The notes below the pieces were generated by a model. It was not told the DNA's origin and searched no databases. It saw only the letters and a program-made list of their open reading frames with translations. A DNA stretch of 64,000 nt from positions 1 to 64,000 of IMG/VR virus record IMGVR_UViG_3300021170_000016. One strand, written 5' to 3'. The stretch comes from a virus. The translations under genes and the position numbers were made by a program. Of this stretch, positions 1 to 64,000 are shown piece by piece (positions within the stretch are counted from its first letter, which is position 1; the number at the start of each line of letters is the position of its first letter).

Positions 1-113
1 GCTTCAATCGTCTCGAAGACGTGGTGATCGTATCCCTTCTGGGGGAACGGGGTCGCGATGCAGTATAGCCCTTCGTCAAGCCATACTGCTCGCAAGAACT
101 CGATGGGGGTCAC
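1..113 (-). CDS. N-terminal fragment of a replication-type gene (probable primase/helicase start)
   Basis: A GTG at 113 is preceded by GGAG six bases upstream and lies just after the stop of the 634-137 gene. It opens a frame that runs off the window edge (37 codons, beginning VTPIEFLRAVWLDEG). The opening pattern resembles the N-terminus of DUF927-type phage/plasmid primase-helicases. The gene cut at the right edge ends with a C-terminal region of the same kind and strand, so both pieces may be one gene interrupted by the linearisation point. The reading frame and RBS are seen; the family and the joining are inference. Confidence 0.5.
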   Translation of the reverse strand, partial: MTPIEFLRAVWLDEGLYCIATPFPQKGYDHHVFETIE

Positions 114-136
114 AGCGCGCTCCGACTGTGCGGAGA

Positions 137-634
137 TCAGCGCGCGTTCAGAACCGGGGCTTCGTGTTCCATCTGGATGCCTTCGACCCACGCCTCGTCG
201 GAGATGGTGGGCGCGTCGGCGACCTTCTCAGCGAATCGCTTCGTGGCCTCCGCCTGCGCCGGGCTCGCGTCGTGTCGCCGATCCGTCTCATCCGCGGCGT
301 CCGCTTCACGCTCGCGCTCGACCACCATAGCCTTGAACAGGATCGCATAGACGATCAGGTCGTCGGCCCGGCCTGAGATCGACTCCATGCGCTGGCGCGT
401 CTTGCCTTCGCGGAGATCGACAATGTATTGCTGGATGGCATCCCAATGCTTGCCGGCGTAGACCGCCCAGACTGTTTCCATTGGAAGCTTGAGAGCAGCG
501 CCGTTGCGGCGGAAGTTGTTGAGCCGGTCGTCGTCTCCGGCGTATTCGCCACCCTTGAGCTTGCTCAGACGGTGGATGTTGTCGACGGTCTCGTTGATGA
601 GGATATTGAAATCTGCGTGGGAGAACTGGGGCAT
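137..634 (-). CDS. MazG/Nmad1-like small phage protein
   Basis: 165 residues. Residues about 20-125 carry KGGEYAGDDDRLNNFRRN, then VYAGKHWDAI and a C-terminal GRADDLIVYAILFKAMVVE helix. This order (KG-EY, dR-NF, KH, R-DL-Y-LL) is typical of small phage proteins related to nucleotide pyrophosphohydrolase-like or nucleotide-modification-associated folds. A role in dNTP pool or base-modification metabolism is inferred from family resemblance only. The start has GAGG about six bases upstream. It lies downstream of the candidate ssDNA-binding gene and upstream of the edge gene. Confidence 0.6.
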   Translation of the reverse strand: MPQFSHADFNILINETVDNIHRLSKLKGGEYAGDDDRLNNFRRNGAALKLPMETVWAVYAGKHWDAIQQYIVDLREGKTRQRMESISGRADDLIVYAILFKAMVVEREREADAADETDRRHDASPAQAEATKRFAEKVADAPTISDEAWVEGIQMEHEAPVLNAR

Positions 635-651
635 TGCAACCTCGGAGGTAT

Positions 652-676
652 GGGGCCCGCCCGCTAGGCAGGCCCC
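652..676. other. intergenic GC-rich hairpin
   Basis: GGGGCC and GGCCCC flank a 13-base centre that can pair further (GCC/GGC). It sits in the gap between the genes starting at 1935 and 634. No T-run follows on either strand, so it is more likely an mRNA stem or processing site than an intrinsic terminator. Confidence 0.4.
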
Positions 677-717
677 GGGGTTATCCTCTATTCTTCAGTG
701 CGATGCAAGCCCGCGGC

Positions 718-1935
718 TTACTCGCCCCACGCGCCCAGGAGCTTGTCAAGCCCAGGGGGAGCCCCGGTCGCCGCATCGGCCGTCGCAGGCTTCGTTGTCG
801 CAGGTGCGGCAGCGGGAGTCGCCTTTACCTTGGGCGCTCCAGCCTTCGCGTCTGCGACGGGCTGTGTAGGGGCCGCAGCGGCGCTCCCAGGCAGCACCGG
901 CTCGCCATCGTCATCATCCTCCGCGGCCTTCGCAGCAGCGGCGGCAGCGGCAGCCGCAGCCTCAGCGGCAGCCTTCGCCTCGGCGACCTTCTTGGCTTTC
1001 GCCTCGGCCTTGGCGGCAGCATCCGCAGCGAGCTTGGCGGCGACCTCCTGGGCGACCTTGGCGGCAGCCTCAGCCTCCGTCGTCTTGGGCGGCGTCACGT
1101 CCTTGGCGGCAGCCGCGGCGGCGTTGTCCTCAGGGCCGGACAGCTCGGCCACACGCACGCCGTCGCGCCCGTTAGGCGTCCAGGTGGAGCTGATGAGCTG
1201 CTTGACCTTGTCGCTCTGGATGATCGGAATCAGCTTCTCGATCTGCTCGTCGTTGAGGAACACGTCGCGCTGGAAGAGGAGCTTCGGATACTCCGCGTCC
1301 TTATCGAACGTGAGCTTGGTCACGAGCAACGCGGTGTGATCCACCTGATGCGCGCGAAGGTAGTCGGTGTAGTTCTTGAACGCGAACTTGCAGGCCTCGT
1401 CGTTCGCGGGGTTCTTCCCATCCCACACGCTGGTGATCGGCAGCTTCACGCGCAGCGGCTCGAAGGTGAAGTCGGACGCGGGGATGACGGCGATCATCTG
1501 GTGCTGACCACACGCGACGCCTTCCTTGTTGCGCGTCGAGGGGCGTGAGCCCTTGGCCGACATCGGGCACGCCGCGCACGACGCCGCGCAAGGCTTCTTG
1601 ACGTTCTTCGACGGCGTGACGCTGTCGTCGCTCCAGCAGTCCGGCATCGTCGCCTTGGACGGATCATATGCGCCGGCGTAGTAGGATCGCCCTCGTGTCT
1701 GGGCGGCATCGAGAATGATGACCTTGAGTGACTTCACCGGCTCCAGCTCGCCGTCGGCGTCCCTCTTCTGGATGACGGTCTTCTCGCCGTTGAGAATGAC
1801 GGTGAAGTTCTTGCCTTCGATGGAGAGCGACGGCGTCGTCTCCTTATCCTGGATGTTCTTGTTCTCTTGGAAGAACGTAGCGAACTTCGTAGAGAGCGCC
1901 GGCCGATCGGCGAAGGTAGTCAGCTCCTGACCCAT
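718..1935 (-). CDS. candidate ssDNA-binding protein with Cys cluster and acidic/Ala-rich tail
   Basis: 405 residues. The N-terminal ~260 residues look globular. A cysteine-rich stretch (residues ~100-145: CWSDD, CAASCAACP, CGQHQ) could bind zinc. From ~280 on it is low-complexity Ala/Lys/Glu, with the acidic run EDDDDGEP near residue 340, then a Pro/Ala linker. A zinc-binding core plus a flexible acidic tail, next to helicase, nuclease and polymerase genes, fits a phage single-stranded DNA-binding protein, but I see no signature that proves it. GGAG lies seven bases before the ATG, which overlaps the previous stop (TAATG), indicating coupling. Confidence 0.5.
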   Translation of the reverse strand: MGQELTTFADRPALSTKFATFFQENKNIQDKETTPSLSIEGKNFTVILNGEKTVIQKRDADGELEPVKSLKVIILDAAQTRGRSYYAGAYDPSKATMPDCWSDDSVTPSKNVKKPCAASCAACPMSAKGSRPSTRNKEGVACGQHQMIAVIPASDFTFEPLRVKLPITSVWDGKNPANDEACKFAFKNYTDYLRAHQVDHTALLVTKLTFDKDAEYPKLLFQRDVFLNDEQIEKLIPIIQSDKVKQLISSTWTPNGRDGVRVAELSGPEDNAAAAAAKDVTPPKTTEAEAAAKVAQEVAAKLAADAAAKAEAKAKKVAEAKAAAEAAAAAAAAAAKAAEDDDDGEPVLPGSAAAAPTQPVADAKAGAPKVKATPAAAPATTKPATADAATGAPPGLDKLLGAWGE

Positions 1936-2471
1936 TACTCGTCTCCTTTGGCTGCGTCACGCATCTCTTGCTCGAAGCGTGACGTCTTGTCTGTCGCGGT
2001 TCGCACCCGGACCACATACTTCTTCTCGACGCGGATGCCGGGTGGCAACGATACCGGGTCGTCCTTATGCTCCTCCATATACGCAGCGACCTCTCGGGCC
2101 GTGATGCGCTTGTGGAGAAACTGAAAGGCTTTGTTCTCACTAATCCAATTATAGAACGTCGTCCAGTCCTCCGCAGCCGGCAGGACCTCCAGCTCCCGAT
2201 AGACGGTGCCATGCGCGGACTTGGCGTTCGTAAGACCAGTGGTGGTGAGGAGGTCGCCCATCACGCCTTCGAGCCGCTCCATCTCCGTCTTGAAGACCTT
2301 GTCGTCTTCCGCGGCGGCGGCGGCGCGCTTCGCCCTGGCGCGCTTCACGTAGAGATATCGTTCGGTCAGCTCGTCGAATTTATTCGTTTCCACAGATTGC
2401 TCCTTGAGCCATGTGTCAAAGTCATGTTTAATCCAAATACCTTTAATGTCAAGCAGCCACAGCTCAGCCAT
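1935..2471 (-). CDS. hypothetical replication-cluster protein with C-terminal FEQEMRDA motif
   Basis: 178 residues, hydrophilic and helical in the first two thirds. It ends in a conserved-looking block (YVVRVRT) followed by RFEQEMRDAAKGDE. The last segment is one instance of a short motif found in several small proteins of this arm. It overlaps the helicase gene by 8 bases and the next gene by 3, so it sits inside the replication operon. I cannot assign a function; an accessory to the neighbouring ssDNA-binding candidate or helicase is possible. Confidence 0.7.
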   Translation of the reverse strand: MAELWLLDIKGIWIKHDFDTWLKEQSVETNKFDELTERYLYVKRARAKRAAAAAEDDKVFKTEMERLEGVMGDLLTTTGLTNAKSAHGTVYRELEVLPAAEDWTTFYNWISENKAFQFLHKRITAREVAAYMEEHKDDPVSLPPGIRVEKKYVVRVRTATDKTSRFEQEMRDAAKGDE

Positions 2472-4017
2472 CGGCTACCTTTCGATACAGGTCCATGATG
2501 GCCTGCTGACCAGCCGCGTCGTCATCGAGCACCTTGTAGAGTTCCCACTCCAGCGGGTGCGCGGCGATGCGAGCGATGGTCATCTTGTTCTTCTGGCCTG
2601 CGCGGTTGAAGCGCTCGATCACCTGGGAGTAATCCTCATTGCCGTAGATCGGCGCGTAGTTGATCAGGAGATCGGCCTCGGTGAGGTTGAGGCCGTGGGC
2701 CATGACCTTGGGATGCGCGAGGAGAATGTGGGGGTCGGGCTCGGTCTTGAACGCTGTGAATATCTTCTTGCGGTTGGTCGGTGAGACGTCGCCGTTGACG
2801 ACGCCCACGGTGTAGTCGTCCTTCTTGAGCTTGGCCTCCAGGTCTCGAATGATCCCCTTGAACGGGACGATGATGATGACCTTGGCCTTGGCACTCTCGA
2901 TGATCTCCACAAGCGTGTTGTAGCGCGGCTGGTAGTTGATGGTGAAATACTCGCCGGTCGTCGGGTTCTTGATGCACCCGCAGAGTATCTGGCGAAGCTT
3001 GATGATCTTGTCGGCCGCATTCACAGCCGTGACTTGGTGCGCGGCGATCTCTGTCGCCATCTCGTTTTTCATCTCTTTGAACTTGTGCGCCTGCTCCGTC
3101 GACATCTTCGTCTGGAACTTGATGGTGGTCACAGGCGGTAGCGTGATGCAGTCCTTCTTCTCGAAGCGGATCGCCGGCTGCATCGCCGCGTAGACGATCT
3201 TCATGGCGTTGGGCTTACGCACCCACTTGTATTGGTTGATTGGTATCTCGACCTCGCGCCGCCACGTCCCTTTGAACTGGGAGACCGCGTTGGGGTTGAT
3301 GATCCTGATCTGCGACCACGCGTCGGAGGGGAGCTTGGGGCAGGGGCCGCCCGTCAGCCACCACACGCGCTGATCCTTCCGGATCATGCTTTTGAGCGCC
3401 TTGTAGAGATCGGTGCCGGGCTCGCGGAACTTCGAGCCCTCGTCCACGATGACGAGGTTGATGTCCTTCCGATCGTGGACGCCGTGCCACACCTCCTTCG
3501 AGACGACGCCGTCGTGGTTGAAGATGAAGAAGTCCACGTTGGCGGCCATCGCCTTGGCGCGCTTCGCGGCCGAGCCGTGTGCCTCCACCCAGGTGCGGTG
3601 GTAGACAGTGTCAAATATCTCCTGCTCCCACACCGGCTCCAGCGTGCTTAGGGTGGAGATGATCGCGGCGCGCTGGATGACTCCATCGAGCATGAGCTTG
3701 TCGGCCGCCCACAGCGCCGGCTTGGTCTTCATCGTGCCCGGCTCGCTGAGGTTGAAGCAGCGTGGGTGGAGGCGGAGGAAGTTGAACATCTCCAGCTGGT
3801 GAGCGAACGGCGTGGCCCGGCCGGGGAACTCGTAGTCCATCGGCATCGGTGCTTCGATGCCTAGGTTCCGCAGCACGCGCACGTTGTCGATCGAGAACTT
3901 CACCGCGACGTTGAACTGCGGGTGGTCGATCGTCCTACTCTGCGGGATGCATGCGCGTAGCATGAACGGGTCAACTACGCGCAGCACCAGCGAGTTCGTG
4001 GCGGCGTGAACATACAT
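2464..4017 (-). CDS. superfamily 2 (SNF2-like) DNA helicase
   Basis: 517 residues. Motif I is SEPGTMKT (~91-98), a variant lacking the usual GKT. Motif Ia is IISTLSTLEPVW, motif II VDEGSKFREP (~191-200), motif III LTGGP. The C-terminal RecA-like lobe has IIIVPFKG (motif IV), the LNLTEADLLINY region (V) and QVIERFNRAGQ (VI, ~470). This is the layout of short SNF2/DEAD-type phage helicases, used in replication or recombination. The Met in place of Gly before the catalytic Lys is unusual but the Lys-Thr pair is intact. A VRR-NUC nuclease gene lies immediately upstream. Confidence 0.85.
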   Translation of the reverse strand: MYVHAATNSLVLRVVDPFMLRACIPQSRTIDHPQFNVAVKFSIDNVRVLRNLGIEAPMPMDYEFPGRATPFAHQLEMFNFLRLHPRCFNLSEPGTMKTKPALWAADKLMLDGVIQRAAIISTLSTLEPVWEQEIFDTVYHRTWVEAHGSAAKRAKAMAANVDFFIFNHDGVVSKEVWHGVHDRKDINLVIVDEGSKFREPGTDLYKALKSMIRKDQRVWWLTGGPCPKLPSDAWSQIRIINPNAVSQFKGTWRREVEIPINQYKWVRKPNAMKIVYAAMQPAIRFEKKDCITLPPVTTIKFQTKMSTEQAHKFKEMKNEMATEIAAHQVTAVNAADKIIKLRQILCGCIKNPTTGEYFTINYQPRYNTLVEIIESAKAKVIIIVPFKGIIRDLEAKLKKDDYTVGVVNGDVSPTNRKKIFTAFKTEPDPHILLAHPKVMAHGLNLTEADLLINYAPIYGNEDYSQVIERFNRAGQKNKMTIARIAAHPLEWELYKVLDDDAAGQQAIMDLYRKVADG

Positions 4018-4020
4018 CGT

Positions 4021-4473
4021 TCAGTGCTTCGGCATCGCCGCGGCCATCTTCCCCATCGTCGCGAACGGGGCGAAGGGCTCCATCATCTTGAGATGACACT
4101 GCACGAACTCTTCGCCCTTCGCCATGTCGTAGTCGGCGAGCGTGCCACCCTTCTGAAGCACAGCCTGCACCTCGTCGAACAGCACGAGGAAGCGCTCGAA
4201 GTCTTCCAGGTTGTCGTTGTTGACGACGAAGGCGAGATGCTCCGCCTGATGGATCATCGTGAGGAACGCCTTCTGCATCTCCGTCGGCTTCTCCGCGGCG
4301 GTCTTCTTGAACTCGACCACCATAAAGACGCCGGGCTTGACGGCGTGGAGATCGCTGATCCCGTTCTTGCCGAACTGGTTGGCGGGCGGCATCCAGTGAA
4401 ACCAGCCGTGCTTGTCCAGCAACGCCTTGGCCTTGCGCTTCACGTCCTTCTCGACGAGGTGTGCTTTCGTCAT
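4021..4473 (-). CDS. VRR-NUC domain nuclease
   Basis: 150 residues from the ATG at 4473, chosen because AGGAG lies about 10 bases upstream and the ATG overlaps the previous stop (ATGA). A longer reading from 4503 would run into the neighbour. The restriction-endonuclease-like core is seen as GISDLHAVKPG (catalytic Asp41) followed by VVEFKK (Glu54, Lys56), a PD-(D/E)xK arrangement typical of small phage VRR-NUC proteins. It probably acts on branched or flap DNA with the SF2 helicase encoded next. The C-terminal ~80 residues are helical and unassigned. Confidence 0.8.
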   Translation of the reverse strand: MTKAHLVEKDVKRKAKALLDKHGWFHWMPPANQFGKNGISDLHAVKPGVFMVVEFKKTAAEKPTEMQKAFLTMIHQAEHLAFVVNNDNLEDFERFLVLFDEVQAVLQKGGTLADYDMAKGEEFVQCHLKMMEPFAPFATMGKMAAAMPKH

Positions 4474-4685
4474 AGACTTCCCACTCCTGCTTGGTTTCGG
4501 CACTCGATCGTGCCTTCGAGCCGTTTCACTCTCGCCTCAGCGTCGCGAGCGCGCTGAAGGTATTGGTTGTTGGCGGCGAGCAGCTCATCGATGCGTGCGT
4601 CCTTCTGCGCGATCGTCTGCTGCAGCTCACATATCTTGGTCTCGCGCAGACGCATCGTCGCGTCGACGTCGTAGTCTTCATTCAT
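4470..4685 (-). CDS. small coiled-coil protein
   Basis: 71 residues, strongly helical with heptad-like Leu/Ile/Ala spacing (ELQQTIAQKDARIDELL, then a second helix ARDAEARVKRLE). Its stop overlaps the nuclease start (ATGA) and its start overlaps the upstream gene by 8 bases, so it is a tightly coupled cistron. Function unknown; a dimerising adaptor is plausible from shape only. Confidence 0.6.
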   Translation of the reverse strand: MNEDYDVDATMRLRETKICELQQTIAQKDARIDELLAANNQYLQRARDAEARVKRLEGTIECRNQAGVGSL

Positions 4686-4914
4686 TGGGGTCTCCTAGAT
4701 GCACGCCGCGGTCCTTGGCCCAGCGCTCGAAGACCGCGAGGGCGAAGTCCTTGTCGCTGAGAATCTGACCGTCGGTCGACCGCACGAAGCGGTTGACGAT
4801 GTCGAAGAGCCGAGCGCGCTGGAAGTAGATCGCCTCCAGCTCCGTTTCGTAGTTCCGACGCTTCTCGTTCGTCGGCGAGCGTTGCAGCTCGGCGCGGATT
4901 TCGCCTTCAGTCAT
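4678..4914 (-). CDS. hypothetical protein
   Basis: 78 residues beginning MTEGEIRAEL. The ATG at 4914 is preferred over the upstream GTG at 4935 because AGGA lies eight bases before it. It overlaps the end of the preceding gene by 8 bases. Predicted mostly helical and charged (YETELEAIYFQRARLFDIVNRF). No family recognised. Confidence 0.6.
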   Translation of the reverse strand: MTEGEIRAELQRSPTNEKRRNYETELEAIYFQRARLFDIVNRFVRSTDGQILSDKDFALAVFERWAKDRGVHLGDPNE

Positions 4915-5194
4915 CGCGCTCATCCTGTCTGACACGAGGGGCCTTCACTGGGGGTGGATCGGGCGGCATGTCCTTGCGCCGGGCCACGAGCGCGGCGTAG
5001 GCCAGCCGCACATGGTCGATGCGCCCGCCCGCGATGGGGAACTGACGCACCATCACCGCGAGGTCCGCGTCGTTGGGCGAGTAGGGTAGGAGCATGAACC
5101 CATACTTGCGGAGCTGCCGGAGGAACTCGTCGGGTTCGAGACCGCCGACAGGATACTCGCCGAGGTCAGTGACGAGGTTGTGGAAGTCGCTCAT
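4907..5194 (-). CDS. hypothetical protein
   Basis: 95 residues, mixed alpha/beta, Pro-rich near the C-terminus (PPDPPPVKAPR). It overlaps the preceding small membrane-protein gene by 4 bases (ATGA) and the next gene by 8. It is part of the unbroken string of coupled small cistrons between the RecB-like nuclease and the helicase. No family recognised. Confidence 0.6.
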   Translation of the reverse strand: MSDFHNLVTDLGEYPVGGLEPDEFLRQLRKYGFMLLPYSPNDADLAVMVRQFPIAGGRIDHVRLAYAALVARRKDMPPDPPPVKAPRVRQDERDD

Positions 5195-5313
5195 GGCCGG
5201 TGATCTCCATGGAGTATCTTGTTCATCTGCGCGATGTCGCCGCGGATCGCATCAAGGTCCATTGCGATGATGAAAGTCAAGATGATCATCACAAGGCGGA
5301 ACACGAGCTTCAT
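5191..5313 (-). CDS. 40-residue single-span membrane protein
   Basis: Begins MKLVFRLVMIILTFIIAMDL at 5313, so residues ~3-19 form one transmembrane helix, followed by a short polar tail. The start is set by AAGGAG about eight bases upstream and by overlap with the stop of the nuclease gene (TGATG). A longer open frame from 5457 has no RBS and is out of frame within the nuclease gene. Function unknown. Confidence 0.6.
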   Translation of the reverse strand: MKLVFRLVMIILTFIIAMDLDAIRGDIAQMNKILHGDHRP

Positions 5314-6008
5314 CAGCGCTTCTCCTTCTTCGGCTTCCAGTGCTTGCAGTCGGTGACTGGGCACCAGCCATAGCAGAGACCGCTGGGCTTCGGCGGCCAC
5401 GTGTCGGTGTCGTAGGCGGTCTTCAGGTTGGTGAGAGACGGGATGAACTGCGCCCACAACTGAGGTATCTCCGCACGGCCATAGACGTAGCGCTCGACAG
5501 CCTTCTCATAGTCGCTCTCTTGCGTCCAGTAGAAGAAGGCGTCGACCACATTGATATCGGGATACATCGCGAATGTCCAGAGCGCGTTCTGCACGAGCTG
5601 CCCTGGCTTCGGCTTCCGCTTGCCGGTCTTGTAGTCCACGATGCGCGCACGCTGCGCGAGATACTCGACCTTGGTGTAGTCGATGACGCCGCGCCACCAC
5701 ACCCGGTCGCTGAAGTAGTCGGACACCGGCCTGAGCTGCTTGTCGAGCGCGACCTTCTGCTCGGTGAAGAAGAAGCCATCCCACGCCTCCATGCGCTGCA
5801 TGAACTTCTCGTGGTGGCTCAGCTCCTGCGGCAGCTCGATCCTGGTCCCCTGGCGATCCTCGAACGCCTTGTGGACATAGCGGCCCCACTTCGCTTCCTC
5901 GGAGTCAGCCTCGAACGGAAAGCGCTTGAGATTGCGCACCTCGTTGAACTGCTTGAGGCACTGGTCCGCCTGTTCGAGACCGGTGAAGCTCCAGGGCTTG
6001 GCTTTCAT
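5313..6008 (-). CDS. Cas4/RecB-like PD-(D/E)xK nuclease with a four-Cys Fe-S signature
   Basis: 231 residues. The nuclease core is TEQKV (Glu83), RGVIDY (Asp110) and IVDYKTGK (Asp125, Lys127), followed by a QxxxY-like helix (GQLVQNALWTFAMY). One Cys near the N-terminus (Cys17) and three at the C-terminus (Cys212, Cys216, Cys221) match the split cluster that holds a 4Fe-4S centre in Cas4, AddB and related 5'-3' exonucleases. The expected role is DNA end resection in replication or recombination. Motifs are seen; the cluster is inferred from spacing. There are no cas genes nearby. Confidence 0.85.
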   Translation of the reverse strand: MKAKPWSFTGLEQADQCLKQFNEVRNLKRFPFEADSEEAKWGRYVHKAFEDRQGTRIELPQELSHHEKFMQRMEAWDGFFFTEQKVALDKQLRPVSDYFSDRVWWRGVIDYTKVEYLAQRARIVDYKTGKRKPKPGQLVQNALWTFAMYPDINVVDAFFYWTQESDYEKAVERYVYGRAEIPQLWAQFIPSLTNLKTAYDTDTWPPKPSGLCYGWCPVTDCKHWKPKKEKR

Positions 6009-6247
6009 TCGTCCCTCTCAGCAAGTCTTGACAGACGATACTTCACCACGTGTGGTTTGACACGAAGCTTCTTCGCGATCTTTGCAATCCCACCAGGGCA
6101 TCCACTATCCTTGCGCGGACGTCCTGTCGAGCCGTGATACTTAAGACGTAGCTCAATGAGCTTCTCGTCGCTGATGGGGAAGGGTGTCCGCGGATATGCT
6201 CGGCGGAAGCCCTTCCCCCTTTCGAAGAATGCGACGGGCGGGGCCAT
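6005..6247 (-). CDS. small helix-turn-helix-like protein
   Basis: 80 residues beginning MAPPVAFFERGKG; the ATG at 6247 overlaps the stop of the exonuclease gene (TGATG). The C-terminal part (GGIAKIAKKLRVKPHVVKY) reads as a helix-turn-helix followed by a basic helix, so a DNA-binding or regulatory role is plausible. Its stop overlaps the nuclease start by 4 bases. Cognate site unknown. Confidence 0.6.
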   Translation of the reverse strand: MAPPVAFFERGKGFRRAYPRTPFPISDEKLIELRLKYHGSTGRPRKDSGCPGGIAKIAKKLRVKPHVVKYRLSRLAERDE

Positions 6248-6804
6248 CAGAGGTTGATGAGCCCAAGGTGTTTGACGATGCCTTGCATCCACCACGCCTG
6301 CGCCAGGGCGTCGTCGAGCGCGGTGTGACCGGTGCCAACGTCAGTCGACTTGATACTCGGCGCGAGCGCCTTGAGCGTGCGGAAGCAGCGGTCGGCCTTG
6401 TATCTCCACGGACGCTCCTGGCCGACGCGACCGTAGGCGTTGGAGACCACCACGTTGTCGAACGTTGCGCCGTTGCCCCACACCGGCACGAAGCTGTCGG
6501 AGCCGTAGAACTCGGTGAGACCGAAGAGGGCGTTGACGAGATCGACCTCCTCCATCGCGCGGATGGCGTCGCGCGCCGCGGCGCGATCTGGGTGCATCCA
6601 CCACCCGACGGTGTCGACATCCATCTGCATACCGTAGCGGGTGCCTGCGCCCTCGACACGGACGTGGAAGCGCTCGGTCGTCTCCATCAACTCTTCAATG
6701 GTCGCTGGACAGTAGAACGGGTCGAACTTCACTGCCCCGATCGAGAGGATAGCCGCGAAGCTACCCTTGCCGAGGGTCTCGATATCGAGCATCATATGTT
6801 TCAT
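6247..6804 (-). CDS. DnaQ-superfamily 3'-5' exonuclease (Rv2179c-like)
   Basis: 185 residues. DEDDh motifs: MMLDIETLG (Asp7, Glu9), WGNGATFDN (second Asp) and HTALDDALAQ (His and last Asp). The layout matches short single-domain Rv2179c-like phage exonucleases. Since the polymerase has its own N-terminal exonuclease domain, this one may act in repair, RNA turnover or host DNA degradation. AAGGAG lies just before the ATG at 6804. A long hairpin precedes the gene. Confidence 0.85.
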   Translation of the reverse strand: MKHMMLDIETLGKGSFAAILSIGAVKFDPFYCPATIEELMETTERFHVRVEGAGTRYGMQMDVDTVGWWMHPDRAAARDAIRAMEEVDLVNALFGLTEFYGSDSFVPVWGNGATFDNVVVSNAYGRVGQERPWRYKADRCFRTLKALAPSIKSTDVGTGHTALDDALAQAWWMQGIVKHLGLINL

Positions 6805-6824
6805 GGTATCTCCTTGTTGGTAAG

Positions 6825-6873
6825 CCCCAGGGCTCCGGCGTGCTCACGCGCGTATCGCCGACAGGCCCTGGGG
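6825..6873. other. long nested hairpin in the leader of the exonuclease gene
   Basis: CCCCAGGGC (6825-6833) pairs perfectly with GCCCTGGGG (6865-6873), and inside it CGGCG pairs with CGCCG. It fills the gap between the genes starting at 7248 and 6804. No T-run follows on the minus strand, so it may be a processing or attenuating leader rather than a terminator. Confidence 0.5.
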
Positions 6874-6897
6874 TCACTCCGGTAGCGAGCCGGAAGC

Positions 6898-7248
6898 TCA
6901 GTAGTTCGCCTTGATGCCGCTGATGTGCGCGGCGAGATCGGTGTCGTGACGGACCTTCGCGTCGTAGCCGACGCCTCCACCGGTCGACGCGACCGGGTTG
7001 TCGCAGACGTCGATCACGAACTTCATCGCCATCGCCGCCAGCTGGATCGCCTCCTTGCGACGACGACGCAGACAGTCGTGGTCCTTCGTGGGGTTGATCT
7101 TGATTTCGTCCCACAGCTCGTCGAACTCCTCGCGGATGACCGAGGCTCCTTCGTGGACGCCGCGCATGGGGCCATGCAGGTGCGTCGATCGTTCCAGCTC
7201 GCGCGACACCTCATTGGCGACGCCGAGTATCAGCAGAGTGCTAGTCAT
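6898..7248 (-). CDS. MazG-like/phosphoribosyl-ATP pyrophosphatase-like protein
   Basis: 116 residues. Helix 1 carries IREEFDELWDEIK (EExxE-like) and helix 2 KEAIQLAAMAMKFVID, the two-helix metal-binding arrangement of MazG-type nucleotide pyrophosphohydrolases, though the second acidic motif is weak. A role in dNTP pool control would fit the replication cluster. The start overlaps the preceding gene by 8 bases. Confidence 0.55.
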   Translation of the reverse strand: MTSTLLILGVANEVSRELERSTHLHGPMRGVHEGASVIREEFDELWDEIKINPTKDHDCLRRRRKEAIQLAAMAMKFVIDVCDNPVASTGGGVGYDAKVRHDTDLAAHISGIKANY

Positions 7249-7471
7249 GTGTGATCCATAGAATGGCGGCCAGCGTAGCTGAGAACGCCCAGAATGGCCA
7301 GAACCATTTGTCGATCAAGCGACGCCGTCTAGCCTTGCGCGCCGCACGACGGAGGCGAGCGAGCGCCTCCATCTCTCTGAGACGCTGACCGATCTCACGG
7401 TCAGCCAGCCACCGCGGATCGCCGCGGTTGACGCGGAGATGCAACCCCGCGATTTCGGGGAAGTCGCTCAT
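7241..7471 (-). CDS. small membrane protein
   Basis: 76 residues: a polar N-terminal half, a very basic patch (RRAARKARRRRLIDK), then one transmembrane helix (FWPFWAFSATLAAILWI). The positive patch before the span predicts the C-terminus outside the cytoplasm. It overlaps neighbours on both sides (4 and 8 bases). Function unknown. Confidence 0.6.
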   Translation of the reverse strand: MSDFPEIAGLHLRVNRGDPRWLADREIGQRLREMEALARLRRAARKARRRRLIDKWFWPFWAFSATLAAILWITHD

Positions 7472-7710
7472 AGGCTGCGTGCGCGACCAGCGATGATACG
7501 CTGCGAGACGGCGATGTCCTGAAGCGCTTCCGAGATGCGATGGATCGAGCTGATCACCTGCTCGCCGACAAGGAGCGCTTGGACTTGCAGATCGCTGTTG
7601 ATGCGATCGGCCTCATCGCGGAGACGACGGTGCTCGCCGTGGTCGCTCGCGCCGTGCATCGCGTGCTGGGTGGTCTCCATCTCACGCAGTAGGCTTCGTA
7701 TCTTTTCCAC
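7468..7710 (-). CDS. small helical protein downstream of palindrome copy 1
   Basis: 80 residues with a GTG start at 7710 (AGGAG six bases upstream). Helical and charged, with His-rich MHGASDHGEHRR. The 19-bp GANTC/GATC palindrome lies 20 bases upstream, so this may be the first gene of a subtranscript. No family recognised. Confidence 0.6.
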   Translation of the reverse strand: MEKIRSLLREMETTQHAMHGASDHGEHRRLRDEADRINSDLQVQALLVGEQVISSIHRISEALQDIAVSQRIIAGRARSL

Positions 7711-7729
7711 TCACTTCTCCTCTATGTTT

Positions 7730-7748
7730 GAGTCAATGATCTTGACTC
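7730..7748. repeat. GANTC-GATC-GANTC palindrome, copy 1
   Basis: GAGTCAATGATCTTGACTC. 7-bp arms GAGTCAA/TTGACTC around a 5-base centre holding GATC. It lies in the 43-base gap between the genes ending at 7754 and starting at 7710. Each arm is a GANTC site. Confidence 0.85.
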
Positions 7749-7753
7749 GGTTG

Positions 7754-8194
7754 CTACCCCTTGAACGGATGAGCCGAGCCGAAGCTGGCCCACAGCAGAA
7801 GCTTCGCCTGCTTCTCCTTGAGCACCTTGACCTCATCCTGGAGGTCCTCGATCAGCTCCAGCAGGACGCCCTCGCCCTTGGGCGTGCGCACCTTGCTCTT
7901 CTTGAAGAGCGAGCCGAACATATCCATGCGGACGGACATCACCTGGGCTTTGGAGCAGGAGAACTTTTTGTTGAAGTGCTCGGCGACGGTCTCGTCGTCT
8001 TCGTTCTTGTCGATGTAGGAGCACAGCCGCTCCGCACGATCCAGCTCCTCCGGGTTCATCACCCGGATGCGGGTCTGCAAGTATTCGTAGATTTCGTGTT
8101 TCTCGGGGAACGAGAGGTGGCGGAAGGGAGCGGCTTTGTCTTCCTTCGCGAGATGAGACCGTGGGGTCTCGATAGTGTGGAGGGCTTCAACCAC
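7754..8194 (-). CDS. hypothetical protein
   Basis: 146 residues, predicted helical. It has a conserved-looking N-terminal block (FPEKHEIYEYLQTR, LDRAERLCSYI) and a C-terminal coiled coil (LIEDLQDEVKVLKEKQAKLL). No catalytic motif seen. It follows the HNH-like gene directly. Confidence 0.6.
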   Translation of the reverse strand: MVEALHTIETPRSHLAKEDKAAPFRHLSFPEKHEIYEYLQTRIRVMNPEELDRAERLCSYIDKNEDDETVAEHFNKKFSCSKAQVMSVRMDMFGSLFKKSKVRTPKGEGVLLELIEDLQDEVKVLKEKQAKLLLWASFGSAHPFKG

Positions 8195-8497
8195 TTATTT
8201 CTCCTTTGTCTTCTCGACGTTCTTGATCATCGAACCGTCCGCACGTCGAGGAAACGATCGGTTCTGGTGCGGCGTCTCGCCGCGTAGATTGCTGGGCTTG
8301 TCCGAGCCACCCTTGCTCAACGGGGCCTTGTGGTCGTTGTCCTGGCTTTTCTTGATGATACCAAGCTTCAGCGCTGTGCGTCGGTCACGGTGGCGCTTCG
8401 CGTTCTCGCTGTCGCTGCCCGTCCCGCTCTCGCCCCGCGCCTTCTGCGTCGCATACTCGCGCTTGAGGTTGCGCACATAACCTTTGCTGCTGGGCAT
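8195..8497 (-). CDS. small HNH-endonuclease-like protein
   Basis: 100 residues from the ATG at 8497 (AGGAG seven bases upstream). Residues ~55-90 carry DHKAPLSKGGSDKPSNLRG followed by TPHQNRSF, the second half of an HNH/ParB-type finger (DH, P-S-GG, NL, N-R). The usual CxxC pairs are absent, so it may bind DNA without the structural zinc. It could be a nuclease or a DNA-binding host-takeover protein. Confidence 0.55.
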   Translation of the reverse strand: MPSSKGYVRNLKREYATQKARGESGTGSDSENAKRHRDRRTALKLGIIKKSQDNDHKAPLSKGGSDKPSNLRGETPHQNRSFPRRADGSMIKNVEKTKEK

Positions 8498-8579
8498 CAC
8501 GCTTCTCCTGCGGTGTCATCGAGCGGGCGAGACGCTTCATCGCCCAATAGTCCCGGCCGTTGATACGACACTCACCCAT
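8385..8579 (-). CDS. small ORF overlapping the HNH-like gene
   Basis: 64 codons starting MGECRINGRDYWAMK. The ATG overlaps the stop of the upstream gene (TAATG), which suggests coupled translation, but the second half overlaps the HNH-like gene by 113 bases in another frame and looks like shadow sequence (Arg/Gln-rich). Possibly only the first ~28 codons are constrained, acting as a leader to the HNH-like gene. Confidence 0.35.
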   Translation of the reverse strand: MGECRINGRDYWAMKRLARSMTPQEKRDAQQQRLCAQPQARVCDAEGAGRERDGQRQREREAPP

Positions 8580-8896
8580 TAAAGTATACGGCCAGCGGCG
8601 ACCGACGCGTCAATCAGCTCCTTAAATGCTTGGAGTGACGGCGGTAGTGGTTTCTCACGCTGCGCGAGCGGATCGTCCGACGAGGGAGCCCACTGCATAG
8701 CCTGCATCTCCTTCTGCACGAAGGCTTCCCACGGCGTGTAGACAACTTTGGGAGGCGGCTCACGTCTCGGGTCCATCGCTGGATCATTGAACTGACGAGC
8801 GAGACCGTGCCACCAAACCCAGCGGCCATCAACGAGCCTCACAGGTCGCCATGCGAACCAGTAGTGTGGTGTGCCGCGAGCGTGGCCAAAGATCAC
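8579..8896 (-). CDS. hypothetical protein
   Basis: 105 residues, Trp-rich N-terminus (HYWFAWRPVRL, RWVWWHGLARQF), then a Pro-rich linker and a C-terminal helix. It overlaps the upstream gene by 4 bases. No family recognised. Confidence 0.6.
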   Translation of the reverse strand: MIFGHARGTPHYWFAWRPVRLVDGRWVWWHGLARQFNDPAMDPRREPPPKVVYTPWEAFVQKEMQAMQWAPSSDDPLAQREKPLPPSLQAFKELIDASVAAGRIL

Positions 8897-9087
8897 GACG
8901 CCGGCTCCTCTTCAACCCTCACGAGCTTGTAGCCCATCGTCTCGAAGCGCTCGCGCGTGAAGGGCTCCTCCCACGGATCGGCGAGACCCTGGAGCGTGAC
9001 GAAGCGCTTGTCGCCGTCCTCGCGGAAGCCGAGCACCTTGTAGCGCTTCTTCGTTTCGACGTTCTCGAAGTAGACTACGGTCGTCAT
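8893..9087 (-). CDS. small beta-rich hypothetical protein
   Basis: 64 residues, mostly beta-strand pattern (TTVVYFENVETKKRYKVLGF, KRFVTLQGL), SH3-like in length and spacing. Start and stop overlap neighbours by 4 bases each. Function unknown. Confidence 0.6.
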   Translation of the reverse strand: MTTVVYFENVETKKRYKVLGFREDGDKRFVTLQGLADPWEEPFTRERFETMGYKLVRVEEEPAS

Positions 9088-9233
9088 TGGTCGTGATCCT
9101 CTTCGTTGTCCACGTCTTCTTCCAGCGCCATCTTCTTGAGTTCGAGGTCGTTGATGATCTCTTCGATGTCCATGCCGTCATCCAGATACTTCTGGACCAG
9201 TTCGGCAAGCTCTGCGGCGAAGTCCTTTTTCAT
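9084..9233 (-). CDS. small acidic protein coupled to DNA polymerase
   Basis: 49 residues (MKKDFAAELAELVQKY...), strongly acidic (EEDVDNEEDHDQ tail). The start at 9233 overlaps the polymerase stop (ATGA) with GAAGGA upstream. A longer frame from 9320 lies inside the polymerase gene and is rejected. It could be a polymerase accessory; unproven. Confidence 0.6.
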   Translation of the reverse strand: MKKDFAAELAELVQKYLDDGMDIEEIINDLELKKMALEEDVDNEEDHDQ

Positions 9234-11206
9234 GCTGCTTCCTTCCACTCTTTCATCGCGCCCCAGTTGGGGCCATGCTTGCAGTCGAACGGTAGCGGGA
9301 TCGGCGGGGTGAAGCCCCACGCGTCTTTGTAGGGTAAGTTGTTCAACATCTTCGACAGGACCGCGCGAGCCTCGATCACCTTAGCCTTCGGCACGAAGAA
9401 GTAGAGACCGTCGTGCATGTCCAACACAAACTTGATACCGTTCTGCCGGCAGTAGGACCGGATCACCGCCAGGGCGAGATACTTCTGGTCGGCACCGGTG
9501 CCTTGGATGGCGTAGTTGATGGCGGTCGAACCCATCGACCAGCCGAAGCTGCCGCCCCAGTCGCCGATGATCTTGACGCGTCGTCCTGAGATGGTCTCAA
9601 CGTATCCTTGCCGCTTCGCTAAGTCAATTTGACTCTTCCAAAACTGAGGCACGCGAGTGTAGGTCTGCGGGTAAACGCCGTGGATGTGCTCAGCCTGCGA
9701 CATCACCAGCGGAATGTCGTAGTCGGTGCGCGCCGTCGAGAGCAGCCTCTTGGCCGACGTGCGATACTGGAGCGAGAGGTTGCCCACCTTGCCGAGCATG
9801 CGCCCGCCCTGCGGCCCGGAGATGCGCTCCTCCTTCGCCTTGAGGCGCGTGAGGAACTCCTTGTAGTCCATCTCCAGGATGCGCGAGCCCATGTAGCTAT
9901 GGGCGTCCTCGCCCGGCAGGCACATCTGGCACATCGTCTCGTCGCCGGACTGCACCGCCATCCAGCGATACTCCTGGCCCGCGGCGTCGAACTCCATCAG
10001 CTCATAGCCGGGCGGCGGGATGATCTTCTCGCGGAAAATCTTGTCGCGTTTCTCTTGGTGGATCGCATAGCCGGTCTGCCGCTGCGCCTTCGAACCCTTC
10101 TTACCCTGCGTGGACGAGTAGGTCATGCGCCCGGTGTAGGTGGAGAAGACGTGCGCTTCCGGATGCGTGCGACCGTCGGCATTGTAGTCGACCGACTCCA
10201 ACACGTTGTCGACGAACTTGGTGACGCGGTTCAACGACTGACGATATTCATGCAGGTGTTTGACGTTGTCCCACCCGTCGAGCGCCAGCTCGTGCAGCAC
10301 CTCCTTGTCGGTGGAGTAAGACTCGTTGCCCGTCGTTTTCGACGTGTTCACCTTCATGACCGGGCACTGCCAGACATCGAAGAGAATCTTCTGGAGCTTC
10401 TGCGGCGAGCGCACGACCAGCTCGGTCACGCTCTGCTTCTTCTTCGCCGCGGTCTTGGCAAGCTCCGGCCAGATGGTGAGTGCGTGCGGCTCGATCAGCG
10501 GCCCGAGGATCGCGAGCTTCTCGCGGGCGGTCTTGAGCAGCCCAGCCTGGAGATCGTGCGCTGAGAGGGTGTCGACCGGAAGGCCCCGCAGGTTCGCAGC
10601 GGCGACCATGGGCAGGCTTTCCGCCTCGATGAGCACCACGGCGCGCTGCTTGGGCGTCAGGCGCTCCCACCAGTGCTGCGTCGCGTTATAGGTGTGCTTC
10701 GTGTCAAGATCGTTATACGCTTGGAGGACGGCGCGCGCCTCGGGGCTCGGGTCATGGAAGTCGATACCCTCGCCGTAGGTGGCCTCCTCGGGGCCGTAGA
10801 GCAGCTCGACCACGCTGCCAGGACCCTTCAGCTTGAAGTGCTGCTTGTCCTGCGGCCGGGTCTCATACTCAGGCTCGACGACGGCGTGCTTCCAGACGAG
10901 CATGCCGTCGAGCCAACGGCAGGCCATCACTTCGTCTTCGAGATCGAGCGCAAGCAGGCACTGGATATCGAAGACGGTGTTCCACCCGACAATGTAGCGA
11001 CGAGCGGCGCGAGCCTCCTCAAGGAAGCGCTTGCACCGCTCTCGCGTCGGGTAGAGCCCGGTTGCTCCAGTCCAGTCTGGATAGACCGAGAGACTGGTCA
11101 GCGAGAACTTGCCCTGGGCCATGCGCCACGGTTGCAGCGCATGCTCAGGTAGCTCGCCTGTCGTCTCGAAGTCGAACGCCGTAGCGTGAAGTCGATCCCA
11201 GATCAT
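9230..11206 (-). CDS. family A DNA polymerase with 3'-5' exonuclease domain
   Basis: 658 residues. Exonuclease: FDFETTG (Asp12, Glu14), GWNTVFD (Asp80), YNDLD (164-168). Polymerase: motif A MEFDAAGQEYR (Asp407), close to T7 DASGLELR; motif B RMLGKVGNLSLQYR (Arg469, Lys473, Tyr481), where the usual YG is YR and the sugar-discriminating aromatic is Leu-like; motif C MHDG (His598, Asp599), with Gly instead of Glu after the catalytic Asp. This is the replicative polymerase. No phage RNA polymerase accompanies it, unlike T7 relatives. Confidence 0.95.
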   Translation of the reverse strand: MIWDRLHATAFDFETTGELPEHALQPWRMAQGKFSLTSLSVYPDWTGATGLYPTRERCKRFLEEARAARRYIVGWNTVFDIQCLLALDLEDEVMACRWLDGMLVWKHAVVEPEYETRPQDKQHFKLKGPGSVVELLYGPEEATYGEGIDFHDPSPEARAVLQAYNDLDTKHTYNATQHWWERLTPKQRAVVLIEAESLPMVAAANLRGLPVDTLSAHDLQAGLLKTAREKLAILGPLIEPHALTIWPELAKTAAKKKQSVTELVVRSPQKLQKILFDVWQCPVMKVNTSKTTGNESYSTDKEVLHELALDGWDNVKHLHEYRQSLNRVTKFVDNVLESVDYNADGRTHPEAHVFSTYTGRMTYSSTQGKKGSKAQRQTGYAIHQEKRDKIFREKIIPPPGYELMEFDAAGQEYRWMAVQSGDETMCQMCLPGEDAHSYMGSRILEMDYKEFLTRLKAKEERISGPQGGRMLGKVGNLSLQYRTSAKRLLSTARTDYDIPLVMSQAEHIHGVYPQTYTRVPQFWKSQIDLAKRQGYVETISGRRVKIIGDWGGSFGWSMGSTAINYAIQGTGADQKYLALAVIRSYCRQNGIKFVLDMHDGLYFFVPKAKVIEARAVLSKMLNNLPYKDAWGFTPPIPLPFDCKHGPNWGAMKEWKEAA

Positions 11207-11388
11207 CCGAGCAGCGCAGTCATCTTGCTCAGATGATGGTGCTCTTCATCGTGCCTGTGATCGATGTGATCGAGCAGCGCGCGGAGGTCGGCCTTCTCGA
11301 CCGTCATCGGCCAGCCGTCGGGCTCGCGGCTTGAGCAGCTCGCCAGCCGCGCACGCAGCTCGTGGATAATCTCTTCGACAGACCTCAT
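11203..11388 (-). CDS. hypothetical protein
   Basis: 61 residues starting MRSVEEIIHEL. The ATG at 11388 has GGAGGG upstream and overlaps the previous stop (ATGA). Predicted helical with a His/Asp-rich segment (HIDHRHDEEHHHL) that could bind metal. The stop overlaps the polymerase start. Function unknown. Confidence 0.55.
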   Translation of the reverse strand: MRSVEEIIHELRARLASCSSREPDGWPMTVEKADLRALLDHIDHRHDEEHHHLSKMTALLG

Positions 11389-11660
11389 GCTACCCTCCAT
11401 ACACCGATACCAAGCACTGCGCCACGCTGGTCTTCGTCGCTCAGCAACCACTGCCCGAGCTTACCACCGACGCGGGCCATATAGCAGAGCCGTGTCTCAA
11501 ACTTGAAGCCGAGGTTGCGGCCGGTGTGCCATGCGAGCGACGCGAGATTGTTCCGGTCTCTGTCAGGGACGAAGAAGAACTCGCCGACCTTGAGAGACGC
11601 CCAGGGATAGACTGGCTTGCGGCCACCGTGATGGATCGGCGGCGGGACTGATGGCTTCAT
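11385..11660 (-). CDS. hypothetical protein
   Basis: 91 residues from MKPSVPPPIHHGG at 11660. The core (YPWASLKVGEFFFVP, RNNLASLAWHTGRNLGFKFETR) resembles small phage proteins with a beta-hairpin and basic C-terminus. It is the first gene after a candidate promoter and hairpin. Confidence 0.6.
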   Translation of the reverse strand: MKPSVPPPIHHGGRKPVYPWASLKVGEFFFVPDRDRNNLASLAWHTGRNLGFKFETRLCYMARVGGKLGQWLLSDEDQRGAVLGIGVWRVA

Positions 11661-11683
11661 CTGCAATGACCTCTTCAAATAAA

Positions 11684-11709
11684 GGGTGGCGCATTCATAT
11701 ACGCCACCC
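11684..11709 (-). promoter_or_regulatory. leader hairpin with overlapping sigma70-like promoter
   Basis: GGGTGGCG and CGCCACCC form a perfect 8-bp stem with a 10-base loop; on the minus strand it is followed by TTTATTTG, terminator-like. TTGACA (minus strand, 11717-11722) lies just upstream with TATGAA 17 bases on, so the same DNA could be a promoter with a structured leader. I cannot choose between the two readings. Confidence 0.4.
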
Positions 11710-11718
11710 CAACTGCTG

Positions 11719-12063
11719 TCAACCGCGCTCTGGGTTCCACGCCGCATTCAGCGCAATCACGGCGATGAAGAGACCCTTGTGAAAGATGGGCACCTCGCCG
11801 AACACGCCCGCGGGAACCAACTCCATGATGTCCTTGAGCCTGACGCCGGTGCTCGGGATGGAGACACCCATCCCTCCGGTCTCAAGGGTGATGACCTTGG
11901 GCTTCTCTGTGACGACGACCGCGCCGAGACTCTCCAGCCCCGCCGTCAGCCGCGTCTCGATGCGTCGCACGCGATCGAGTATCTCGCCCACTGGGTTCAT
12001 GATGACCTTGGTCGGTTGGACGATGCGCTGATCGCGCTCGTGTCTCATCTCTGGATCGCTCAT
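11719..12063 (-). CDS. hypothetical protein
   Basis: 114 residues. An N-terminal helical segment (VGEILDRVRRIETRLTAGLE), then a beta-rich middle (VVVTEKPKVITLETGGMGVS) and a hydrophobic C-terminus. The stop overlaps the candidate -35 of the next promoter. No family recognised. Confidence 0.55.
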   Translation of the reverse strand: MSDPEMRHERDQRIVQPTKVIMNPVGEILDRVRRIETRLTAGLESLGAVVVTEKPKVITLETGGMGVSIPSTGVRLKDIMELVPAGVFGEVPIFHKGLFIAVIALNAAWNPERG

Positions 12064-12278
12064 TGTCGCCCTCCTGTTTTGACGCTACGCACTCTGAACT
12101 TATCGGGGTAGGTGCGTTCGTCACCCCGACCGTAGGCTTCCGAGTATCCAGTGCAGATACCATGGGAGCAGTAGAATGTGCCGTGAATGTTGTCCCTGGC
12201 TTCGCGCACGGCGGCGCGTCGACTGATCGGCTTGTTGAAGCTGATCGTGACCAGCACTTGGTGATGGAGCTTACGCAT
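12060..12278 (-). CDS. hypothetical protein
   Basis: 72 residues, basic, beta-alpha pattern (HHQVLVTISFNKPISRRAAVREAR), with a Cys pair (YCSHGICTGY). It overlaps both neighbours by a few bases. Function unknown. Confidence 0.55.
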   Translation of the reverse strand: MRKLHHQVLVTISFNKPISRRAAVREARDNIHGTFYCSHGICTGYSEAYGRGDERTYPDKFRVRSVKTGGRQ

Positions 12279-13119
12279 CCTCCAGCTCCTCCTCGCGCGG
12301 CCCGAAGGCGTGCATGAACCCCGTCATGGATTCAAGTATCTCGCTGGCCTCGCTCGCCACTGCCTTACGAGTGATGGCGTTGGTGCGGAGGTCCTTCGCC
12401 TCGTAAGGCGTGAGGCTCTTGGCGATGCGCTCGCCGAGCGCCTTCAGCTCCGGATCGTCCGTGAAGTTCAGCTCGGGCAGCATCTCGACGATGTCGCGCA
12501 AGTTGCTCACGGTCGTGTCGCGGAAGATTTTGTCAGGCGTCCCCATCGCCTCGGCGAAGTGCGTGAGAGGCTTCATCAACTTCTCATAGAGCCCGCCCAC
12601 GGCCTTCGTGATACGCGACTGCATCGCGTTGTCCTCTTCGAGGCGGAAGTCATAGGCGGTGCTGATGCCGTCGATGTCGAAGCGCACGTAGAACTTGTGG
12701 CGCAGTGCATCGGGCGATGGGTAGTCGTTCGGGTTGAACATCGTGCCCATGCGGAACTCCGCTTGGTCGCGCGCCGTGAGATACTTCCTGGTGAGGAACT
12801 CCTCGACCTCCACCATGGCCTCGTCGCGCAGCGCGGCGTGCTCGTTCATGAAGGGCTGGAAGCGCTTGCGCGTGATGAGCCGATCGCCGCTGTCCTTCCA
12901 CGGCAGCGTGTTCTTATAGAAGTGCGTGCGCACCGCGCTGAACTTGCTCACCACCCCCTTGAGACTCTCCTTGGGGACGAGGTGCTTGTTCACGCGCGCC
13001 GCGTCGTCGTCGGCGTGGGCTCCCTGCGTCACTTCACGCGTCTTGGCCTTGTCGAGCCGGTGTCCCATCCACATCCCGATGGTGATGTTGATGGCCATGC
13101 AGTTGGTTTGAACACTCAT
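12271..13119 (-). CDS. 282-residue protein, possible partner of the MoxR/VWA module
   Basis: The N-terminus (INITIGMWMGHRLDKAKT) followed by long charged helices (FSAVRTHFYKNTLPW, LRDEAMVEVEEFLTRKYLTA) recalls DUF3150-type phage proteins, which I recall accompanying MoxR-like AAA+ and VWA proteins, but the match is by general pattern only. AAGGAG lies before the ATG, and palindrome copy 2 precedes the leader. The leader shares the context CAACGAAGGAG with the MoxR gene, suggesting common control. Confidence 0.6.
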   Translation of the reverse strand: MSVQTNCMAINITIGMWMGHRLDKAKTREVTQGAHADDDAARVNKHLVPKESLKGVVSKFSAVRTHFYKNTLPWKDSGDRLITRKRFQPFMNEHAALRDEAMVEVEEFLTRKYLTARDQAEFRMGTMFNPNDYPSPDALRHKFYVRFDIDGISTAYDFRLEEDNAMQSRITKAVGGLYEKLMKPLTHFAEAMGTPDKIFRDTTVSNLRDIVEMLPELNFTDDPELKALGERIAKSLTPYEAKDLRTNAITRKAVASEASEILESMTGFMHAFGPREEELEDA

Positions 13120-13142
13120 TTTGAACTACTCCTTCGTTGATT

Positions 13143-13161
13143 GAGTCAAGATCATTGACTC
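13143..13161. repeat. GANTC-GATC-GANTC palindrome, copy 2
   Basis: GAGTCAAGATCATTGACTC, between the gene ending at 13165 and the gene starting at 13119. On the minus strand it is followed by AATCAACGAAGGAG, the same leader as copy 4. Confidence 0.85.
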
Positions 13162-13164
13162 GGT

Positions 13165-13521
13165 TTACAGCCTCTGCACCACATACTCGTAGGCGTCGGG
13201 GCCGATCTTGCGGTGGATCATCGCGAGGTGTCGCGAGCCCGCCTTGTGCTCGATGCTGCTGAACTCCTGCATGAGGTTCGTCGAGAGATCGCGAACGAAC
13301 TCGAACAGCTCGATGACCGGCTTGACGCCGTCGTCGATCATGACGGTCCCGGCGAACGCCGTGCCGCGGGCATAGACCAGCTCCTTGGCCGCGCCGCTCG
13401 TCAGCCAGGACGACACCGCGTAGCTGTCGCAGACCAGCTCCAGCGTCGAGCTACCTTTCGTAAACGTGTTCTTCTTCGTCCTGGCGGTGATGTTCCGCAG
13501 CCGCGCGTCCTGGTTACCCAT
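13165..13521 (-). CDS. hypothetical protein
   Basis: 118 residues, mixed alpha/beta, with a basic N-terminus (RLRNITARTKKNTF). It overlaps the upstream gene by 8 bases. Located between the VWA-like gene cluster and the 282-residue gene. No family recognised. Confidence 0.55.
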   Translation of the reverse strand: MGNQDARLRNITARTKKNTFTKGSSTLELVCDSYAVSSWLTSGAAKELVYARGTAFAGTVMIDDGVKPVIELFEFVRDLSTNLMQEFSSIEHKAGSRHLAMIHRKIGPDAYEYVVQRL

Positions 13522-13960
13522 TATACTTCTCCGTCTGTTTCAGCGCTTTTACATACAGGTTCGCGAAGGCTTCAGAGCGCTTAGACTGACCCCTCGTTGT
13601 GCCGTAGAATCCCATGCATATCAGTCGGAACTGCTCCGCATTCGAACCCTGTCCAGACTTCATCACCGCCGCCATGATCGCGGCGTCCTTCGTCTCATAC
13701 TTCTCGACCGGCCCGATCGCGACCCTCGCGCTGTCCATCACCGTCGCTGCGAAGCGATCGGTCACGAGATACTCACCATTGAACAGCACGATGTGCGAGC
13801 ACTCGTCTGGCGCTGAGTGCCACACCTTGTCGAACGTCTTGGTCCCTGTGTCATAGGTGTGCTTGATGAACCCGTTTGGTCCAGTGAACGTCACTACGAC
13901 ATACCGAGCTTCTGTCAAGGCGTCGGCCTCCATCCCGAAGGAACCATTCCCCGCGGACAT
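13514..13960 (-). CDS. hypothetical protein
   Basis: 148 residues if read from MSAGNGSFGM at 13960; an upstream ATG at 13987 lies inside the previous gene, and neither has a strong RBS. The core is beta-rich (ARYVVVTFTGPNGFIKHTYD) and then helical (KDAAIMAAVMKSGQGSNAEQ). Function unknown. Confidence 0.55.
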   Translation of the reverse strand: MSAGNGSFGMEADALTEARYVVVTFTGPNGFIKHTYDTGTKTFDKVWHSAPDECSHIVLFNGEYLVTDRFAATVMDSARVAIGPVEKYETKDAAIMAAVMKSGQGSNAEQFRLICMGFYGTTRGQSKRSEAFANLYVKALKQTEKYNG

Positions 13961-13970
13961 TGCTGGATGT

Positions 13971-14360
13971 TCACGTGCTGACCCCATTGGACACCCCTGC
14001 TGCCCAACCCATGGTGCTTGGAGCAGGTTCCTCCTCAGGCGCGCGGCTGTCGATGAGAGCCATCGCCATCAACGCAGCCTGCTTCTTGCGGTTGCTGAAC
14101 CGCTGCGTGACTGTCCACTCATATACCGGCCACTGGTCATTCGCGCGCGGCAGCCAGCGCACGATGTGGAACATGCGATGACGGAACACAAGCAGCGTCG
14201 TTGCTGTAACTTGTCGCGTCATGTTGTTGCAGAGGTTCTGGAGCGCGTGCGGCTTCCACAGTTTTACGGACTCCCACATGTGAACCTGTCCCTGAGTGCA
14301 GTAGGCGATCGGGATATAGGTCGGCTCGTTTTTCAGGTAGTTCCACTTCGATTTGCTCAT
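13971..14360 (-). CDS. hypothetical protein
   Basis: 129 residues, basic and aromatic (YIPIAYCTQGQVHMWESVKLW), with a C-terminal helix (NRKKQAALMAMALIDSR). It overlaps the preceding gene by 4 bases. No motif recognised. Confidence 0.55.
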   Translation of the reverse strand: MSKSKWNYLKNEPTYIPIAYCTQGQVHMWESVKLWKPHALQNLCNNMTRQVTATTLLVFRHRMFHIVRWLPRANDQWPVYEWTVTQRFSNRKKQAALMAMALIDSRAPEEEPAPSTMGWAAGVSNGVST

Positions 14361-14725
14361 CGCTGTTGCTCCAGCATCTTCTTCGCGTGACCGAGCGCGG
14401 CATTGTAGTCGTCGAACATCGGCAGCGTATCGCGCGTGAATGCTCCTGGCTGGAACACCACGAACGGAGTGCTCGCCTTCTGCATCTCCTGCTCGAACTT
14501 CGTCAGGCTCGGGTCAGGGTTGCGCTTGACGATGGCGATGCCTGCGCCCACGCGGCTGCACAACCAATCGAGCGTGACCGCATCGTCGCCGTTCTCGCCA
14601 GTGACGCGGTCATACTCTGACACACGCCCATTCCTATGGACGAGCGCGAGCCAGTGATATGTTGCTACCTTGCGCATCATACCCTTCATCAGATACTTAA
14701 TGGCGTCGGAGATGTGATCGTTCAT
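14357..14725 (-). CDS. hypothetical protein with FExxMxxA motif
   Basis: 122 residues starting MNDHISDAIKYLMKG; the ATG at 14725 overlaps the stop of the metallopeptidase/VWA gene (ATGA), so a longer frame from 14842 is rejected. It contains LTKFEQEMQKAS mid-protein, one of the shared motifs of this arm. Coupling to the VWA gene hints at a related role. Confidence 0.55.
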   Translation of the reverse strand: MNDHISDAIKYLMKGMMRKVATYHWLALVHRNGRVSEYDRVTGENGDDAVTLDWLCSRVGAGIAIVKRNPDPSLTKFEQEMQKASTPFVVFQPGAFTRDTLPMFDDYNAALGHAKKMLEQQR

Positions 14726-15879
14726 ATGCGGATCGTCATCGCCCAGTCGGGCGCTTTGTGGTTCGTGTTGCTCAACACGATGAGAGGGAACGGCGTCGGG
14801 CTCTCGGGCCATGGCGTGTAGCAGTCCGTCACCAGCACGCACACGATGGGGTCGTAGCGCTCGATGAACTTGAGCGGCTTGCGCATGTCCGTCCCGCCCC
14901 CGCCTGTCGGATGCAGCACCACCTCGTCATGCGGCTCGAAGACTTCTTCGAGATTACACTCATCATCGTCCGCCCAGATCACACGGATGCGATCGGGCTT
15001 GACCACCTCACGGATCGTCTCCAGCTCGTGCCCAGTCTGGGCGAAGATAGGCGAACCGGTCAGCGAGCCGGACGTGTCTCCGATCACGACAAGCTCGCCC
15101 ATCTTCATCGATCGACGCGTGGGCAGGTAGACCTCGAAGCGCCGGTTGCGATGGTTCCAGCTCTCTTCGTCCTCTGCAAACTTGGTCGTGTAGTTGTAGA
15201 GCAGCTCCTGCCACGTCAGCGGCGGGTTCACGATGCCGTCGACAAGCTGGGCCAGCTCACCCTTCATCTGGCCGCACATGCGTGCCGCCGTGGCTGCCTG
15301 GATCACACGCTGGGTGATGCGCCGCTCGACGATCGCCCGCTCGTCGGGGTTCATGTTGGGCTCAAGCAGATCGCCCATCAGGTCTCCGCCTTTGCCGCCC
15401 TTCGCCTTGGTCTTCTGCTGCTTCTTCAGGATGGCCAGCAGCTCGGGGTAAATCTGCTCGGCCGACATGCCGGCGAAGTTGACGCGCTCGCCTTCGAACT
15501 CGTGGAGATACGCCTTATCCCATATCTCGAACTTCGCAGCGTGAAGCAGCAGGTTGATGGCGAAGTCGCACGCGATGTTCCACAGCTCGGCGTCTCGTCC
15601 GCCACGACGCAGCCCATGCTTGAGTGCGATGTGCATCACCTCATGGGCCAGGACGAACAGGCGCACGGCCTTGCTCAGCGACTCCATGAACTTCGGGTTG
15701 TAGAAGATGCGGCGCATATCCGTCGCCGCTGTCGCCATGCCGCCATTCCTTGCAGCCATCACTGCGCACTCGGCCGCGGTCCACTCGACCATCGGCGTCT
15801 CAAGCAGCAGCGTCGCGAAGAACACATGCTTCAGTAGCATCTGCGACTTGACAAGACTCATTGCATCATGCGTTGCCAC
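14722..15879 (-). CDS. putative metallopeptidase with C-terminal VWA-like domain (DUF2201-type)
   Basis: 385 residues, GTG start at 15879 with GGAG seven bases upstream. The N-terminal domain has AHEVMHIALKH (HExxH at 79-83), with a downstream helix (AELWNIACDFAINLLL) typical of DUF2201_N. The C-terminal domain has a MIDAS-like VIGDTSGSL (Asp268, Ser270, Ser272), GGGGTD (Thr330, Asp331) and LVTD (Asp352). Such proteins pair with MoxR AAA+ ATPases, and one is encoded about 1.2 kb upstream on the same strand. The target is unknown; the pair may remodel or proteolyse host proteins. Confidence 0.8.
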   Translation of the reverse strand: MATHDAMSLVKSQMLLKHVFFATLLLETPMVEWTAAECAVMAARNGGMATAATDMRRIFYNPKFMESLSKAVRLFVLAHEVMHIALKHGLRRGGRDAELWNIACDFAINLLLHAAKFEIWDKAYLHEFEGERVNFAGMSAEQIYPELLAILKKQQKTKAKGGKGGDLMGDLLEPNMNPDERAIVERRITQRVIQAATAARMCGQMKGELAQLVDGIVNPPLTWQELLYNYTTKFAEDEESWNHRNRRFEVYLPTRRSMKMGELVVIGDTSGSLTGSPIFAQTGHELETIREVVKPDRIRVIWADDDECNLEEVFEPHDEVVLHPTGGGGTDMRKPLKFIERYDPIVCVLVTDCYTPWPESPTPFPLIVLSNTNHKAPDWAMTIRI

Positions 15880-16066
15880 GTTTCATCTCCTTCGTTAATT
15901 GTAGCTGACGAACTACCTCAGCTTCGGTGAGTGATAGTATATAGGCGATGCGCGATGTGTCCAGCCCAGCGCGCCACAGCGAGCGCACCCTGTCTGACTT
16001 TCGACGCACACCATGTGAACGGCGCGGCGCGCGGCTGATGCGCATGTCCTGAGTAAGCCAGTGCAT
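15866..16066 (-). CDS. small HTH-like protein
   Basis: 66 residues, ATG at 16066 with GGAGG ideally placed. The basic N-terminus is followed by a helix-turn-helix-like stretch (VRSLWRAGLDTSRIAYILS, then LTEAEVVRQL). It overlaps the VWA gene start by 14 bases and the C-terminal half of the gene upstream in another frame. A regulator of the module is possible. Confidence 0.55.
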   Translation of the reverse strand: MHWLTQDMRISRAPRRSHGVRRKSDRVRSLWRAGLDTSRIAYILSLTEAEVVRQLQLTKEMKRGNA

Positions 16067-16247
16067 GTTGTGCCTCCTTCATCCTGCGCTCGAACTTCCA
16101 CTCGTGTGGACAGGTGCATATATCCGGACCACTGTAGTCCCAGTAGGAACAGTCGCGATGGTGCTCTTTCGCAACCTCTGGACTGAAGATCACTGTCCCC
16201 GCGGGATACATTTGCCGAGTCGCACACCATCTTGCGTTAGGCTTCAT
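15918..16247 (-). CDS. hypothetical Cys-rich protein with FExxMxxA motif
   Basis: 109 residues from the ATG at 16247, which overlaps the previous stop (TGATG). N-terminal Cys/His residues (WCATRQMYP, HHRDCSYWDYSGPDICTCPHE) may bind zinc, followed by WKFERRMKEAQ. Its last ~50 codons are shared out of frame with the HTH-like gene starting at 16066, so the real C-terminus may be shorter or one of the pair may be spurious. Confidence 0.5.
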   Translation of the reverse strand: MKPNARWCATRQMYPAGTVIFSPEVAKEHHRDCSYWDYSGPDICTCPHEWKFERRMKEAQHALAYSGHAHQPRAAPFTWCASKVRQGALAVARWAGHIAHRLYTITHRS

Positions 16248-16756
16248 CACGCCACAGCCTTTCGCATGCGCCGCTCGAACTCAGTGAATGGAAGTAGCTG
16301 GTCGGCTAGCTCGTCGCGCATATCTTTGATGGCGTCCTCGTCGTCGCTCTCGACGCCCCATAAGGACGCACGCTCTGAGCGACCGCTCTCGGTTATATAG
16401 TTCACGACGACGCCGACGTATCGCCACTTACTGTCACACCAACCTTGCAAGCGGTCGAAGTCCCACTGAACAGCCGCCTCGATGCATTGTTTCTGCGTCA
16501 GGCCGTGCTCCTTCGCCCACTGTGCCCCTTCAGGATGACCCCAGCCTTCTCGCTTGGCCTTGGCCATCGTCTTCTGCCAGTCGTAGTAGTGGAAATGATT
16601 GCCGTCGCGATGCAGCACACGTTCACCCGGTCGCTTGTTGCTACCATGACGCGAGCTGACGACGCCATATCCACTATCTTCCCACGGCGGTTCGCGGTCG
16701 TCGTCGACGATCTCCATCGTGAAGTCGAAGCCCTCGTATGTGAAGTGCTCAGTCAT
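16247..16756 (-). CDS. conserved phage protein of unknown function
   Basis: 169 residues. Three ATGs in a row; the third (16756) is best placed, six bases after GAGG. The stretch PPWEDSGYGVVSSRHGSNKR followed by PGERVLHRDGNHFHYYDWQ and AKREGWG is a pattern I have seen in many phage hypothetical proteins. It ends in PFTEFERRMRKAVA, the shared motif. Function unknown. Confidence 0.65.
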   Translation of the reverse strand: MTEHFTYEGFDFTMEIVDDDREPPWEDSGYGVVSSRHGSNKRPGERVLHRDGNHFHYYDWQKTMAKAKREGWGHPEGAQWAKEHGLTQKQCIEAAVQWDFDRLQGWCDSKWRYVGVVVNYITESGRSERASLWGVESDDEDAIKDMRDELADQLLPFTEFERRMRKAVA

Positions 16757-17105
16757 CATCATCCTCGTTGGTGATTAGTGCAGCGACGCCTTGAGTCAAT
16801 GATCTTGACTCGGGTATCTCCATCAACGCGTTGACGCCGCGCTGGCGTAGCATGATGGCGATATGTCCGTTGCGGTCCTGGTGAACGCGCACCATCGCGC
16901 GCTCGACGAGCTTCGCCACACACGAACAGCTCTTGCCTTGGTTATCGGTGAACGAAAGCACGCGCGTAGTCGGACGCGGAGGTTTGATCCACTCCGCTCG
17001 CACGTGCCCCATTGAGACCTTCTGCAACGCGAGCGTCTCACCCGGCGAGAGCGGACGATCCGCGCCGAGACACTCGTCGCTCGGACACGTGCGATGGCTG
17101 CACAT
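16749..17105 (-). CDS. hypothetical protein whose coding sequence runs through a palindrome copy
   Basis: 118 residues from MCSHRTCPSDECLG at 17105, just after the MoxR stop. N-terminal Cys/His residues (CSHRTCPSDEC) could bind zinc. Palindrome copy 3 is inside the 3' part and is translated as ESRSLTQ, so the last ~20 residues may be readthrough of a regulatory insertion. It overlaps the next gene by a few bases. Confidence 0.5.
   Translation of the reverse strand: MCSHRTCPSDECLGADRPLSPGETLALQKVSMGHVRAEWIKPPRPTTRVLSFTDNQGKSCSCVAKLVERAMVRVHQDRNGHIAIMLRQRGVNALMEIPESRSLTQGVAALITNEDDDD
16793..16811. repeat. GANTC-GATC-GANTC palindrome, copy 3
   Basis: GAGTCAATGATCTTGACTC. The only copy well inside an apparent coding region; it lies 37 bases upstream of the start at 16756, the same relative place as the intergenic copies. 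Confidence 0.8.
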
Positions 17106-17107
17106 TC

Positions 17108-18175
17108 TCACTGCCAGATCGCCTTGTTCTCCTTCGAGAACTTGATGAAGGCATTGGTCTGGTAGAGCGGGTCGCCGACGCGAGCCGTCGCGAGGTTCCA
17201 CGCCATCACGCGGAACTCAGGGTTCATGCGCGACAGATACGTGTCGTAGGGGTCGGCCGTCTTCGGGTCCATCGAGCCGCTGATGGACAGCGCCATCGCA
17301 TACTGCATGCCGGGCTCGTCCGGGCCGTAGACCTCAGCCTTGGTCGGCTCCTTGAGCACACGTGGCATGAGCTTCGTGACCTTCTCCCAGTGCTCGATGA
17401 AGCCATACAGCTGCATCTGGTTACCAGTGCCCACAGAGCCGGCGATAGCGGCTTCTTTGAGCCACGACGGCATTGTAGTGTCCGCCAGATACATGCCTGC
17501 CCTGACCCACGAGCGGCCCGTCGCGAAGCACTTCTCGGGCTTCTCTGGGTTGAACGTGTGAAGCAGCTGCTTCTGCCACGTGAGGAAGGCGATGACGAGC
17601 GCGGGCACGCCACGCTTCTGCGCATCCATCGACCAGTCCTTGATGTTGGGCTCGGTCTCGGCCCACGTGATGCGGTTGTCGAGCGGTGACGGCATACGGT
17701 TGCCGATGCCCTTGTCGCTGGCGCGGTTCATGGCGCAGCTGATCCGCACGTTGTCCATGAGCACATGCTCGCCGATGCGCCGCGCCTCCATCAGCTGGTA
17801 GCAGATCGCCAGCACCGACTGGTTCGCGTGGTTCAGCTCATCCAAGAACAGGTTGATGATCGGCCCGTTCTCATCGAAGTTGGGGTTGCCCTTGAACGGC
17901 AGCGTCGACGCTGGATACCACGTCGTGCTCTTGTAGCCGTCATGCGTATCGACGCCGGGGAAGCCCCGGAGATCGACGCTGTCATACTGACCCATGAGGA
18001 ACGGCAGGAAGATCGCCCCCGACTCCTCGGTCGCCTGCTTGTTGCCCTCCGTCTTACCGCAGCCTGACGGGCCGACGAAGCCCACCACGTTGTTGAGACG
18101 AAAGCACACGTGCTTAATCATCTCCTTCATCTGCTCGATGCTGATGGTGTGCATCGTGTTCACTGCTACCGACAT
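17108..18175 (-). CDS. MoxR-type AAA+ ATPase
   Basis: 355 residues. Walker A GPSGCGKT (35-42), Walker B NLFLDELNHAN (~108-118), a sensor-1-like CAMNRASD and the NRITW segment typical of MoxR/CobS-like ATPases, where a helix insert lies before Walker B. These ATPases work with VWA proteins as chaperone or remodelling pairs; the VWA-like metallopeptidase is encoded just downstream. The gene has its own leader: hairpin, palindrome copy 4 and CAACGAAGGAG. Substrate unknown. Confidence 0.85.
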   Translation of the reverse strand: MSVAVNTMHTISIEQMKEMIKHVCFRLNNVVGFVGPSGCGKTEGNKQATEESGAIFLPFLMGQYDSVDLRGFPGVDTHDGYKSTTWYPASTLPFKGNPNFDENGPIINLFLDELNHANQSVLAICYQLMEARRIGEHVLMDNVRISCAMNRASDKGIGNRMPSPLDNRITWAETEPNIKDWSMDAQKRGVPALVIAFLTWQKQLLHTFNPEKPEKCFATGRSWVRAGMYLADTTMPSWLKEAAIAGSVGTGNQMQLYGFIEHWEKVTKLMPRVLKEPTKAEVYGPDEPGMQYAMALSISGSMDPKTADPYDTYLSRMNPEFRVMAWNLATARVGDPLYQTNAFIKFSKENKAIWQ

Positions 18176-18197
18176 GCTACTTTCTCCTTCGTTGATT

Positions 18198-18216
18198 GAG
18201 TCAATGATCTTGACTC
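18198..18216. repeat. GANTC-GATC-GANTC palindrome, copy 4
   Basis: GAGTCAATGATCTTGACTC, 22 bases upstream of the MoxR start. The bases between it and the ATG match those after copy 2. Confidence 0.85.
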
Positions 18217-18232
18217 GGTTGAGGACATGATT

Positions 18233-18277
18233 GGACCCTGGCGAGTCGACGCGACCAAACGTTCCCCACCAGGGTCC
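18233..18277. other. hairpin upstream of the MoxR gene
   Basis: GGACCCTGG (18233-18241) pairs perfectly with CCAGGGTCC (18269-18277), with a 27-base loop. It follows the stop of the 288-residue gene and precedes palindrome copy 4. No T-run, so it is a possible processing site or weak terminator. Confidence 0.45.
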
Positions 18278-18304
18278 TTACCTACGCGTCATGCGCAGGT
18301 ATCT

Positions 18305-19171
18305 CTATGCTGCCAGCGGCAGCTCTAATGTCAAGGGGCAGCGCCGGAACGGAAACTGTCCTTTGACGCGTTGTTCTTCGGGCAACTCGTTGATCAGGTC
18401 TTGCCGCGCGTCCTTGACTTTCTCCTCATACTTCTCCCAATCGACCGCAGCACTCCACGCTTGGTGCTCGCCATCGTCTTCATACATCGCGTAGAAGACA
18501 CGCTCGTCGAACTCGCGGCTACTCTGCGCCGGCACCCAGTGAGTTGTATGCAGCCCCGCCGCACGCCGGCCACGTATCTCGAACTCTGTGAGACCGGGCA
18601 GGCTCTTCTCCGCCCTCATCTTGAGTGCAGAGCTAAGCAGCCAGCCAAGCTCGCATGCGTCCCAATTCGTCAGCTCGACGCTCTTGGCTCGCGCCACCGG
18701 GTCGTTGTCGCCGTGTTTATAGCCATAGCGCGCCTCCTCCTCATACAAGAGGGCGAACGTCGCGAAGCCATCGGCTTTGCGACACTTCGCGAGCAGCCGC
18801 TTGGCGACGCTCAGCTTGACCTCGGCCATGTCGCCGCCCACGTGGCGCAGCCCGAGGTCAAACCCGAGGTCCTCACTGGCGAACTTGTCGAACGCGTCAG
18901 TGTGATACGAATGCATCGTCTCGACGAGCTTCGAGTTGTCCGTGCAGTCCCACAGCATACACAAGAGCGTGTCAGCGCTCAGCCTCAGCGCCTCGGGGTG
19001 GTTCATCTCGAACCGGAGATCGTCCTCGTGATACTCAAAGTCGTCCGAGCCAGTGATATACTCGATGTGTGACGAAGCCTCGCTGTCGCCGCATTGCTCG
19101 TAGTTGAGCCCGTTACTAGGTAGTTCGATCGTCAGCCATGTTGCACGAGACTTGCGTTTGCATTTCGACAT
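18305..19171 (-). CDS. hypothetical protein (288 residues)
   Basis: ATG at 19171 with GGAG six bases upstream. Acidic, helical, no recognised domain. It includes LTEFEIRGRRAAG, a variant of the shared FExxMxxA motif, and several Cys scattered without a clear zinc pattern. It is the last gene before the MoxR leader. Its start overlaps the next upstream gene in another frame. Confidence 0.65.
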   Translation of the reverse strand: MSKCKRKSRATWLTIELPSNGLNYEQCGDSEASSHIEYITGSDDFEYHEDDLRFEMNHPEALRLSADTLLCMLWDCTDNSKLVETMHSYHTDAFDKFASEDLGFDLGLRHVGGDMAEVKLSVAKRLLAKCRKADGFATFALLYEEEARYGYKHGDNDPVARAKSVELTNWDACELGWLLSSALKMRAEKSLPGLTEFEIRGRRAAGLHTTHWVPAQSSREFDERVFYAMYEDDGEHQAWSAAVDWEKYEEKVKDARQDLINELPEEQRVKGQFPFRRCPLTLELPLAA

Positions 19172-19379
19172 TGTAGTCTCCTTTCATTTGATCAGCTATC
19201 TTCATGCGCCCCTCGAACTCTGTCTCAAGGCACGTCCACACACCATTTCCGCCAGCCGCCAATGATCGTCCGCCTCTCCTCCAGCGGCAATGGACGCAAG
19301 ACCCGTAGGTCGGACCCCAGTGGTTCGTCAGCTGCGTCTCACGCACACCACAGTCGTGTTCGTAAAGCTTATGCGTCAT
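19116..19379 (-). CDS. small Cys-containing protein with FExxMxxA motif
   Basis: 87 residues from MTHKLYEHDCG at 19379. A Cys/His set (HDCG, CVHCRWRR) suggests a zinc knuckle; TEFEGRMKIADQ is the shared motif. An upstream ATG at 19409 lies inside palindrome copy 5. No strong RBS for either start. The last 56 bases overlap the next gene out of frame. Confidence 0.5.
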   Translation of the reverse strand: MTHKLYEHDCGVRETQLTNHWGPTYGSCVHCRWRRGGRSLAAGGNGVWTCLETEFEGRMKIADQMKGDYNVEMQTQVSCNMADDRTT

Positions 19380-19396
19380 CGGCGTGTAGAGTATCT

Positions 19397-19415
19397 GAGT
19401 CAAGATCATTGACTC
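19397..19415. repeat. GANTC-GATC-GANTC palindrome, copy 5
   Basis: GAGTCAAGATCATTGACTC; overlaps the stop codon of the gene ending at 19406 and precedes the start at 19379 by 17 bases. Confidence 0.85.
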
Positions 19416-19768
19416 ACTGTCGGCTTACGACGCGCACGCCGCAGCTTCTGCACCCACTTCTCCACGTCGTAGTCAGTCGCGCCGTCCACGCCAGGATGTG
19501 CCACCCGATACATGGCGTGATGGAAGCGCGACGCGTCGCCGTGGTCGCCGAACATGGGCGCGTTGACGCTGATACTCTGCGCCTCGAACTCGGCACACAT
19601 GGTGCGCACCTGCTGCGGCAGCTCGAACAGCTCGGCCTCCGCATCGCACGTGCCATCCATCACACGGATCGACGCCTTGGTGAGATAGGCGTCGAGCTTC
19701 TTGACGGCGAGCATCATCTTCAGGATCGGATAGACCGATCGCACCTTGCGCTCCTTGTCGTCCATCAC
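19406..19768 (-). CDS. hypothetical protein
   Basis: 120 residues, helical (VYPILKMMLAVKKLDAYLTK), acidic centre and basic C-terminus (VQKLRRARRKP). The stop is formed within palindrome copy 5. It overlaps the upstream gene by 4 bases. No family recognised. Confidence 0.6.
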   Translation of the reverse strand: MMDDKERKVRSVYPILKMMLAVKKLDAYLTKASIRVMDGTCDAEAELFELPQQVRTMCAEFEAQSISVNAPMFGDHGDASRFHHAMYRVAHPGVDGATDYDVEKWVQKLRRARRKPTVSQ

Positions 19769-19992
19769 TTGCCCTCCGTGAACGCCTTGACCGCGGCGTG
19801 GTCCTGCATTGTCGCCAAAGGCGGGCGATCCCTCCGACGCACTTCAACAACAAACAGCTTGCTCTTGAAGTTCGGGTTGTCTATGCGGAATAACGTGACG
19901 AACTCCGCAATCAGTTCGTCTTCCACAGTTGGAACAGACGCGAGCACACCAGCTATAGCCGCATAGTGGCGTGCATTAAACATAGCCATCAC
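19765..19992 (-). CDS. conserved small phage/bacterial protein
   Basis: 75 residues. The pattern FNARHYAAIAGVL, then LIAEFVTLFRIDNPNFKSKLF matches a common small protein of phages and prophages in which the DNP.F...F segment is conserved. Function unknown. Overlaps neighbours by 4 bases. Confidence 0.6.
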   Translation of the reverse strand: MMAMFNARHYAAIAGVLASVPTVEDELIAEFVTLFRIDNPNFKSKLFVVEVRRRDRPPLATMQDHAAVKAFTEGK

Positions 19993-20216
19993 ACATCTCC
20001 CAGTTCATCGAGCGGATCGTGGTTCCAATCCGCAATTCGCTCTTCGTTGTCACGCATCTGACGCTGCGCTCGCGCATCGATAGCCCTCACGACCTTGGGC
20101 CACGGAGTGGTAGCATCGACGCGCTCCATGTCGCGCGCCGCCTGCGCCTGCTGCTCCTTCACCTGACGCTTGCGCGAGCGCTCGCCCGCTGCGTCGAGCC
20201 ACATTGATCTACCCAT
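19989..20216 (-). CDS. small charged helical protein
   Basis: 75 residues, ATG at 20216 with AAGGAGG nine bases upstream. Basic helices rich in Arg/Gln (ERSRKRQVKEQQAQAARDM) ending in an acidic tail. No family recognised. Confidence 0.6.
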   Translation of the reverse strand: MGRSMWLDAAGERSRKRQVKEQQAQAARDMERVDATTPWPKVVRAIDARAQRQMRDNEERIADWNHDPLDELGDV

Positions 20217-20304
20217 TGCAGATGTCCTCCTTCACGCCACTGATCGTCGCTACCTTAGCCGCGGCCTCGCGCATCTCCGCCTCGAAGCGCTGAGGGATCG
20301 GCAC
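20209..20304 (-). pseudogene. downstream-frame segment, probable C-terminus of the 20557 gene
   Basis: In the frame offset from the 20557 gene, codons from GTG at 20304 read PIPQRFEAEMREAAAKV and onward to a TAG at 20209. This is a clean instance of the FExxMxxA motif, ending by overlapping the next ATG as true gene ends here do. The frame is closed upstream by a TGA and has no RBS, so it is best explained as the real C-terminus of the upstream gene reached by frameshift or indel. Confidence 0.5.
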
Positions 20305-20557
20305 GTTGCGCAACGCGCATCGCGATCACTTCGCCGTTGAGCCGCGCGATGTCAGCAACCAGCTCGCTACGCGGCGCGCATCCTCGCCGAAACGCCCCGT
20401 CATAGAACGACTCGTGAATGGACTTAGGCTCGCCCCAGCTCGCGAGCGCCTCGTCAAGGGCTGTGTTGCCCCGCAAGCGGTGTTGGTGATAGCCCTCCTC
20501 GCGCGCCAAGATGCGCCACACAGGCTCGCCTGGGAACCGCTTCCAGAAGGGCTTCAT
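20255..20557 (-). CDS. hypothetical protein, probably frameshifted near the C-terminus
   Basis: 100 residues. Residues 1-81 (to LNGEVIAMR) look like ordinary protein; the last ~20 are Arg/Gly-rich and resemble shadow sequence (ALRGGDARGRG). The natural continuation, RFEAEMREAAAKV, lies in another frame (20209-20304). I see no classical slippery heptamer. It could be a sequencing indel, a decayed gene or programmed frameshift. Confidence 0.5.
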   Translation of the reverse strand: MKPFWKRFPGEPVWRILAREEGYHQHRLRGNTALDEALASWGEPKSIHESFYDGAFRRGCAPRSELVADIARLNGEVIAMRVAQRADPSALRGGDARGRG

Positions 20558-20766
20558 GATAGCCTCCGTGTGCCGAACTCGCGGATGACGACGCCATAGA
20601 ACGAGCGAACCGCGTCGCCCAGCTGCTGGCCTTCGGCGCGATGGGCGCGAGCCGCTTCGAGCCTGTCTTCGAGCGTCTCGAACTCGCTCTGCGATGGCGG
20701 CGTAGGCGGGATCACCTTGCGCGTGCCGAAGTGTGTGAGATAGGGACGACGTTCACATGTCAACAT
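20554..20766 (-). CDS. hypothetical protein
   Basis: 70 residues from MLTCERRPYLTHFG at 20766, preceded by GGAGG. The middle has a charged helix (EFETLEDRLEAARAHR) that may be a remote relative of the FExxMxxA motif. It is the first gene after palindrome copy 6 and the 20.9 kb promoter. Confidence 0.6.
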   Translation of the reverse strand: MLTCERRPYLTHFGTRKVIPPTPPSQSEFETLEDRLEAARAHRAEGQQLGDAVRSFYGVVIREFGTRRLS

Positions 20767-20804
20767 GTTGGCCTCCGTGATTGTGGTGGAGCGATCGGCT
20801 GGCT

Positions 20805-20823
20805 GAGTCAATGATCTTGACTC
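20805..20823. repeat. GANTC-GATC-GANTC palindrome, copy 6
   Basis: GAGTCAATGATCTTGACTC, about 77 bases downstream of the -10 at 20900-20905 and upstream of the gene starting at 20766; it lies in the 5' leader. Confidence 0.85.
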
Positions 20824-20829
20824 GCCAGC

Positions 20830-20856
20830 CTAGCCTCGTTTCCGAGGCGCGTTCAT
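20830..20856 (-). other. 8-codon leader ORF containing a GAAA-tetraloop hairpin
   Basis: ATG at 20856 with GGAGG upstream encodes MNAPRKRG then TAG. Within it GCCTCG-GAAA-CGAGGC (minus strand, 20833-20848) forms a six-pair stem with a GNRA loop. It lies between the promoter at 20.9 kb and palindrome copy 6, so it may be a translated leader controlling the genes downstream. Confidence 0.45.
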
Positions 20857-20899
20857 GATCGCCTCCTGTTGTTTGCAACAATACGCATTCAACAACCAG

Positions 20900-20928
20900 A
20901 TAGTAGCATACAATTAACTATATGTCAA
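20900..20928 (-). promoter_or_regulatory. sigma70-type promoter (leftward)
   Basis: Minus strand TTGACA (20923-20928), 17-base spacer, TACTAT (20900-20905). Its surroundings (GCTTGACATA ... ATGCTA..AT) match the promoter at 24.76-24.79 kb. It overlaps the 3' end of the gene ending at 20914 and should drive the genes from 20766 leftward. Confidence 0.75.
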
Positions 20929-21249
20929 GCCCGCTGCTTTGTGGAGCCACTGCATATTCTCATCGAGCGCGCTTGGATTGTCGCCGCGGCGCTCAAACAT
21001 ATAACACATGGCCGCAGCCTCGAAGCTCGTGAAGCGCATGTCTGGCTTGCCTTCCACCAGCACGTAATGAACACCCTTGCGGTTGCGCACCAGCCGCACA
21101 CGCGCGATATATGTAGCAAGCACGCGATCCAACGGTCCCCAACTCGTCAGCTCTTCTATCTTGCTCTCGTTGCCGTCGTGCAGCTCGATGGCCTGCCACG
21201 AGTCGCTGATCAGCCCAAGGCTCGCTGGCGTCACGTCTGCATACCTCAT
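20914..21249 (-). CDS. hypothetical protein
   Basis: 111 residues from MRYADVTPASLG at 21249 (GGAG upstream; ATGA overlap with the previous stop). Mixed alpha/beta with a basic strand (YIARVRLVRNRKGVHYVLVE). The 3' end overlaps the 20.9 kb promoter. No family recognised. Confidence 0.6.
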   Translation of the reverse strand: MRYADVTPASLGLISDSWQAIELHDGNESKIEELTSWGPLDRVLATYIARVRLVRNRKGVHYVLVEGKPDMRFTSFEAAAMCYMFERRGDNPSALDENMQWLHKAAGLTYS

Positions 21250-21581
21250 CGGTTCATCTCCATTGTGGCCACCATGATAGCAACGTCTATGTCTGCGTAG
21301 CCTCGTCTCAGCGCGCGCTCTGCGAGACTCCGGTCCTGCAACCATGCTCGGACGCTGACCGAGCGCTTGGGTGGATAGATGCAATATAGTCCACCACCAT
21401 CGCGAAGGATCAGCCACGTCTGATAAGCTGCGAGCGTGTTGAGCGTGTGCCACGTCTCGCCGATCGAGACATAGCGCCCTTCGCGCGTCACCTGCCCGAT
21501 GAGTTGAAACACCTCAGCCGCCTCGGGCAGCACGTGCTTGCTCGTCAGCCTGCGCAAGTGCTCCGTTGGTTCGCCTGCCAT
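21246..21581 (-). CDS. hypothetical protein
   Basis: 111 residues from MAGEPTEHLRRL at 21581, six bases after AGGAGG; an ATG one codon earlier is possible. Mixed alpha/beta (RYVSIGETWHTLNTLAAYQ, LILRDGGGLYCIYPPKR). Function unknown. Confidence 0.6.
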   Translation of the reverse strand: MAGEPTEHLRRLTSKHVLPEAAEVFQLIGQVTREGRYVSIGETWHTLNTLAAYQTWLILRDGGGLYCIYPPKRSVSVRAWLQDRSLAERALRRGYADIDVAIMVATMEMNR

Positions 21582-21922
21582 CATTCGCCTCCTCTCAAGA
21601 ACAGAGCCAGCCGCCTGCGCGCTTCGAGCTTGCTCAGCGCCTCCTGGCCCTGCGCACGCGCGAGACTCTCCTCGCGATGTATAGCCGTGCCGCGCAGCTT
21701 GGGGTCATACTTGGTGAGGTATGCTCGCCTCTCTTCACTGATTTGAACCGGTCGCAGTATGTCGCGCTCGCTTCGATCGCCCGACGCGATGCGCTTGCGA
21801 ATCGTCTGATACGACAAGTCCTTCGCTCTACCAAAACGGTGATAGATTTCGATCGCCGTCATTTGATTACCATAGAACTCAATGGCTGGCACAACTCGAT
21901 CGGTCTTACGCTTGCGGCCCAT
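21581..21922 (-). CDS. HTH-like DNA-binding protein
   Basis: 113 residues, very basic. N-terminal RKRKTDRVVPAIEFYGNQMT followed by AIEIYHRFGRAKDLSYQTIR and KRIASGD reads as a helix-turn-helix of the kind found in small phage regulators and HNH-associated proteins. It could regulate this arm. It overlaps the upstream gene by 17 bases. Confidence 0.55.
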   Translation of the reverse strand: MGRKRKTDRVVPAIEFYGNQMTAIEIYHRFGRAKDLSYQTIRKRIASGDRSERDILRPVQISEERRAYLTKYDPKLRGTAIHREESLARAQGQEALSKLEARRRLALFLRGGE

Positions 21923-22223
21923 TGTCCTCTCCTTTGACCCAGAACGGCCAGCGATAGCCGTCTATATAGTTATGCTCGCCGTTGTATCGTCCGCTCGTCT
22001 CCATCATCTTCGCCTCGAACTCCGTGACGCGCATTCCCCCAACATCCGATCCGCAGCCTGGGCATCTATTGTGCGACAAGCTACCAGCCGGACTCTCCAC
22101 CATGACGATATCGCACGGCTCGCAGCGCATCACGTAGCTTGCCCAAGGTTGACTCTCCAGATGCTTGCGCAATCGCTCCGCGCGGGGCTTGGTCCATGGA
22201 TCGAGATACTCCTCACCGCTCAT
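21906..22223 (-). CDS. zinc-ribbon-like protein with FExxMxxA motif
   Basis: 105 residues. CEPC (residues ~34-37) and CPGC (~54-57) form a four-Cys zinc ribbon; VTEFEAKMMETSGRYNG is the shared motif, followed by a Trp-rich tail. Overlaps the upstream gene by 4 bases. Function unknown. Confidence 0.6.
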   Translation of the reverse strand: MSGEEYLDPWTKPRAERLRKHLESQPWASYVMRCEPCDIVMVESPAGSLSHNRCPGCGSDVGGMRVTEFEAKMMETSGRYNGEHNYIDGYRWPFWVKGEDNGPQA

Positions 22224-22435
22224 TGATCCACTCCCTTGACGCTTCGCCCGCGCGGCTTGCCTGCCGGCATAATAAGTCGGCCAAGCTGCTCGTCAGTGAC
22301 CACGCAATCAGCAACCATTAACTTATTTATACGTTGTCGCATGGCGTGCGGTGATGGATGCGGCTCTCTACCGAGCGTGCAAAGCTGATCGATCGTCCAC
22401 CATTGCCCGTCAGGCGTGCCTATCGAAATCGTCAT
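22220..22435 (-). CDS. small winged-helix-like protein
   Basis: 71 residues. TIDQLCTLGREPHPSPHAMR then QRINKLMVAD and a basic tail (KPRGRSVKG) suggest an HTH fold. It is the first gene downstream of the 22.5 kb promoter and palindrome copy 7, a position suited to a regulator. Confidence 0.55.
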   Translation of the reverse strand: MTISIGTPDGQWWTIDQLCTLGREPHPSPHAMRQRINKLMVADCVVTDEQLGRLIMPAGKPRGRSVKGVDQ

Positions 22436-22452
22436 TTGATCCTCCTAGGGGC

Positions 22453-22471
22453 GAGTCAAGATCATTGACTC
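22453..22471. repeat. GANTC-GATC-GANTC palindrome, copy 7
   Basis: GAGTCAAGATCATTGACTC, 11 bases downstream of the candidate -10 (22483-22488), so it would lie at or just after the transcription start, an operator-like position. Confidence 0.85.
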
Positions 22472-22482
22472 AAGAGGAGGCG

Positions 22483-22510
22483 ATTAAGCACATAGAGACT
22501 ATCATGTCAA
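22483..22510 (-). promoter_or_regulatory. sigma70-type promoter (leftward)
   Basis: Minus strand TTGACA (22505-22510), 16-base spacer, CTTAAT (22483-22488) preceded by TG. It would drive the 22435-22220 gene and those beyond, starting within palindrome copy 7. Confidence 0.5.
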
Positions 22511-22511
22511 A

Positions 22512-22864
22512 TTAGAGAGTTCTTGGACAACTCGTCGGCGCGATTTGGACGGCGCAGCGAAAAGTATAGTCACGCGCGGAGCGCCTGTTCTCTAAGGCGA
22601 GCGCTATGCTTGGCTGAAATGGATATACGATCTCATGGGAAGTCAAGGTAATAGAGACGTTTTAGATATTAGGGGTGAGGAGGTGCGAGCGCGCAATCGG
22701 TGAGGAGCAGTCAAAATGTCTCTATATAACCTACATTCTTTTCAGAAGTATATCCTTACAGACTCATTCCTGGCCAAACCCTAGGGTCCTGGCGTTCCGC
22801 AAGTGTCCAACCTAGCAAGATGGTATAGGAAAACAGGGTGAGGAGTTGTCCAAGAACTCTCTAA
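22512..22864. repeat. non-coding region bounded by a perfect 22-bp inverted repeat
   Basis: 22512-22533 and 22843-22864 are exact reverse complements (core AGAGAGTTCTTGGACAAC). Between them lies a lower-GC stretch with no convincing ORF, three copies of GGTGAGGAG (near 22673, 22699 and 22838), and a 13-bp near-inverted repeat (22651-22663 versus 22713-22725, ATAGAGACRTTTT). Origin of replication, structured RNA or packaging site are all possible; I see no feature that decides. Confidence 0.75.
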
Positions 22865-22925
22865 ACCTCTTAGAAGCGGCTCAAAGCAGCTTAAAATATC
22901 TTAGTAGTAATATACACATACGAAA

Positions 22926-22949
22926 AAGCCCGGGATTGCGCCCGGGCTT
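22926..22949 (-). terminator. intrinsic terminator for the 23596-22976 gene
   Basis: AAGCCCGGG (22926-22934), 6-base loop, CCCGGGCTT (22941-22949); on the minus strand the stem is followed by TTTTT. It lies 27 bases past the stop of the paralog gene. Confidence 0.85.
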
Positions 22950-22975
22950 CACCTATTAAAGTGTTGTGTGGTTGG

Positions 22976-23596
22976 TTAGGTCGCTTCGGCCGGCGTCACA
23001 TCCTTGACCTTCATGGCGCGCGCCATGTCGACGGGGAAGCGTCGCAGAAGGTCGCCAACGTCGCCCTTGACGAGAGCCGCGTTCATGTTGACGTTCTTTT
23101 TGATGAGCCGCGCGATGCGAAGCGCGAAGGTATTCATGTCCGCGGCCGACTCCCAGCGAGTCAGCGCAGGAAGCAGCGCCTCGGGCAACTGCGCCTTGTC
23201 CTTGGACTTGTCCTTTTCGGCGACCTTGCTCGGTCGCGCCTTGCGCTTCGTTCCGTCTTGCGCCGACGGAGCGCCAGCGAGGAGTCTGATTTGGCTCCAA
23301 GTAGCAATGGCGACGCGACACGCGTTGTGCTGCGTCAAGGTGCGGTGTCCGTCGCCCGCGCCATCCTTGTAGGGTTTGAGGGACAAGATCGCGAGCGCAG
23401 CCTTTTCGGTCTTGCAATCCAGCGACGCAGCGACGCGGCCTGCCTTGTATGCGTCGGCAATGGACGCAACCTGATCTTTGTTCGCCCAGTCGAGCTTGCA
23501 CGCCTTGATAGCGTCCACGACGGTCTGGAGCGAGCGGCCTTGAGCGCGCGCTGCAACGAAGACTGCGTTACGGTTTGTATCTGTTGAGTTAGACAT
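22976..23596 (-). CDS. early protein, paralog A (unknown function)
   Basis: 206 residues from MSNSTDTNRN at 23596 (GGAA upstream). It shares with the 24679 gene an order of segments: a K.W..K..VA.IA block, then (C/Y)R.A...WS..RLLAGAP followed by a basic low-complexity linker and a helical C-terminal domain. It is alone between a promoter and an intrinsic terminator, like an early, strongly expressed gene. Possibly a host-takeover or DNA-binding protein; no family recognised. Confidence 0.7.
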   Translation of the reverse strand: MSNSTDTNRNAVFVAARAQGRSLQTVVDAIKACKLDWANKDQVASIADAYKAGRVAASLDCKTEKAALAILSLKPYKDGAGDGHRTLTQHNACRVAIATWSQIRLLAGAPSAQDGTKRKARPSKVAEKDKSKDKAQLPEALLPALTRWESAADMNTFALRIARLIKKNVNMNAALVKGDVGDLLRRFPVDMARAMKVKDVTPAEAT

Positions 23597-23650
23597 ATGA
23601 GATTCCTTCGTTCGGTTTAAGCAAGGCACACTACGTGCCCCGCAAGAAAC

Positions 23651-23679
23651 AACCTAATTGAACGTATGGCATAAGTCAA
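23651..23679 (-). promoter_or_regulatory. candidate sigma70-type promoter (leftward)
   Basis: Minus strand TTGACT (23674-23679), 17-base spacer, TAGGTT (23651-23656). It lies 55 bases upstream of paralog A. Palindrome copy 8 is just upstream of the -35. Confidence 0.5.
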
Positions 23680-23686
23680 GAGGCCT

Positions 23687-23705
23687 GAGTCAAGATCATT
23701 GACTC
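23687..23705. repeat. GANTC-GATC-GANTC palindrome, copy 8
   Basis: GAGTCAAGATCATTGACTC, 7 bases upstream of the candidate -35 of the paralog A promoter, where an activator or repressor could act. Confidence 0.85.
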
Positions 23706-23857
23706 GGCGCGGGGGTTGCTTGTTGCAGAAATTCTTCCGTGCGAAGGGGTGGGCAGGGGGATTTTGGCGATGCGTAGAGTGAGTTCACCATCGCCCACGC
23801 ATTTTTTCTCAAAATTTGCGAAATCAACACCCTCAAAAGTATCAACTGGATAAAAAA
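23706..23857. other. intergenic region without a supported gene
   Basis: Lies between the terminator at 23.87 kb and palindrome copy 8. GGCGATG/CATCGCC and ATGCGT/ACGCAT can pair, followed by TTTTTT on the plus strand (~23740-23812), so a plus-strand terminator or small structured RNA is possible. An open frame crossing 23696-23899 also crosses the terminator and is not believed. Confidence 0.4.
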
Positions 23858-23884
23858 GGAGGAGGACCCTTGCGAGTCCTCCCC
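23858..23884 (-). terminator. intrinsic terminator
   Basis: GGAGGAC (23861-23867) pairs with GTCCTCC (23876-23882); on the minus strand it is followed after a few bases by TTTTTT. It ends the unit containing paralog B and the 36-residue membrane protein. Confidence 0.75.
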
Positions 23885-23933
23885 AGTCAAGCCGCGCACA
23901 GGGCGTTGGGGGCTTGGATGTGCGCGGCGTCCC

Positions 23934-24044
23934 TCAAAGTAGGGCGGCGCAGGAGGCGAGAAGTCCCATTACGAACCCTGCTGCGCCGCAGAGCATGATG
24001 AGGGCCCAGGGGACCGGCTTGTTGTCGTCCTCAGGGTCGAACAT
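23934..24044 (-). CDS. 36-residue membrane protein
   Basis: ATG at 24044, GAGG upstream within the end of paralog B. Begins MFDPEDDNKPVPW, then one transmembrane span (ALIMLCGAAGFVMGLLASC). It is co-transcribed with paralog B and ends 50 bases before the terminator. A tiny inner-membrane early protein; function unknown. Confidence 0.6.
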   Translation of the reverse strand: MFDPEDDNKPVPWALIMLCGAAGFVMGLLASCAALL

Positions 24045-24046
24045 GG

Positions 24047-24679
24047 CTATGCCGCCTCACGCTGCTTCTCGATGACCTTCACCGACATGATGAAGTCGTG
24101 GAAGGCCGACCGGTAGTCGCCCATCTTCACGTGTGCGTTCCGCTTCTCGAACGCAGTGATCGTGTCGACGAGCCACGTGGCGAAGGTAGCGACGTCATCC
24201 GGCGCTGCGACGCGAGGGAAGACTTTCGCGACGACGGGTGCGAGCGCCTTGGGGGACGTCACCGTCTCCGCGGCGGTAGGACGCGCCGTCACGGTGTTGT
24301 CGTTCGCGCCGGTCGTGGTCCTTGCGGCCCGCTTCGCCGGTGCGGCCCTGGTCGAGCCGTTGCGTGCGTTGGGTGCGCCTGCGAGGAGCCTCACGTTGCT
24401 CCAGCTGGACACCGCGGCGCGGTAGGCGCGCTGCTGAAGTTCGGACCTCTCCGTGCCCGAGAGCTTCATCACCTCCATCGCGGCGTCGCGCGAGGGCAGG
24501 CTGAGATACCCTGCGATGTGTCCGAGACGGAACTCGGATGCGATCAGTGCGACCGCCTCCTTGTCCGACCACTTGATCTTTGCGGACTTGAGCAGGTTGG
24601 CGCACTGGTAGGTTTCCCAGCCGGCCGTGCGGGCGGCTTCGTAGAGGTCGTTCATGAACTTCGTCACCTTGGCATTCAT
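24047..24679 (-). CDS. early protein, paralog B (unknown function)
   Basis: 210 residues. The segment YRAAVSSWSNVRLLAGAP matches CRVAIATWSQIRLLAGAP of paralog A, and IKWSDKEAVALIA matches LDWANKDQVASIA, so the two arose by duplication. A Thr/Ala/Arg-rich linker joins an N-terminal helical domain to a C-terminal one. It is the first gene after the strong leftward promoter, so probably the earliest expressed. No family recognised. Confidence 0.7.
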   Translation of the reverse strand: MNAKVTKFMNDLYEAARTAGWETYQCANLLKSAKIKWSDKEAVALIASEFRLGHIAGYLSLPSRDAAMEVMKLSGTERSELQQRAYRAAVSSWSNVRLLAGAPNARNGSTRAAPAKRAARTTTGANDNTVTARPTAAETVTSPKALAPVVAKVFPRVAAPDDVATFATWLVDTITAFEKRNAHVKMGDYRSAFHDFIMSVKVIEKQREAA

Positions 24680-24763
24680 ACTCGTTACTCCTGGTTGGTG
24701 GGGATCGTTCCCCGAGGTCTCCCCTCATTCATGGATTGCTGTGATTAGCTACCCATAATCACA

Positions 24764-24792
24764 TCCTAGCATGCCCATATCCTTATGTCAAG
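24764..24792 (-). promoter_or_regulatory. strong sigma70-type promoter (leftward, first of the early arm)
   Basis: Minus strand TTGACA (24787-24792), 17-base spacer, TAGGAT (24764-24769). Shares GCTTGACATA and the ATGCTA element with the promoter at 20.9 kb. Divergent to the late promoter at 24.84 kb. Confidence 0.75.
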
Positions 24793-24834
24793 CCCTTCTT
24801 TGAGATAGGTTAATGGGCCGGGAACCCGACATAA

Positions 24835-24864
24835 TTGACAAAACTGCGGCGGGTGGGGCATAAA
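24835..24864 (+). promoter_or_regulatory. sigma70-type promoter (rightward, late operon)
   Basis: TTGACA (24835-24840), 18-base spacer, CATAAA (24859-24864). It is the only good promoter-like pair upstream of the packaging genes. The predicted start coincides with the ATG at 24871. Confidence 0.55.
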
Positions 24865-24870
24865 CTACCC

Positions 24871-25041
24871 ATGCCGACGCCCAAACCCGCCCTTATCGCC
24901 GTCAAGATGTCGTCGAAGCTCGCTCGCGCGCTCGGTGCGAAGCCCGCGGTCATGTTTGGGAGGTCGACCCTCCATCTGCCGGGCGGGCACATACTCGTTC
25001 GCGGCGATTTCTTCAGTTGGTTCGTTTGGAAGATGCAATGA
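24871..25041 (+). CDS. small protein at the head of the late operon, possibly leaderless
   Basis: 56 residues from MPTPKPALIAVKMSS. No Shine-Dalgarno, and the -10 lies only six bases before the ATG, so the mRNA may start at or near A of the ATG. The stop overlaps the start of the next gene (ATGA), supporting translation. Basic N-terminus, aromatic C-terminus (GDFFSWFVWKM). Function unknown. Confidence 0.55.
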   Translation: MPTPKPALIAVKMSSKLARALGAKPAVMFGRSTLHLPGGHILVRGDFFSWFVWKMQ

Positions 25042-25469
25042 ACGCCCTCACGAAGCCCATCGGTGCCTTCAAGGACCCTGCAGAGATCGGGTATCCCCCG
25101 ACGCTGCCGGTCGAGATCGCGCTGCGTGAGTATGACGTGAAGACGATCTGCGAGGCGTATGGGATCGACTCAGAGCAGTGGGATTCGATCCGCACCAACC
25201 CGATCTTCATCAGCGACCTCAAGGCGCGGCTCGTGGAGCTGCAGACCGACGGAGTATCCTTCAAGATGAAGGCGCGGCTGCAGGCGGTCGAGTATCTCAA
25301 GCAGATGTGGACGCTCGCCGGGAGCAACGAGACGCCCGCGGCGGTGCGCGCGGACCTCATGAAATTCGTCGTGCGCGCGGCGGGGCTCGACGGGTCGAAG
25401 GACCAAGCGGCGGCGGCCGGCGCGGTCCTGGGCAACGCGCTGTCAATCACGCTGCACCTGGGGAAGTGA
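25038..25469 (+). CDS. putative small terminase subunit
   Basis: 143 residues. HTH-like ICEAYGIDSEQWDSI, then TNPIFISDLKARLVELQ and a C-terminal helical region (MKARLQAVEYLKQMW, RADLMKFVVRAAGLDG). Size, HTH and position upstream of the large terminase fit a DNA-recognition subunit, which selects the packaging site and recruits the ATPase. Four small ORFs separate the two, which is unusual. Start by ATGA overlap. Confidence 0.6.
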   Translation: MNALTKPIGAFKDPAEIGYPPTLPVEIALREYDVKTICEAYGIDSEQWDSIRTNPIFISDLKARLVELQTDGVSFKMKARLQAVEYLKQMWTLAGSNETPAAVRADLMKFVVRAAGLDGSKDQAAAAGAVLGNALSITLHLGK

Positions 25470-25470
25470 C

Positions 25471-25533
25471 ATGCCCCTCATCGCGATGTGGATGGCTTGG
25501 TGGACGTTGTTCTTCGCACAATGGGAGCAGTGA
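25471..25533 (+). CDS. 20-residue Trp-rich micro-ORF
   Basis: MPLIAMWMAWWTLFFAQWEQ, with GGGAAG upstream of the ATG and TGA one base before the next ATG. Hydrophobic, membrane-seeking. Translated status unproven; the tight spacing favours it. Confidence 0.4.
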   Translation: MPLIAMWMAWWTLFFAQWEQ

Positions 25534-25534
25534 C

Positions 25535-25717
25535 ATGGCGAGACAGTTCGAGATCACGCGGCGCGACGGCTACGTGTTCCTCTGGTGGCAGCAGGAGCTG
25601 GTCGCGACGATGTCCGAGAGCGAGTGGAGCTACGCGCTCGCGCACGCGACAGTCGCCCCGTCGAAGCGCGAGGTCGACCCTTTCGCGGCCGGCGCGGGCG
25701 AGCGGGTCCACACGTGA
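25535..25717 (+). CDS. small hypothetical protein
   Basis: 60 residues from MARQFEITRRDGY, GGAG upstream. A short beta-sheet pattern (YVFLWWQQELVATM) with an acidic/basic tail. The stop overlaps the GTG of the next ORF. A longer open frame reaching back to 25178 lies inside the small terminase gene and is rejected. Confidence 0.55.
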   Translation: MARQFEITRRDGYVFLWWQQELVATMSESEWSYALAHATVAPSKREVDPFAAGAGERVHT

Positions 25718-25797
25718 TCCGCGCCGCGCTGGAGTTTGCCATCGGGGCCGCCTTCGTGGTAGGAGGGCTGATCCTCCTCTACCTCCTCCCGATGTGA
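25714..25797 (+). CDS. 27-residue membrane peptide
   Basis: GTG start overlapping the previous stop (GTGA). One transmembrane span (ALEFAIGAAFVVGGLILLYL). Function unknown. Confidence 0.45.
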   Translation: MIRAALEFAIGAAFVVGGLILLYLLPM

Positions 25798-25807
25798 GAG
25801 CACGACC

Positions 25808-26035
25808 ATGGCTGCGATGACAACCAACTCTTCCGTGCCGCCCGCTGTCCCTGCCGGTGGCAAGAAGCCCAACCCATTCGCGAAGAAGGGTGCGGCTCCC
25901 GCGGGCAAGGGGAAGGCCCCGGCCGGCAAAGGGGCCTCGCGCATCCCGCCCGGTGCGAAGCAGATCGGTTCGGCGAAGACCGGCCCGCTCGACGGCAAGA
26001 CGCTCGCCAGCATGAAGAACTCGATGAAGTTCTGA
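25808..26035 (+). CDS. small basic low-complexity protein
   Basis: 75 residues rich in Lys/Pro/Gly/Ala (KKPNPFAKKGAAPAGKGKAP). No fold visible; likely disordered and nucleic-acid binding. Sits directly before the large terminase. Confidence 0.5.
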   Translation: MAAMTTNSSVPPAVPAGGKKPNPFAKKGAAPAGKGKAPAGKGASRIPPGAKQIGSAKTGPLDGKTLASMKNSMKF

Positions 26036-26036
26036 C

Positions 26037-27596
26037 GTGTCCGCGCACAACACCATCGACTATAAGCCCGCGCCGACGGTGCGGGACTTCATCGTCGACT
26101 ACACGCCGGGTAAGCTGTTCTACGATTGGATCGTGGGTCCGGTCGGTTCGGGCAAGACGACGGGCCTCTTCATGAAGCTCGTCTACATGGCGCAGATGCA
26201 AGCGCCGCAGCCCGACGGCATCCGGCGCTCGCGCGCAGTCGTCGTGCGCAACACCGCCCCGCAGCTGAACGACACCACACTCACGTCGTGGTTCTATTGG
26301 TTCAAGCCGGGGCAGGCTGGTAGCTGGTCCATCACCAACAAGACGTTCGTGCTGAAGTTCGGCGACGTCGAGTGCGAGGTGCTCTTCCGCCCGCTCGACA
26401 CCGCTGATGACGTCAACCGCGTGCTCTCGCTCGAAGTCACCTTCGTGCTTATCGACGAGTTCGTGCAGATACCCAAGGCGATCGTCGACGCGCTCTCTGC
26501 CCGTTGCGGACGCTACCCCGCGAAGAAGGACGGCGGCGCGACCAACTGGGGCATGTGGGGCTCGTCCAATCCGAGCACGGAAGACAACTGGTGGTTCGAC
26601 CACCTGCATGGCCGATCGGTGAAGAGGTTCTTCCGGTCGACGGGTAACGCAGACGCCGATCGTATGATCCGCGAGTTCGAGAGGAACCGCGGTGTCGACG
26701 GCGCGTTTGCTATCGGCACATTGGACGGTGGCACGGTGACGATCGGCGACGTCAACGAGACATACTTCAAGCAGCCGTCCGCGCTCGGGCCGGATGCGGA
26801 GAACATCGAGAACCTTCCCGGCGAGCGCGGCTATTACGATAGCGTGACGAAGGGGAAATCCGATGAGTGGATCAAGCAGTTCGTCGAGTGCGAGTGGGGC
26901 TTCTCCGTCGCGGGCAAGCCCGTCATCGCTGCCTTCAAGCCGCAGCGTCATATCTCCCACCAGCTGCTGCGATACAACCCCCATCTACCTTTGGTGGCCG
27001 GCTTCGATCCTGGTCTTGCTGGTAGCGCTCTTGTTTTCGGGCAGCAGGACTTTCATGGTCGACTCCTAGTGCTGGGGGAGTTGGTGCAGGAGAACATGGG
27101 TTCGGAGAGGATCATCAGTGAGCGACTCAAGCCATACCTTCGTCGAAGATTCCCCGATGCTCGACTTATCGTTGCCCCTGATCCTGCATCCAACAATCGC
27201 GGCCAGCGTGATGAGGTTGCAGTCATCCAACCCTTCAAAGATAAGTTCGATGTGTCCATTGAATCCAACAACCGACTGCCGTTGCGGGTTGACGCATTGG
27301 ATCACTTCTGCACCTATCTCACCGATGTCGGCGAGGCGCTGCTGGTAGACGAGAACATGTGCCCCAACGTCGTGCGCGCGCTCAAGGGCGGCTGGCGCTT
27401 CGCAATGGACTCGAAGAAGGACCAGATCAAAGGCGTTGATCCGGAGAAAAATGCGTGGTCGCATGTGGGCGACGCGACAGGCTATTTGGCGCGCTACTTC
27501 CACCGCCAGCAGGTGCGCGAGTTGCGTTACGGCGTGAAAGGCGGTAGTAGATTCGTTCCGCCGCGCAAATTCGGCCCGAGCTACCATCAGACGTGA
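26037..27596 (+). CDS. terminase large subunit
   Basis: 519 residues, GTG start one base after the previous stop. ATPase: Walker A VGPVGSGKT (~33-41), Walker B TFVLIDEF (~135-142), coupling motif WGSSNP. RNase H-like nuclease: GFDPGLAGSALVFG (first Asp, ~321), IVAPDPASNNRGQRDE (middle acids) and a late Asp region (AWSHVGDATGYLARY). It translocates and cuts DNA during packaging. Length and motif order fit the family. Confidence 0.9.
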   Translation: MSAHNTIDYKPAPTVRDFIVDYTPGKLFYDWIVGPVGSGKTTGLFMKLVYMAQMQAPQPDGIRRSRAVVVRNTAPQLNDTTLTSWFYWFKPGQAGSWSITNKTFVLKFGDVECEVLFRPLDTADDVNRVLSLEVTFVLIDEFVQIPKAIVDALSARCGRYPAKKDGGATNWGMWGSSNPSTEDNWWFDHLHGRSVKRFFRSTGNADADRMIREFERNRGVDGAFAIGTLDGGTVTIGDVNETYFKQPSALGPDAENIENLPGERGYYDSVTKGKSDEWIKQFVECEWGFSVAGKPVIAAFKPQRHISHQLLRYNPHLPLVAGFDPGLAGSALVFGQQDFHGRLLVLGELVQENMGSERIISERLKPYLRRRFPDARLIVAPDPASNNRGQRDEVAVIQPFKDKFDVSIESNNRLPLRVDALDHFCTYLTDVGEALLVDENMCPNVVRALKGGWRFAMDSKKDQIKGVDPEKNAWSHVGDATGYLARYFHRQQVRELRYGVKGGSRFVPPRKFGPSYHQT

Positions 27597-27604
27597 GCTG
27601 ACCA

Positions 27605-29854
27605 ATGGTGCCTTCATCGTCGATCGCCCAGCCTGATCCGAGCCTTGTTCCGCCTGGGGTCGACGTCCCGAATGCCGAGAACGCTCCCGTTCGCAAGCTC
27701 GATCCGGTCGAGCTGCAGCGGCTTGGCTCGAAGCTCGGCCTGCTCTTCACGCAGTATCGCTCCGATCGGCGCTTGGCCGAGCTACGGTGGCTTCGCTGCG
27801 AGCGCCAGTATCTCGGCATCTATGACCCTGACGTCGACAAGGAGCTGAGCGCGCAGCGCTCGCGGTCATACCCCAAGGTGACGCGCGTCAAGTGTCTCAG
27901 CGTGCTCTCCCGTCTTATGAGCCTCATGTTCCCCGGCAACGAGAGGAACTGGGAGCTGACCGCGTCCCCCTCCATGGACATGAAGATGGAGGACGTGCAG
28001 GCGGCCATCAAGCTCGCGCAGAAGCGTGACGCCGATGCGGGCGATCCGCCGAAGCCGACCGATCTTGACTACGTCTTCACCGCCATCAAGCAGCTCGCGG
28101 CGAAGCGCGCCGAAGACCTCACGGTGATGATCGACGGACAGATGCAGGAGCTGGGCGGACATCAGACGCTCGACTACATCGCGCTCAACCGATCGGTCAT
28201 CAAGTCCGGCATCGTGTTCGGCGTCGGCCTCCTCGAAGGTCCCTACGCGATCGAGGCGAAGAAGACAGTGTGGAAGGCAGGCCCCGACGGACAGCCGAAG
28301 CCGTCGCAGAAGACCATCTACAAGCCATGCTTCGAGTGGGTGCCCATCTGGGATTTCTATCCGGACATGAGCGCCAAGCGCTTCGAGACGATGGACGGCT
28401 ACTTCGTCCGCAAGGTGATGTCGCGCGCGCAGGTGCGCAAGCTCGCCGATCGCCCGGACTTTTTCGAGGACGTCATAACCGGCTTCCTCGAAAAGAACGC
28501 GATGGGGAACTGGCGTCCGCTGGAGTTCGAGACCGAGCTGCGCGCGATGGGCGTCAAGTCCAACACGAATGAGCAGAAGACCGAGACGTCAAAGTATGAG
28601 ATTCTCGTGTGGCACGGTCAGCTGTCCGGCCAGATGCTCTACCTCGCCGGCATCGATGTGGAGCCCGCCAAATGGGGCGACGACATGGACGCCGAGGTCT
28701 GGATGATCGGCGAGAATGTGATCAAGGTCACGCTCAATCCGTGGAAAGAACTTGGAGTCGATGTGAAGACGTTGCACTCGTTCGTATTCGACGAGGATGA
28801 TACAAGCCCGATCGGCCAGGGGCTCCCTGTCATTATGCGCGACAGCCAGATGGCGATCAGCGCGGCATCGCGTATGCTGCTCGACAACGCGAGCGTCATC
28901 TGCGGGCCCAACCTCGAACTCAATACCGATCTGCTCCGGCCCGACCAGGACCTCACGAGCATGAGCGCCTACAAGTTTTGGTATCGCGAGGGCACCGGCA
29001 ACGACGCGTTGCAGCCCGCGGTGCGCGAGATCGAGGTCAAGTCGCATCTCGACGAGCTGCGTGAGGTGATCCACCTCTACATGGACTTCGCGGACCAGGA
29101 GACATTCGTTGGCCCGGCGACGGGCGGCGATATGACCAAATCCAACAGCGAGCCGATGCGCACCGCGGCGGGCGCGAGCATGATCCGCGGCGACGCCGCA
29201 CTACCGTTCAAGGACATCGTGCGCAGCTTCGACACCTTCACGCAGTCGGTGCTCGACTCGATCGTGCAGTTCAACCGAAAGCTCAACCCCGACGAGACTC
29301 CGGAGGCCGACTACGACATCATCGCGCGTGGCGCGACGTCCCTTGTCGCGAAAGAGGTGCGCGGGCTCCAAATGGACCAGCTCGCGACGACGCTCCTCGA
29401 CGAGGAGAAGCGCGAGATTAACTTCCGCAAGTTCTCGCGAGCCCGCCTCAAGGTCCGGGACATGGACGATCTGCTGGTGAGCGACGAGGAGTCGGATCGT
29501 CGTGCGAAGGCGGCCAACGATAGCGCCACGCAGCAGCAGGATATGATGCAGAAGACGGCGGAGGCGACGGTTCGCAAGCTGCTCTCGGATGCGTTCAAGA
29601 ACATCGCGACGGCCCAAAAGAACATGGCCGGCGCAGATGCCACCAACGTCCAGACCGCCCTCGATCTCTTGGAGCGAGGCATGGCTGGCGCACTCAGCGG
29701 AGATCAAAGTGGACAGACGGGAGCGACTGCGGCGGGAAATCCTCCTCAAGGAGGAGCTGTGGAATCGGCGGGAGGAGTTCCGGCCGGTGGCGGAGCTGCT
29801 CCAGCTGCGGGTGGAGTCGGCCCAGGAGGAGCTGCTGGTGGCGGAGCCGGCTGA
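27605..29854 (+). CDS. portal protein
   Basis: 749 residues. The N-terminal region RSRSYPKVTRVKCLSVLSRL and WEL..SPS, followed by a large alpha/beta body and the segment DNASVICGPNLELNTDLL, fits large podovirus portal proteins. It ends in a Gly/Ala/Pro-rich tail (from ~705) that overlaps another gene out of frame. Forms the dodecameric DNA gate. The leader carries GTGAGCTGACCAATGG, repeated exactly before the gene at 55358. Confidence 0.8.
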   Translation: MVPSSSIAQPDPSLVPPGVDVPNAENAPVRKLDPVELQRLGSKLGLLFTQYRSDRRLAELRWLRCERQYLGIYDPDVDKELSAQRSRSYPKVTRVKCLSVLSRLMSLMFPGNERNWELTASPSMDMKMEDVQAAIKLAQKRDADAGDPPKPTDLDYVFTAIKQLAAKRAEDLTVMIDGQMQELGGHQTLDYIALNRSVIKSGIVFGVGLLEGPYAIEAKKTVWKAGPDGQPKPSQKTIYKPCFEWVPIWDFYPDMSAKRFETMDGYFVRKVMSRAQVRKLADRPDFFEDVITGFLEKNAMGNWRPLEFETELRAMGVKSNTNEQKTETSKYEILVWHGQLSGQMLYLAGIDVEPAKWGDDMDAEVWMIGENVIKVTLNPWKELGVDVKTLHSFVFDEDDTSPIGQGLPVIMRDSQMAISAASRMLLDNASVICGPNLELNTDLLRPDQDLTSMSAYKFWYREGTGNDALQPAVREIEVKSHLDELREVIHLYMDFADQETFVGPATGGDMTKSNSEPMRTAAGASMIRGDAALPFKDIVRSFDTFTQSVLDSIVQFNRKLNPDETPEADYDIIARGATSLVAKEVRGLQMDQLATTLLDEEKREINFRKFSRARLKVRDMDDLLVSDEESDRRAKAANDSATQQQDMMQKTAEATVRKLLSDAFKNIATAQKNMAGADATNVQTALDLLERGMAGALSGDQSGQTGATAAGNPPQGGAVESAGGVPAGGGAAPAAGGVGPGGAAGGGAG

Positions 29855-29981
29855 TCTTCACCGACTGCAGGGCGCGGCGGTGGCGCTCAACGCGATGCTC
29901 AAAATCTTCACTGTTCCGCGGCCGGTCATCAAGCCCGACGAACCGCCCGCGGCTCCCCTTGATGGTATTGAACTCTGGTAG
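29709..29981 (+). CDS. small protein overlapping the portal 3' end
   Basis: 90 residues from GTG at 29709, with GGAG six bases upstream. It overlaps the last 146 bases of the portal in another frame. Helical and charged (RERLRREILLKEELWNRREE, LHRLQGAAVALNAML), a pattern of small phage head proteins. The overlap explains the low-complexity portal tail, which is probably the overprinted, less constrained frame. Confidence 0.6.
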   Translation: MDRRERLRREILLKEELWNRREEFRPVAELLQLRVESAQEELLVAEPADLHRLQGAAVALNAMLKIFTVPRPVIKPDEPPAAPLDGIELW

Positions 29982-29995
29982 CGAAAGGATGAGTT

Positions 29996-31021
29996 ATGGC
30001 TGGTGAGACAAAGGTAGAGACCACGGACGACTTCGAGGCGGCCTTCGCGCAGATTGCGGATGCAGACGCGAAGGGCACGGAGGTCAAGATCGAGCCTCAG
30101 GTCGAAAAGACCGCGGAGCAGATCGAAGCGGAGCGTGTTGCGGCTGAAGCTGCAGCGGCCGAGAAGACAGCGGCTGACGCCGCAGCGGCGGCGAACGCCG
30201 GCAAGACCCCCGAGCAGATTGAGGCCGAAGCTACCGCGGCGGAAGAGGCTGCGGCGAAGAAGGCCGCGGACGATGCTGCTGCCGCCGCTGCTCAAGTCGC
30301 TGCTGCGGCCGATGAGCGTCTCGCTGCGACGGTTGCGAAGGCGGTCAGCCAGACCAACGCCGAGGCTGCGGCGGCTGAAGCTGAACGTCAGCGTGCGGCG
30401 GCTGCGGCGGCGAAGGAGCCTCCGGCGCTTCTCACCGCCGAAGAGATGGCGGTCGTTCGGAAGTTCGAAGAAGAGTTTCCGGATATCGCCAAGGCGCAAA
30501 TGATCCAGCGTCGCGCCGAATACAAGCAGATCGTCGGTCACACGCTCGATCAGGTCCAGAAGTATGTCGGCGAGCAGATCGAGCCGCTCGCCAAGCTCTT
30601 GGCGAACCTCGCCGAGCGCACGCATGTCGGCGATCTCCAGAAGGAGGTCCCGAACTACGACAAGCTCGATGTCGCGACGCTCGCGGCGTGGGTCAAGACG
30701 CAGCCGGCATACATTCGGACTGGAATGGATGAGGTCATGCGCAGCGGTTCGGCCACGGACGTCAAGGACCTCGTCACGCGGTTCTACAAGGAGACAGGGA
30801 CGACGCCTCCGGCTGCTACGCCGGCTGCGAAGACCCCCGAGGAGACCGCTGCGGCTGCTGCGGTCGATGCGAAGACCAAGAAGGCGGTCGCCGCGCTCGC
30901 GCCCGTCGTCACCAAGCGTAGCAGTGTCGCGGCTGCTGCGGAGCCCGCGGACTTCGACGGTGCATTCGCCGCCGCGGCGCGCGAGCTGGAAGGTATTGAC
31001 GGCGGTCGATTCACGCGTTGA
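29996..31021 (+). CDS. putative scaffolding protein
   Basis: 341 residues, mostly Ala/Glu/Lys-rich helix: acidic N-terminus, long coiled coil (~30-145), then a more ordered region (LTAEEMAVVRKFEEEFPDIA) and a C-terminal module (ADFDGAFAAAARELEGIDGG). Position between portal and capsid and the composition fit a scaffold, used in procapsid assembly and then lost. Not proven by motif. Confidence 0.65.
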   Translation: MAGETKVETTDDFEAAFAQIADADAKGTEVKIEPQVEKTAEQIEAERVAAEAAAAEKTAADAAAAANAGKTPEQIEAEATAAEEAAAKKAADDAAAAAAQVAAAADERLAATVAKAVSQTNAEAAAAEAERQRAAAAAAKEPPALLTAEEMAVVRKFEEEFPDIAKAQMIQRRAEYKQIVGHTLDQVQKYVGEQIEPLAKLLANLAERTHVGDLQKEVPNYDKLDVATLAAWVKTQPAYIRTGMDEVMRSGSATDVKDLVTRFYKETGTTPPAATPAAKTPEETAAAAAVDAKTKKAVAALAPVVTKRSSVAAAAEPADFDGAFAAAARELEGIDGGRFTR

Positions 31022-31027
31022 AATTTT

Positions 31028-31096
31028 CTGGGGGCGGACCCGGTTGACAGACACGACGTTTATACGTTAAGTGTCTTCCAACTGAGCTGCCCCCAG
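31028..31096. other. tRNA-like nested hairpin before the capsid gene
   Basis: CTGGGGGC (31028-31035) pairs with GCCCCCAG (31089-31096); inside, GTTG/CAAC and AGACAC/GTGTCT pair in nested order. Read on the minus strand it begins GGGGGCAGCTCAGTTGG, a tRNA 5'-end/D-arm signature, but it is too short and lacks a T-arm, so it is at most a tRNA remnant. TTGACA at ~31054 with TTAAGT 17 bases on is a weak plus-strand promoter candidate for the capsid gene. Confidence 0.5.
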
Positions 31097-31163
31097 CTGC
31101 TATGCAAGCGGTAGTTGGACGGACCTAGTCGGTATCAAGTTTTGAACCTGACAGGAGTCCCAC

Positions 31164-32237
31164 ATGGCCGCCGCAGTCACCACCTATGGCGATATCTCCC
31201 CCGCCGTCGCCGCGTATTCCGTGGTCCGCATGCTGAAGCGTGCGATGCCCTACCTTCACATCGAGAAGTTCGGTCAGAGCTACCCGCTCCCGACCAACTC
31301 GACGAACACCGCCAAGTTCCGTCGTTACTTCCTGCAGGGCGCTGCGGGCGCGGCCGGTCCCGACAACGGCGGCGGCACCAACGGCGCTGGCACGGCGTTC
31401 TTCATCCCGCTGGCGACCACGCCGCTTGTCGAGGGCGTCACGCCCGAAGGCACGCTGCTCGCCAACCAGGACTACACCATCACGCTGCAGCAGTATGGCA
31501 ACTTCGTCACGATCACCGACGTGATCGAGGACACCCATACCGACCCGGTTCTCCAGCAAGCGACCGACACGCTCGGCGAGCAGGCTGCGGTCACGGTCGA
31601 GACGCTGCGCTTCAACGTCCTCAAGGCCGGCACCAACGTCTGGTATGCGGGCAACGTCGCGAGCCGCACGCTCATCTCCACCGCGATCTCGCTCACCGAT
31701 CAGCGCCGAGTGACGACTGGCCTCAACCGCCAGAACTCGAAGAAGATCAGCTCGGTCATCGCGTCCACGCCGGACTTCAATACGAAGTCGGTCGAAGCGT
31801 CCTATATGGCGATCTGCCATCCGGACCTGGAGACCGATCTGCGTTCGATGACCGGCTTCAAGGTCGTCGCGGACTACGGCCCGCACACGACCCCGTTCGA
31901 GGGCGAGATCGGCTCGGTCGAGCAGGTTCGGTATCTCACGTCCACCATCTTCGCGCCGTTCCTCGCGGCCGGCGTCGTGGTCGCGACCGCGCCGCTACTC
32001 CGCTCGCTCGGCGGCGTCAACATCGACGTCTATCCGATCCTGATCTTCGGCCGCGACGCCTTCGGCATGGTCCCGCTGAAGGGCAAGTCGTCCATGACCC
32101 CGATGGTCGTCAATCCGAAGCCCGCCGCGTCCGACCCGCTCGCCCAGCGCGGCACGGTCGGCTGGAAGCTTTGGCACGGCACCATCATCCTGCAGGACGC
32201 CTTCATGGCTCGCCTGGAGGTCGGCTGCACCGCCTAA
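31164..32237 (+). CDS. major capsid protein (N4-gp56 family)
   Basis: 357 residues. Family pattern: PLVEGVTPEGTLL, then TLQQYGNFVTITDVIEDTHT and DPVL, LGEQAAVTVETLRFNVLKAG, SYMAICHPDLETDLRSMTGF, EGEIGSVEQVRYL. This order is characteristic of the N4-gp56 capsid family (HK97 fold). GGAG lies just before the ATG. It is followed by a hairpin that could hold mRNA level high for this gene. Confidence 0.88.
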   Translation: MAAAVTTYGDISPAVAAYSVVRMLKRAMPYLHIEKFGQSYPLPTNSTNTAKFRRYFLQGAAGAAGPDNGGGTNGAGTAFFIPLATTPLVEGVTPEGTLLANQDYTITLQQYGNFVTITDVIEDTHTDPVLQQATDTLGEQAAVTVETLRFNVLKAGTNVWYAGNVASRTLISTAISLTDQRRVTTGLNRQNSKKISSVIASTPDFNTKSVEASYMAICHPDLETDLRSMTGFKVVADYGPHTTPFEGEIGSVEQVRYLTSTIFAPFLAAGVVVATAPLLRSLGGVNIDVYPILIFGRDAFGMVPLKGKSSMTPMVVNPKPAASDPLAQRGTVGWKLWHGTIILQDAFMARLEVGCTA

Positions 32238-32242
32238 TAGCT

Positions 32243-32286
32243 GAGGGGTCGAGTCAGATCGGTCTGACTCGCCTCTCTCACCCCTC
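32243..32286. other. hairpin after the capsid gene carrying a ninth palindrome variant
   Basis: GAGTCAGATCGGTCTGACTC (32251-32270): perfect 8-bp arms around TCGG, keeping GAGTC-GATC-GACTC. Outer GAGGGGT (32243-32249) and ACCCCTC (32280-32286) extend the stem. No T-run, so it is not a classical terminator. Confidence 0.65.
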
Positions 32287-32304
32287 GGTTCTTGGAGAAT
32301 GAAC

Positions 32305-32751
32305 ATGACGCTCAACACGAACGGCCCGGCCCCTCTGATGGAAGCTGGTGGCATCGCCAGCGCGGCCTACGGTCAATACACCGGCGACGGTTCCGGTGCG
32401 ATTACGATCCCGCTTGGCTTCTCGCCGATGGGGGTCAAGGTCTGGAACATGACCGACCACCTCTACTGGGAATGGAACGCCGGCATGGCCGCGACCCATT
32501 CGCTGATGACGACCGGTTCGACCGGCGTGATCACGGATGACACCAGCTCGGCGATCGTTTCGAACCACGTGATCACGTCGAATACCGGCGCGGGCGTTTA
32601 CGATCCGGGCCAGAACGGCGCGGGTGAGGGCTCGCTTATCAACACGACCTTCTCGGTCGATGCTCCGGATCAGACGAAGCCGAAGCTTGTGCTCGCCAGC
32701 GCCTCGCTGAATATCAACGGCAAACTCTACTGCTGGGAAGCGATGGGCTGA
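32305..32751 (+). CDS. hypothetical capsid-associated protein
   Basis: 148 residues from MTLNTNGPAPLM (the ATG two codons earlier is too close to GGAG). Beta-rich (GSGAITIPLGFSPMGVKVWN), compact, downstream of the major capsid gene. A head decoration or cement protein is plausible from position; no motif. Confidence 0.55.
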   Translation: MTLNTNGPAPLMEAGGIASAAYGQYTGDGSGAITIPLGFSPMGVKVWNMTDHLYWEWNAGMAATHSLMTTGSTGVITDDTSSAIVSNHVITSNTGAGVYDPGQNGAGEGSLINTTFSVDAPDQTKPKLVLASASLNINGKLYCWEAMG

Positions 32752-32759
32752 TTTGTTGG

Positions 32760-32777
32760 CGAGGTCTTCGGACCTCG
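32760..32777. other. C(UUCG)G tetraloop hairpin
   Basis: CGAGGTC-TTCG-GACCTCG, a 7-bp stem with an exceptionally stable tetraloop, directly after the stop at 32751. No T-run follows on the plus strand. Probably an mRNA stabiliser or a weak termination or processing site between head genes. Confidence 0.6.
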
Positions 32778-32807
32778 TCGTATCCTTCTCTGGCTGGAGT
32801 GGTGGTC

Positions 32808-33044
32808 ATGTCTCTTGTTACGAACCAAGCGTTTATGACCGCTGTAATCACTCCTTCGGGTAGCGCTGGGGCGGTCAGTGTCCCTGGGCTCCAGGTCGGC
32901 GATCGTGTCATCCTCCAGGTGAGTTCGGTCGATGGTCGAATCGGGAACTATGAGTCCGTCATTTCCGTCGCTGATGAGGTCCAGCAGCTGGCTGGATGGG
33001 GTGATGGCGGGACAGTGACCCTTACGATCCTCCGCCTGAATTGA
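32808..33044 (+). CDS. hypothetical head protein
   Basis: 78 residues from MSLVTNQAFMTAVI (GGAG eight bases upstream). Beta-strand pattern (AVSVPGLQVGDRVILQVSSV, GGTVTLTILRL). Size and position suggest a decoration or head-completion protein; no family recognised. Confidence 0.5.
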   Translation: MSLVTNQAFMTAVITPSGSAGAVSVPGLQVGDRVILQVSSVDGRIGNYESVISVADEVQQLAGWGDGGTVTLTILRLN

Positions 33045-33072
33045 CGTGTCCTACTACCCTGATGAGGCTCCT

Positions 33073-33360
33073 ATGAGCTATGGCAGCGGCTGTGTCCGGA
33101 TCGATCGCAAGGCCAATGGCTATTGCGTCCAGGTGACCGATCCCGCGATCGTCGCGAAGAACAACAAGCGCGACTCCGGCAAGGGTTACACGCCCTACCA
33201 GAGCCCCGAGCGCGAATACATTTTCAAGTCGGTGGACGAAGTCGTGAAGTTCATCACCAAGAACCTCGACAAGGCTCTACCGAAGGATGAAGCCGTCGAC
33301 TCCTTCGAGTCGGCATTCGACAAGGCCGCTGCGGCGGTGTCCAAAGAAGAGAAGGACTGA
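33073..33360 (+). CDS. conserved phage head-region protein
   Basis: 95 residues from [17 protein letters not shown] lies five bases before this ATG, better than the GTG at 33046. The [16 protein letters not shown] pattern recurs in many phage head clusters as a small protein of unknown function. The C-terminal helix ([16 protein letters not shown]) is charged. Confidence 0.55.
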
Positions 33361-33365
33361 CGCCG

Positions 33366-33851
33366 ATGACTGTTGTCATGAAGACTCTCGACGAGACCCA
33401 GAATGGTCCGATCGGTCCCGAACTCAACAAGATCAACTCGAACTTCAAGACCCTTGCGACCGCGGTCAACGCGGGTGTCACCGGCCCCACCGGCCCGACC
33501 GGTGCAGGCGGCCCGACAGGCCCCAACGGTGGCCCGACCGGCCCGACAGGTCCTACCGGCACGACCGGGGCGACGGGCCCCACCGGCGCAGGTCCCACCG
33601 GCCCCACCGGTGCGGGCGCGGCGCAGACGGCGGGCACCTTCGTTCTCAATGGTGCGACTCCAGTCGTTGTGGCGGCTGCAGCGGTTACGGCGAACTCCGT
33701 CATCGTCATCACGCTGAAGACCGCGGGTGGCACGCCGGGCGGTGCCTCACTCACTGGTCCGGATGTGGTCACGATCACGCCCAGCACTGGGTTCCACGTC
33801 GCCGGTCAAGCGACCGACACGTCGACCTACAACTATCTCATCATCGGCTAA
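33366..33851 (+). CDS. short collagen-like GPT-repeat protein
   Basis: 161 residues. N-terminal coiled segment ([20 protein letters not shown]), then about 14 G-x-y triplets, mostly GPT (residues ~40-83), then a beta-rich C-terminal domain. Collagen-like triplets trimerise; the head-proximal position suggests a capsid fibre or decoration. First of three such proteins in the window. Confidence 0.7.
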
Positions 33852-33908
33852 TCGCCGGTGGTGTGATGAAGCCTCGATAACCTTGCCTTCGAACAAAGGA
33901 ATCGTATC

Positions 33909-34202
33909 ATGTCTGCTGCACTGAAACTCGGCTCGAACATCCCTCCGACGATCAAGCCCGGCTACGTCCGGATCATGTTGGAGGACTCCGACAAAATCCC
34001 TCCGACCGGCCAGTTCTTCGGCCTCAACGGCGCTGGCTTCATGCTGCGCGCCGGAGAGGAGGCGGACGTGCCGACTGGGATCATCGAGATTCTCGACAAC
34101 GCCGTCGAGTCGCACGCGATCAAGAATGGCTCGAACCAAGTCGTCGGCTATCGCAACCGCCATCGGTTCCCCTACCGGGTGATCCGGAGGGTTGAGGACT
34201 AA
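33909..34202 (+). CDS. hypothetical structural protein
   Basis: 97 residues, AGGA upstream. Beta-rich (YVRIMLEDSDKIPPTGQFFG, AGFMLRAGEEADVP), typical of small head-completion proteins. The stop overlaps the start of the adaptor gene by one base. Confidence 0.55.
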   Translation: MSAALKLGSNIPPTIKPGYVRIMLEDSDKIPPTGQFFGLNGAGFMLRAGEEADVPTGIIEILDNAVESHAIKNGSNQVVGYRNRHRFPYRVIRRVED

Positions 34203-34975
34203 TGAACCTCTCCCAGCTTCTCGACGAGCTGCGTCATGGGATTCTCCATGACCGATCCGACCAGATCGCCGGGAGCGAGCCCGACTACCTCTGGTCGGAT
34301 GATCGTCTGACCAACTACATCAATGAGGCCCAGCGCAAGATGGCGCGCGAGGGCCTCATGATCCGCGACGGGACGACGCCGGATTGCTGTCAGGTCCGGA
34401 CGGTCGCCGGCCAGCAGGAATACACGCTGCACCCGTCGGTGGTGGCAGTGATTTCCGCGAAGATGGATGAGGATATGGCGGACCTCGCGCGCGCAGGTCA
34501 CTCGCCATTCCAGACGTATCACACTCCCGATACCTACTTTTTCGACCCCTCGCAGCTCTCGACGGTGCCGCCCGGAAAAATCCTCGCGTTCGGCACGGAC
34601 GAGGAGGTGGCTCCGGATGACGACGGCTCGATGAGCACGATGGTGCTGCGAGCGTTCCCGGTGCCGGATGCGGCGCACGACGGGATCATCATGCGCCTGC
34701 GCGTGGTTCGTGGTCCGCTCAACGATCTCGTGAACCCGTTGGACGTCCCTGAAATCCCGCGGGACCATCACCTCAACATGCTTGGCTGGGCGGCCTATCT
34801 CGCGCTGCGCATCGTGGACCACGATCTTGGAGACCCGGAACGCGCTGAGGGCTTCAAGACCCAGTTCGAGATGGACGTCGCCGCGGCCAAGAAGGAAGCG
34901 ATGCGTAAGCTCTTCACGCCGAGCCAGTGGGGCTTCGGTCGCAACGGCTGGTCATTCGAGAGGGACTATCAATGA
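34202..34975 (+). CDS. portal-tail adaptor (SU10-type)
   Basis: 257 residues. Pattern: LLDELRHGILHD, LWSDDRLTNYINEAQRKMAR, YTLHPSVVAVI, MRLRVVRGPLNDLV, PEIPRDHHLNMLGWAAYLAL, ending in a basic helical region. This is the common adaptor found between portal and nozzle in SU10-like podoviruses. Role: connects portal to tail. Position after the head genes agrees. Confidence 0.75.
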   Translation: MNLSQLLDELRHGILHDRSDQIAGSEPDYLWSDDRLTNYINEAQRKMAREGLMIRDGTTPDCCQVRTVAGQQEYTLHPSVVAVISAKMDEDMADLARAGHSPFQTYHTPDTYFFDPSQLSTVPPGKILAFGTDEEVAPDDDGSMSTMVLRAFPVPDAAHDGIIMRLRVVRGPLNDLVNPLDVPEIPRDHHLNMLGWAAYLALRIVDHDLGDPERAEGFKTQFEMDVAAAKKEAMRKLFTPSQWGFGRNGWSFERDYQ

Positions 34976-35427
34976 CGCGGTTCTGGTGGATCGTCTCGAC
35001 GCTTGTTTTCATCTTCCTCCTCTTCGCTTCGGTCCAAGCGATCCATGCGCAGACGATTGTCGTTGGCGACAGCATCGCGTTTGGCACCGGTCATGCGATG
35101 GGCGTGCGCACCTACGCGCGTGTTGGTGCGGGCTCGTGCGAGATCGCACGCTACAAGTTTCCGGCTGCGGATACGATCGTGGTCTCGGCCGGCATCAACG
35201 ACGCGCCGGGTCAGTGTGTCAGAAAATTGTATGCACGCTTCGGACACGCTCGCGTGGTGGTGATCCTCCCGAAGGGCATCAACTCCGCACGCGCGCACGT
35301 GGCCGCGGTCGCAGCGGCCTATGGATACACTACGATCAGCTACCGCACGGTGGGACGAAGCTTTCACCCACGGTCCTACCCTGAACTTGCCGCGGCCATT
35401 TGGGGTCGCCTGGGAGCCCGCCAATGA
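34972..35427 (+). CDS. exported SGNH/GDSL-like hydrolase
   Basis: 151 residues, ATGA overlap with the adaptor. Signal peptide or anchor (WWIVSTLVFIFLLFASVQAI, cleavage likely near Ala26). Then VVGDSIAFGTG (nucleophile Ser34), VGAG, SAGINDAPG (Asn77) and RSFHPRSY (His132), the block order of SGNH hydrolases, in a short form missing some secondary structure. It could deacylate cell-surface polysaccharide. It is unusual to find an exported enzyme here. Confidence 0.65.
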   Translation: MTRFWWIVSTLVFIFLLFASVQAIHAQTIVVGDSIAFGTGHAMGVRTYARVGAGSCEIARYKFPAADTIVVSAGINDAPGQCVRKLYARFGHARVVVILPKGINSARAHVAAVAAAYGYTTISYRTVGRSFHPRSYPELAAAIWGRLGARQ

Positions 35428-35540
35428 GTGTCGCCGATAGCCGCCGTGCGAAGAAGCGTCTCCAGCAGCGCTATGGACGCGCGCAGAAGGTCAAACTTGA
35501 AGCTCTGCGCGAGGAAGCCCGGCGCAAGGGTAAGAAGTAG
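35424..35540 (+). CDS. 38-residue highly basic protein
   Basis: ATGA overlap with the SGNH gene. Nearly all residues from 7 on are Arg/Lys/Gln/Ala-rich helix (SRRAKKRLQQRYGRAQKVKL). Probably nucleic-acid or envelope binding; function unknown. Confidence 0.55.
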   Translation: MSVADSRRAKKRLQQRYGRAQKVKLEALREEARRKGKK

Positions 35541-35605
35541 CCGCAGGTTGCGATCTCCGGACAAAATCGATATGGTGCGGCTCCACGTCATAAGGACCGC
35601 CCGAG

Positions 35606-36355
35606 ATGGCCGACGATCTCACGCCTCAACTCCCCACGATGCCTACCCAGACGCGGTATCCTACGGTAGCCGGCCCTCGTCCGCTATTCCCCGGGAACAC
35701 CCGCCCGGCACTCACTCCGGCTGACGCCGCGGCGCTCCAGCAAGGTATGTCGGGCCGCGCCGCGCCCGTTGGTCCTCCGGAGCCGATCATCGCGACTCCT
35801 GTGCCGACCCCTGTCACTCCGGTTCCGACCGCACCTGCTCTCACACCTCCGCAGACCCCGGCGACGAATCCCTACGCGCCGGGTGGCGTCATCCCTCCGG
35901 TAGCTGGTCCGGCCGCGGTCGCCGCATTCCAGAAGAGCCTCGGTGGTGCTCCGGCTCCGTCTCCAGCGCCGGCCGTTGATCCCCAAGCCGGACAGATTCG
36001 GTTCATCGACAAGAACTCTCCGCGCGTCGCCGCTGCGCCGGATGTCATCCGTGGTGGTGTTCCAGGTGCAAGTGGCGGCCTCACGTTTGGACAGCTCTCG
36101 TCCGCCGCTTCGTTGGTCCCTCCGATGCGCTCGCCCGCCGAACGCGCGGCACACTCGCTACTTGATACCTATGAGGCTGAGCATCAGGCTCAACTCAATC
36201 TCCTCGCCGCGCAGAAGAGTGGTGACGCACAGGCGATCAGTGATGCGCAAGCTACGGTCGCCAACTTCAACACAGATGTGATGAAGGCCCACAAGCAGAA
36301 TATGATGGGCATCGTCAATTCGACTCTTGGTTTGACAAACTTCCTTGGTCGTTGA
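35606..36355 (+). CDS. proline-rich virion-region protein
   Basis: 249 residues. The first ~120 are Pro/Ala/Thr-rich linker (VPTPVTPVPTAPALTPPQTP); the last ~80 are helical (RAAHSLLDTYEAEHQAQLN). It lies immediately upstream of the giant virion gene and may be an ejected internal protein. No family recognised. Confidence 0.55.
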   Translation: MADDLTPQLPTMPTQTRYPTVAGPRPLFPGNTRPALTPADAAALQQGMSGRAAPVGPPEPIIATPVPTPVTPVPTAPALTPPQTPATNPYAPGGVIPPVAGPAAVAAFQKSLGGAPAPSPAPAVDPQAGQIRFIDKNSPRVAAAPDVIRGGVPGASGGLTFGQLSSAASLVPPMRSPAERAAHSLLDTYEAEHQAQLNLLAAQKSGDAQAISDAQATVANFNTDVMKAHKQNMMGIVNSTLGLTNFLGR

Positions 36356-36365
36356 GGAGTGATAC

Positions 36366-39300
36366 TTGGCGTTTCCTCCGAGCCCAGATTCGGCGTGGCT
36401 CGCCGATCTACCTAAGCTTGGCGCTCCTCCACCGCCCGCACCGACAGGCTTCTGGGCGAACCCGGTTGTCTCGTCGATCGCGAGCGGCTTCGGCAAGCTC
36501 GGTCAATCCGAAGCTGAGTTCGTGCAAGCGGGTGGCGCTGCGCTTGGCCTCCCTGGTGTGGAGGCTGCAGGCGCGCGTGGTGCGGAGCGCGCTAAGGCCA
36601 ACACCGCGTTGTTCGCCCGGCCTGATCTTGAACAGCAGGGTATGCTGAGTTCGCCGTCGTCGTTCATCTATCATCTCGGTCAACAGCTTCCGACCCTGGT
36701 TGCGGCCGGCGCGGGTGCTGAGGCTCTCCCGGCGATCGGTGGTGCTGGTGCTCTCGCGCGCGCCGCGCGTGCTGGTGTGTTCATGCTCCCCTCCGCCGTC
36801 GGCGCGAACGTCGAAGAGCAGCAGGCGCAGACCCCTGGTGAGCTGACGCAGGAGGGTGCGATCAAGGCCATCGCGCTCGGTGCGCCCGAGGCTCTTGCAC
36901 AAGGCTTCGTTCCCGGCAGCCTCGAACAGATTTTGGAGAAGGGTGCTGCGGGTCAATGGGCTCATCGCGCATTGGTTGGTGGTGCGTCTCTTGGCGCGTA
37001 TCAGGGTGTGCAGGCCGGCGCGACGCGAGCGATCACGGACGCGGCGTATCATCCGGAGATGGGCTTCTCCGATCGCGCGGAGAACGTCGTCAAGGCGGCG
37101 CTCGAAGGTGGTATCACCGGCGCGGTCTTTGGTGGCGCGATCCACGCGGTCTCCGGACAAAAGGTTTCGGTCAATGCTCCGACCGAGGTGATCAATGACG
37201 CGACTGCCAAGGTGCTGGAGCCGACTCAGGATCAGGGCGGTCAGAACCTCAGTAATATGCAGCTACCGGCTCCGCAGCCGCTACTGCAGATCACGGACCA
37301 GCGCACGTCGCCCGGCAACATCGGGACACCGACGGAGCGGCCGATCGCAGTCAATACCGCTGGCGAGGCGTCCGCTACTCCGACCGACGTCATGCCCGGC
37401 CAGACGATCTTCGGAGGCCAGGGCGGCGCGTCGACCGATGTGGCTGCAGCGTCGCGCGCCGGAGCGCAGAAGGCTCTACCTGCACCGACGCCTCCTGTCC
37501 CTGACGTTGTTGCACCTCTTGCAGAGACCCCAAGCGAGGACCTCCGCACTCTGCACACTGCGCTCGCCGCGCAGGACACGATGGACACCGCCCAGAGTGG
37601 CCAGTTCCAAGAGGTCCGTGCGGAGTTGGCGAAGCGCACCGTGCCCGGTCTCAAGATCGGCGAAGGGAATCTCTTCACACCCGAGGAGGTCGCAGCGCGC
37701 GCACCGCAGGTTGCTGAGGTCAAGGCCAGTCTCGATCTACCTGAGAAGGCGCAGAACACGCCCTGGTTCAAGAACCTCAACGCTGCGAACGAGCCTGAGC
37801 TGATCAACGCGATCGACGCGGAGCTGAAGTCGCACGATCGCGTCTCGAAGGCGGACGCGACCGCGGACAATCCGATGCGCAAGGCCACCAAGGTCCCTGA
37901 CTGGCTGCAAGAGCTGGCGAACGACAAGGGCTTGATGGATGGTAGCAAGCCGTCGTCCCCTGCGGAGAAGCTCGAAGGCTTGACGGAGATCGATAAGCCG
38001 CGCGCGCAGGCTGTGGTCGACGCCGCGACGAAAGTAGGTGGAGCGCAGCTGCGCGCCGCGAACCGCAAGATGGCCGACATCAACGCGCAGATCGAGCAGT
38101 TCACCGCTCTCGATGCGGTGCATCAGGAGGCCGCGCGTCAGCTCGCCGACGCGAAGACTCCGAAGGACCCGGCGACGGGAACTCCGATCGCGCAGCCGGA
38201 CCTCACTGTCAAAGCGCGCCCTGCGCCGACCGGTCTTGATCCAGCGGTGCAGGCGAAGTGGGACGCTGCGGACGCGATCGTGCGCGGGAACAATTCCGAC
38301 GCTATCAAGAACCAAGCGCTCGCGCATCAAGCCGCTCTCGAAGCTGGACAGTCGGTGACGAAGCAGACGCTTGCGAAGCTCGGGTCCGATGCGAAGAAGG
38401 AAGCCAAGAGCTACTCTGGTCCGGATCGTTCGATTGTGGAGGATGCAAATGCCGTTCAAGAGCGAAGCGCAGCGCCGGTGGATGCACGAGAACCATCCGG
38501 AAATGGCGGCGGAGTGGGAGGCGGAGACGCCGCCAGGGCCGCTGCCTCACCACGTGCCAAAGACCTCGCCCAAGGCAAAAAAGCCGTCGAAGCCCTTGGG
38601 AACAAGTTTGCTGGCGAGGCAGAGACATCAAAAACGGCTAAGGGGCCAGTAGCTCAAGAGAAGCTCGCGCCGGAGTGGGCGCATGCTACCGCGGACGCGC
38701 GCCAGGGTGAGGTCATCTACTCCCATCCGGACGGTGAGCATGTTGTGGTCCGTTCTTTCGATGCATGGGGCGAGCCTCAATATCAGATGCATAGTCACAC
38801 CGGTGTCATCCCCGATGAGAAGGTGACGCAGGCGTTGGAGAAGGCAATCACGCAGGACAAGTTGCAGGATAAGTTCGAGGCCCAGAAGAACCCCGAAGGT
38901 CCGTGGAAGGGAAAGGACGACTCCGTCGTCGGGACCACAAACGTTCCGCTTGAGAATGTCGGACTTGTCGGAGACTGGCTACGACAAGTCGGGCTCGGCA
39001 ATGTCAAGGTCGCCCTCGTCAATCCGCTCGACGCTCGTGGGGCCGCCGCCACGCGCGAGGGATTGAATGGTGACTATCAGGCTGCGCGTCGCGCCGGTGT
39101 CGCCGCGTCGGACGGCAGTATGAACAGCTTCGGCCCGAAGCTCAACGACTTCTACATGCACACCGATCCAACTCTGTCGCCCGAGAAGACGATCGATACC
39201 CTCGCGCATGAGACTGGGCACATCGTGGAGAAGACTGCACTCCTCAACGCATCTCCTGAGACGAAGCGTGCGATTAATGACGCGTATGCGAAATACTATG

Positions 39301-42300
39301 CGAAGGCCAATGCGCTGCCGCTCCAGGAGGCGATCAAGCTCACTCGGCTTCGTTCGGGGACTGCTGACGCGTCCGCGATGACGCCTGAGAAGCAGGCGGA
39401 GTTTCGTCAGTATGTCACGAGCTTCTCCGAGTGGTTCGCTGATAACGTCGCGCGCGAGCTGACCTCGGCGCGCGAGCCTCTCAGCGTCGTTGGGAAGTTC
39501 TTCTATAACGTCGCGCAGAAAGTTCGCCAGCTACTGCAGGTGATGACGGGCAACCACCTTATGCCTGATGAGGGCGTCGCCAAGTTCATGCAGGACCTCC
39601 GGGAGAGCGCGCGTCGCAGCCCCGACATGTGGTCCAACGACGTCACGCGTGGACGCGGCGGCGATCGTATCCCCGCGCCGTCAGCGGAGCAGCTGAAGCA
39701 GTCGATCGCGCCGAAGAGCCCGGAGGAGGCCAACCGTCGTCTCATGGCCTCAGTCAAGAGCCTTGATCCGATCTGGCAGAAAGTTGCAGAGACGGTCCCG
39801 ACGCTCCCGACTGCACTTCGCAAGCAGGCGCTCATCGCGCAGAGCTTCACCGGCATCGTGAACATCGCTGGAAAGTATCTTAAGACCGCGCCGGCATATC
39901 ATGACGGTTTCACGAACCGTGAGGCTCGCACCGGGATGAAGGACAAAACCGACTCGGTTTCGCACCGCGGGTTCTTGGCCCTGAAGCCCGAGCAGCAGAA
40001 GCCCGTCAATAGCATGCTTGCGAAGCTGAACGCGAACCCTTGGTTCCTCGATCCACGCAAGCCGATCGGTGACTACGCGAAGGTGATCTCGGACAACCCG
40101 AAGGACGCCGACGCGATCCGCGCGCTCCACCGCGAGTTGGTTGGTGACTGGAGCCGACTCCAGCAGGCTAGCCTTCACAAGGTAGTCGAGTCTATCTTGT
40201 CGATGAACCAGACGAAGGGTCTCCAGGCGAACGTCGCCCTCATGCACTCGGCTGTCGAGATGTGGGCTGGCAAGTCCGGTATCAATCTGTTCGGTGATGG
40301 TCACATCAACCCAGATGAGGCGTTCCGCACGCAGCCGACTCTCCACGACGACCCGACGAAGGCCCAGTTGTTCTATGCCGCGGCGCATAGCCGCATGTTG
40401 AACGCGATCAAGGACCATGTCGCCGCGAGCAACGATCCGTTCTTGAAGCCCCTGATGGAGCATGTTCAGGAGTCGAAGGCGCTTATCGACACCGGTATCT
40501 ACTCGCCGCTGACTCGTGAGAACTACGATCACTTTGTATCGGGGCGGCTCGCGACCGATGATGCTGGACGTCCCAAGGCTGGCGTGCAGCAAGCACTCAG
40601 CGACGCCATGCAGAAGGCCGACTTCAGTCTTGGTATGTCTTATGACCCGAGCAGTTCGGTGGTCATGACCAAGATCAAAGACCTCGCGACGATGAACCGT
40701 CTCCACGGCATGTTCACCGAGCTGGAGAAGTCTGGGGTCATCGAACCCGGTTCGAGCAAAGCTGGGCACCCGGATGACCCATCGTCGATGGGTAGGATTG
40801 GCACGCCGTTCATTCAGCGGATGATCGAGGGGTTCAAAAGCACGATCGAGAAGTCCAACATCGACGACGCTGCGAAGGATCGGTTGCAGCGCGCGATGGT
40901 CGCGCAGCTCATGGACACAGTCTCCGATCGCTCCACGCTGCCCAGCATGCAGAAGAGGAACTTCACGTCCGGCTTTGACCCTGAGATGGGCAAGGCCGCG
41001 GTCATGCGCGCCCTGAACAGCTCGCGTGCTTCGACCGCGGTCTCATCCCGCAGTGAGATGGCGCGTCTCGCTCAGGCGATGATCGATGAGACGAACGCTG
41101 TGAAGGGCGATCAGACAATGAAGCCATCGGAGCGTGAGATCGGTTCGGATGCGCTGCGCGAAATCCTGCGCCGTGAGGCCGAGCAGGCGTGGCACATCCC
41201 GCACAGCTTCATCGATACGATCAAGTCCGGCATGCATACAATCATGGTGGGCCTCAACCCGGCCTATACTCTCACAGCGATGTCCCAGGTCCCGACACTA
41301 CTTCACCCCGAGTTGGCGAAGCAGTTCGGCTATGGCAAGTCCGCGGTCGCGATCGGCAAGGCAACTGGTCGCGCGTTCAATATCATGCGCGCTGTCTTCA
41401 ACAGCCCCGATGGATGGAATGTCGGCTTCCGCGAGGACGCACTTCGCAAGGCTGGTATCTCGGAGCGCGACATCCAGACGGTGATGAAGCTAGAGAACGC
41501 CGGTAAGATGACGAGCTTCACTCAGGCGATGTCAGAGCTTGGAGAAGGTTCATCGCCGGGCCGCCAGATGTATAAGAACATCTCGAACGCGATGGGTGTC
41601 TACGCGGAGCAGCTACCGCGTGTCATCGCCGCGTTGACCGCTGGCGACCTCTACGCGAAGCGTCCGATCGCTGGCAAGACGCGCGATGAGTATGTCAGCG
41701 AAGTCGTGAGCAACTCCCAATTCAACTGGGGTCCTGGCGAAGCCTCGCGCCTGACGAGCAAGCGTGGCCCGCTCGGTGCAGCGACGCAAATTTCGCTCGC
41801 GTTCATGCAGTATCAGACGAACATGGTGCAGAAGCTCTACACCGAGATGCACGCGGCGTTCGGTAAGGACGGCCCGCAGGCACAAAAGGAGGCCGGCAAG
41901 TTCCTCGCTGCGCATATGGTCAATGTGATCGCCATCGCCGGCACGCTCGGCCTCCCTGGCGCGGCGTTCGTCGCTGGTGCGTTCGACAAAATCTACCAGC
42001 AGCTGACGGGCCGCGACGATATGGACATCCAGGGTCTGTATCGCACCTACCTCGCTCATACGTTCGGTGCGGATGTCGCAGATGTCATCGCGAAGGGGCT
42101 CCCGCGTGCGGCCGGTCTTGATCTCTCGAAACTCGGGGACGCGAACCTCATCCCCGGCACCGGGTTCATGACCGATAAGCGTAAGTGGGAGGACGCGTCG
42201 AAGGACTGGCTGAAGTCGATGGCCGGTGCAGGTGGCAGCGAGGCGGGCAACCTCATCCTCGCGTCGCGCGATCTGATGAACGGCGATTACATGATGGCCG

Positions 42301-42773
42301 CTACGAAGTTCCTTCCAGAGGGCGCGAAGGGTTTGGCTGAAGGTGCCTACTACTCGATGCATGGATACGTCGACAAGGACGGTGTCCCGCTCCCGATCGG
42401 TTCTCCGTCGGCGCTCGATATCGTCTACGCGACGCTCGGGTTCGATCCTGCGCGTCTCGCGCAGTATCAGGAGGCGAAGCGCATCAGTGGTGGTCTCGAA
42501 GCCCAGCGTGAGTTCCGCTCGCAGAACATCACCCAGCATCTCGTCAAAGCGCAGATGACGGGCGACTCGTCCGCGCTCGGCTCGTGGCTCAATGCTGCAG
42601 CAGAGTTCACGACCGAACATCCAGGTATGCCGAGCCCGCTGACGAGCATCGGGACGAACTTCACCGAGCACGCGCGCCAGGGTATTCTCGCCAAGGCGCT
42701 CGGTGCGCCGCTCGGTGTTGGTGTCCTCGATCCCAACCGTTCTGCGACGGGCTTCTTGAGCACGCCTCAATGA
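36366..42773 (+). CDS. giant internal virion protein with HExxH metallopeptidase and LPD38-like region
   Basis: 2135 residues, TTG start with GAGGAG six bases upstream. Residues ~1-270: Gly/Ala-rich amphipathic and hydrophobic segments. ~300-700: helical, low complexity. ~945: [13 protein letters not shown] (HExxH), followed by [14 protein letters not shown], a metzincin-like zinc-peptidase pattern. ~1600-2130: regions resembling LPD38 domains ([34 protein letters not shown]). Likely ejected with the DNA and acting on the cell wall or host proteins. It contains a nested gene at 38449-38652 in another frame. Confidence 0.8.
38449..38652 (+). CDS. nested [10 protein letters not shown]-type small phage protein
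   Basis: 67 residues in a different frame inside the giant virion gene. ATG at 38449 with GGAGG exactly six bases upstream. The N-terminus [20 protein letters not shown], then AEWEAETP, is a pattern that recurs in small phage proteins as a separate gene. In the giant frame this stretch is low-complexity (Gly/Ala/Asp-rich). Seen: RBS, ORF, family pattern. Inferred: expression, and overprinting after fusion of two flanking genes. Confidence 0.65.
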   Translation: MPFKSEAQRRWMHENHPEMAAEWEAETPPGPLPHHVPKTSPKAKKPSKPLGTSLLARQRHQKRLRGQ

Positions 42774-43723
42774 GCCCGCCCGACTTCACATTCGGCGGAG
42801 GTCCCAACCAGCCAACTCGCCCGCCAATTCCGAGCACGCAGGCACCACCAGGACAAATCGGCAGCCCTGGGTTCGGAGTAGGCTTTGGCGGTGGACCTAT
42901 CGGCGGAGATGTATCTGGCGCGGTGCGTCCTACCAACGCGAGCGGAGGTCCTAATTGGATGGGGCCTCCTGGGCCTCCAGGACCCCCAGGTCCTCAAGGC
43001 CCATCAGGTGGCGGACCTACCGGACCAACAGGAGCACAAGGAAATGCAGGACCAACAGGACCCATTGGTGCAGCCGGCTCAGCTGGGCCCACAGGACCTA
43101 CCGGCCCTACGGGCGCGAACGGAAGCGCTGGAAGCGCTGGTCCGACTGGGCCAACTGGACCCACCGGCGCTGGCGGTGCTGCTGGGTCTCAAGGGCCCAC
43201 AGGACCTACCGGGCCTCAGGGATCGGTTGGCAGCGGTGGGCCAACTGGTCCGACAGGCTCCACCGGTGCAGGAGGTCCCACCGGTCCTACCGGCACCACC
43301 GGCGCAGGCGGCCCCACCGGACCAACAGGAAGTAGCGGAGTAGCTGGGCCTACCGGCCCGACGGGCTCCACAGGTGCGGGCGGACCTACCGGCCCGACAG
43401 GCTCCACAGGTGCGGGCGGACCTACCGGCCCGACGGGCTCCACAGGTGCGGGCGGACCTACCGGCCCGACGGGCTCCATAGGTGCAACCGGTCCAACCGG
43501 CGCGACGGGTGCAACCGGTCCAACCGGAGCGACAGGACCTACTGGCGCAACGGGGCCCACCGGCTCGACGGGCCCCACCGGAGCTGTTACAAGACCGAGG
43601 ACCGCGCGGATTGTGAACCCGCAAGATTTCAATCCCGGCGACAACTTCACACTCGCCGCTTGGACCGTCGGCACTCCCGCCGCCGTTGATCTGTATCAGC
43701 ATGCAGCTCTAGGAGGGTTGTGA
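42770..43723 (+). CDS. collagen-like GPT-repeat fibre protein
   Basis: 317 residues, ATGA overlap with the giant gene. Pro/Gly-rich N-terminus, about 70 G-x-y triplets (residues ~65-275), mostly GPT with GAG, GST and GAT, then a short non-repeat C-terminus ([20 protein letters not shown]). It includes a near-perfect 36-base tandem repeat (43364-43471). Probably a trimeric fibre on the virion. Confidence 0.75.
43364..43471 (+). repeat. 36-base tandem repeat in the collagen-like gene
   Basis: Three near-identical 36-base units (encoding [12 protein letters not shown]), with a fourth partial unit after. Units differ by one or two bases, so they are recent duplications and likely vary in number between isolates. 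Confidence 0.85.
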
Positions 43724-43724
43724 G

Positions 43725-44150
43725 ATGGCCTTTCAACAGAACGCCACGCCGACATTTACGAAGCAGCCGCAGGCTTCGCGTGTCACCATCGCCGTCGCAG
43801 ACACGACGACGGCGAAGACGGTTCTCACTGCTGGTCCGAACGGTTCGAAGCTCATCGGACTTTTTGCATCGACGACCGACACCAGCCTTTCGAACATTCA
43901 GGTCTCGATCACGAACGGCGGCACACAGTATAACATGTGGGTCGTTCCGATCCCGCTCACGTCGGGCACCGCCGCGGCGTCGCCGTCGTCGGTCAACCTC
44001 CTGAACGCGACGGATGCTGTCGGCCTTCCCGTCGATAACGACGGCAATCCGTTCTTGTATCTTGTTTCCGGAGATACTTTGACGGTGAATGCGCTCGCGA
44101 CTCTCGCGGCCGGCATCGTCACGGTCCACGCGATTTACGCGGACTTCTAA
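43725..44150 (+). CDS. beta-rich virion protein
   Basis: 141 residues, GGAGG before the start. Pattern of a small beta-sandwich (QASRVTIAVADTTTAKTVLT, TSLSNIQVSITNGGTQYNMW). Sits between collagen-like and fibre genes, so a fibre-associated or tail protein is plausible. No family recognised. Confidence 0.55.
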   Translation: MAFQQNATPTFTKQPQASRVTIAVADTTTAKTVLTAGPNGSKLIGLFASTTDTSLSNIQVSITNGGTQYNMWVVPIPLTSGTAAASPSSVNLLNATDAVGLPVDNDGNPFLYLVSGDTLTVNALATLAAGIVTVHAIYADF

Positions 44151-44151
44151 G

Positions 44152-45144
44152 ATGGGTGACTTCGCACCAAATCCTGGAAGTCGTGGGAAGCAGGGCGCGC
44201 TGAACAAACTCAGCGCGCTCTTCAAACGTTTGGTCGTCGTCAACTTCAATGCCGCGCCGGCTCCACCAGCTATCAACGGCGCGATGATCCAGATTGTGGG
44301 GGCGGATGGCGCTCAACCTCGTCTCTCATGGGATTCATTTGGGTCACAAGGTTCCTTGTTCTTTCGTCGCGCGAACACATCTCTTGCTGCTCCTACTGCT
44401 TTACAAGCGAACGATGCGATTGGAGTCATTCAAGGGTTTGGCTATGGCGCAACAGCATACTCAAGCAATCGTCGAGCACAAATTCTTTGTGCAGCCTCCG
44501 AAAATTGGACTGACGCCGCTCAAGGGACGTATTGGGCTTTCTACGTTGCGGTCGCGGGTAGCACGACTGTTGTCGAGGCGATGCGTGTTCAGACTAGTGG
44601 TGGTGTCTCTGTTGGTGATGCAACGTTTAACACGACTGACCCAGGGGCCGGCAATCTCGCAGTGAAGGGTGCTATCAGCGCAGCCTCGATCAATGCGAGC
44701 GCCGTCCCGACCGGAGCTACTTACCAAAGCGGTCTTTTATCTCCCACCGCTCCGAATAGCACCGTCACCACCCAGATGCAGGGTCTTGCCGGAGCGATCA
44801 CACCGACGAAGTCCGGCAAGGTCATGGTCACGATCAGCGGGACAGTCATCTCCAGCGTCACGACCCATGGCGTAGGTATCTTGTATTCAATTCGCTACGG
44901 CACCGGCGCAGCCCCGGGTAATAACACCGCGGTCGCTGGAACTGGTGTTGGTGGTCAGCAGGAGTTTACGAATCCTGCGGCGGCGACTGCGGCGGGCGAC
45001 ATCCACGCGCCCTTCTCGATCTCTGCCGTCATCACCGGGTTGACGCTCTCCACCGCTTACTGGCTCGATCTCGCCGCGCTCGCGATTTCCGCCGCGAGTC
45101 AGGTCAGCCTTTCCAACGTGTCCATCTGTGTGATAGAGCTTTAA
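44152..45144 (+). CDS. putative fibre/tail protein
   Basis: 330 residues from [15 protein letters not shown]. The region after ~residue 85 is repeat-poor and beta-rich ([20 protein letters not shown]), like receptor-binding fibre tips. A head-like C-terminus ([20 protein letters not shown]) ends in a beta-strand. It is followed by the largest collagen-like gene. No catalytic motif seen. Confidence 0.5.
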
Positions 45145-45157
45145 TAGGAGTCCCGCC

Positions 45158-46833
<1,676 letters not shown>

Positions 46834-46837
<4 letters not shown>

Positions 46838-48084
46838 CCCAGCTAAGCGGCATCCTCGCCGTTCGTCGCGAGACGAGCGTCCCTGCGGCTGCGACATTGG
46901 ACCCCGCCAATCAGGGGTCTCATGTCACGCTGAGCAACAACAACCTCGCGATGGTTGTTGCGAACGGGCAGTCGGGCTCGGTGCTGTCGTCCACTTCGAA
47001 GAATGCCGGCAAATGGTATTTCGAGTGGACGATGACTGCCTACCCCTCTGCGGGGTATCTCGGTATGGGGATCATCGACACGAACTTTACGCATGAGCAC
47101 GGCGTCGGCTACGACGACCCGAACAACCACTCGATCGGCGCGCTGTTTACGTCGGGTGGAAATCAGGTCTCGCGCAACTCTGTGAACATCGGCTCGTTCA
47201 TGTCTGGAGCTGGAGCCGGCAACGACATCTGTGCCTGCGCTGTCGACTTCGACAACCTCACCGTCTGGTTCAGGAACGTCACGCAGAACTCGAATTGGAA
47301 CAACAGTGGCACCGCGGACCCCTCGAACAACATCGGTGGCTTCGACTTCTCCACCCTCATCGGCACCATCTACTTCGCTGCGGCTGGGTGGCAGGCCGCT
47401 GGCGCGACTGGTCAGATAACCGCAAACTTCGGGAACTCGTTCGTCGGCGCTCGTCCCAACAAGTTCAAGCCGTGGGGTCCGTCGCCCGCGCCTCTGACGA
47501 ACATCACCCTTGACGCAGCTAATCTCGGATCGGGCGTGACGCTGAGCACGGACAAGCTGACGGCGACGCGTTCCGGCAATGGTTGCGCTCGCACGACGAA
47601 CTCGATGAACAGTGGAAAGGTCTACTTCGAAGCGACCCTCCATGGGGACGGCGGCGGCAACGCTTACGTCGGGTTCGGCCTCGTCAATGGCTCCTTCGGG
47701 ATGAGCAACTCGGCCGGCTTCGACGGCGGCGGGAATAGTATCTTCAGCTATGACAACGATGGGGTCTACATCGCCGGCTCGGTCATCGGCGGGTGGTCCT
47801 CTACGTTCCCCGCGATCGGCGACATCGCAGCCATCGCAGTTGATTTCACCAACAAGCTCTACTGGGCCAAGAACCTCTCTCGTGGGAATATGTATTGGAA
47901 CAACAGCAGCAGCGCCAATCCTGCGACTGGAGTCGGCGGGATTAGCTTCAGCAGCGTCACCGGGCCATACTATGCTGCGGTTGGGTTCTTCTCGACAGGC
48001 GGCTCTATGACGATCAATCTTGGGTTCTCACCTTTCACCGGAGCGATCCCATCCGGCTTTAATTTCTGGGATAAAGTATCATAA
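46834..48084 (+). CDS. duplicated SPRY-like beta-sandwich protein
   Basis: 416 residues, GTG overlapping the previous stop. Two copies of a ~190-residue unit: the first with [13 protein letters not shown] and [18 protein letters not shown], the second with [13 protein letters not shown] and [18 protein letters not shown]; both end in a [15 protein letters not shown] strand. This matches SPRY/concanavalin-like folds used in phage tail or fibre proteins to bind surfaces. No catalytic residues seen. Confidence 0.7.
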
Positions 48085-48093
48085 GGAGTGAGC

Positions 48094-49206
48094 ATGAAAA
48101 TCTGTGTGTATGCTATCTCGAAGAATGAAGAGCAGTTCGTCGATCGCTTCGTGGAGGCGGCGCAGGATGCGGATATGATCCTGGTCGCCGATACCGGGAG
48201 CACCGACGGGATGGTCGACAAGCTCAAGGCTTGGAATCGACCGAGTTCTTCGCATCCTCTCGGCATCAGGGCTGAGGTTGTCGTCCGCGACATCTCGATC
48301 AAGCCCTGGCGCTTCGATCATGCGCGCAACGCGGCGCTCGCTTCGATCCCTGCTGACATTGACATCTGTGTGAGCCTCGATCTCGATGAGGTCCTGCAGC
48401 CCGGCTGGCGCGACGAGATCGAGCGCGTGTGGAAAGCCGGCGAGACGACCCGTCTCCGATACATGTTCGACTGGGGCTGCGGGATCGCGTTCTGGTATGA
48501 GAAAATTCACGCGCGCCACGGCTACTTCTGGCACCATCCCTGCCACGAGTATCCGATGCCGGACGGACGGATCACCGAGGTTTGGGCCGACGCGTCGCCG
48601 GACTTCCTCATGGTGATCCACAAGCCGGACAACACAAAGAGCCGCGGTCAGTATCTCGATCTCCTGAAGCTCTCCGTCACCGAAGACCCGCACTGTCCGC
48701 GCAATGCCTTCTACTACGCTCGCGAGCTTTCGTTCGTCGGCCAGTGGGAGGAGTCGATCAAGGAGTGCGATCGGTTCCTCGCGCTACCGCGGGCGACGTG
48801 GCACACGGAGCGCTGCTACGCCCACCGTGTGAAGGGACGCTGCTACCAGGAGATGGGCGATTGGCACAACGCCGAGGTCCAATTCATGCTGGCCGCGGCC
48901 GATGCGCCTGAGACCCGCGAGCCGTGGTGCGAGCTGGCGAAGGTGATGTATTTCAACAAGCGTTGGCACGAGTGCTTCGCCTACGCCATGAAGACGCTCT
49001 CGATCACGGATCGCCACAAGGTCTATACCGTCGACCCCGAGGTCTGGAGCCACTGGCCGCACACCTGGGCCTCGATCGCCGCGTGGCAGCTGGGCCTCAA
49101 GGACGTCTCGAAGGAGCAGGCCGCGCTCGCCTTTGCTCACGCCCCAGAAGATGCTATGGTCAAAGGGAACCATGAGTTCTTCGGGAAACAGAGCGATGCT
49201 GGGTAA
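48094..49206 (+). CDS. glycosyltransferase family 2-like protein with TPR-like C-terminus
   Basis: 370 residues, ATG at 48094 with GGAG upstream. GT-A core: MKICVYAISKNEEQFVDRFV, DTGSTDGMVDKL, ICVSLDLDEVLQPGW (DxD-like). From ~200 on, helical repeats (YARELSFVGQWEESIKECDR, YQEMGDWHNAEVQFMLAAAD) resemble TPR. It probably transfers sugars to virion proteins or host surface; the adjacent GPT fibres are obvious candidate acceptors. Confidence 0.75.
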   Translation: MKICVYAISKNEEQFVDRFVEAAQDADMILVADTGSTDGMVDKLKAWNRPSSSHPLGIRAEVVVRDISIKPWRFDHARNAALASIPADIDICVSLDLDEVLQPGWRDEIERVWKAGETTRLRYMFDWGCGIAFWYEKIHARHGYFWHHPCHEYPMPDGRITEVWADASPDFLMVIHKPDNTKSRGQYLDLLKLSVTEDPHCPRNAFYYARELSFVGQWEESIKECDRFLALPRATWHTERCYAHRVKGRCYQEMGDWHNAEVQFMLAAADAPETREPWCELAKVMYFNKRWHECFAYAMKTLSITDRHKVYTVDPEVWSHWPHTWASIAAWQLGLKDVSKEQAALAFAHAPEDAMVKGNHEFFGKQSDAG

Positions 49207-49357
49207 CGGCGAAATCGGGCACGCAGCCCTCGGCGAGGTGGACGAGACGATCGCCCCCTCGCCGGCTTATTCCGCGACCGCGGAGTTCGAATGGACGGTC
49301 TCCGCGACCCCTATATTCGTGTGGAACGACGACGGGTCGACCTTTGAGTGGGAGTGA
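49196..49357 (+). CDS. small tail-region protein
   Basis: 53 residues from MLGNGEIGHAALGEVDE; an ATG at 49172 is an alternative. G-x-x-x-G-rich N-terminus, aromatic acidic C-terminus (FVWNDDGSTFEWE). It overlaps the end of the glycosyltransferase-like gene by 11 bases. Function unknown. Confidence 0.45.
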   Translation: MLGNGEIGHAALGEVDETIAPSPAYSATAEFEWTVSATPIFVWNDDGSTFEWE

Positions 49358-49360
49358 GCT

Positions 49361-49768
49361 ATGTCGTTCGTTCGCAAAACTCTTCTCACGCTCTCGGGTC
49401 GGTTCCTCGTCCCTGGGTTCGCTGCAACCGCGGCCGATGGTGACGGGGATACGGACGACACGCTCCCGCAGCCGCCGCAACCGAGTTCGGTTGTGTGCGT
49501 GCTCTACTACTACCCCCCGCTCGCGCCGTCGCCGCAGATCAACACGCCGCCGACCCCCGCGCCTTCTCCCTCCGCCGCGCCTTCGCCGTTGACCGCCACT
49601 GTCACCCTCACGTTGGGGACCGATGGTCAGACGTGGTCGGGTCAGTGGGATTCAAGCGTCGCTGAGGGACGCGTCGACTGGTTCGTCTACAGCTCCGGCT
49701 CCGTGGTCGCTGCCGCGCAGGGCAACTTCGTCGTGAAGGCCAATAACGCGAACCTTTCGGTGCGCTGA
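49361..49768 (+). CDS. proline-rich linker protein with beta domain
   Basis: 135 residues; GGAG before the ATG. Pro/Ser-rich middle (INTPPTPAPSPSAAPSPL) followed by an Ig-like beta domain (TLGTDGQTWSGQWDSSVAEG). A fibre or tail accessory protein by position. One-base overlap with the next gene. Confidence 0.5.
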   Translation: MSFVRKTLLTLSGRFLVPGFAATAADGDGDTDDTLPQPPQPSSVVCVLYYYPPLAPSPQINTPPTPAPSPSAAPSPLTATVTLTLGTDGQTWSGQWDSSVAEGRVDWFVYSSGSVVAAAQGNFVVKANNANLSVR

Positions 49769-50994
49769 TGGCGAACCCGAAGAAGCCGGCCAAGCCGGTC
49801 AAACCTCAGAACGATAGCGTCGAGTTCCGGAAGTTCGTCGGGCTTAAGAACGTTGTCGAGCGCGAGCGTCTCGGGCCCGACGAGCTGGAGCTGGCGATCA
49901 ACGTTGACCTGGACGATGTCGGTCAGCTACGTCGCCGCCAGGGCAGCCGGCGTGTTGCGACCGGCAAATGGTCCAACCTCATGACCGCGCTCAACGGACG
50001 TATCTACGCGGTGAACAACGGCTCGCTCGGGCGCATCTACCCGAACTTCTCATTCGCTGCGCTCGCTCTCGGGTTCAACCAGACCGACATACTCGCGAAC
50101 GTTCAGGTCGCCGACAACATCTACTTTTCGTCGCCGTCGCAGTCTGGCATCATCAACACCGCGCAGGATACAGTCGGGCCGTGGAAGGGACCTTCGCTCC
50201 CGCCGCCGACGATCGCCGATCCACTCGATCCGAACGCCGCGCCTGCGCCAGCGCTGCCGGCCGGCAAGTGGTGGTATTCGCCCGTCGTCAATCCGCGCGC
50301 GACGCTGCCGCCCATCGGTGGCAAGATTTTGGGGACGCCGCCGCAGGCCGAGTTCCTCGCCTACTTCCACGGTCGCATCTATCTTGCGCAGGGTCGGACG
50401 CTCTGGCACACCGAACTCTACAACTACAACTACGTGAACTCGACGAAGGGCTTCTACCAGTTCGAGGGCGACATCACGATGGTCGGGTCCGTCACCGACG
50501 GTATCTATGTTGGCACCACCGAGGGGTTGTGGTTCATGTCCCTCGCGTCGCGGATCGAGGGGCACCCAGCCGGCGCGTTCAAGCGCGTGCGCGTGATGGA
50601 CAGCGGAGTGATCCCCGGATCGATGGTCTATATCCCCGGCGAGCTTGCGAACCCCGCTCAGGTGGGTCTCAACGAGGACACCCCACTAAAGGTGTCGATC
50701 ATGTTCATGACGACGGCCGGCTACTGCGTCGGCCAGGACGGCGGGCAGGCGGTCAACTTCAGCGAAGACAAGTTCATCTTCCCAGACTCGGCGAGCGCGA
50801 GCGCCATGTATCGGTTCCAGCAGGGCATCCACCAATACGTGACCGTGCTCAACAGCGCCGGATCGCCAATGACCAGCACCCGGATTGGCGACTATGTGGA
50901 CGCCACCCTCCGGAAGGCCGGCACTTGGCAAGAGAGCAGTGATGGTATAAAGATCACAGAGACCTTGGTTGCGACCTATATCCCGCACCATTGA
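49768..50994 (+). CDS. nozzle-like tail protein
   Basis: 408 residues. The opening VEFRKFVGLKNVVERERLG, then ELAINVDLDDVGQLRRRQGS is the pattern of nozzle or tail-hub proteins of podoviruses, followed by repeating beta-rich blades (GRIYAVNNG, GRIYLAQGRTLWHTELYNY, GIYVGTTEGLWFMSL), a beta-propeller-like arrangement. It closes the DNA channel after the adaptor. Good fit by sequence pattern. Confidence 0.7.
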   Translation: MANPKKPAKPVKPQNDSVEFRKFVGLKNVVERERLGPDELELAINVDLDDVGQLRRRQGSRRVATGKWSNLMTALNGRIYAVNNGSLGRIYPNFSFAALALGFNQTDILANVQVADNIYFSSPSQSGIINTAQDTVGPWKGPSLPPPTIADPLDPNAAPAPALPAGKWWYSPVVNPRATLPPIGGKILGTPPQAEFLAYFHGRIYLAQGRTLWHTELYNYNYVNSTKGFYQFEGDITMVGSVTDGIYVGTTEGLWFMSLASRIEGHPAGAFKRVRVMDSGVIPGSMVYIPGELANPAQVGLNEDTPLKVSIMFMTTAGYCVGQDGGQAVNFSEDKFIFPDSASASAMYRFQQGIHQYVTVLNSAGSPMTSTRIGDYVDATLRKAGTWQESSDGIKITETLVATYIPHH

Positions 50995-51005
50995 GGAGAC
51001 TGACC

Positions 51006-51545
51006 ATGGAACTCGACATCGCGCCCGCCCGCAAGGACACCGATCCGCTTCTCTCGCGGCTCAAGGGCCACGGCCACTATAAGTTCGAGTTGATCCGTGA
51101 CGGCAAGAAGGTCGACGAGTGGGAGGTGGACAACCTCGCCGTCAACCAGGGTCTCAACGACATGCTCGCGGTCTACTTCCAGGGCGGGTCTCAGAAGACC
51201 TCCTGGTTCATGGGCCTCTTCCAGGGCAACTACGCTCCGGTCGCCACCGACACCGGCGCGAACTGGGCTGCCAACGCCACCGAGTGCTCGTCCTATTCGA
51301 GCCCGACGCGCCCGGCATGGACCCCCGCCGCGCCCGCGTCGCAGCAGATCACGAACGCCGCCAATCCCGCCTCATTCACCTTCAACGCGAACGTCACGAT
51401 CTATGGCGCGGCGATCGTCTCGAACAATGTCGTCGGTGGCGTCGCCGGCACGCTCTTCTCCGAAGCGCAGTTCGCCTCGCCGAAGCCCGTCCAGAATGGC
51501 GACAACCTGCTCGTGACCTACGGCTATACGATCGCCTCCGACTGA
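51006..51545 (+). CDS. putative tail or fibre attachment protein
   Basis: 179 residues from MELDIAPARKDTD (GGAG seven bases upstream). The pattern WEVDNLAVNQGLNDMLAVYF, SWFMGLFQGN, then PTRPAWTP is recurrent in phage tail-fibre-associated proteins. Beta-rich C-terminus. Function unknown. Confidence 0.5.
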   Translation: MELDIAPARKDTDPLLSRLKGHGHYKFELIRDGKKVDEWEVDNLAVNQGLNDMLAVYFQGGSQKTSWFMGLFQGNYAPVATDTGANWAANATECSSYSSPTRPAWTPAAPASQQITNAANPASFTFNANVTIYGAAIVSNNVVGGVAGTLFSEAQFASPKPVQNGDNLLVTYGYTIASD

Positions 51546-51557
51546 CGGAGGTAGGCC

Positions 51558-52667
51558 ATGACGACCTTCACCGATACCGAGAGCCAAAGTCTCGGTATCC
51601 ACGACACCGTGTCGTTTGTCGCGCGTCCAGGCGCGGTCATCGCCGAGAACATCGATCTCAACGACACCACGCTGTTGAAATACCAGCCCGGTGCGGTCGT
51701 CGCTGAGAACATCGACATCCACGAGACGATCATCGCATCCGCGCGCTTCAAAGAGGTGCTCACGGAGATCATCAAGCTGCACCCAGCCGCCGCGCCGACG
51801 ATTCTCGCCGCGATCCAGGAGAACCTCGACATCAATGATGTGACGGTGGTCACGCTCGCGGCGTTCCTCGCGGAGCGGCTCGGCATCCACGATGTGATGA
51901 CCGGTATCTCGAACCTGAAGGTCACGATCTCTGAGCAGCTCGATATGCAGGCTCAGGTCGTGTGGTTCCTCGGAGGGTTCCTCTCCGACACCCTGATATT
52001 CACGGAGCAGCTCTCGCCGCTATGGCGCTACGCGCGCACGATCTCCGAGAACCTGGACATCAACGATACGGTCACGCCGAAGCTTGTGATGCGTATCACC
52101 CTCGCGGACAATGTCGACGTCACCGACCAGACCGCCCTGCAGGCTCTCTACAAAGCCTCGGTGATGGACAACATCACCATCTCGGTCGCGTTCGTCGATC
52201 CGGGCGGCGGCTTCACGACGTGGGCGGTGAACACCCGCACCGGCGCGGTCACAGAGTATCAGGACTTTGTCTACAACAGCTTCGCCCAGATGGGGCATCA
52301 CTTCCTCGGGGCGTCCGCCCAGGGTCTCTACGTTCTCGATGGAGCGCTTGATGATACCGCCTCGATCGTCGCTCGGGTCAAGAGCGGCTCCGCTCAGTTC
52401 AGCGGTTCCCACTTCACCGCATTCGACGCGATCTACCTCGGCCTCCGCGTTTCAGACACCGGGAGCGACTGGCTACTTAAGCTCCGCGCCGGTGATGGCC
52501 GAGAATACGTCTATGCGTTTCGACCCCTCAACCGCCGAACGACGAAAGTTTTTCTGGGGAAGGGGCTCCGCGCGCGCTACTTCTCGTGGGAGCTGATCAC
52601 GGCCGGCGAGGAGTTCGACCTGGACGCAATCGAGTTCGTGCCAATCGGATCGCACCGGAGGACGTGA
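51558..52667 (+). CDS. repeat-containing tail protein
   Basis: 369 residues. The first ~220 residues have about seven irregular copies of the motif E-N-(I/L)-D-(I/L)-(N/H)-(D/E) (ENIDLNDTTL, ENIDIHETII, ENLDINDVTV, ENLDINDTVT), spaced 20-40 residues, probably beta-strand repeats. The rest is a beta-rich module (SDTGSDWLLKLRAGDGREYV). Likely a tail or fibre structural component. No family recognised. Confidence 0.55.
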   Translation: MTTFTDTESQSLGIHDTVSFVARPGAVIAENIDLNDTTLLKYQPGAVVAENIDIHETIIASARFKEVLTEIIKLHPAAAPTILAAIQENLDINDVTVVTLAAFLAERLGIHDVMTGISNLKVTISEQLDMQAQVVWFLGGFLSDTLIFTEQLSPLWRYARTISENLDINDTVTPKLVMRITLADNVDVTDQTALQALYKASVMDNITISVAFVDPGGGFTTWAVNTRTGAVTEYQDFVYNSFAQMGHHFLGASAQGLYVLDGALDDTASIVARVKSGSAQFSGSHFTAFDAIYLGLRVSDTGSDWLLKLRAGDGREYVYAFRPLNRRTTKVFLGKGLRARYFSWELITAGEEFDLDAIEFVPIGSHRRT

Positions 52668-53323
52668 TGTGGATTCTCTCGACGTTCAAGCGCCAGCCGC
52701 TCGCGCAGCGGTTCCTAGATAGCCTGCAGGGAGCTGCGCCCGGCCGTGTCCTGGTCGACGGTGGCGATCCCTACGACGGTCTTCAGCTACCTCCAGGATG
52801 GACCTATGACTACTATCCAGACAACATCGGATACCTGCCGCGGTGCAATCAGGTCTTCTTCGAGAACCCAAACGAGCCATGGTATGGGATTGGTGGGGAC
52901 GATATCGTCGTCCCTCCGCAGCCAGGATGGGACAAGCGGCTCATCGATGCGGCAGGGCCCCTCGGTTTTTCGAACTGCTCCGATTCGGGGTATAAAGACC
53001 ACGAACCCTTCCCCACCGGAGTTCACATCTTCGGTGGTGATCTTGTCAGGGCAATGGGTTTTATCGCCGTTCCTGGTTGTCGTCATACATACGCGGACGA
53101 TGCTTGGATGAACCTCTTCGCGGCGTTTCCCGGCCTGCGCGTGACGTGCAACGACATCCGCATCGAGCACCTCCACGTCAACCGCGGGCTCGCCGTCAAC
53201 GACGAAGCGCACCAGAAAGCCTATGCGTTCGTGCGCCAGGACTACGAGGCGTGGGGCACGATCCGCGCGACCGGTGAGTGGGATCGCGCCATGGAGCGCG
53301 TCAGGATCGCGAGAGGCGGATGA
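52667..53323 (+). CDS. second glycosyltransferase-like protein
   Basis: 218 residues, TGATG overlap. MWILSTFKRQPLAQRFLDSL opening, then WYGIGGDDIVVPPQPGWDKR (DxD-like GGDD), NCSDSGYKDHEPFPTGV and a C-terminal Asp/His region (CRHTYADDAWMNLF). This is a short GT-A-like pattern found in phage virion clusters. With the 48094 gene it makes two sugar-transfer candidates beside collagen-like fibres. Confidence 0.6.
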   Translation: MWILSTFKRQPLAQRFLDSLQGAAPGRVLVDGGDPYDGLQLPPGWTYDYYPDNIGYLPRCNQVFFENPNEPWYGIGGDDIVVPPQPGWDKRLIDAAGPLGFSNCSDSGYKDHEPFPTGVHIFGGDLVRAMGFIAVPGCRHTYADDAWMNLFAAFPGLRVTCNDIRIEHLHVNRGLAVNDEAHQKAYAFVRQDYEAWGTIRATGEWDRAMERVRIARGG

Positions 53324-55299
53324 CCTTCAAGCCTCCCTGGTCCCTCCCGACGAGTGATGGTGTTGACGTCGGCGAGCCTGTCATGCAGCTCCCGCCGTCG
53401 ATCCACTTCACGGTCGACGCGACGAAGGCGTTCCTCGATACGATGGGGCCCGCCATCACCTCGGTCGCTGATCAAATCGTCGACTTCTACAGCCCGAACA
53501 TCACCCAGTTCGTGCAGCAGCAGCGGCGGCTGAACGCGATCAGTGGTATCGCGCAGGCGTCGAACCGGATGTCCCTCCCTGGTCTCGATCTGGAGCATGC
53601 CAAGAACCAAGGTATCGAGCACATCCGCATCAGAGTGCAGCCGGAGAGCGCGCCGCCGCAGTCGTTCCAGATCACGGTGGACGTCAATCTCGACGGCTAC
53701 GTGGCGTGGGTTCACAACTGGTCGAAGTTCCAGGCCCCCCAGGTGGACAACCAAGCGATCGACTTCGTCGTCAACGGCTACGGTGTCCTGACGAACTACA
53801 CGCCAGACGACGATCTCTTCGTGACGAACAACCCTCCGGAGTTTGGTGCGGCGCTGACGCAGGCCACCGTCATCGTCATCGCTGCGTTCGGGAATACCGC
53901 GCTCCGGTGTCAGTCGCTGCAGGATGACGCGAAGGGCTTCAACCCCTTCACGAAGACGCAGGGCAGCGGTGGCGCTGCACCGACGTGCGTGCCGGCGCGC
54001 AAGGACGTCCCCGCGAGCGGCCCGGTGCCGTCGCATAAGGACCTCCTCGGATACTTCATCTTCAACTGGGGCGACCGGCTCAACCCCGACACGTGGTCCT
54101 ATAACGGCCGTCAGAGCGGCGGGTCCAATCAGACGTTCGACATGAACTTCCCGAAGGAGTTCGTGATCAAGATCATCGAGTTCAAGAGTCCGCAGAACAG
54201 CCCGCTGAAACCGACCAGCTCGAACGTCATGTGGTCGCAGACCCACAACTTCCCGCCGCTGAGCCAGCTCGGCCAGAACGGCGTCGATTTCACCTGTGCA
54301 GAGTTTTACAATCGTGCGGTGTTGCGATCGGTGCAGCGGTCGTGGAAGCTGCAGACGACGACGCCTGCGGACATCCTCCTCGCCAACGACAAGCCGCTCT
54401 ACTTCGCGAACGACGGCGGCGATCCGTTCAGCGATCTCGCGGCTGGACGCTACTTCGCGATGTCGTTTGATCTATCCACGCAGAAGTCGCCCGCGGACGC
54501 AGCGACCTTCGGCAACGCGAACACGCCGACGCCTCCAGCCATCCCCATCACCGCCGCGATGCTGTCTGTCCAGCAGGCGAACCAAGCCGCGGCGATTGCC
54601 CATGGCGCGGCATACACCGCAGCCTATAATACCCTCCAAGCAGCCTACTCCGCGCTCGCGCTTGCGAACTCTCCGATCATGGACTTCGCGCAGCTGACCG
54701 GCGTTGGGTTCGCCTACACGTATGTGCGCGATCCGACGCCCGCGCATCTCTCCGCGCTGCAGACGGCATTCCCGACGCTGTGGCCGGACCTCATCACCTA
54801 CGCTCAGGCTTCAATCGCTTTTCAAAACAACCCCAGCACAGCGAACGCTGCTGCGCTCGCTGCTGCTCAATCCGCGAGTCCTGGTGTGGAGGCTGTTACT
54901 TTTGGTGACGCTCTTGGTGTGATCGCGAACAGCGACGCATATAACTACTCGATCGCGTATCAGGTGAATTACGACAAGGCGATTGCACAGGGACAAACTA
55001 TCGCTCAAGCGCAAGCCGCTGGAGCCGCGGCGACCGCACAGGGGCAGACCGCCTTCATCGCGTCGGAGACCGCCTTCATCCAATATGCGACCGACAATGG
55101 ACTGACATCCCAGGCCGCCGCGGCGACGACCGCAATGAATAATGTGCCCCCGGCCCAAAGCGCCTACATTACTGCGTTGATCGCCTTCAACCCTCAGCAC
55201 ATGATCGCCAACAACTACCAGGGGATCAGCCAGTTCAACTACCGGATCATCACGGTGACGAAGGGGGTTTACTCGATCGGCCCCTGGTCCCAGGGCTAA
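53320..55299 (+). CDS. large tail protein
   Basis: 659 residues from MTFKPPWSLPTSDG (ATGA overlap). N-terminal beta-rich part, a middle of ~100 residues (FEIIEFKSP-like) and a long Ala/Gln-rich helical C-terminus (~425-600: NAAALAAAQSASPGVEAVTF). Size and position suggest a tail tube or spike component. I recognise no family. Confidence 0.5.
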   Translation: MTFKPPWSLPTSDGVDVGEPVMQLPPSIHFTVDATKAFLDTMGPAITSVADQIVDFYSPNITQFVQQQRRLNAISGIAQASNRMSLPGLDLEHAKNQGIEHIRIRVQPESAPPQSFQITVDVNLDGYVAWVHNWSKFQAPQVDNQAIDFVVNGYGVLTNYTPDDDLFVTNNPPEFGAALTQATVIVIAAFGNTALRCQSLQDDAKGFNPFTKTQGSGGAAPTCVPARKDVPASGPVPSHKDLLGYFIFNWGDRLNPDTWSYNGRQSGGSNQTFDMNFPKEFVIKIIEFKSPQNSPLKPTSSNVMWSQTHNFPPLSQLGQNGVDFTCAEFYNRAVLRSVQRSWKLQTTTPADILLANDKPLYFANDGGDPFSDLAAGRYFAMSFDLSTQKSPADAATFGNANTPTPPAIPITAAMLSVQQANQAAAIAHGAAYTAAYNTLQAAYSALALANSPIMDFAQLTGVGFAYTYVRDPTPAHLSALQTAFPTLWPDLITYAQASIAFQNNPSTANAAALAAAQSASPGVEAVTFGDALGVIANSDAYNYSIAYQVNYDKAIAQGQTIAQAQAAGAAATAQGQTAFIASETAFIQYATDNGLTSQAAAATTAMNNVPPAQSAYITALIAFNPQHMIANNYQGISQFNYRIITVTKGVYSIGPWSQG

Positions 55300-55310
55300 G
55301 GTTGCTGCGC

Positions 55311-55325
55311 AGCGCATATTGCGCT
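55311..55325. other. small hairpin before the coiled-coil tail gene
   Basis: AGCGCA-TAT-TGCGCT followed by AAAAGGG. A possible processing site in the 58-base gap between two tail genes. Confidence 0.35.
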
Positions 55326-55357
55326 AAAAGGGTCGCTTGCTGATCGTGAGCTGACCA

Positions 55358-57244
55358 ATGGCCATCATTCCCTCCTTTGTGCTGCCGCCGACGGCCGATG
55401 CGCGATTCGCCCAGGGCCCCCAGGTCTGGGGCGATCCGAACTCCATGTTCAACACGGCCCAGCAGCTGCTGAAGATCAGCGAAGCCTACATCGCCGCGCT
55501 CGAAACGCAGGCTGGCCAGCTTGCCGCGCCGACGATCAACCCGAGCTTCCCCGTCATCGCCGCCGCGCCGACGCCCGCCACCGCTCAGCAGCCGGCGCTG
55601 ATCGACGTGACGTGGAACATCCCGACGCAGCCCGCGCCGTTCAATGGGACGATCAGCCCCGCGCCCCTGCCGGGCCCGTTCAATATCCCGCCGCCCACTC
55701 TGATCTTCCCCGCCGCGCCTGCGCCGTTCAATGGCGCGCTGCCGGCCGCGCCCGGTCTCGATCTGAACTTCACCTACCCGTCGCCGAGCATCAACCTGCC
55801 CTCCGCGCCGCAGCTGTTCTCGCTCGACAACGTGGACTTCTCGCCGTTCAACATCCCTGCGTTCAACGTGACGGTGCCACAGCTGAACATCGCGGTGCCG
55901 AACGTCATCCCATATCAGGAGGGTGCGCTATTCACGTCGTCGCTGCTGACGACGCTCGAAGCGAACCTGCAGGACGCGCTCGACAACGGGAGCTGGACCG
56001 GCCTGCCGCCGAACATCGAGACGAGCCTTTTCGATCGCGCACGTGAACGCGAATACAAGGCGCAGGCAGACGCCAAGGCGGACCTCGATCGCATGGAGAC
56101 GATGGGCTGGGCGCTCCCGCCCGGCGTGTGGATCGACGCCCATATCAAGCTCATGACCGAGACGCACTACACACTCGCCGGCCTCAGCCGCGAGATCATG
56201 GTCAAGCAGGCCGAGCTGGTGCTGGAGAACACCGTCAAGGCCCGCTCCGAGGCGACCGCGCTGGAGAGCAAGCTGATCGACTACGCGAACCAAGTCGCGC
56301 AGCGCGCCTTCGAGGCCACGAAGTATGCGACCGAGGCGAGCATCGCGCTCTACAACGGCGCGGTGCGGTCCTACGAGGTGTCCCTCAAGGGCTACGAGAC
56401 TCAGGCCCTGGTCTACGACACGCAGATCAAAGGTATCTTGGCCAACGTCGAGGTGCTCAAGGCCCACATCGAGTTCGAGAAGGTCAAGACCGACATCAAC
56501 ACCGCGCTCATCGCCCAATACAAGGCGTCGATCGAGGCGCAGACGCTGGTGCTCGAAGTCGCCAAGACGCAGCTGCAGATCATCGAGACGCAGGCGAACG
56601 TGCAGAAGCTCAAGGTCGAAATCTTCGGCGAGCAGATCAAGGCGTTCGTCGGCGAGGTCAACGCGTATCAGGCACAGATCGACGCATACAAGGCGCTGGT
56701 CTCAACTCAGGGTGTGATCGAGGATGTCTACAAGACTCAGGTGGAAGCTTACGCTGCTACAGTCAATGCTGGAGTGGCGGAGGTCAACGCCAATGTGGCG
56801 GTGTTCCGCGGGCAGGTTGAAGCTTATCAAGCGCAACTTGCGGGTTTCAAAGCCGCCGTTGAATCTATGGTGGGACAAGCCACAGCGGCTTCACAATTCA
56901 ACACGGCCGAGGCCGAGGTATATCGTGCTGCCGTCGCTGCCATTTCATCCTACAACGATACGCTGACGAAGCAGTGGGAAGCCGTCATCAACGAGCAGGA
57001 GAAGATCGCCGAGATCGCGGTCCAGGCGGCCAAGGCCAACGGCGATCTCTACATCGCTGCGCGCGGTCTTTCGCTTGACGCGAGCAAGGTTGGGGCGCAA
57101 GTGTCGGCGCAGCTCGGCGCGGCGGCGCTCGGTGCGATCCACTGGGCGAACAACTCGTCCTGGGCGATCGGCATCAACGAGAACCTCAACTCGTCGCAGT
57201 CCACTTCGACGACGACGAACACGAACACGAACATCAGCGTCTAA
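55358..57244 (+). CDS. coiled-coil tail protein
   Basis: 628 residues. First ~185: Pro/Ala-rich (PAPFNGTISPAPLPGPFNI). From ~200: almost unbroken Ala/Glu/Gln-rich coiled coil with strict heptads (VYDTQIKGILANVEVLKAHI), then a Ser/Thr/Asn-rich tail. Possibly a long trimeric or hexameric stalk, or an ejected helical protein. Its leader carries GTGAGCTGACCAATGG, identical to the portal's. Confidence 0.6.
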   Translation: MAIIPSFVLPPTADARFAQGPQVWGDPNSMFNTAQQLLKISEAYIAALETQAGQLAAPTINPSFPVIAAAPTPATAQQPALIDVTWNIPTQPAPFNGTISPAPLPGPFNIPPPTLIFPAAPAPFNGALPAAPGLDLNFTYPSPSINLPSAPQLFSLDNVDFSPFNIPAFNVTVPQLNIAVPNVIPYQEGALFTSSLLTTLEANLQDALDNGSWTGLPPNIETSLFDRAREREYKAQADAKADLDRMETMGWALPPGVWIDAHIKLMTETHYTLAGLSREIMVKQAELVLENTVKARSEATALESKLIDYANQVAQRAFEATKYATEASIALYNGAVRSYEVSLKGYETQALVYDTQIKGILANVEVLKAHIEFEKVKTDINTALIAQYKASIEAQTLVLEVAKTQLQIIETQANVQKLKVEIFGEQIKAFVGEVNAYQAQIDAYKALVSTQGVIEDVYKTQVEAYAATVNAGVAEVNANVAVFRGQVEAYQAQLAGFKAAVESMVGQATAASQFNTAEAEVYRAAVAAISSYNDTLTKQWEAVINEQEKIAEIAVQAAKANGDLYIAARGLSLDASKVGAQVSAQLGAAALGAIHWANNSSWAIGINENLNSSQSTSTTTNTNTNISV

Positions 57245-57254
57245 GGAGCCGGTC

Positions 57255-58469
57255 ATGGCTATCAACGTCGGCGAATATCTCGGTCAGAAGTATGACATCC
57301 TCCGTCAGCAGGCGACCGACGAGGGGCAGCTCAAGCGCGCCCAGGCTTCGCTCGTGTCGTCCCAGGCGGCTACCAACCCTGCCGAGGCCGCTGCGCGGGA
57401 GGCCGCGGGTTATGGTGCGGCTGCGCAGAGTCAGGGTGCGGGCGCATATTCGCGGGCTCTCGCGGCGGCCGAGCCGGGCCTTGCATCCAGCGAGATCGGG
57501 CTGCGTGGCGCTCAGACCGAAGAGGGGCAGGCCACTGCTGGCCTCACGCGCACGCAGAACCAAAACATCGGCTCGCAGGTGCCGCAGTATCTCCTCGATC
57601 TGTTCGGCAAGCGGTCGAGCGGCAGCGGGATCGACCTACCCACGCTCAACAACTTCTCGAAAGGAACCGACAACGTGAAAGGTCCTGCTCCCAAGGCCGG
57701 TGCGAAGACCACCGACACGACGCCTGCCATGCTGACGCCCGGCGAGGCTGTCCTCAACAAGGCCGCGACCGAGCACCTCGGGCGTGACACGATCGACGTG
57801 CTCAACGCGATCGGCAACATCAAGCTCGGCCAGACCGACGTGGCGCAGCAGCCCGCGGGCCCGCCGACGCACGCCGACATCCACGGCGCTGGTGGCATCC
57901 CCGGCTACGCGCAGGGCAGCTCCAGCACCGGCCAGATCGATCCGATCGCCGGCCAGGGCGGCACGTGGGGACCGAGCGGCGACACCCCCGCCCCTTCGGG
58001 CAACACTGGTCTCCGATCGTCCCTGGGTCTTGGCGTGCCCCGTCCGGCCCCCGCCCCGAAGCCGATCGGCTACGAGAGTGGCACGTCCATGGTGCCCGGC
58101 TATAGCGATGGGACGAGCGACGTCGGCGATGGCTCGGGTGGGAACCAGAACTACCACAACGACACCATCATGAAGGCGCGCGGCCAGTCCAGCTCACCGT
58201 CGATGGGCGACCAGAACGTCCGCGAGGGCGACACCACCTCTTCGCCCAAGACGCAGACGGGTGGGGCCACCGGCTACGCCAAGGGCACGTCCAAGGTCCC
58301 CGCAAAGGGCGGCGGCAAGCCCGCGGCGAAGGGTGGCAAGGGCATTACCCCCGAGCTGATCCAGGCCATCATGAGCCTCGGCAAGGGCGGCGGTGGTCTG
58401 ATCCCTCCCGGCCAGGGCGCACCGATGCCGATGCCTATGCCCCAGGTCGCGCCGGGACCGCAGCAGTGA
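57255..58469 (+). CDS. Gly/Pro-rich tail protein with LTPGEAVLN motif
   Basis: 404 residues, AAGGAG before the ATG. N-terminal helical part (DILRQQATDEGQLKRAQASL), then TPAMLTPGEAVLNKAATEH, a short motif common in phage tail or virion proteins, then a low-complexity Gly/Ser/Pro region with repeated GTS.VPGY-like units. Probably disordered; possibly ejected. Confidence 0.5.
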   Translation: MAINVGEYLGQKYDILRQQATDEGQLKRAQASLVSSQAATNPAEAAAREAAGYGAAAQSQGAGAYSRALAAAEPGLASSEIGLRGAQTEEGQATAGLTRTQNQNIGSQVPQYLLDLFGKRSSGSGIDLPTLNNFSKGTDNVKGPAPKAGAKTTDTTPAMLTPGEAVLNKAATEHLGRDTIDVLNAIGNIKLGQTDVAQQPAGPPTHADIHGAGGIPGYAQGSSSTGQIDPIAGQGGTWGPSGDTPAPSGNTGLRSSLGLGVPRPAPAPKPIGYESGTSMVPGYSDGTSDVGDGSGGNQNYHNDTIMKARGQSSSPSMGDQNVREGDTTSSPKTQTGGATGYAKGTSKVPAKGGGKPAAKGGKGITPELIQAIMSLGKGGGGLIPPGQGAPMPMPMPQVAPGPQQ

Positions 58470-58687
58470 TCTCGTGGATCAAAGCCCACCTCGTCGATGA
58501 TGTGAAGAGCGCGCACTGGTTCTGGACAGTGCAGCTTGCGATCTTCTGGAGCGGGTTCTCCGGCCTCATGCTTGTGTGGCCCGCTCTCGTCGCGTATATC
58601 CCGCTCCCGATGTTCTTCGTGCTGTCGATCGTCTTCAGCATCGCGCTCGGACTCGCGCGGCTCTTCAAACAACCGGGGCTCCAATGA
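58466..58687 (+). CDS. holin-like membrane protein
   Basis: 73 residues, GTGA overlap. Two likely transmembrane segments (WFWTVQLAIFWSGFSGLMLV and FFVLSIVFSIALGLARL), short termini. Position immediately before the endolysin fits a holin, which forms inner-membrane lesions at lysis. Confidence 0.65.
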   Translation: MISWIKAHLVDDVKSAHWFWTVQLAIFWSGFSGLMLVWPALVAYIPLPMFFVLSIVFSIALGLARLFKQPGLQ

Positions 58688-59157
58688 ACCGACTTCAGAA
58701 GGCGGGCGCGGCCAGTGCGATTGCGACGATGGCCACCGGTGTGGTCGGCGGCTTCGAGGGCCTCCGACAGATCGCCTATCCCGATCCTGCCACGCGCGGC
58801 TATCCGTGGACGATCTGCTACGGTCATACCGGCCGCGACGTCAGCCCCGGCGAGCACGCTGCGCTCGGCGAGTGCAAGCGGCTGCTGCTGAAGGACCTCA
58901 ACACCACCGCCAACGGCCTTGAGAACTGCGTCCATGTGCCGCTGCCGGACACGCGCTATGTCGCGCTGCTGTCGCTCGGCTACAACATCGGTGTCGGCGG
59001 TCTCTGCCGATCGAGCATCGTGCGCGATCTCAACGCTGGTCGCACAGCACAGGCATGCGCGCGCTTCCCGAGCTATAATCGTGCGGCCGGCATCGTCTTC
59101 CCCGGCCTCACGCGTCGTCGTCTGAAGGAAGAGGAACTGTGTGAGGAGGGTTTGTGA
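58684..59157 (+). CDS. endolysin, GH24 lysozyme (possible SAR type)
   Basis: 157 residues, ATGA overlap. The N-terminus LQKAGAASAIATMATGVVGG is weakly hydrophobic and Gly/Ala-rich, as in signal-anchor-release endolysins. Catalytic region: FEGLRQIAYPD (Glu25, Asp34) and PWTICYGHTG (Thr43); the D-to-T spacing is 8 instead of the usual 5, an insertion. YNIGVGG and the C-terminal helices match lambda/P21-type lysozymes. Confidence 0.85.
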   Translation: MNRLQKAGAASAIATMATGVVGGFEGLRQIAYPDPATRGYPWTICYGHTGRDVSPGEHAALGECKRLLLKDLNTTANGLENCVHVPLPDTRYVALLSLGYNIGVGGLCRSSIVRDLNAGRTAQACARFPSYNRAAGIVFPGLTRRRLKEEELCEEGL

Positions 59158-59396
59158 TGGTGTTCACTCTGGAGACGAAGCTCATCGCGATGGGCGTCTC
59201 GCTGTTCGTTCTGGTCGCCGGCTACTTCGTGTGGCAGACACACGAGCGCAACATCGGCTACAATCACGCTGTCGCCGACATTCAGGCGGCCAACGCCAAA
59301 GCAGGTCAGCTCGCGACGCAGGGTCAGCTGAGCGTCGAAGACTGCTTTACGGCGGGCGGCACATGGGATAGGGATAACGGCACCTGCTCACATTGA
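59157..59396 (+). CDS. inner-membrane spanin candidate (Rz-like)
   Basis: 79 residues, ATG at 59157 with GGAGG seven bases upstream and TGATG overlap. One N-terminal transmembrane span (LIAMGVSLFVLVAGYFVW) followed by a short periplasmic helix and a Cys pair (CFTAGG, CSH). Short for an i-spanin, but in the right place after the endolysin. Confidence 0.5.
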   Translation: MVFTLETKLIAMGVSLFVLVAGYFVWQTHERNIGYNHAVADIQAANAKAGQLATQGQLSVEDCFTAGGTWDRDNGTCSH

Positions 59397-59408
59397 AAGG
59401 TTGTCGTT

Positions 59409-59702
59409 ATGGACCCCATCACCCTCATCATCGGCGCGGTGCTCGGTGGCGCTGGCGCTGGCCCGCTCGGCGTGATTGCCGGAATGGCCTCGGCCTCGAT
59501 CTACGGCTTCGGCCTGCGCAAACTGAAGGCGCTCGTCATGCCGGCGATGACCAAGGCCAAGGCTGAGGTGATCGCGATCGACAAAGGCATCGCCGCCAAG
59601 CTCACGGCGCTCGAAACCGATCTCCACCTTCGCTCCGCGACTTCAGCGCCGGTGATCGCCGATCTGCCGCCCGCCACCCCGCCCGCGCCTCCGGTCGCGT
59701 AA
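59409..59702 (+). CDS. membrane protein of the lysis cassette
   Basis: 97 residues. One or two hydrophobic segments (PITLIIGAVLGGAGAGPLGV, IAGMASASIYGFGL), a helical middle (AKAEVIAIDKGIAAKLTALE) and a Pro-rich tail (PPATPPAPPVA). Could be a second holin/antiholin or spanin accessory. Confidence 0.5.
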   Translation: MDPITLIIGAVLGGAGAGPLGVIAGMASASIYGFGLRKLKALVMPAMTKAKAEVIAIDKGIAAKLTALETDLHLRSATSAPVIADLPPATPPAPPVA

Positions 59703-59712
59703 GGAGGTCGCC

Positions 59713-60123
59713 TTGAAGCATCTCTATCTTCTCCTCTGGATTCCAATCGGACTCGCGGGCTGTGCGAACCGCCCCGAGCCGGTCGACCATCCCTGCGGCG
59801 TCATCACCGACAGCCTGCAGAACGTCAACGCCACCTCGCGGGTCGGCCAGGAGCGCCTGGACGTCCACTTCGAGCGCGGTGAGCGCGCCGGCTGCTGGAA
59901 GCGCGTAGGGCACCTGCCTGTGCTGGCCGACGCTCCCAAGGCTCATCCACACGTCCGGAAGCCGAAGGCCCATCCAGCGCCCGTCTCTGTGAAGCCTGAG
60001 CCGGTTCCAGCCCCGATCGTCGAGCCTGCGCCGACGCCGGCACCCGAGCCGGCCCCTCCGCCACTTGACGAGACCTTTATGGGTAAAGTCAGGGCGCACC
60101 TGAACTCCGGCGTCAAGTGGTGA
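59713..60123 (+). CDS. proline-rich lipoprotein, o-spanin candidate (Rz1-like)
   Basis: 136 residues, TTG start with AAGGAGG six bases upstream. Signal and lipobox KHLYLLLWIPIGLAGC (Cys17). The distal half is Pro-rich (PEPVPAPIVEPAPTPAPEP), as in Rz1. Together with the Rz-like gene it would link inner and outer membranes at lysis. Not nested, unlike lambda. Confidence 0.6.
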   Translation: MKHLYLLLWIPIGLAGCANRPEPVDHPCGVITDSLQNVNATSRVGQERLDVHFERGERAGCWKRVGHLPVLADAPKAHPHVRKPKAHPAPVSVKPEPVPAPIVEPAPTPAPEPAPPPLDETFMGKVRAHLNSGVKW

Positions 60124-60126
60124 TGC

Positions 60127-60504
60127 ATGACACAGGACCCGACGCCCCAGCTATGGTTCGGCATTAACGTGGCGTCGGGTTCCGCCCTGCTCGCGGCGCT
60201 CTTCTCGTGGCTCCCGACAGCCATTGGCATGGTCGGCGGTGTGCTCCTGATCGTGCGCCTGTTCATCGAGATCAAAGAGAGCGTGACCTATCGCACCTTC
60301 ATGGCGGATCGGCGCGAGCGCATCCGGGTGCGTAAGCTGCGCAAGCTTCGCGCTCGCCAGAAGATCATTGAGGCCAAGATCATCGCAGCCGATCGCGTCA
60401 AGAAGGCGGTCGTCGAAGCTGCTCAGATCGTGGAGTCGGCGAAGACGGATGCAGCCTTGACCAAGGTCCAGGACAAGGCGATCGATCAGTTCACCAAGGA
60501 CTAA
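60127..60504 (+). CDS. holin-like membrane protein with coiled-coil tail
   Basis: 125 residues. One or two spans (ALLAALFSWLPTAIGMVGGV and LLIVRLFIEI), then a basic-charged helix (RERIRVRKLRKLRARQ) and coiled coil. Common in phage lysis regions. Its stop overlaps that of the converging minus-strand gene by 4 bases. Confidence 0.5.
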   Translation: MTQDPTPQLWFGINVASGSALLAALFSWLPTAIGMVGGVLLIVRLFIEIKESVTYRTFMADRRERIRVRKLRKLRARQKIIEAKIIAADRVKKAVVEAAQIVESAKTDAALTKVQDKAIDQFTKD

Positions 60505-60911
60505 TCCAAGCACCAGTTCTCAACCACCGGGTCGATGGCGAAGCCGCAGCGGCGATCGTCGTGGAGCACCGAGGTGACGTAGGCTTTCGCGTTCTTCACG
60601 ATCGTCGTGGAGACCTCGTAGCCGAGGTGGCCCAGCTCAGCGATCGACCACGTCTCAGCCTCGTATTCCATGATGTGTGGGGGTATCTCACGGACGGACC
60701 ACGAGTGGTGTCTCGCATGGTAGACCTCGTGCAGGAAGACCTGGAGGTTGTGCACGCCGGTGATCGGCGGGCAGTAGATCACATGGTCGTCGAAGAGACA
60801 GAGACCGGTGTGGTAGCGCTTGTTCACGTCCAAGGTCGCGGCTATCCACCCGCGCGGTTTGTATTTGCTGAGCAGCCGGATCGCGGTCTTACGGTCGATG
60901 CGATCCGGCAT
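60501..60911 (-). CDS. small HExxH metallopeptidase-like protein
   Basis: 136 residues, AAGGAG before the ATG. VFLHEVYHARHH (HExxH at about 60-64) and a downstream Glu region (PHIMEYEAETWSIAELGH) form a zincin-like pattern. End of the leftward arm, converging with the late operon. Target unknown. Confidence 0.65.
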   Translation of the reverse strand: MPDRIDRKTAIRLLSKYKPRGWIAATLDVNKRYHTGLCLFDDHVIYCPPITGVHNLQVFLHEVYHARHHSWSVREIPPHIMEYEAETWSIAELGHLGYEVSTTIVKNAKAYVTSVLHDDRRCGFAIDPVVENWCLD

Positions 60912-60939
60912 GGCTCTCTCCTTGGGCGGGGAGGTCTTC

Positions 60940-61338
60940 TTACAGTTTCGGGACCCGAATATCCAGGGTCTTGGGGTTGAGGAGCCAGTAGGGCTTCTTC
61001 TGCTCCTTGCACCACTCGATCTCCATCTGCACGCCCTTGCTCTCCTTCCAGCCCGGCAGATCAGCGATCAGCAGGCCGCAGGCGGCGTCGAACAGCGGCT
61101 TGTCGGCCGCCATCCAGAAGCCGTGATCGCGCGCGTCGACCTCGTCCTTGGTGTGCATCGCGATCCCATGGGTGTGAGCGATCGGGCAGTAAATTGGTAG
61201 ACGCAGCAGCAGAAGCCTAGCGGCCAGCTTTTGGGCGACTGTGTTGGCGTCGTCGAGGCCGTGGACCCACTTCGAGTAGGGGGTTGCGAGGTAGTAATAC
61301 CCCCGATCGTTCCAGAGGTGTCTCGCGTGCGTGCTCAT
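60940..61338 (-). CDS. DUF1937-like nucleoside deoxyribosyltransferase-fold protein
   Basis: 132 residues. YYYLATPYS, LLRLPIYCPIAHTHGIA, CGLLIADLPGWKESKGVQME and IEWC..QKKPYWLLNP follow the order of DUF1937 proteins, a branch of the nucleoside 2-deoxyribosyltransferase fold. Possible role in nucleotide or base modification. Overlaps the HTH-phosphoesterase by 4 bases. Confidence 0.7.
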   Translation of the reverse strand: MSTHARHLWNDRGYYYLATPYSKWVHGLDDANTVAQKLAARLLLLRLPIYCPIAHTHGIAMHTKDEVDARDHGFWMAADKPLFDAACGLLIADLPGWKESKGVQMEIEWCKEQKKPYWLLNPKTLDIRVPKL

Positions 61339-62960
61339 GCTCTATACCCTTCATAGGTCGGGAAGACGATCGTTCGCTTGCCCGAGGCGTAGGTCACTAC
61401 CTCGGCGTGATGCCAAGCGCCCGGACCTTTTGAGGCGTATTTCAGATCGAGTCGCGAGCTGGTGCCGGCGACGTAGGCGGCTTCCAGGATGCGGGGCTCG
61501 TGGGTGTGAGCTGTGTTGACACGCTCGACGATCTTGGCCAGCCCAGAGGGGCTCCCACGCGATCCTCGCGGGCCGACGTCGCCGTGCAGGCCGCACTCGA
61601 TCGGCGCGGTGTCCTGGCAGATCAGATAGCTCTGCCCCTGGTGAAGGAAGAGCACGTCGTTGAGGGGCAGGCCGCCGTGCTGGAGTGCGTAGGCGTGTGC
61701 GCTGAAGGTCTCGCCCTCGCCCGCGTCGATCGCGTCCCACCACGCGGCGTTGAGCTTGTGCCAGATGCCGGCGTTCTCCGCGTCGGCCGCGGCGTCGGTG
61801 TTCTTCAGCCACGTGTGCAGGTGGTTGTTGTGGTTCGAGGGCACGTGGATCGACTTCGACCAGGAGCGGATCGTGCTGTGGAGAAACTCCGTGGTGTCAT
61901 AGAGCATCTCCTTGATGCTCTCGTTGTGGCCGCCCAGCTGGCGCAGGACACCGCGCTCGTGCGGGTCCTTGATCGTGTGATGCGAGCGCGCCTTGAAGCT
62001 GAAGCTGTCGTGGAAGAACTGGTGTCGGGGCTTCAGCTCGTCGAGCATGTTACCGCTGCGGACGTAGCTGTGACGCCTCAGACCCCAAAGCACCTCGGCG
62101 ATATCCCAGTCGATCTCTTCCAGGTGGATGTCGCCCCAGGTGATCGCTTCGACGGGCGGGCCCGGCAGGATCGCGCCGTCCTTCACGAGCACGTCCAGGT
62201 CCTGGAACGCACCATCCTTGTCCATCCCGATCTGACGCGTGTAGAACGTGCCGTTCGGCTTGATCTCTGCGATTGTCGCGCCGTAGGTGTGGTGGAACTC
62301 GGCCTTCTGGCCGGCGTTGCGCTGGACGTAGTTGGGCCGCGTGATGACGCCGGTGGTCATGATCGCCTTGCCGGGACGGCCGGGCATGACGGGCACGCAC
62401 TTCAGCGCGATCTTGGCGTGGGGGAAGATAGCCCATTTATCGCGGGTGTTCGTGTCCCATCCGGTGAGGGGGTCGGTGGCGGTCGGCAGGATGTTCGCGC
62501 GACCATACCACTGCAGCCGCGGCGCGAGGTCCACCACGTCGATGTTGAGGAGCGGCACGACGCTGTGGGCGAACGCGCCGGCCTTCACCAACTCGTCGAC
62601 TCGGTTCTCCTCGAACAGCGCCTTCTGATAGGTGAAGCCTCCGATGAGCAGCTCGCCGCCGCGGTGCGCCGCATAAGCCTGGAGGTTTGCGAGCGCGCCC
62701 TCGTTGAGCGCGGTGTGGTCCTGCACGGCGGTCATGAGCACGACGCGCGTCTTGGCGGGCTCGGCCGGCACGGTGCGAGTCAGCTCGGTCTGTAGCTCTT
62801 CGATCGAAGCCGGTTTGACCGGATCGCGTCGCAGGCGGTTCTGCAGCGTGCTGCGCGAGATACCAAGCTTCGCAGCAGCCTGTGATTGGTTTCCGCCCGC
62901 CTCTCGCATGGCGTCGTGCGTTGCTTTGATGACATCGGGAGGCAGGCGGAGAGCGGCCAT
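61335..62960 (-). CDS. HTH-metallophosphoesterase (possible DNA-transfer/A1-like)
   Basis: 541 residues from MAALRLPPDVIKATH at 62960 (GGAA upstream). N-terminal Fis-type HTH (NQSQAAAKLGISRSTLQNRL). Then calcineurin-like phosphoesterase motifs in order: WGDIHLEEID (~273), VPSNHNNHL (~373), LHGDVGPRG (~455), TAHTHEP (~483), each matching D-x-H, GNHD-like, H and GH-x-H. Such phage proteins include T5 A1. It may bind DNA and cleave or remodel it early in infection. Confidence 0.7.
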   Translation of the reverse strand: MAALRLPPDVIKATHDAMREAGGNQSQAAAKLGISRSTLQNRLRRDPVKPASIEELQTELTRTVPAEPAKTRVVLMTAVQDHTALNEGALANLQAYAAHRGGELLIGGFTYQKALFEENRVDELVKAGAFAHSVVPLLNIDVVDLAPRLQWYGRANILPTATDPLTGWDTNTRDKWAIFPHAKIALKCVPVMPGRPGKAIMTTGVITRPNYVQRNAGQKAEFHHTYGATIAEIKPNGTFYTRQIGMDKDGAFQDLDVLVKDGAILPGPPVEAITWGDIHLEEIDWDIAEVLWGLRRHSYVRSGNMLDELKPRHQFFHDSFSFKARSHHTIKDPHERGVLRQLGGHNESIKEMLYDTTEFLHSTIRSWSKSIHVPSNHNNHLHTWLKNTDAAADAENAGIWHKLNAAWWDAIDAGEGETFSAHAYALQHGGLPLNDVLFLHQGQSYLICQDTAPIECGLHGDVGPRGSRGSPSGLAKIVERVNTAHTHEPRILEAAYVAGTSSRLDLKYASKGPGAWHHAEVVTYASGKRTIVFPTYEGYRA

Positions 62961-62974
62961 ATCAGTGTTCCTTT

Positions 62975-63343
62975 TCAGCTCGCCGCGCCCTGGGCGGCGG
63001 AGATCATCTTGGCGAACCACTCTGGTGTAGCAGCTCCCTTGCCGATGAGGCAACCGTCTGCACCGAAGCCGAACAGCCAGATGTAGCCATCAGCCTTTTC
63101 CTTGGGCTGCGTCGCCACACTCATCGTGACCGGCTCCTTGCCCTTCGGGATGCTATCGCGGTTCTCTTTGATGAACTCCGCGACTTGCGGCGACGTGAGA
63201 TCGACGACCTTCGCGCCAGGGTTGCGATCGAAGATTGACTGCCGTGTGTCACACAGCTTGATGGCTTCCTCTGCAAACGCACCGGTGCCGATGATGACGC
63301 CCGCACAGATTGCAGCGCCGAAGACTAGAGCATACTTCCACAT
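62975..63343 (-). CDS. exported hypothetical protein
   Basis: 122 residues, GAGG before the ATG. Signal peptide WKYALVFGAAICAGVIIGTG, cleavage after AFA (~24). The mature part is small alpha/beta (YIWLFGFGADGCLIGKGAAT). A phage-encoded periplasmic protein inside the replication arm is unusual; superinfection exclusion is a possibility but unsupported. Confidence 0.6.
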   Translation of the reverse strand: MWKYALVFGAAICAGVIIGTGAFAEEAIKLCDTRQSIFDRNPGAKVVDLTSPQVAEFIKENRDSIPKGKEPVTMSVATQPKEKADGYIWLFGFGADGCLIGKGAATPEWFAKMISAAQGAAS

Positions 63344-63357
63344 AGCACTCTCCTCTA

Positions 63358-64000
63358 TCAGGGCTGCGGGTCAGCGGGCGGCCCATCCGCTTTCGAGACC
63401 TTCGGTAGCATGGCGGCCACGTCGGGGTGGTTCAGGTTGACGGTGAAGCACCACGAGCGGCCCTTAGCGAACAGGGTGCCCTTGCCCAACTCCTGGCGGG
63501 AGTTGGTGTCCGTGACAATCCCCTGTGCATTGAGCGCCTTGAGTATCTCGACGGAGTAGCGGTTCGCGCGGTTGCAGTAGGTGCGGAAGTCCTGCTTCAG
63601 CACATGGATGATCCCGCTCTCCATATGGTGGTGCGCGAGTATCTGGCCGTGCTTGTTCTCCGAGAGGATGTTGGGCTCCAGCTTGCCGCTCACCTTCTTG
63701 GTCTGGACGATGCTCCCGTTGATGTGCGCGAGGTAGTCCATAAGGGTCGCGAGCGGCGAGGTGGAGTCGCGCTGGGCGTCGATCGTGTCGCGCATCTCTT
63801 CGAGCTGCTCGGCGATGAACCAGTCGCGCAGGTATTGGAGATCGTAGTTGAAGTAGCCCATCTTCTGCGCGATGTCCCCGGCGACCAGGGACGAGGCGAT
63901 GTCGGCGAACCAGAAGCGTTCGTGCGACTTCATGCTGGCCTTGGTGGCGATCTCGTCGAGCGTTTTCAGGACGGCGGCTTTGACCTTGTCGACCTTGGCG
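63358..64000 (-). CDS. C-terminal part of a primase/helicase-like protein
   Basis: The frame is open to the window edge (213 codons before the stop). HERFWFADIASSLVAGDIAQ is the region I associate with the end of DUF927-type primase-helicases; the rest is a winged-helix-like tail (YSVEILKALNAQGIVTD). The first in-frame Met (63933) is internal, since the frame continues upstream. It probably joins the fragment at 1-113 in a circular or permuted genome. Confidence 0.55.
   Translation of the reverse strand, partial: AKVDKVKAAVLKTLDEIATKASMKSHERFWFADIASSLVAGDIAQKMGYFNYDLQYLRDWFIAEQLEEMRDTIDAQRDSTSPLATLMDYLAHINGSIVQTKKVSGKLEPNILSENKHGQILAHHHMESGIIHVLKQDFRTYCNRANRYSVEILKALNAQGIVTDTNSRQELGKGTLFAKGRSWCFTVNLNHPDVAAMLPKVSKADGPPADPQP

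What the first reader, a model, noticed from the sequence alone, without database searches (positions are those of the whole stretch)
1935..22223. Shared FExxMxxA peptide motif in about eight unrelated small early proteins
RFEQEMRDAA (2471 gene), KFEQEMQKAS (14725), KFERRMKEAQ (16247), EFERRMRKAV (16756), EFEIRGRRAA (19171), EFEGRMKIAD (19379), EFEAKMMETS (22223) and RFEAEMREAA (20304) sit in proteins with no other similarity, often preceded by Thr/Ser. A recurring short helical motif implies a common partner, such as a host protein or the AAA+ ATPase/VWA module, or a degron/adaptor tag.
Basis: seen in the sequence. Interest (0 to 1): 0.8.

Follow-up and report, generated by a model that had tools for sequence, protein, structure and literature searches.

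The report
Shared short peptide in phage proteins
One uncultured bacterial virus carries the same ten-residue peptide, roughly Glu-Phe-Glu-x-Arg-Met-Arg-x-Ala after a Thr, in about eight otherwise unrelated small proteins; the resemblance is greater than chance gives, related viruses lack it, and it may be a common docking handle whose partner is still unknown.

Summary
All eight peptides are present, on the minus strand, and the motif is essentially the only similarity between their proteins. A recurrence scan of the early proteins ranks it first, 148 against at most 147 in 341 shuffles. Flanking residues, not used to select the six strict FExxMxxA sites, agree far beyond random or helix-like windows (0/1500 each). 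Corrections: one site lacks Met (18586), one is reached only by a +1 shift (20289), two host ORFs are weakly coding.

Synonymous codons vary about as codon usage predicts (0.66 against 0.57), so the likeness is at peptide level, not DNA level. Seven sites cluster at 14.5-22.0 kb around moxR/VWA genes. Two motifs sit on C-terminal tails that homologues lack or do not share. Thirteen related records carry no such set, though seven have the VWA gene. No PDB, PHROG, Pfam or literature match explains it.

Best reading: a lineage-specific docking motif with unknown partner. The named partners and the degron idea are not supported. A control Rhizobium phage shows a much stronger shared C-terminal tag.

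The parts
1950..1979 (-). motif copy 1, RFEQEMRDAA, in the C-terminal tail of the 1935-2471 protein
   Evidence: outside the phrog_13900 match (residues 32-158); seven homologues end soon after the region aligned to VRVR or carry unrelated tails
1935..2471 (-). host gene of copy 1, 178 aa, phrog_13900 / weak DUF7307 (Pam3 gp33-like)
14471..14500 (-). motif copy 2, KFEQEMQKAS
14357..14725 (-). host gene of copy 2, 122 aa, no known family, directly downstream of the VWA gene
16068..16097 (-). motif copy 3, KFERRMKEAQ
15918..16250 (-). host ORF of copy 3, 110 aa, Cys-rich before the motif; coding evidence weak
   Evidence: -0.14 per codon, still the best of the three minus-strand frames
16253..16282 (-). 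motif copy 4, EFERRMRKAV, one residue before the stop
   Evidence: outside the phrog_11104 match (10-156); not shared by the 45%-identical homologue in L034
16247..16759 (-). host gene of copy 4, 170 aa, phrog_11104
   Evidence: model pLDDT 82, motif at the end of helix 142-170
18557..18586 (-). motif copy 5, EFEIRGRRAA, degenerate (Gly for Met), not near an end of the protein
18305..19171 (-). host gene of copy 5, 288 aa, no known family
19191..19220 (-). motif copy 6, EFEGRMKIAD
19116..19409 (-). host ORF of copy 6, 97 aa, Cys-containing; overlaps the next gene by 56 bases; weak coding evidence
20260..20289 (-). motif copy 7, RFEAEMREAA, in the +1 frame relative to ORF 20255-20557
   Evidence: coding signal moves from one frame to the other near 20300-20330
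20209..20557 (-). probable gene of copy 7, read from 20557 with a +1 shift (or assembly indel) into the frame ending at 20209
   Evidence: the motif frame's stop overlaps the ATG of the next gene at 20216
21993..22022 (-). motif copy 8, EFEAKMMETS (Thr for Ala)
21906..22223 (-). host ORF of copy 8, 105 aa, CxxC...CxxC segment before the motif
17108..18175 (-). moxR-like AAA+ gene inside the cluster; candidate partner only
   Evidence: P-loop GPSGCGKT read directly; partial distant matches in three relatives
14722..15879 (-). DUF2201 metallopeptidase-like/VWA gene inside the cluster; candidate partner only
   Evidence: PF13203 1e-40, PF09967 1e-13

Best explanation
A lineage-specific short linear motif, [TS]-[EKR]-F-E-x-[REK]-M-[RK]-x-A, has been gained by about eight small early proteins of this phage, mostly in their C-terminal parts. 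It probably forms a short amphipathic helix with Phe, Met and Ala on one face and charges on the other, and docks these proteins on one common partner. Shown: presence, excess over chance, peptide-level rather than DNA-level likeness, location outside the conserved domain in the two proteins that have homologues, and absence of such a set from relatives. Inferred: the helix in the free state, selection as the cause, and a single partner. The partner's identity (phage MoxR/VWA, a host protein) is unknown.
For: Six-frame pattern 6 against 0 for the control, all on one strand. Top of the recurrence scan, 0/341 shuffles. Flanks not used in selection agree, 0/1500. The Ala codon is GCA, GCG, GCT or GCC and the Thr codon ACG, ACT or ACA; synonymous identity 0.66 against 0.57 expected. 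The motif is the main similarity among these proteins. It lies outside phrog_13900 and phrog_11104; homologues end before it or have different tails. Helix at the motif in both models. Seven of eight sites lie in 32% of the early coding sequence (P = 0.002).
Against: The bare FE..M..A core alone is no better than the best chance motif. The margin over shuffles is thin (148 against 147), and the scan that picked this window adds outer multiplicity. No second genome shows the motif conserved in the same proteins, so selection is not demonstrated. Several host ORFs are weakly supported. The 1935 model is poor (pLDDT 45), and the motif profile's weak PDB matches are beta-glucanases (E 0.78), where to my knowledge that stretch is a beta strand, so the sequence does not force a helix.
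Confidence: 0.45

Rival explanations
1. Relic of segment shuffling: short C-terminal pieces were copied between neighbouring small genes long ago and diverged, with no common function now.
For: Copies cluster in 8 kb of small genes; copies 1 and 7 are 8/10 identical; the 16247 and 18305 proteins show weak similarity extending upstream of the motif.
Against: No DNA similarity beyond codon usage; only the ten-residue core survives, with F and E invariant in 8/8, which neutral decay would not be expected to keep.
Confidence: 0.2
2. Chance convergence: an ordinary capped amphipathic helix start (T-x-x-E capping box, hydrophobic residues at i, i+4 and i+7) that happens to recur.
For: The same string occurs in tape-measure and other large proteins of unrelated phages; the bare core is at the noise level of an exhaustive motif search.
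Against: Flanking positions agree beyond 191 helix-like control windows (0/1500); control and relative proteomes contain almost none.
Confidence: 0.18
3. Degron or adaptor-recognition tag that times turnover of early proteins by a host AAA+ protease.
For: Most copies lie in the C-terminal 60 residues of small proteins.
Against: Distance to the C-terminus varies from about 10 to about 90 residues, whereas ssrA-type tags are terminal (general knowledge); no known degron resembles it.
Confidence: 0.1
4. Nucleic-acid element (translation signal, regulator site or recombination boundary) read as a peptide.
For: TTCGAGNNNNNNATG is 13-fold over expectation; in relative G009 a recurring C-terminal GVQENGN is such an element (synonymous identity 0.93 against 0.50, Shine-Dalgarno plus ATG).
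Against: In the window synonymous positions vary freely, and the distance from the motif to the next start codon ranges from about 32 to 411 bases (coordinates).
Confidence: 0.05

Closest known systems
Short linear motifs (helical docking peptides) in general
   Same: About ten residues, few fixed positions, scattered over unrelated proteins, often in tails
   Different: No described motif class with this pattern was found in the searches made; here it is confined to one phage genome
C-terminal YDPxQxGDTEEDI-like tag of Rhizobium phages RHph_N3_19 and RHph_I3_11 (found here as a control)
   Same: One phage lineage, many small proteins, peptide-level likeness (synonymous identity 0.45 against 0.48)
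   Different: Strictly C-terminal, 17 copies, much stronger; no sequence resemblance to the window motif
N-terminal segment of phage tape-measure-like proteins (LEARVTEFERRMRQAE)
   Same: Nearly the same decapeptide
   Different: Single copy near the start of a long protein; the carriers here are small and unrelated to it
Repeated translation-start element read as a C-terminal peptide (G009, GVQENGN)
   Same: Recurring peptide at gene ends in a related phage
   Different: Conserved at DNA level and tied to the next gene's Shine-Dalgarno and ATG; the window motif is neither

Membership tests
Short linear motif under selection | Recurs above chance in proteins that share nothing else | tested here: met
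Short linear motif under selection | Likeness is at peptide, not DNA, level | tested here: met
   0.66 observed against 0.57 expected; convergence would look the same, so this excludes only a DNA element or recent copying
Short linear motif under selection | Conserved in orthologues of the carriers | tested here: inconclusive
   available homologues (about 27-45% identity) lack it; none is close enough to test a recent gain
Short linear motif under selection | Binds a defined partner | not testable with these tools
   needs pull-down or complex prediction
Terminal degron (ssrA type) | Located at a fixed protein end | tested here: not met
   about 10 to about 90 residues from the C-terminus
DNA-level translation-start element | Synonymous sites conserved and fixed distance to a start codon | tested here: not met
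   and gene coordinates
MoxR/VWA-dependent adaptor | Motif accompanies the module in related phages | tested here: not met
   VWA homologues in seven relatives without the motif

The most novel reading that the evidence does not exclude
The motif is a phage-evolved docking tag by which a whole set of unrelated small early proteins is recruited to one hub, possibly the phage's own MoxR/VWA machine. Together with the C-terminal GDTEEDI tag of Rhizobium phages it would exemplify a general strategy in which a phage lineage equips its small host-takeover proteins with a common private peptide.
Probability: 0.2. Interest if true: 0.8.

Novelty: new variant of a known kind. Interest (0 to 1): 0.52.

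Why it matters
Most small early phage proteins have no assigned function. A shared private peptide ties eight of them to one question that a single pull-down could answer, and the synonymous-site test used here separates peptide tags from DNA-level repeats, so the same search can be run across phage genomes.

Tried and rejected
Family searches with PHROGs and Pfam gave no family for the motif. Single-protein scans of viral contigs with the VWA, 16247, polymerase and portal proteins found no relatives; a portal alignment with Pseudomonas phage Rollin found 47. tblastn of the small proteins against phages gave only noise; a Mycobacterium phage Farewell hit to the 21906 protein resembles its Cys-rich segment and the following helix but has E = 10. 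Pattern scans of viral contigs and of bacterial genomes (none) found no second cluster. A PDB profile search gave weak chance matches. Foldseek of the 16247 model found only uncharacterised phage homologues. Literature searches found no description. A translation-coupling explanation was considered because of G009 and rejected on synonymous sites and spacing.

Full report
What was checked. The window lies in a 66,319-base virus record. Its portal protein is related to HMO-2011-like portals, with Pseudomonas phage Rollin nearest at 38% identity. Non-structural genes occupy the minus strand below 25 kb, and structural genes the plus strand above it.

The peptides are real. A six-frame scan found all eight on the minus strand, and strict TTYGARNNNNNNATGNNNNNNGCN matches six times, always minus, with no match to the reversed control. 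An all-against-all comparison of the carrier proteins aligns many pairs at the motif and gives only trivial matches elsewhere; the one extension is a weak one between the 16247 and 18305 proteins. Three details differ from the description: 18586 has Gly for Met, 22022 has Thr for Ala, and 20289 is not in the 100-residue ORF but in the +1 frame. There the coding signal switches frame near 20300-20330 and the stop overlaps the next ATG, so a frameshifted or mis-assembled gene is likely. ORFs 15918-16250 and 19116-19409 are weakly coding, though the motif frame is the best of the three.

Is it more than chance? The bare core is not enough: among all 4-residue gapped motifs FE..M..A scores 6.7, no better than the best chance motif in shuffles or in control phages. 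Two further tests favour a real relation. First, in an 11-mer recurrence scan of the early proteins the motif ranks first, 148 against a maximum of 147 in 341 shuffles (mean 127.8, sd 4.2), using only genes from an unsupervised caller; ten control sets from nine other phages gave 127-141, except one discussed below. Some relatives exceed this score, through paralogous N-termini, a translation-start element or Pro/Ala-rich stretches, so the score alone does not say what kind of recurrence it is. Second, flanking residues were not used to pick the six strict sites, yet their leave-one-out agreement is 4.33 bits against a mean of -5.7 (sd 2.0) for samples of 191 helix-like windows, never reached in 1500 draws; for all eight it is 5.35. 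The consensus is therefore [TS]-[EKR]-F-E-x-[REK]-M-[RK]-x-A.

What kind of similarity? Synonymous codons agree about as codon usage predicts (0.66 against 0.57 over 124 comparisons), which argues against recent copying and a DNA-level element, but does not by itself separate selection from convergence. As a contrast, relative G009 has five small proteins ending in GVQENGN or a near variant whose synonymous identity is 0.93 against 0.50; that looks like a Shine-Dalgarno and start codon read as peptide.

Where does it sit? In the two carriers with homologues it lies outside the conserved domain. Homologues of the 1935 protein in seven related contigs end soon after the region aligned to VRVR or carry different tails; an eighth, in G010, was not resolved because the script picked another frame. 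The 45%-identical homologue of the 16247 protein has an unrelated tail, as has Rollin's. The motif therefore appears to have been gained in this lineage. Structure models place it in a helix: the end of helix 142-170 at moderate confidence and a separate helix 165-174 at low confidence. Seven of eight copies fall in 32% of the early coding sequence around the moxR and VWA genes (P = 0.002, region chosen after the fact).

Is it found elsewhere? Thirteen related records gave two pattern hits, and the non-structural regions fetched from seven of them one FExxMxx[AST] match. VWA homologues are present in those seven, so the module does not need the motif. In 2.9 million viral contigs T[EK]FExxMxxA with TTCGAG codons occurs in 35, once each, several in tape-measure-like proteins; the mirror peptide occurs in 90. 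Records very near the window may be left out of these scans.

Mechanism. The best-supported reading is a lineage-specific short linear motif forming a small amphipathic helix that docks several small proteins on one partner. The peptide-level relation is shown; selection, helix and partner are inferred. Rivals are a non-functional relic of segment shuffling, chance use of common helix grammar, a degron, and a nucleic-acid element; the evidence for each is in the Rival explanations section.

Comparison. A control phage, Rhizobium RHph_N3_19, has 17 small proteins ending in a YDPxQxGDTEEDI-like sequence, with saturated synonymous sites (0.45 against 0.48, 916 comparisons), and its relative RHph_I3_11 has 12 in 15 kb. 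That is a clearer case of the same idea and shows that phage lineages do carry private shared peptides.

Noticed in passing
L026 (MN988527) 6382-33303; L230 (MN988510 9500-24500) 642-13325: 17 small proteins of Rhizobium phage RHph_N3_19 (12 in 15 kb of RHph_I3_11) end in a sequence like YDPxQxGDTEEDI, alike as peptide with saturated synonymous sites, interleaved with amidoligase, ATP-grasp, glutamine-amidotransferase and peptidase C26 genes: a candidate C-terminal protein tag or conjugation signal.
   Followed up: partly
L220 178-2724 (contig IMGVR_UViG_3300037471_000673): Five small proteins end in GVQENGN or a near variant; the DNA GGCGTGCAGGAGAACGGCAATG is conserved at synonymous sites and looks like a repeated Shine-Dalgarno plus start-codon cassette.
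   Followed up: partly
L215 5809-14884 (contig IMGVR_UViG_3300025941_000026): About ten small proteins begin with M[NT]REQMIAWLTLEGW or similar and then differ; probably a paralogous family with a conserved N-terminal segment.
   Followed up: partly
L216 4574-6156 (contig IMGVR_UViG_2703719194_000002): Several small proteins share an N-terminal A-x-L-x-LLG[WF] segment.
   Followed up: no
window 20209-20557: Coding signal shifts by +1 near 20300-20330: programmed frameshift, assembly indel or two overlapping genes.
   Followed up: partly
window 14722-15879 and 17108-18175: DUF2201 metallopeptidase/VWA gene and moxR-like AAA+ gene; VWA homologues occur in seven relatives and in 467 phage records.
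   Followed up: partly
window 22976-23596 and 24047-24679: Two paralogous proteins sharing A[VI]A[ST]WSx[VI]RLLAGAP.
   Followed up: no
record positions 66220-66319 against the first 5000 bases: The last 100 bases of the record recur near its start, suggesting a circular or terminally redundant genome.
   Followed up: no
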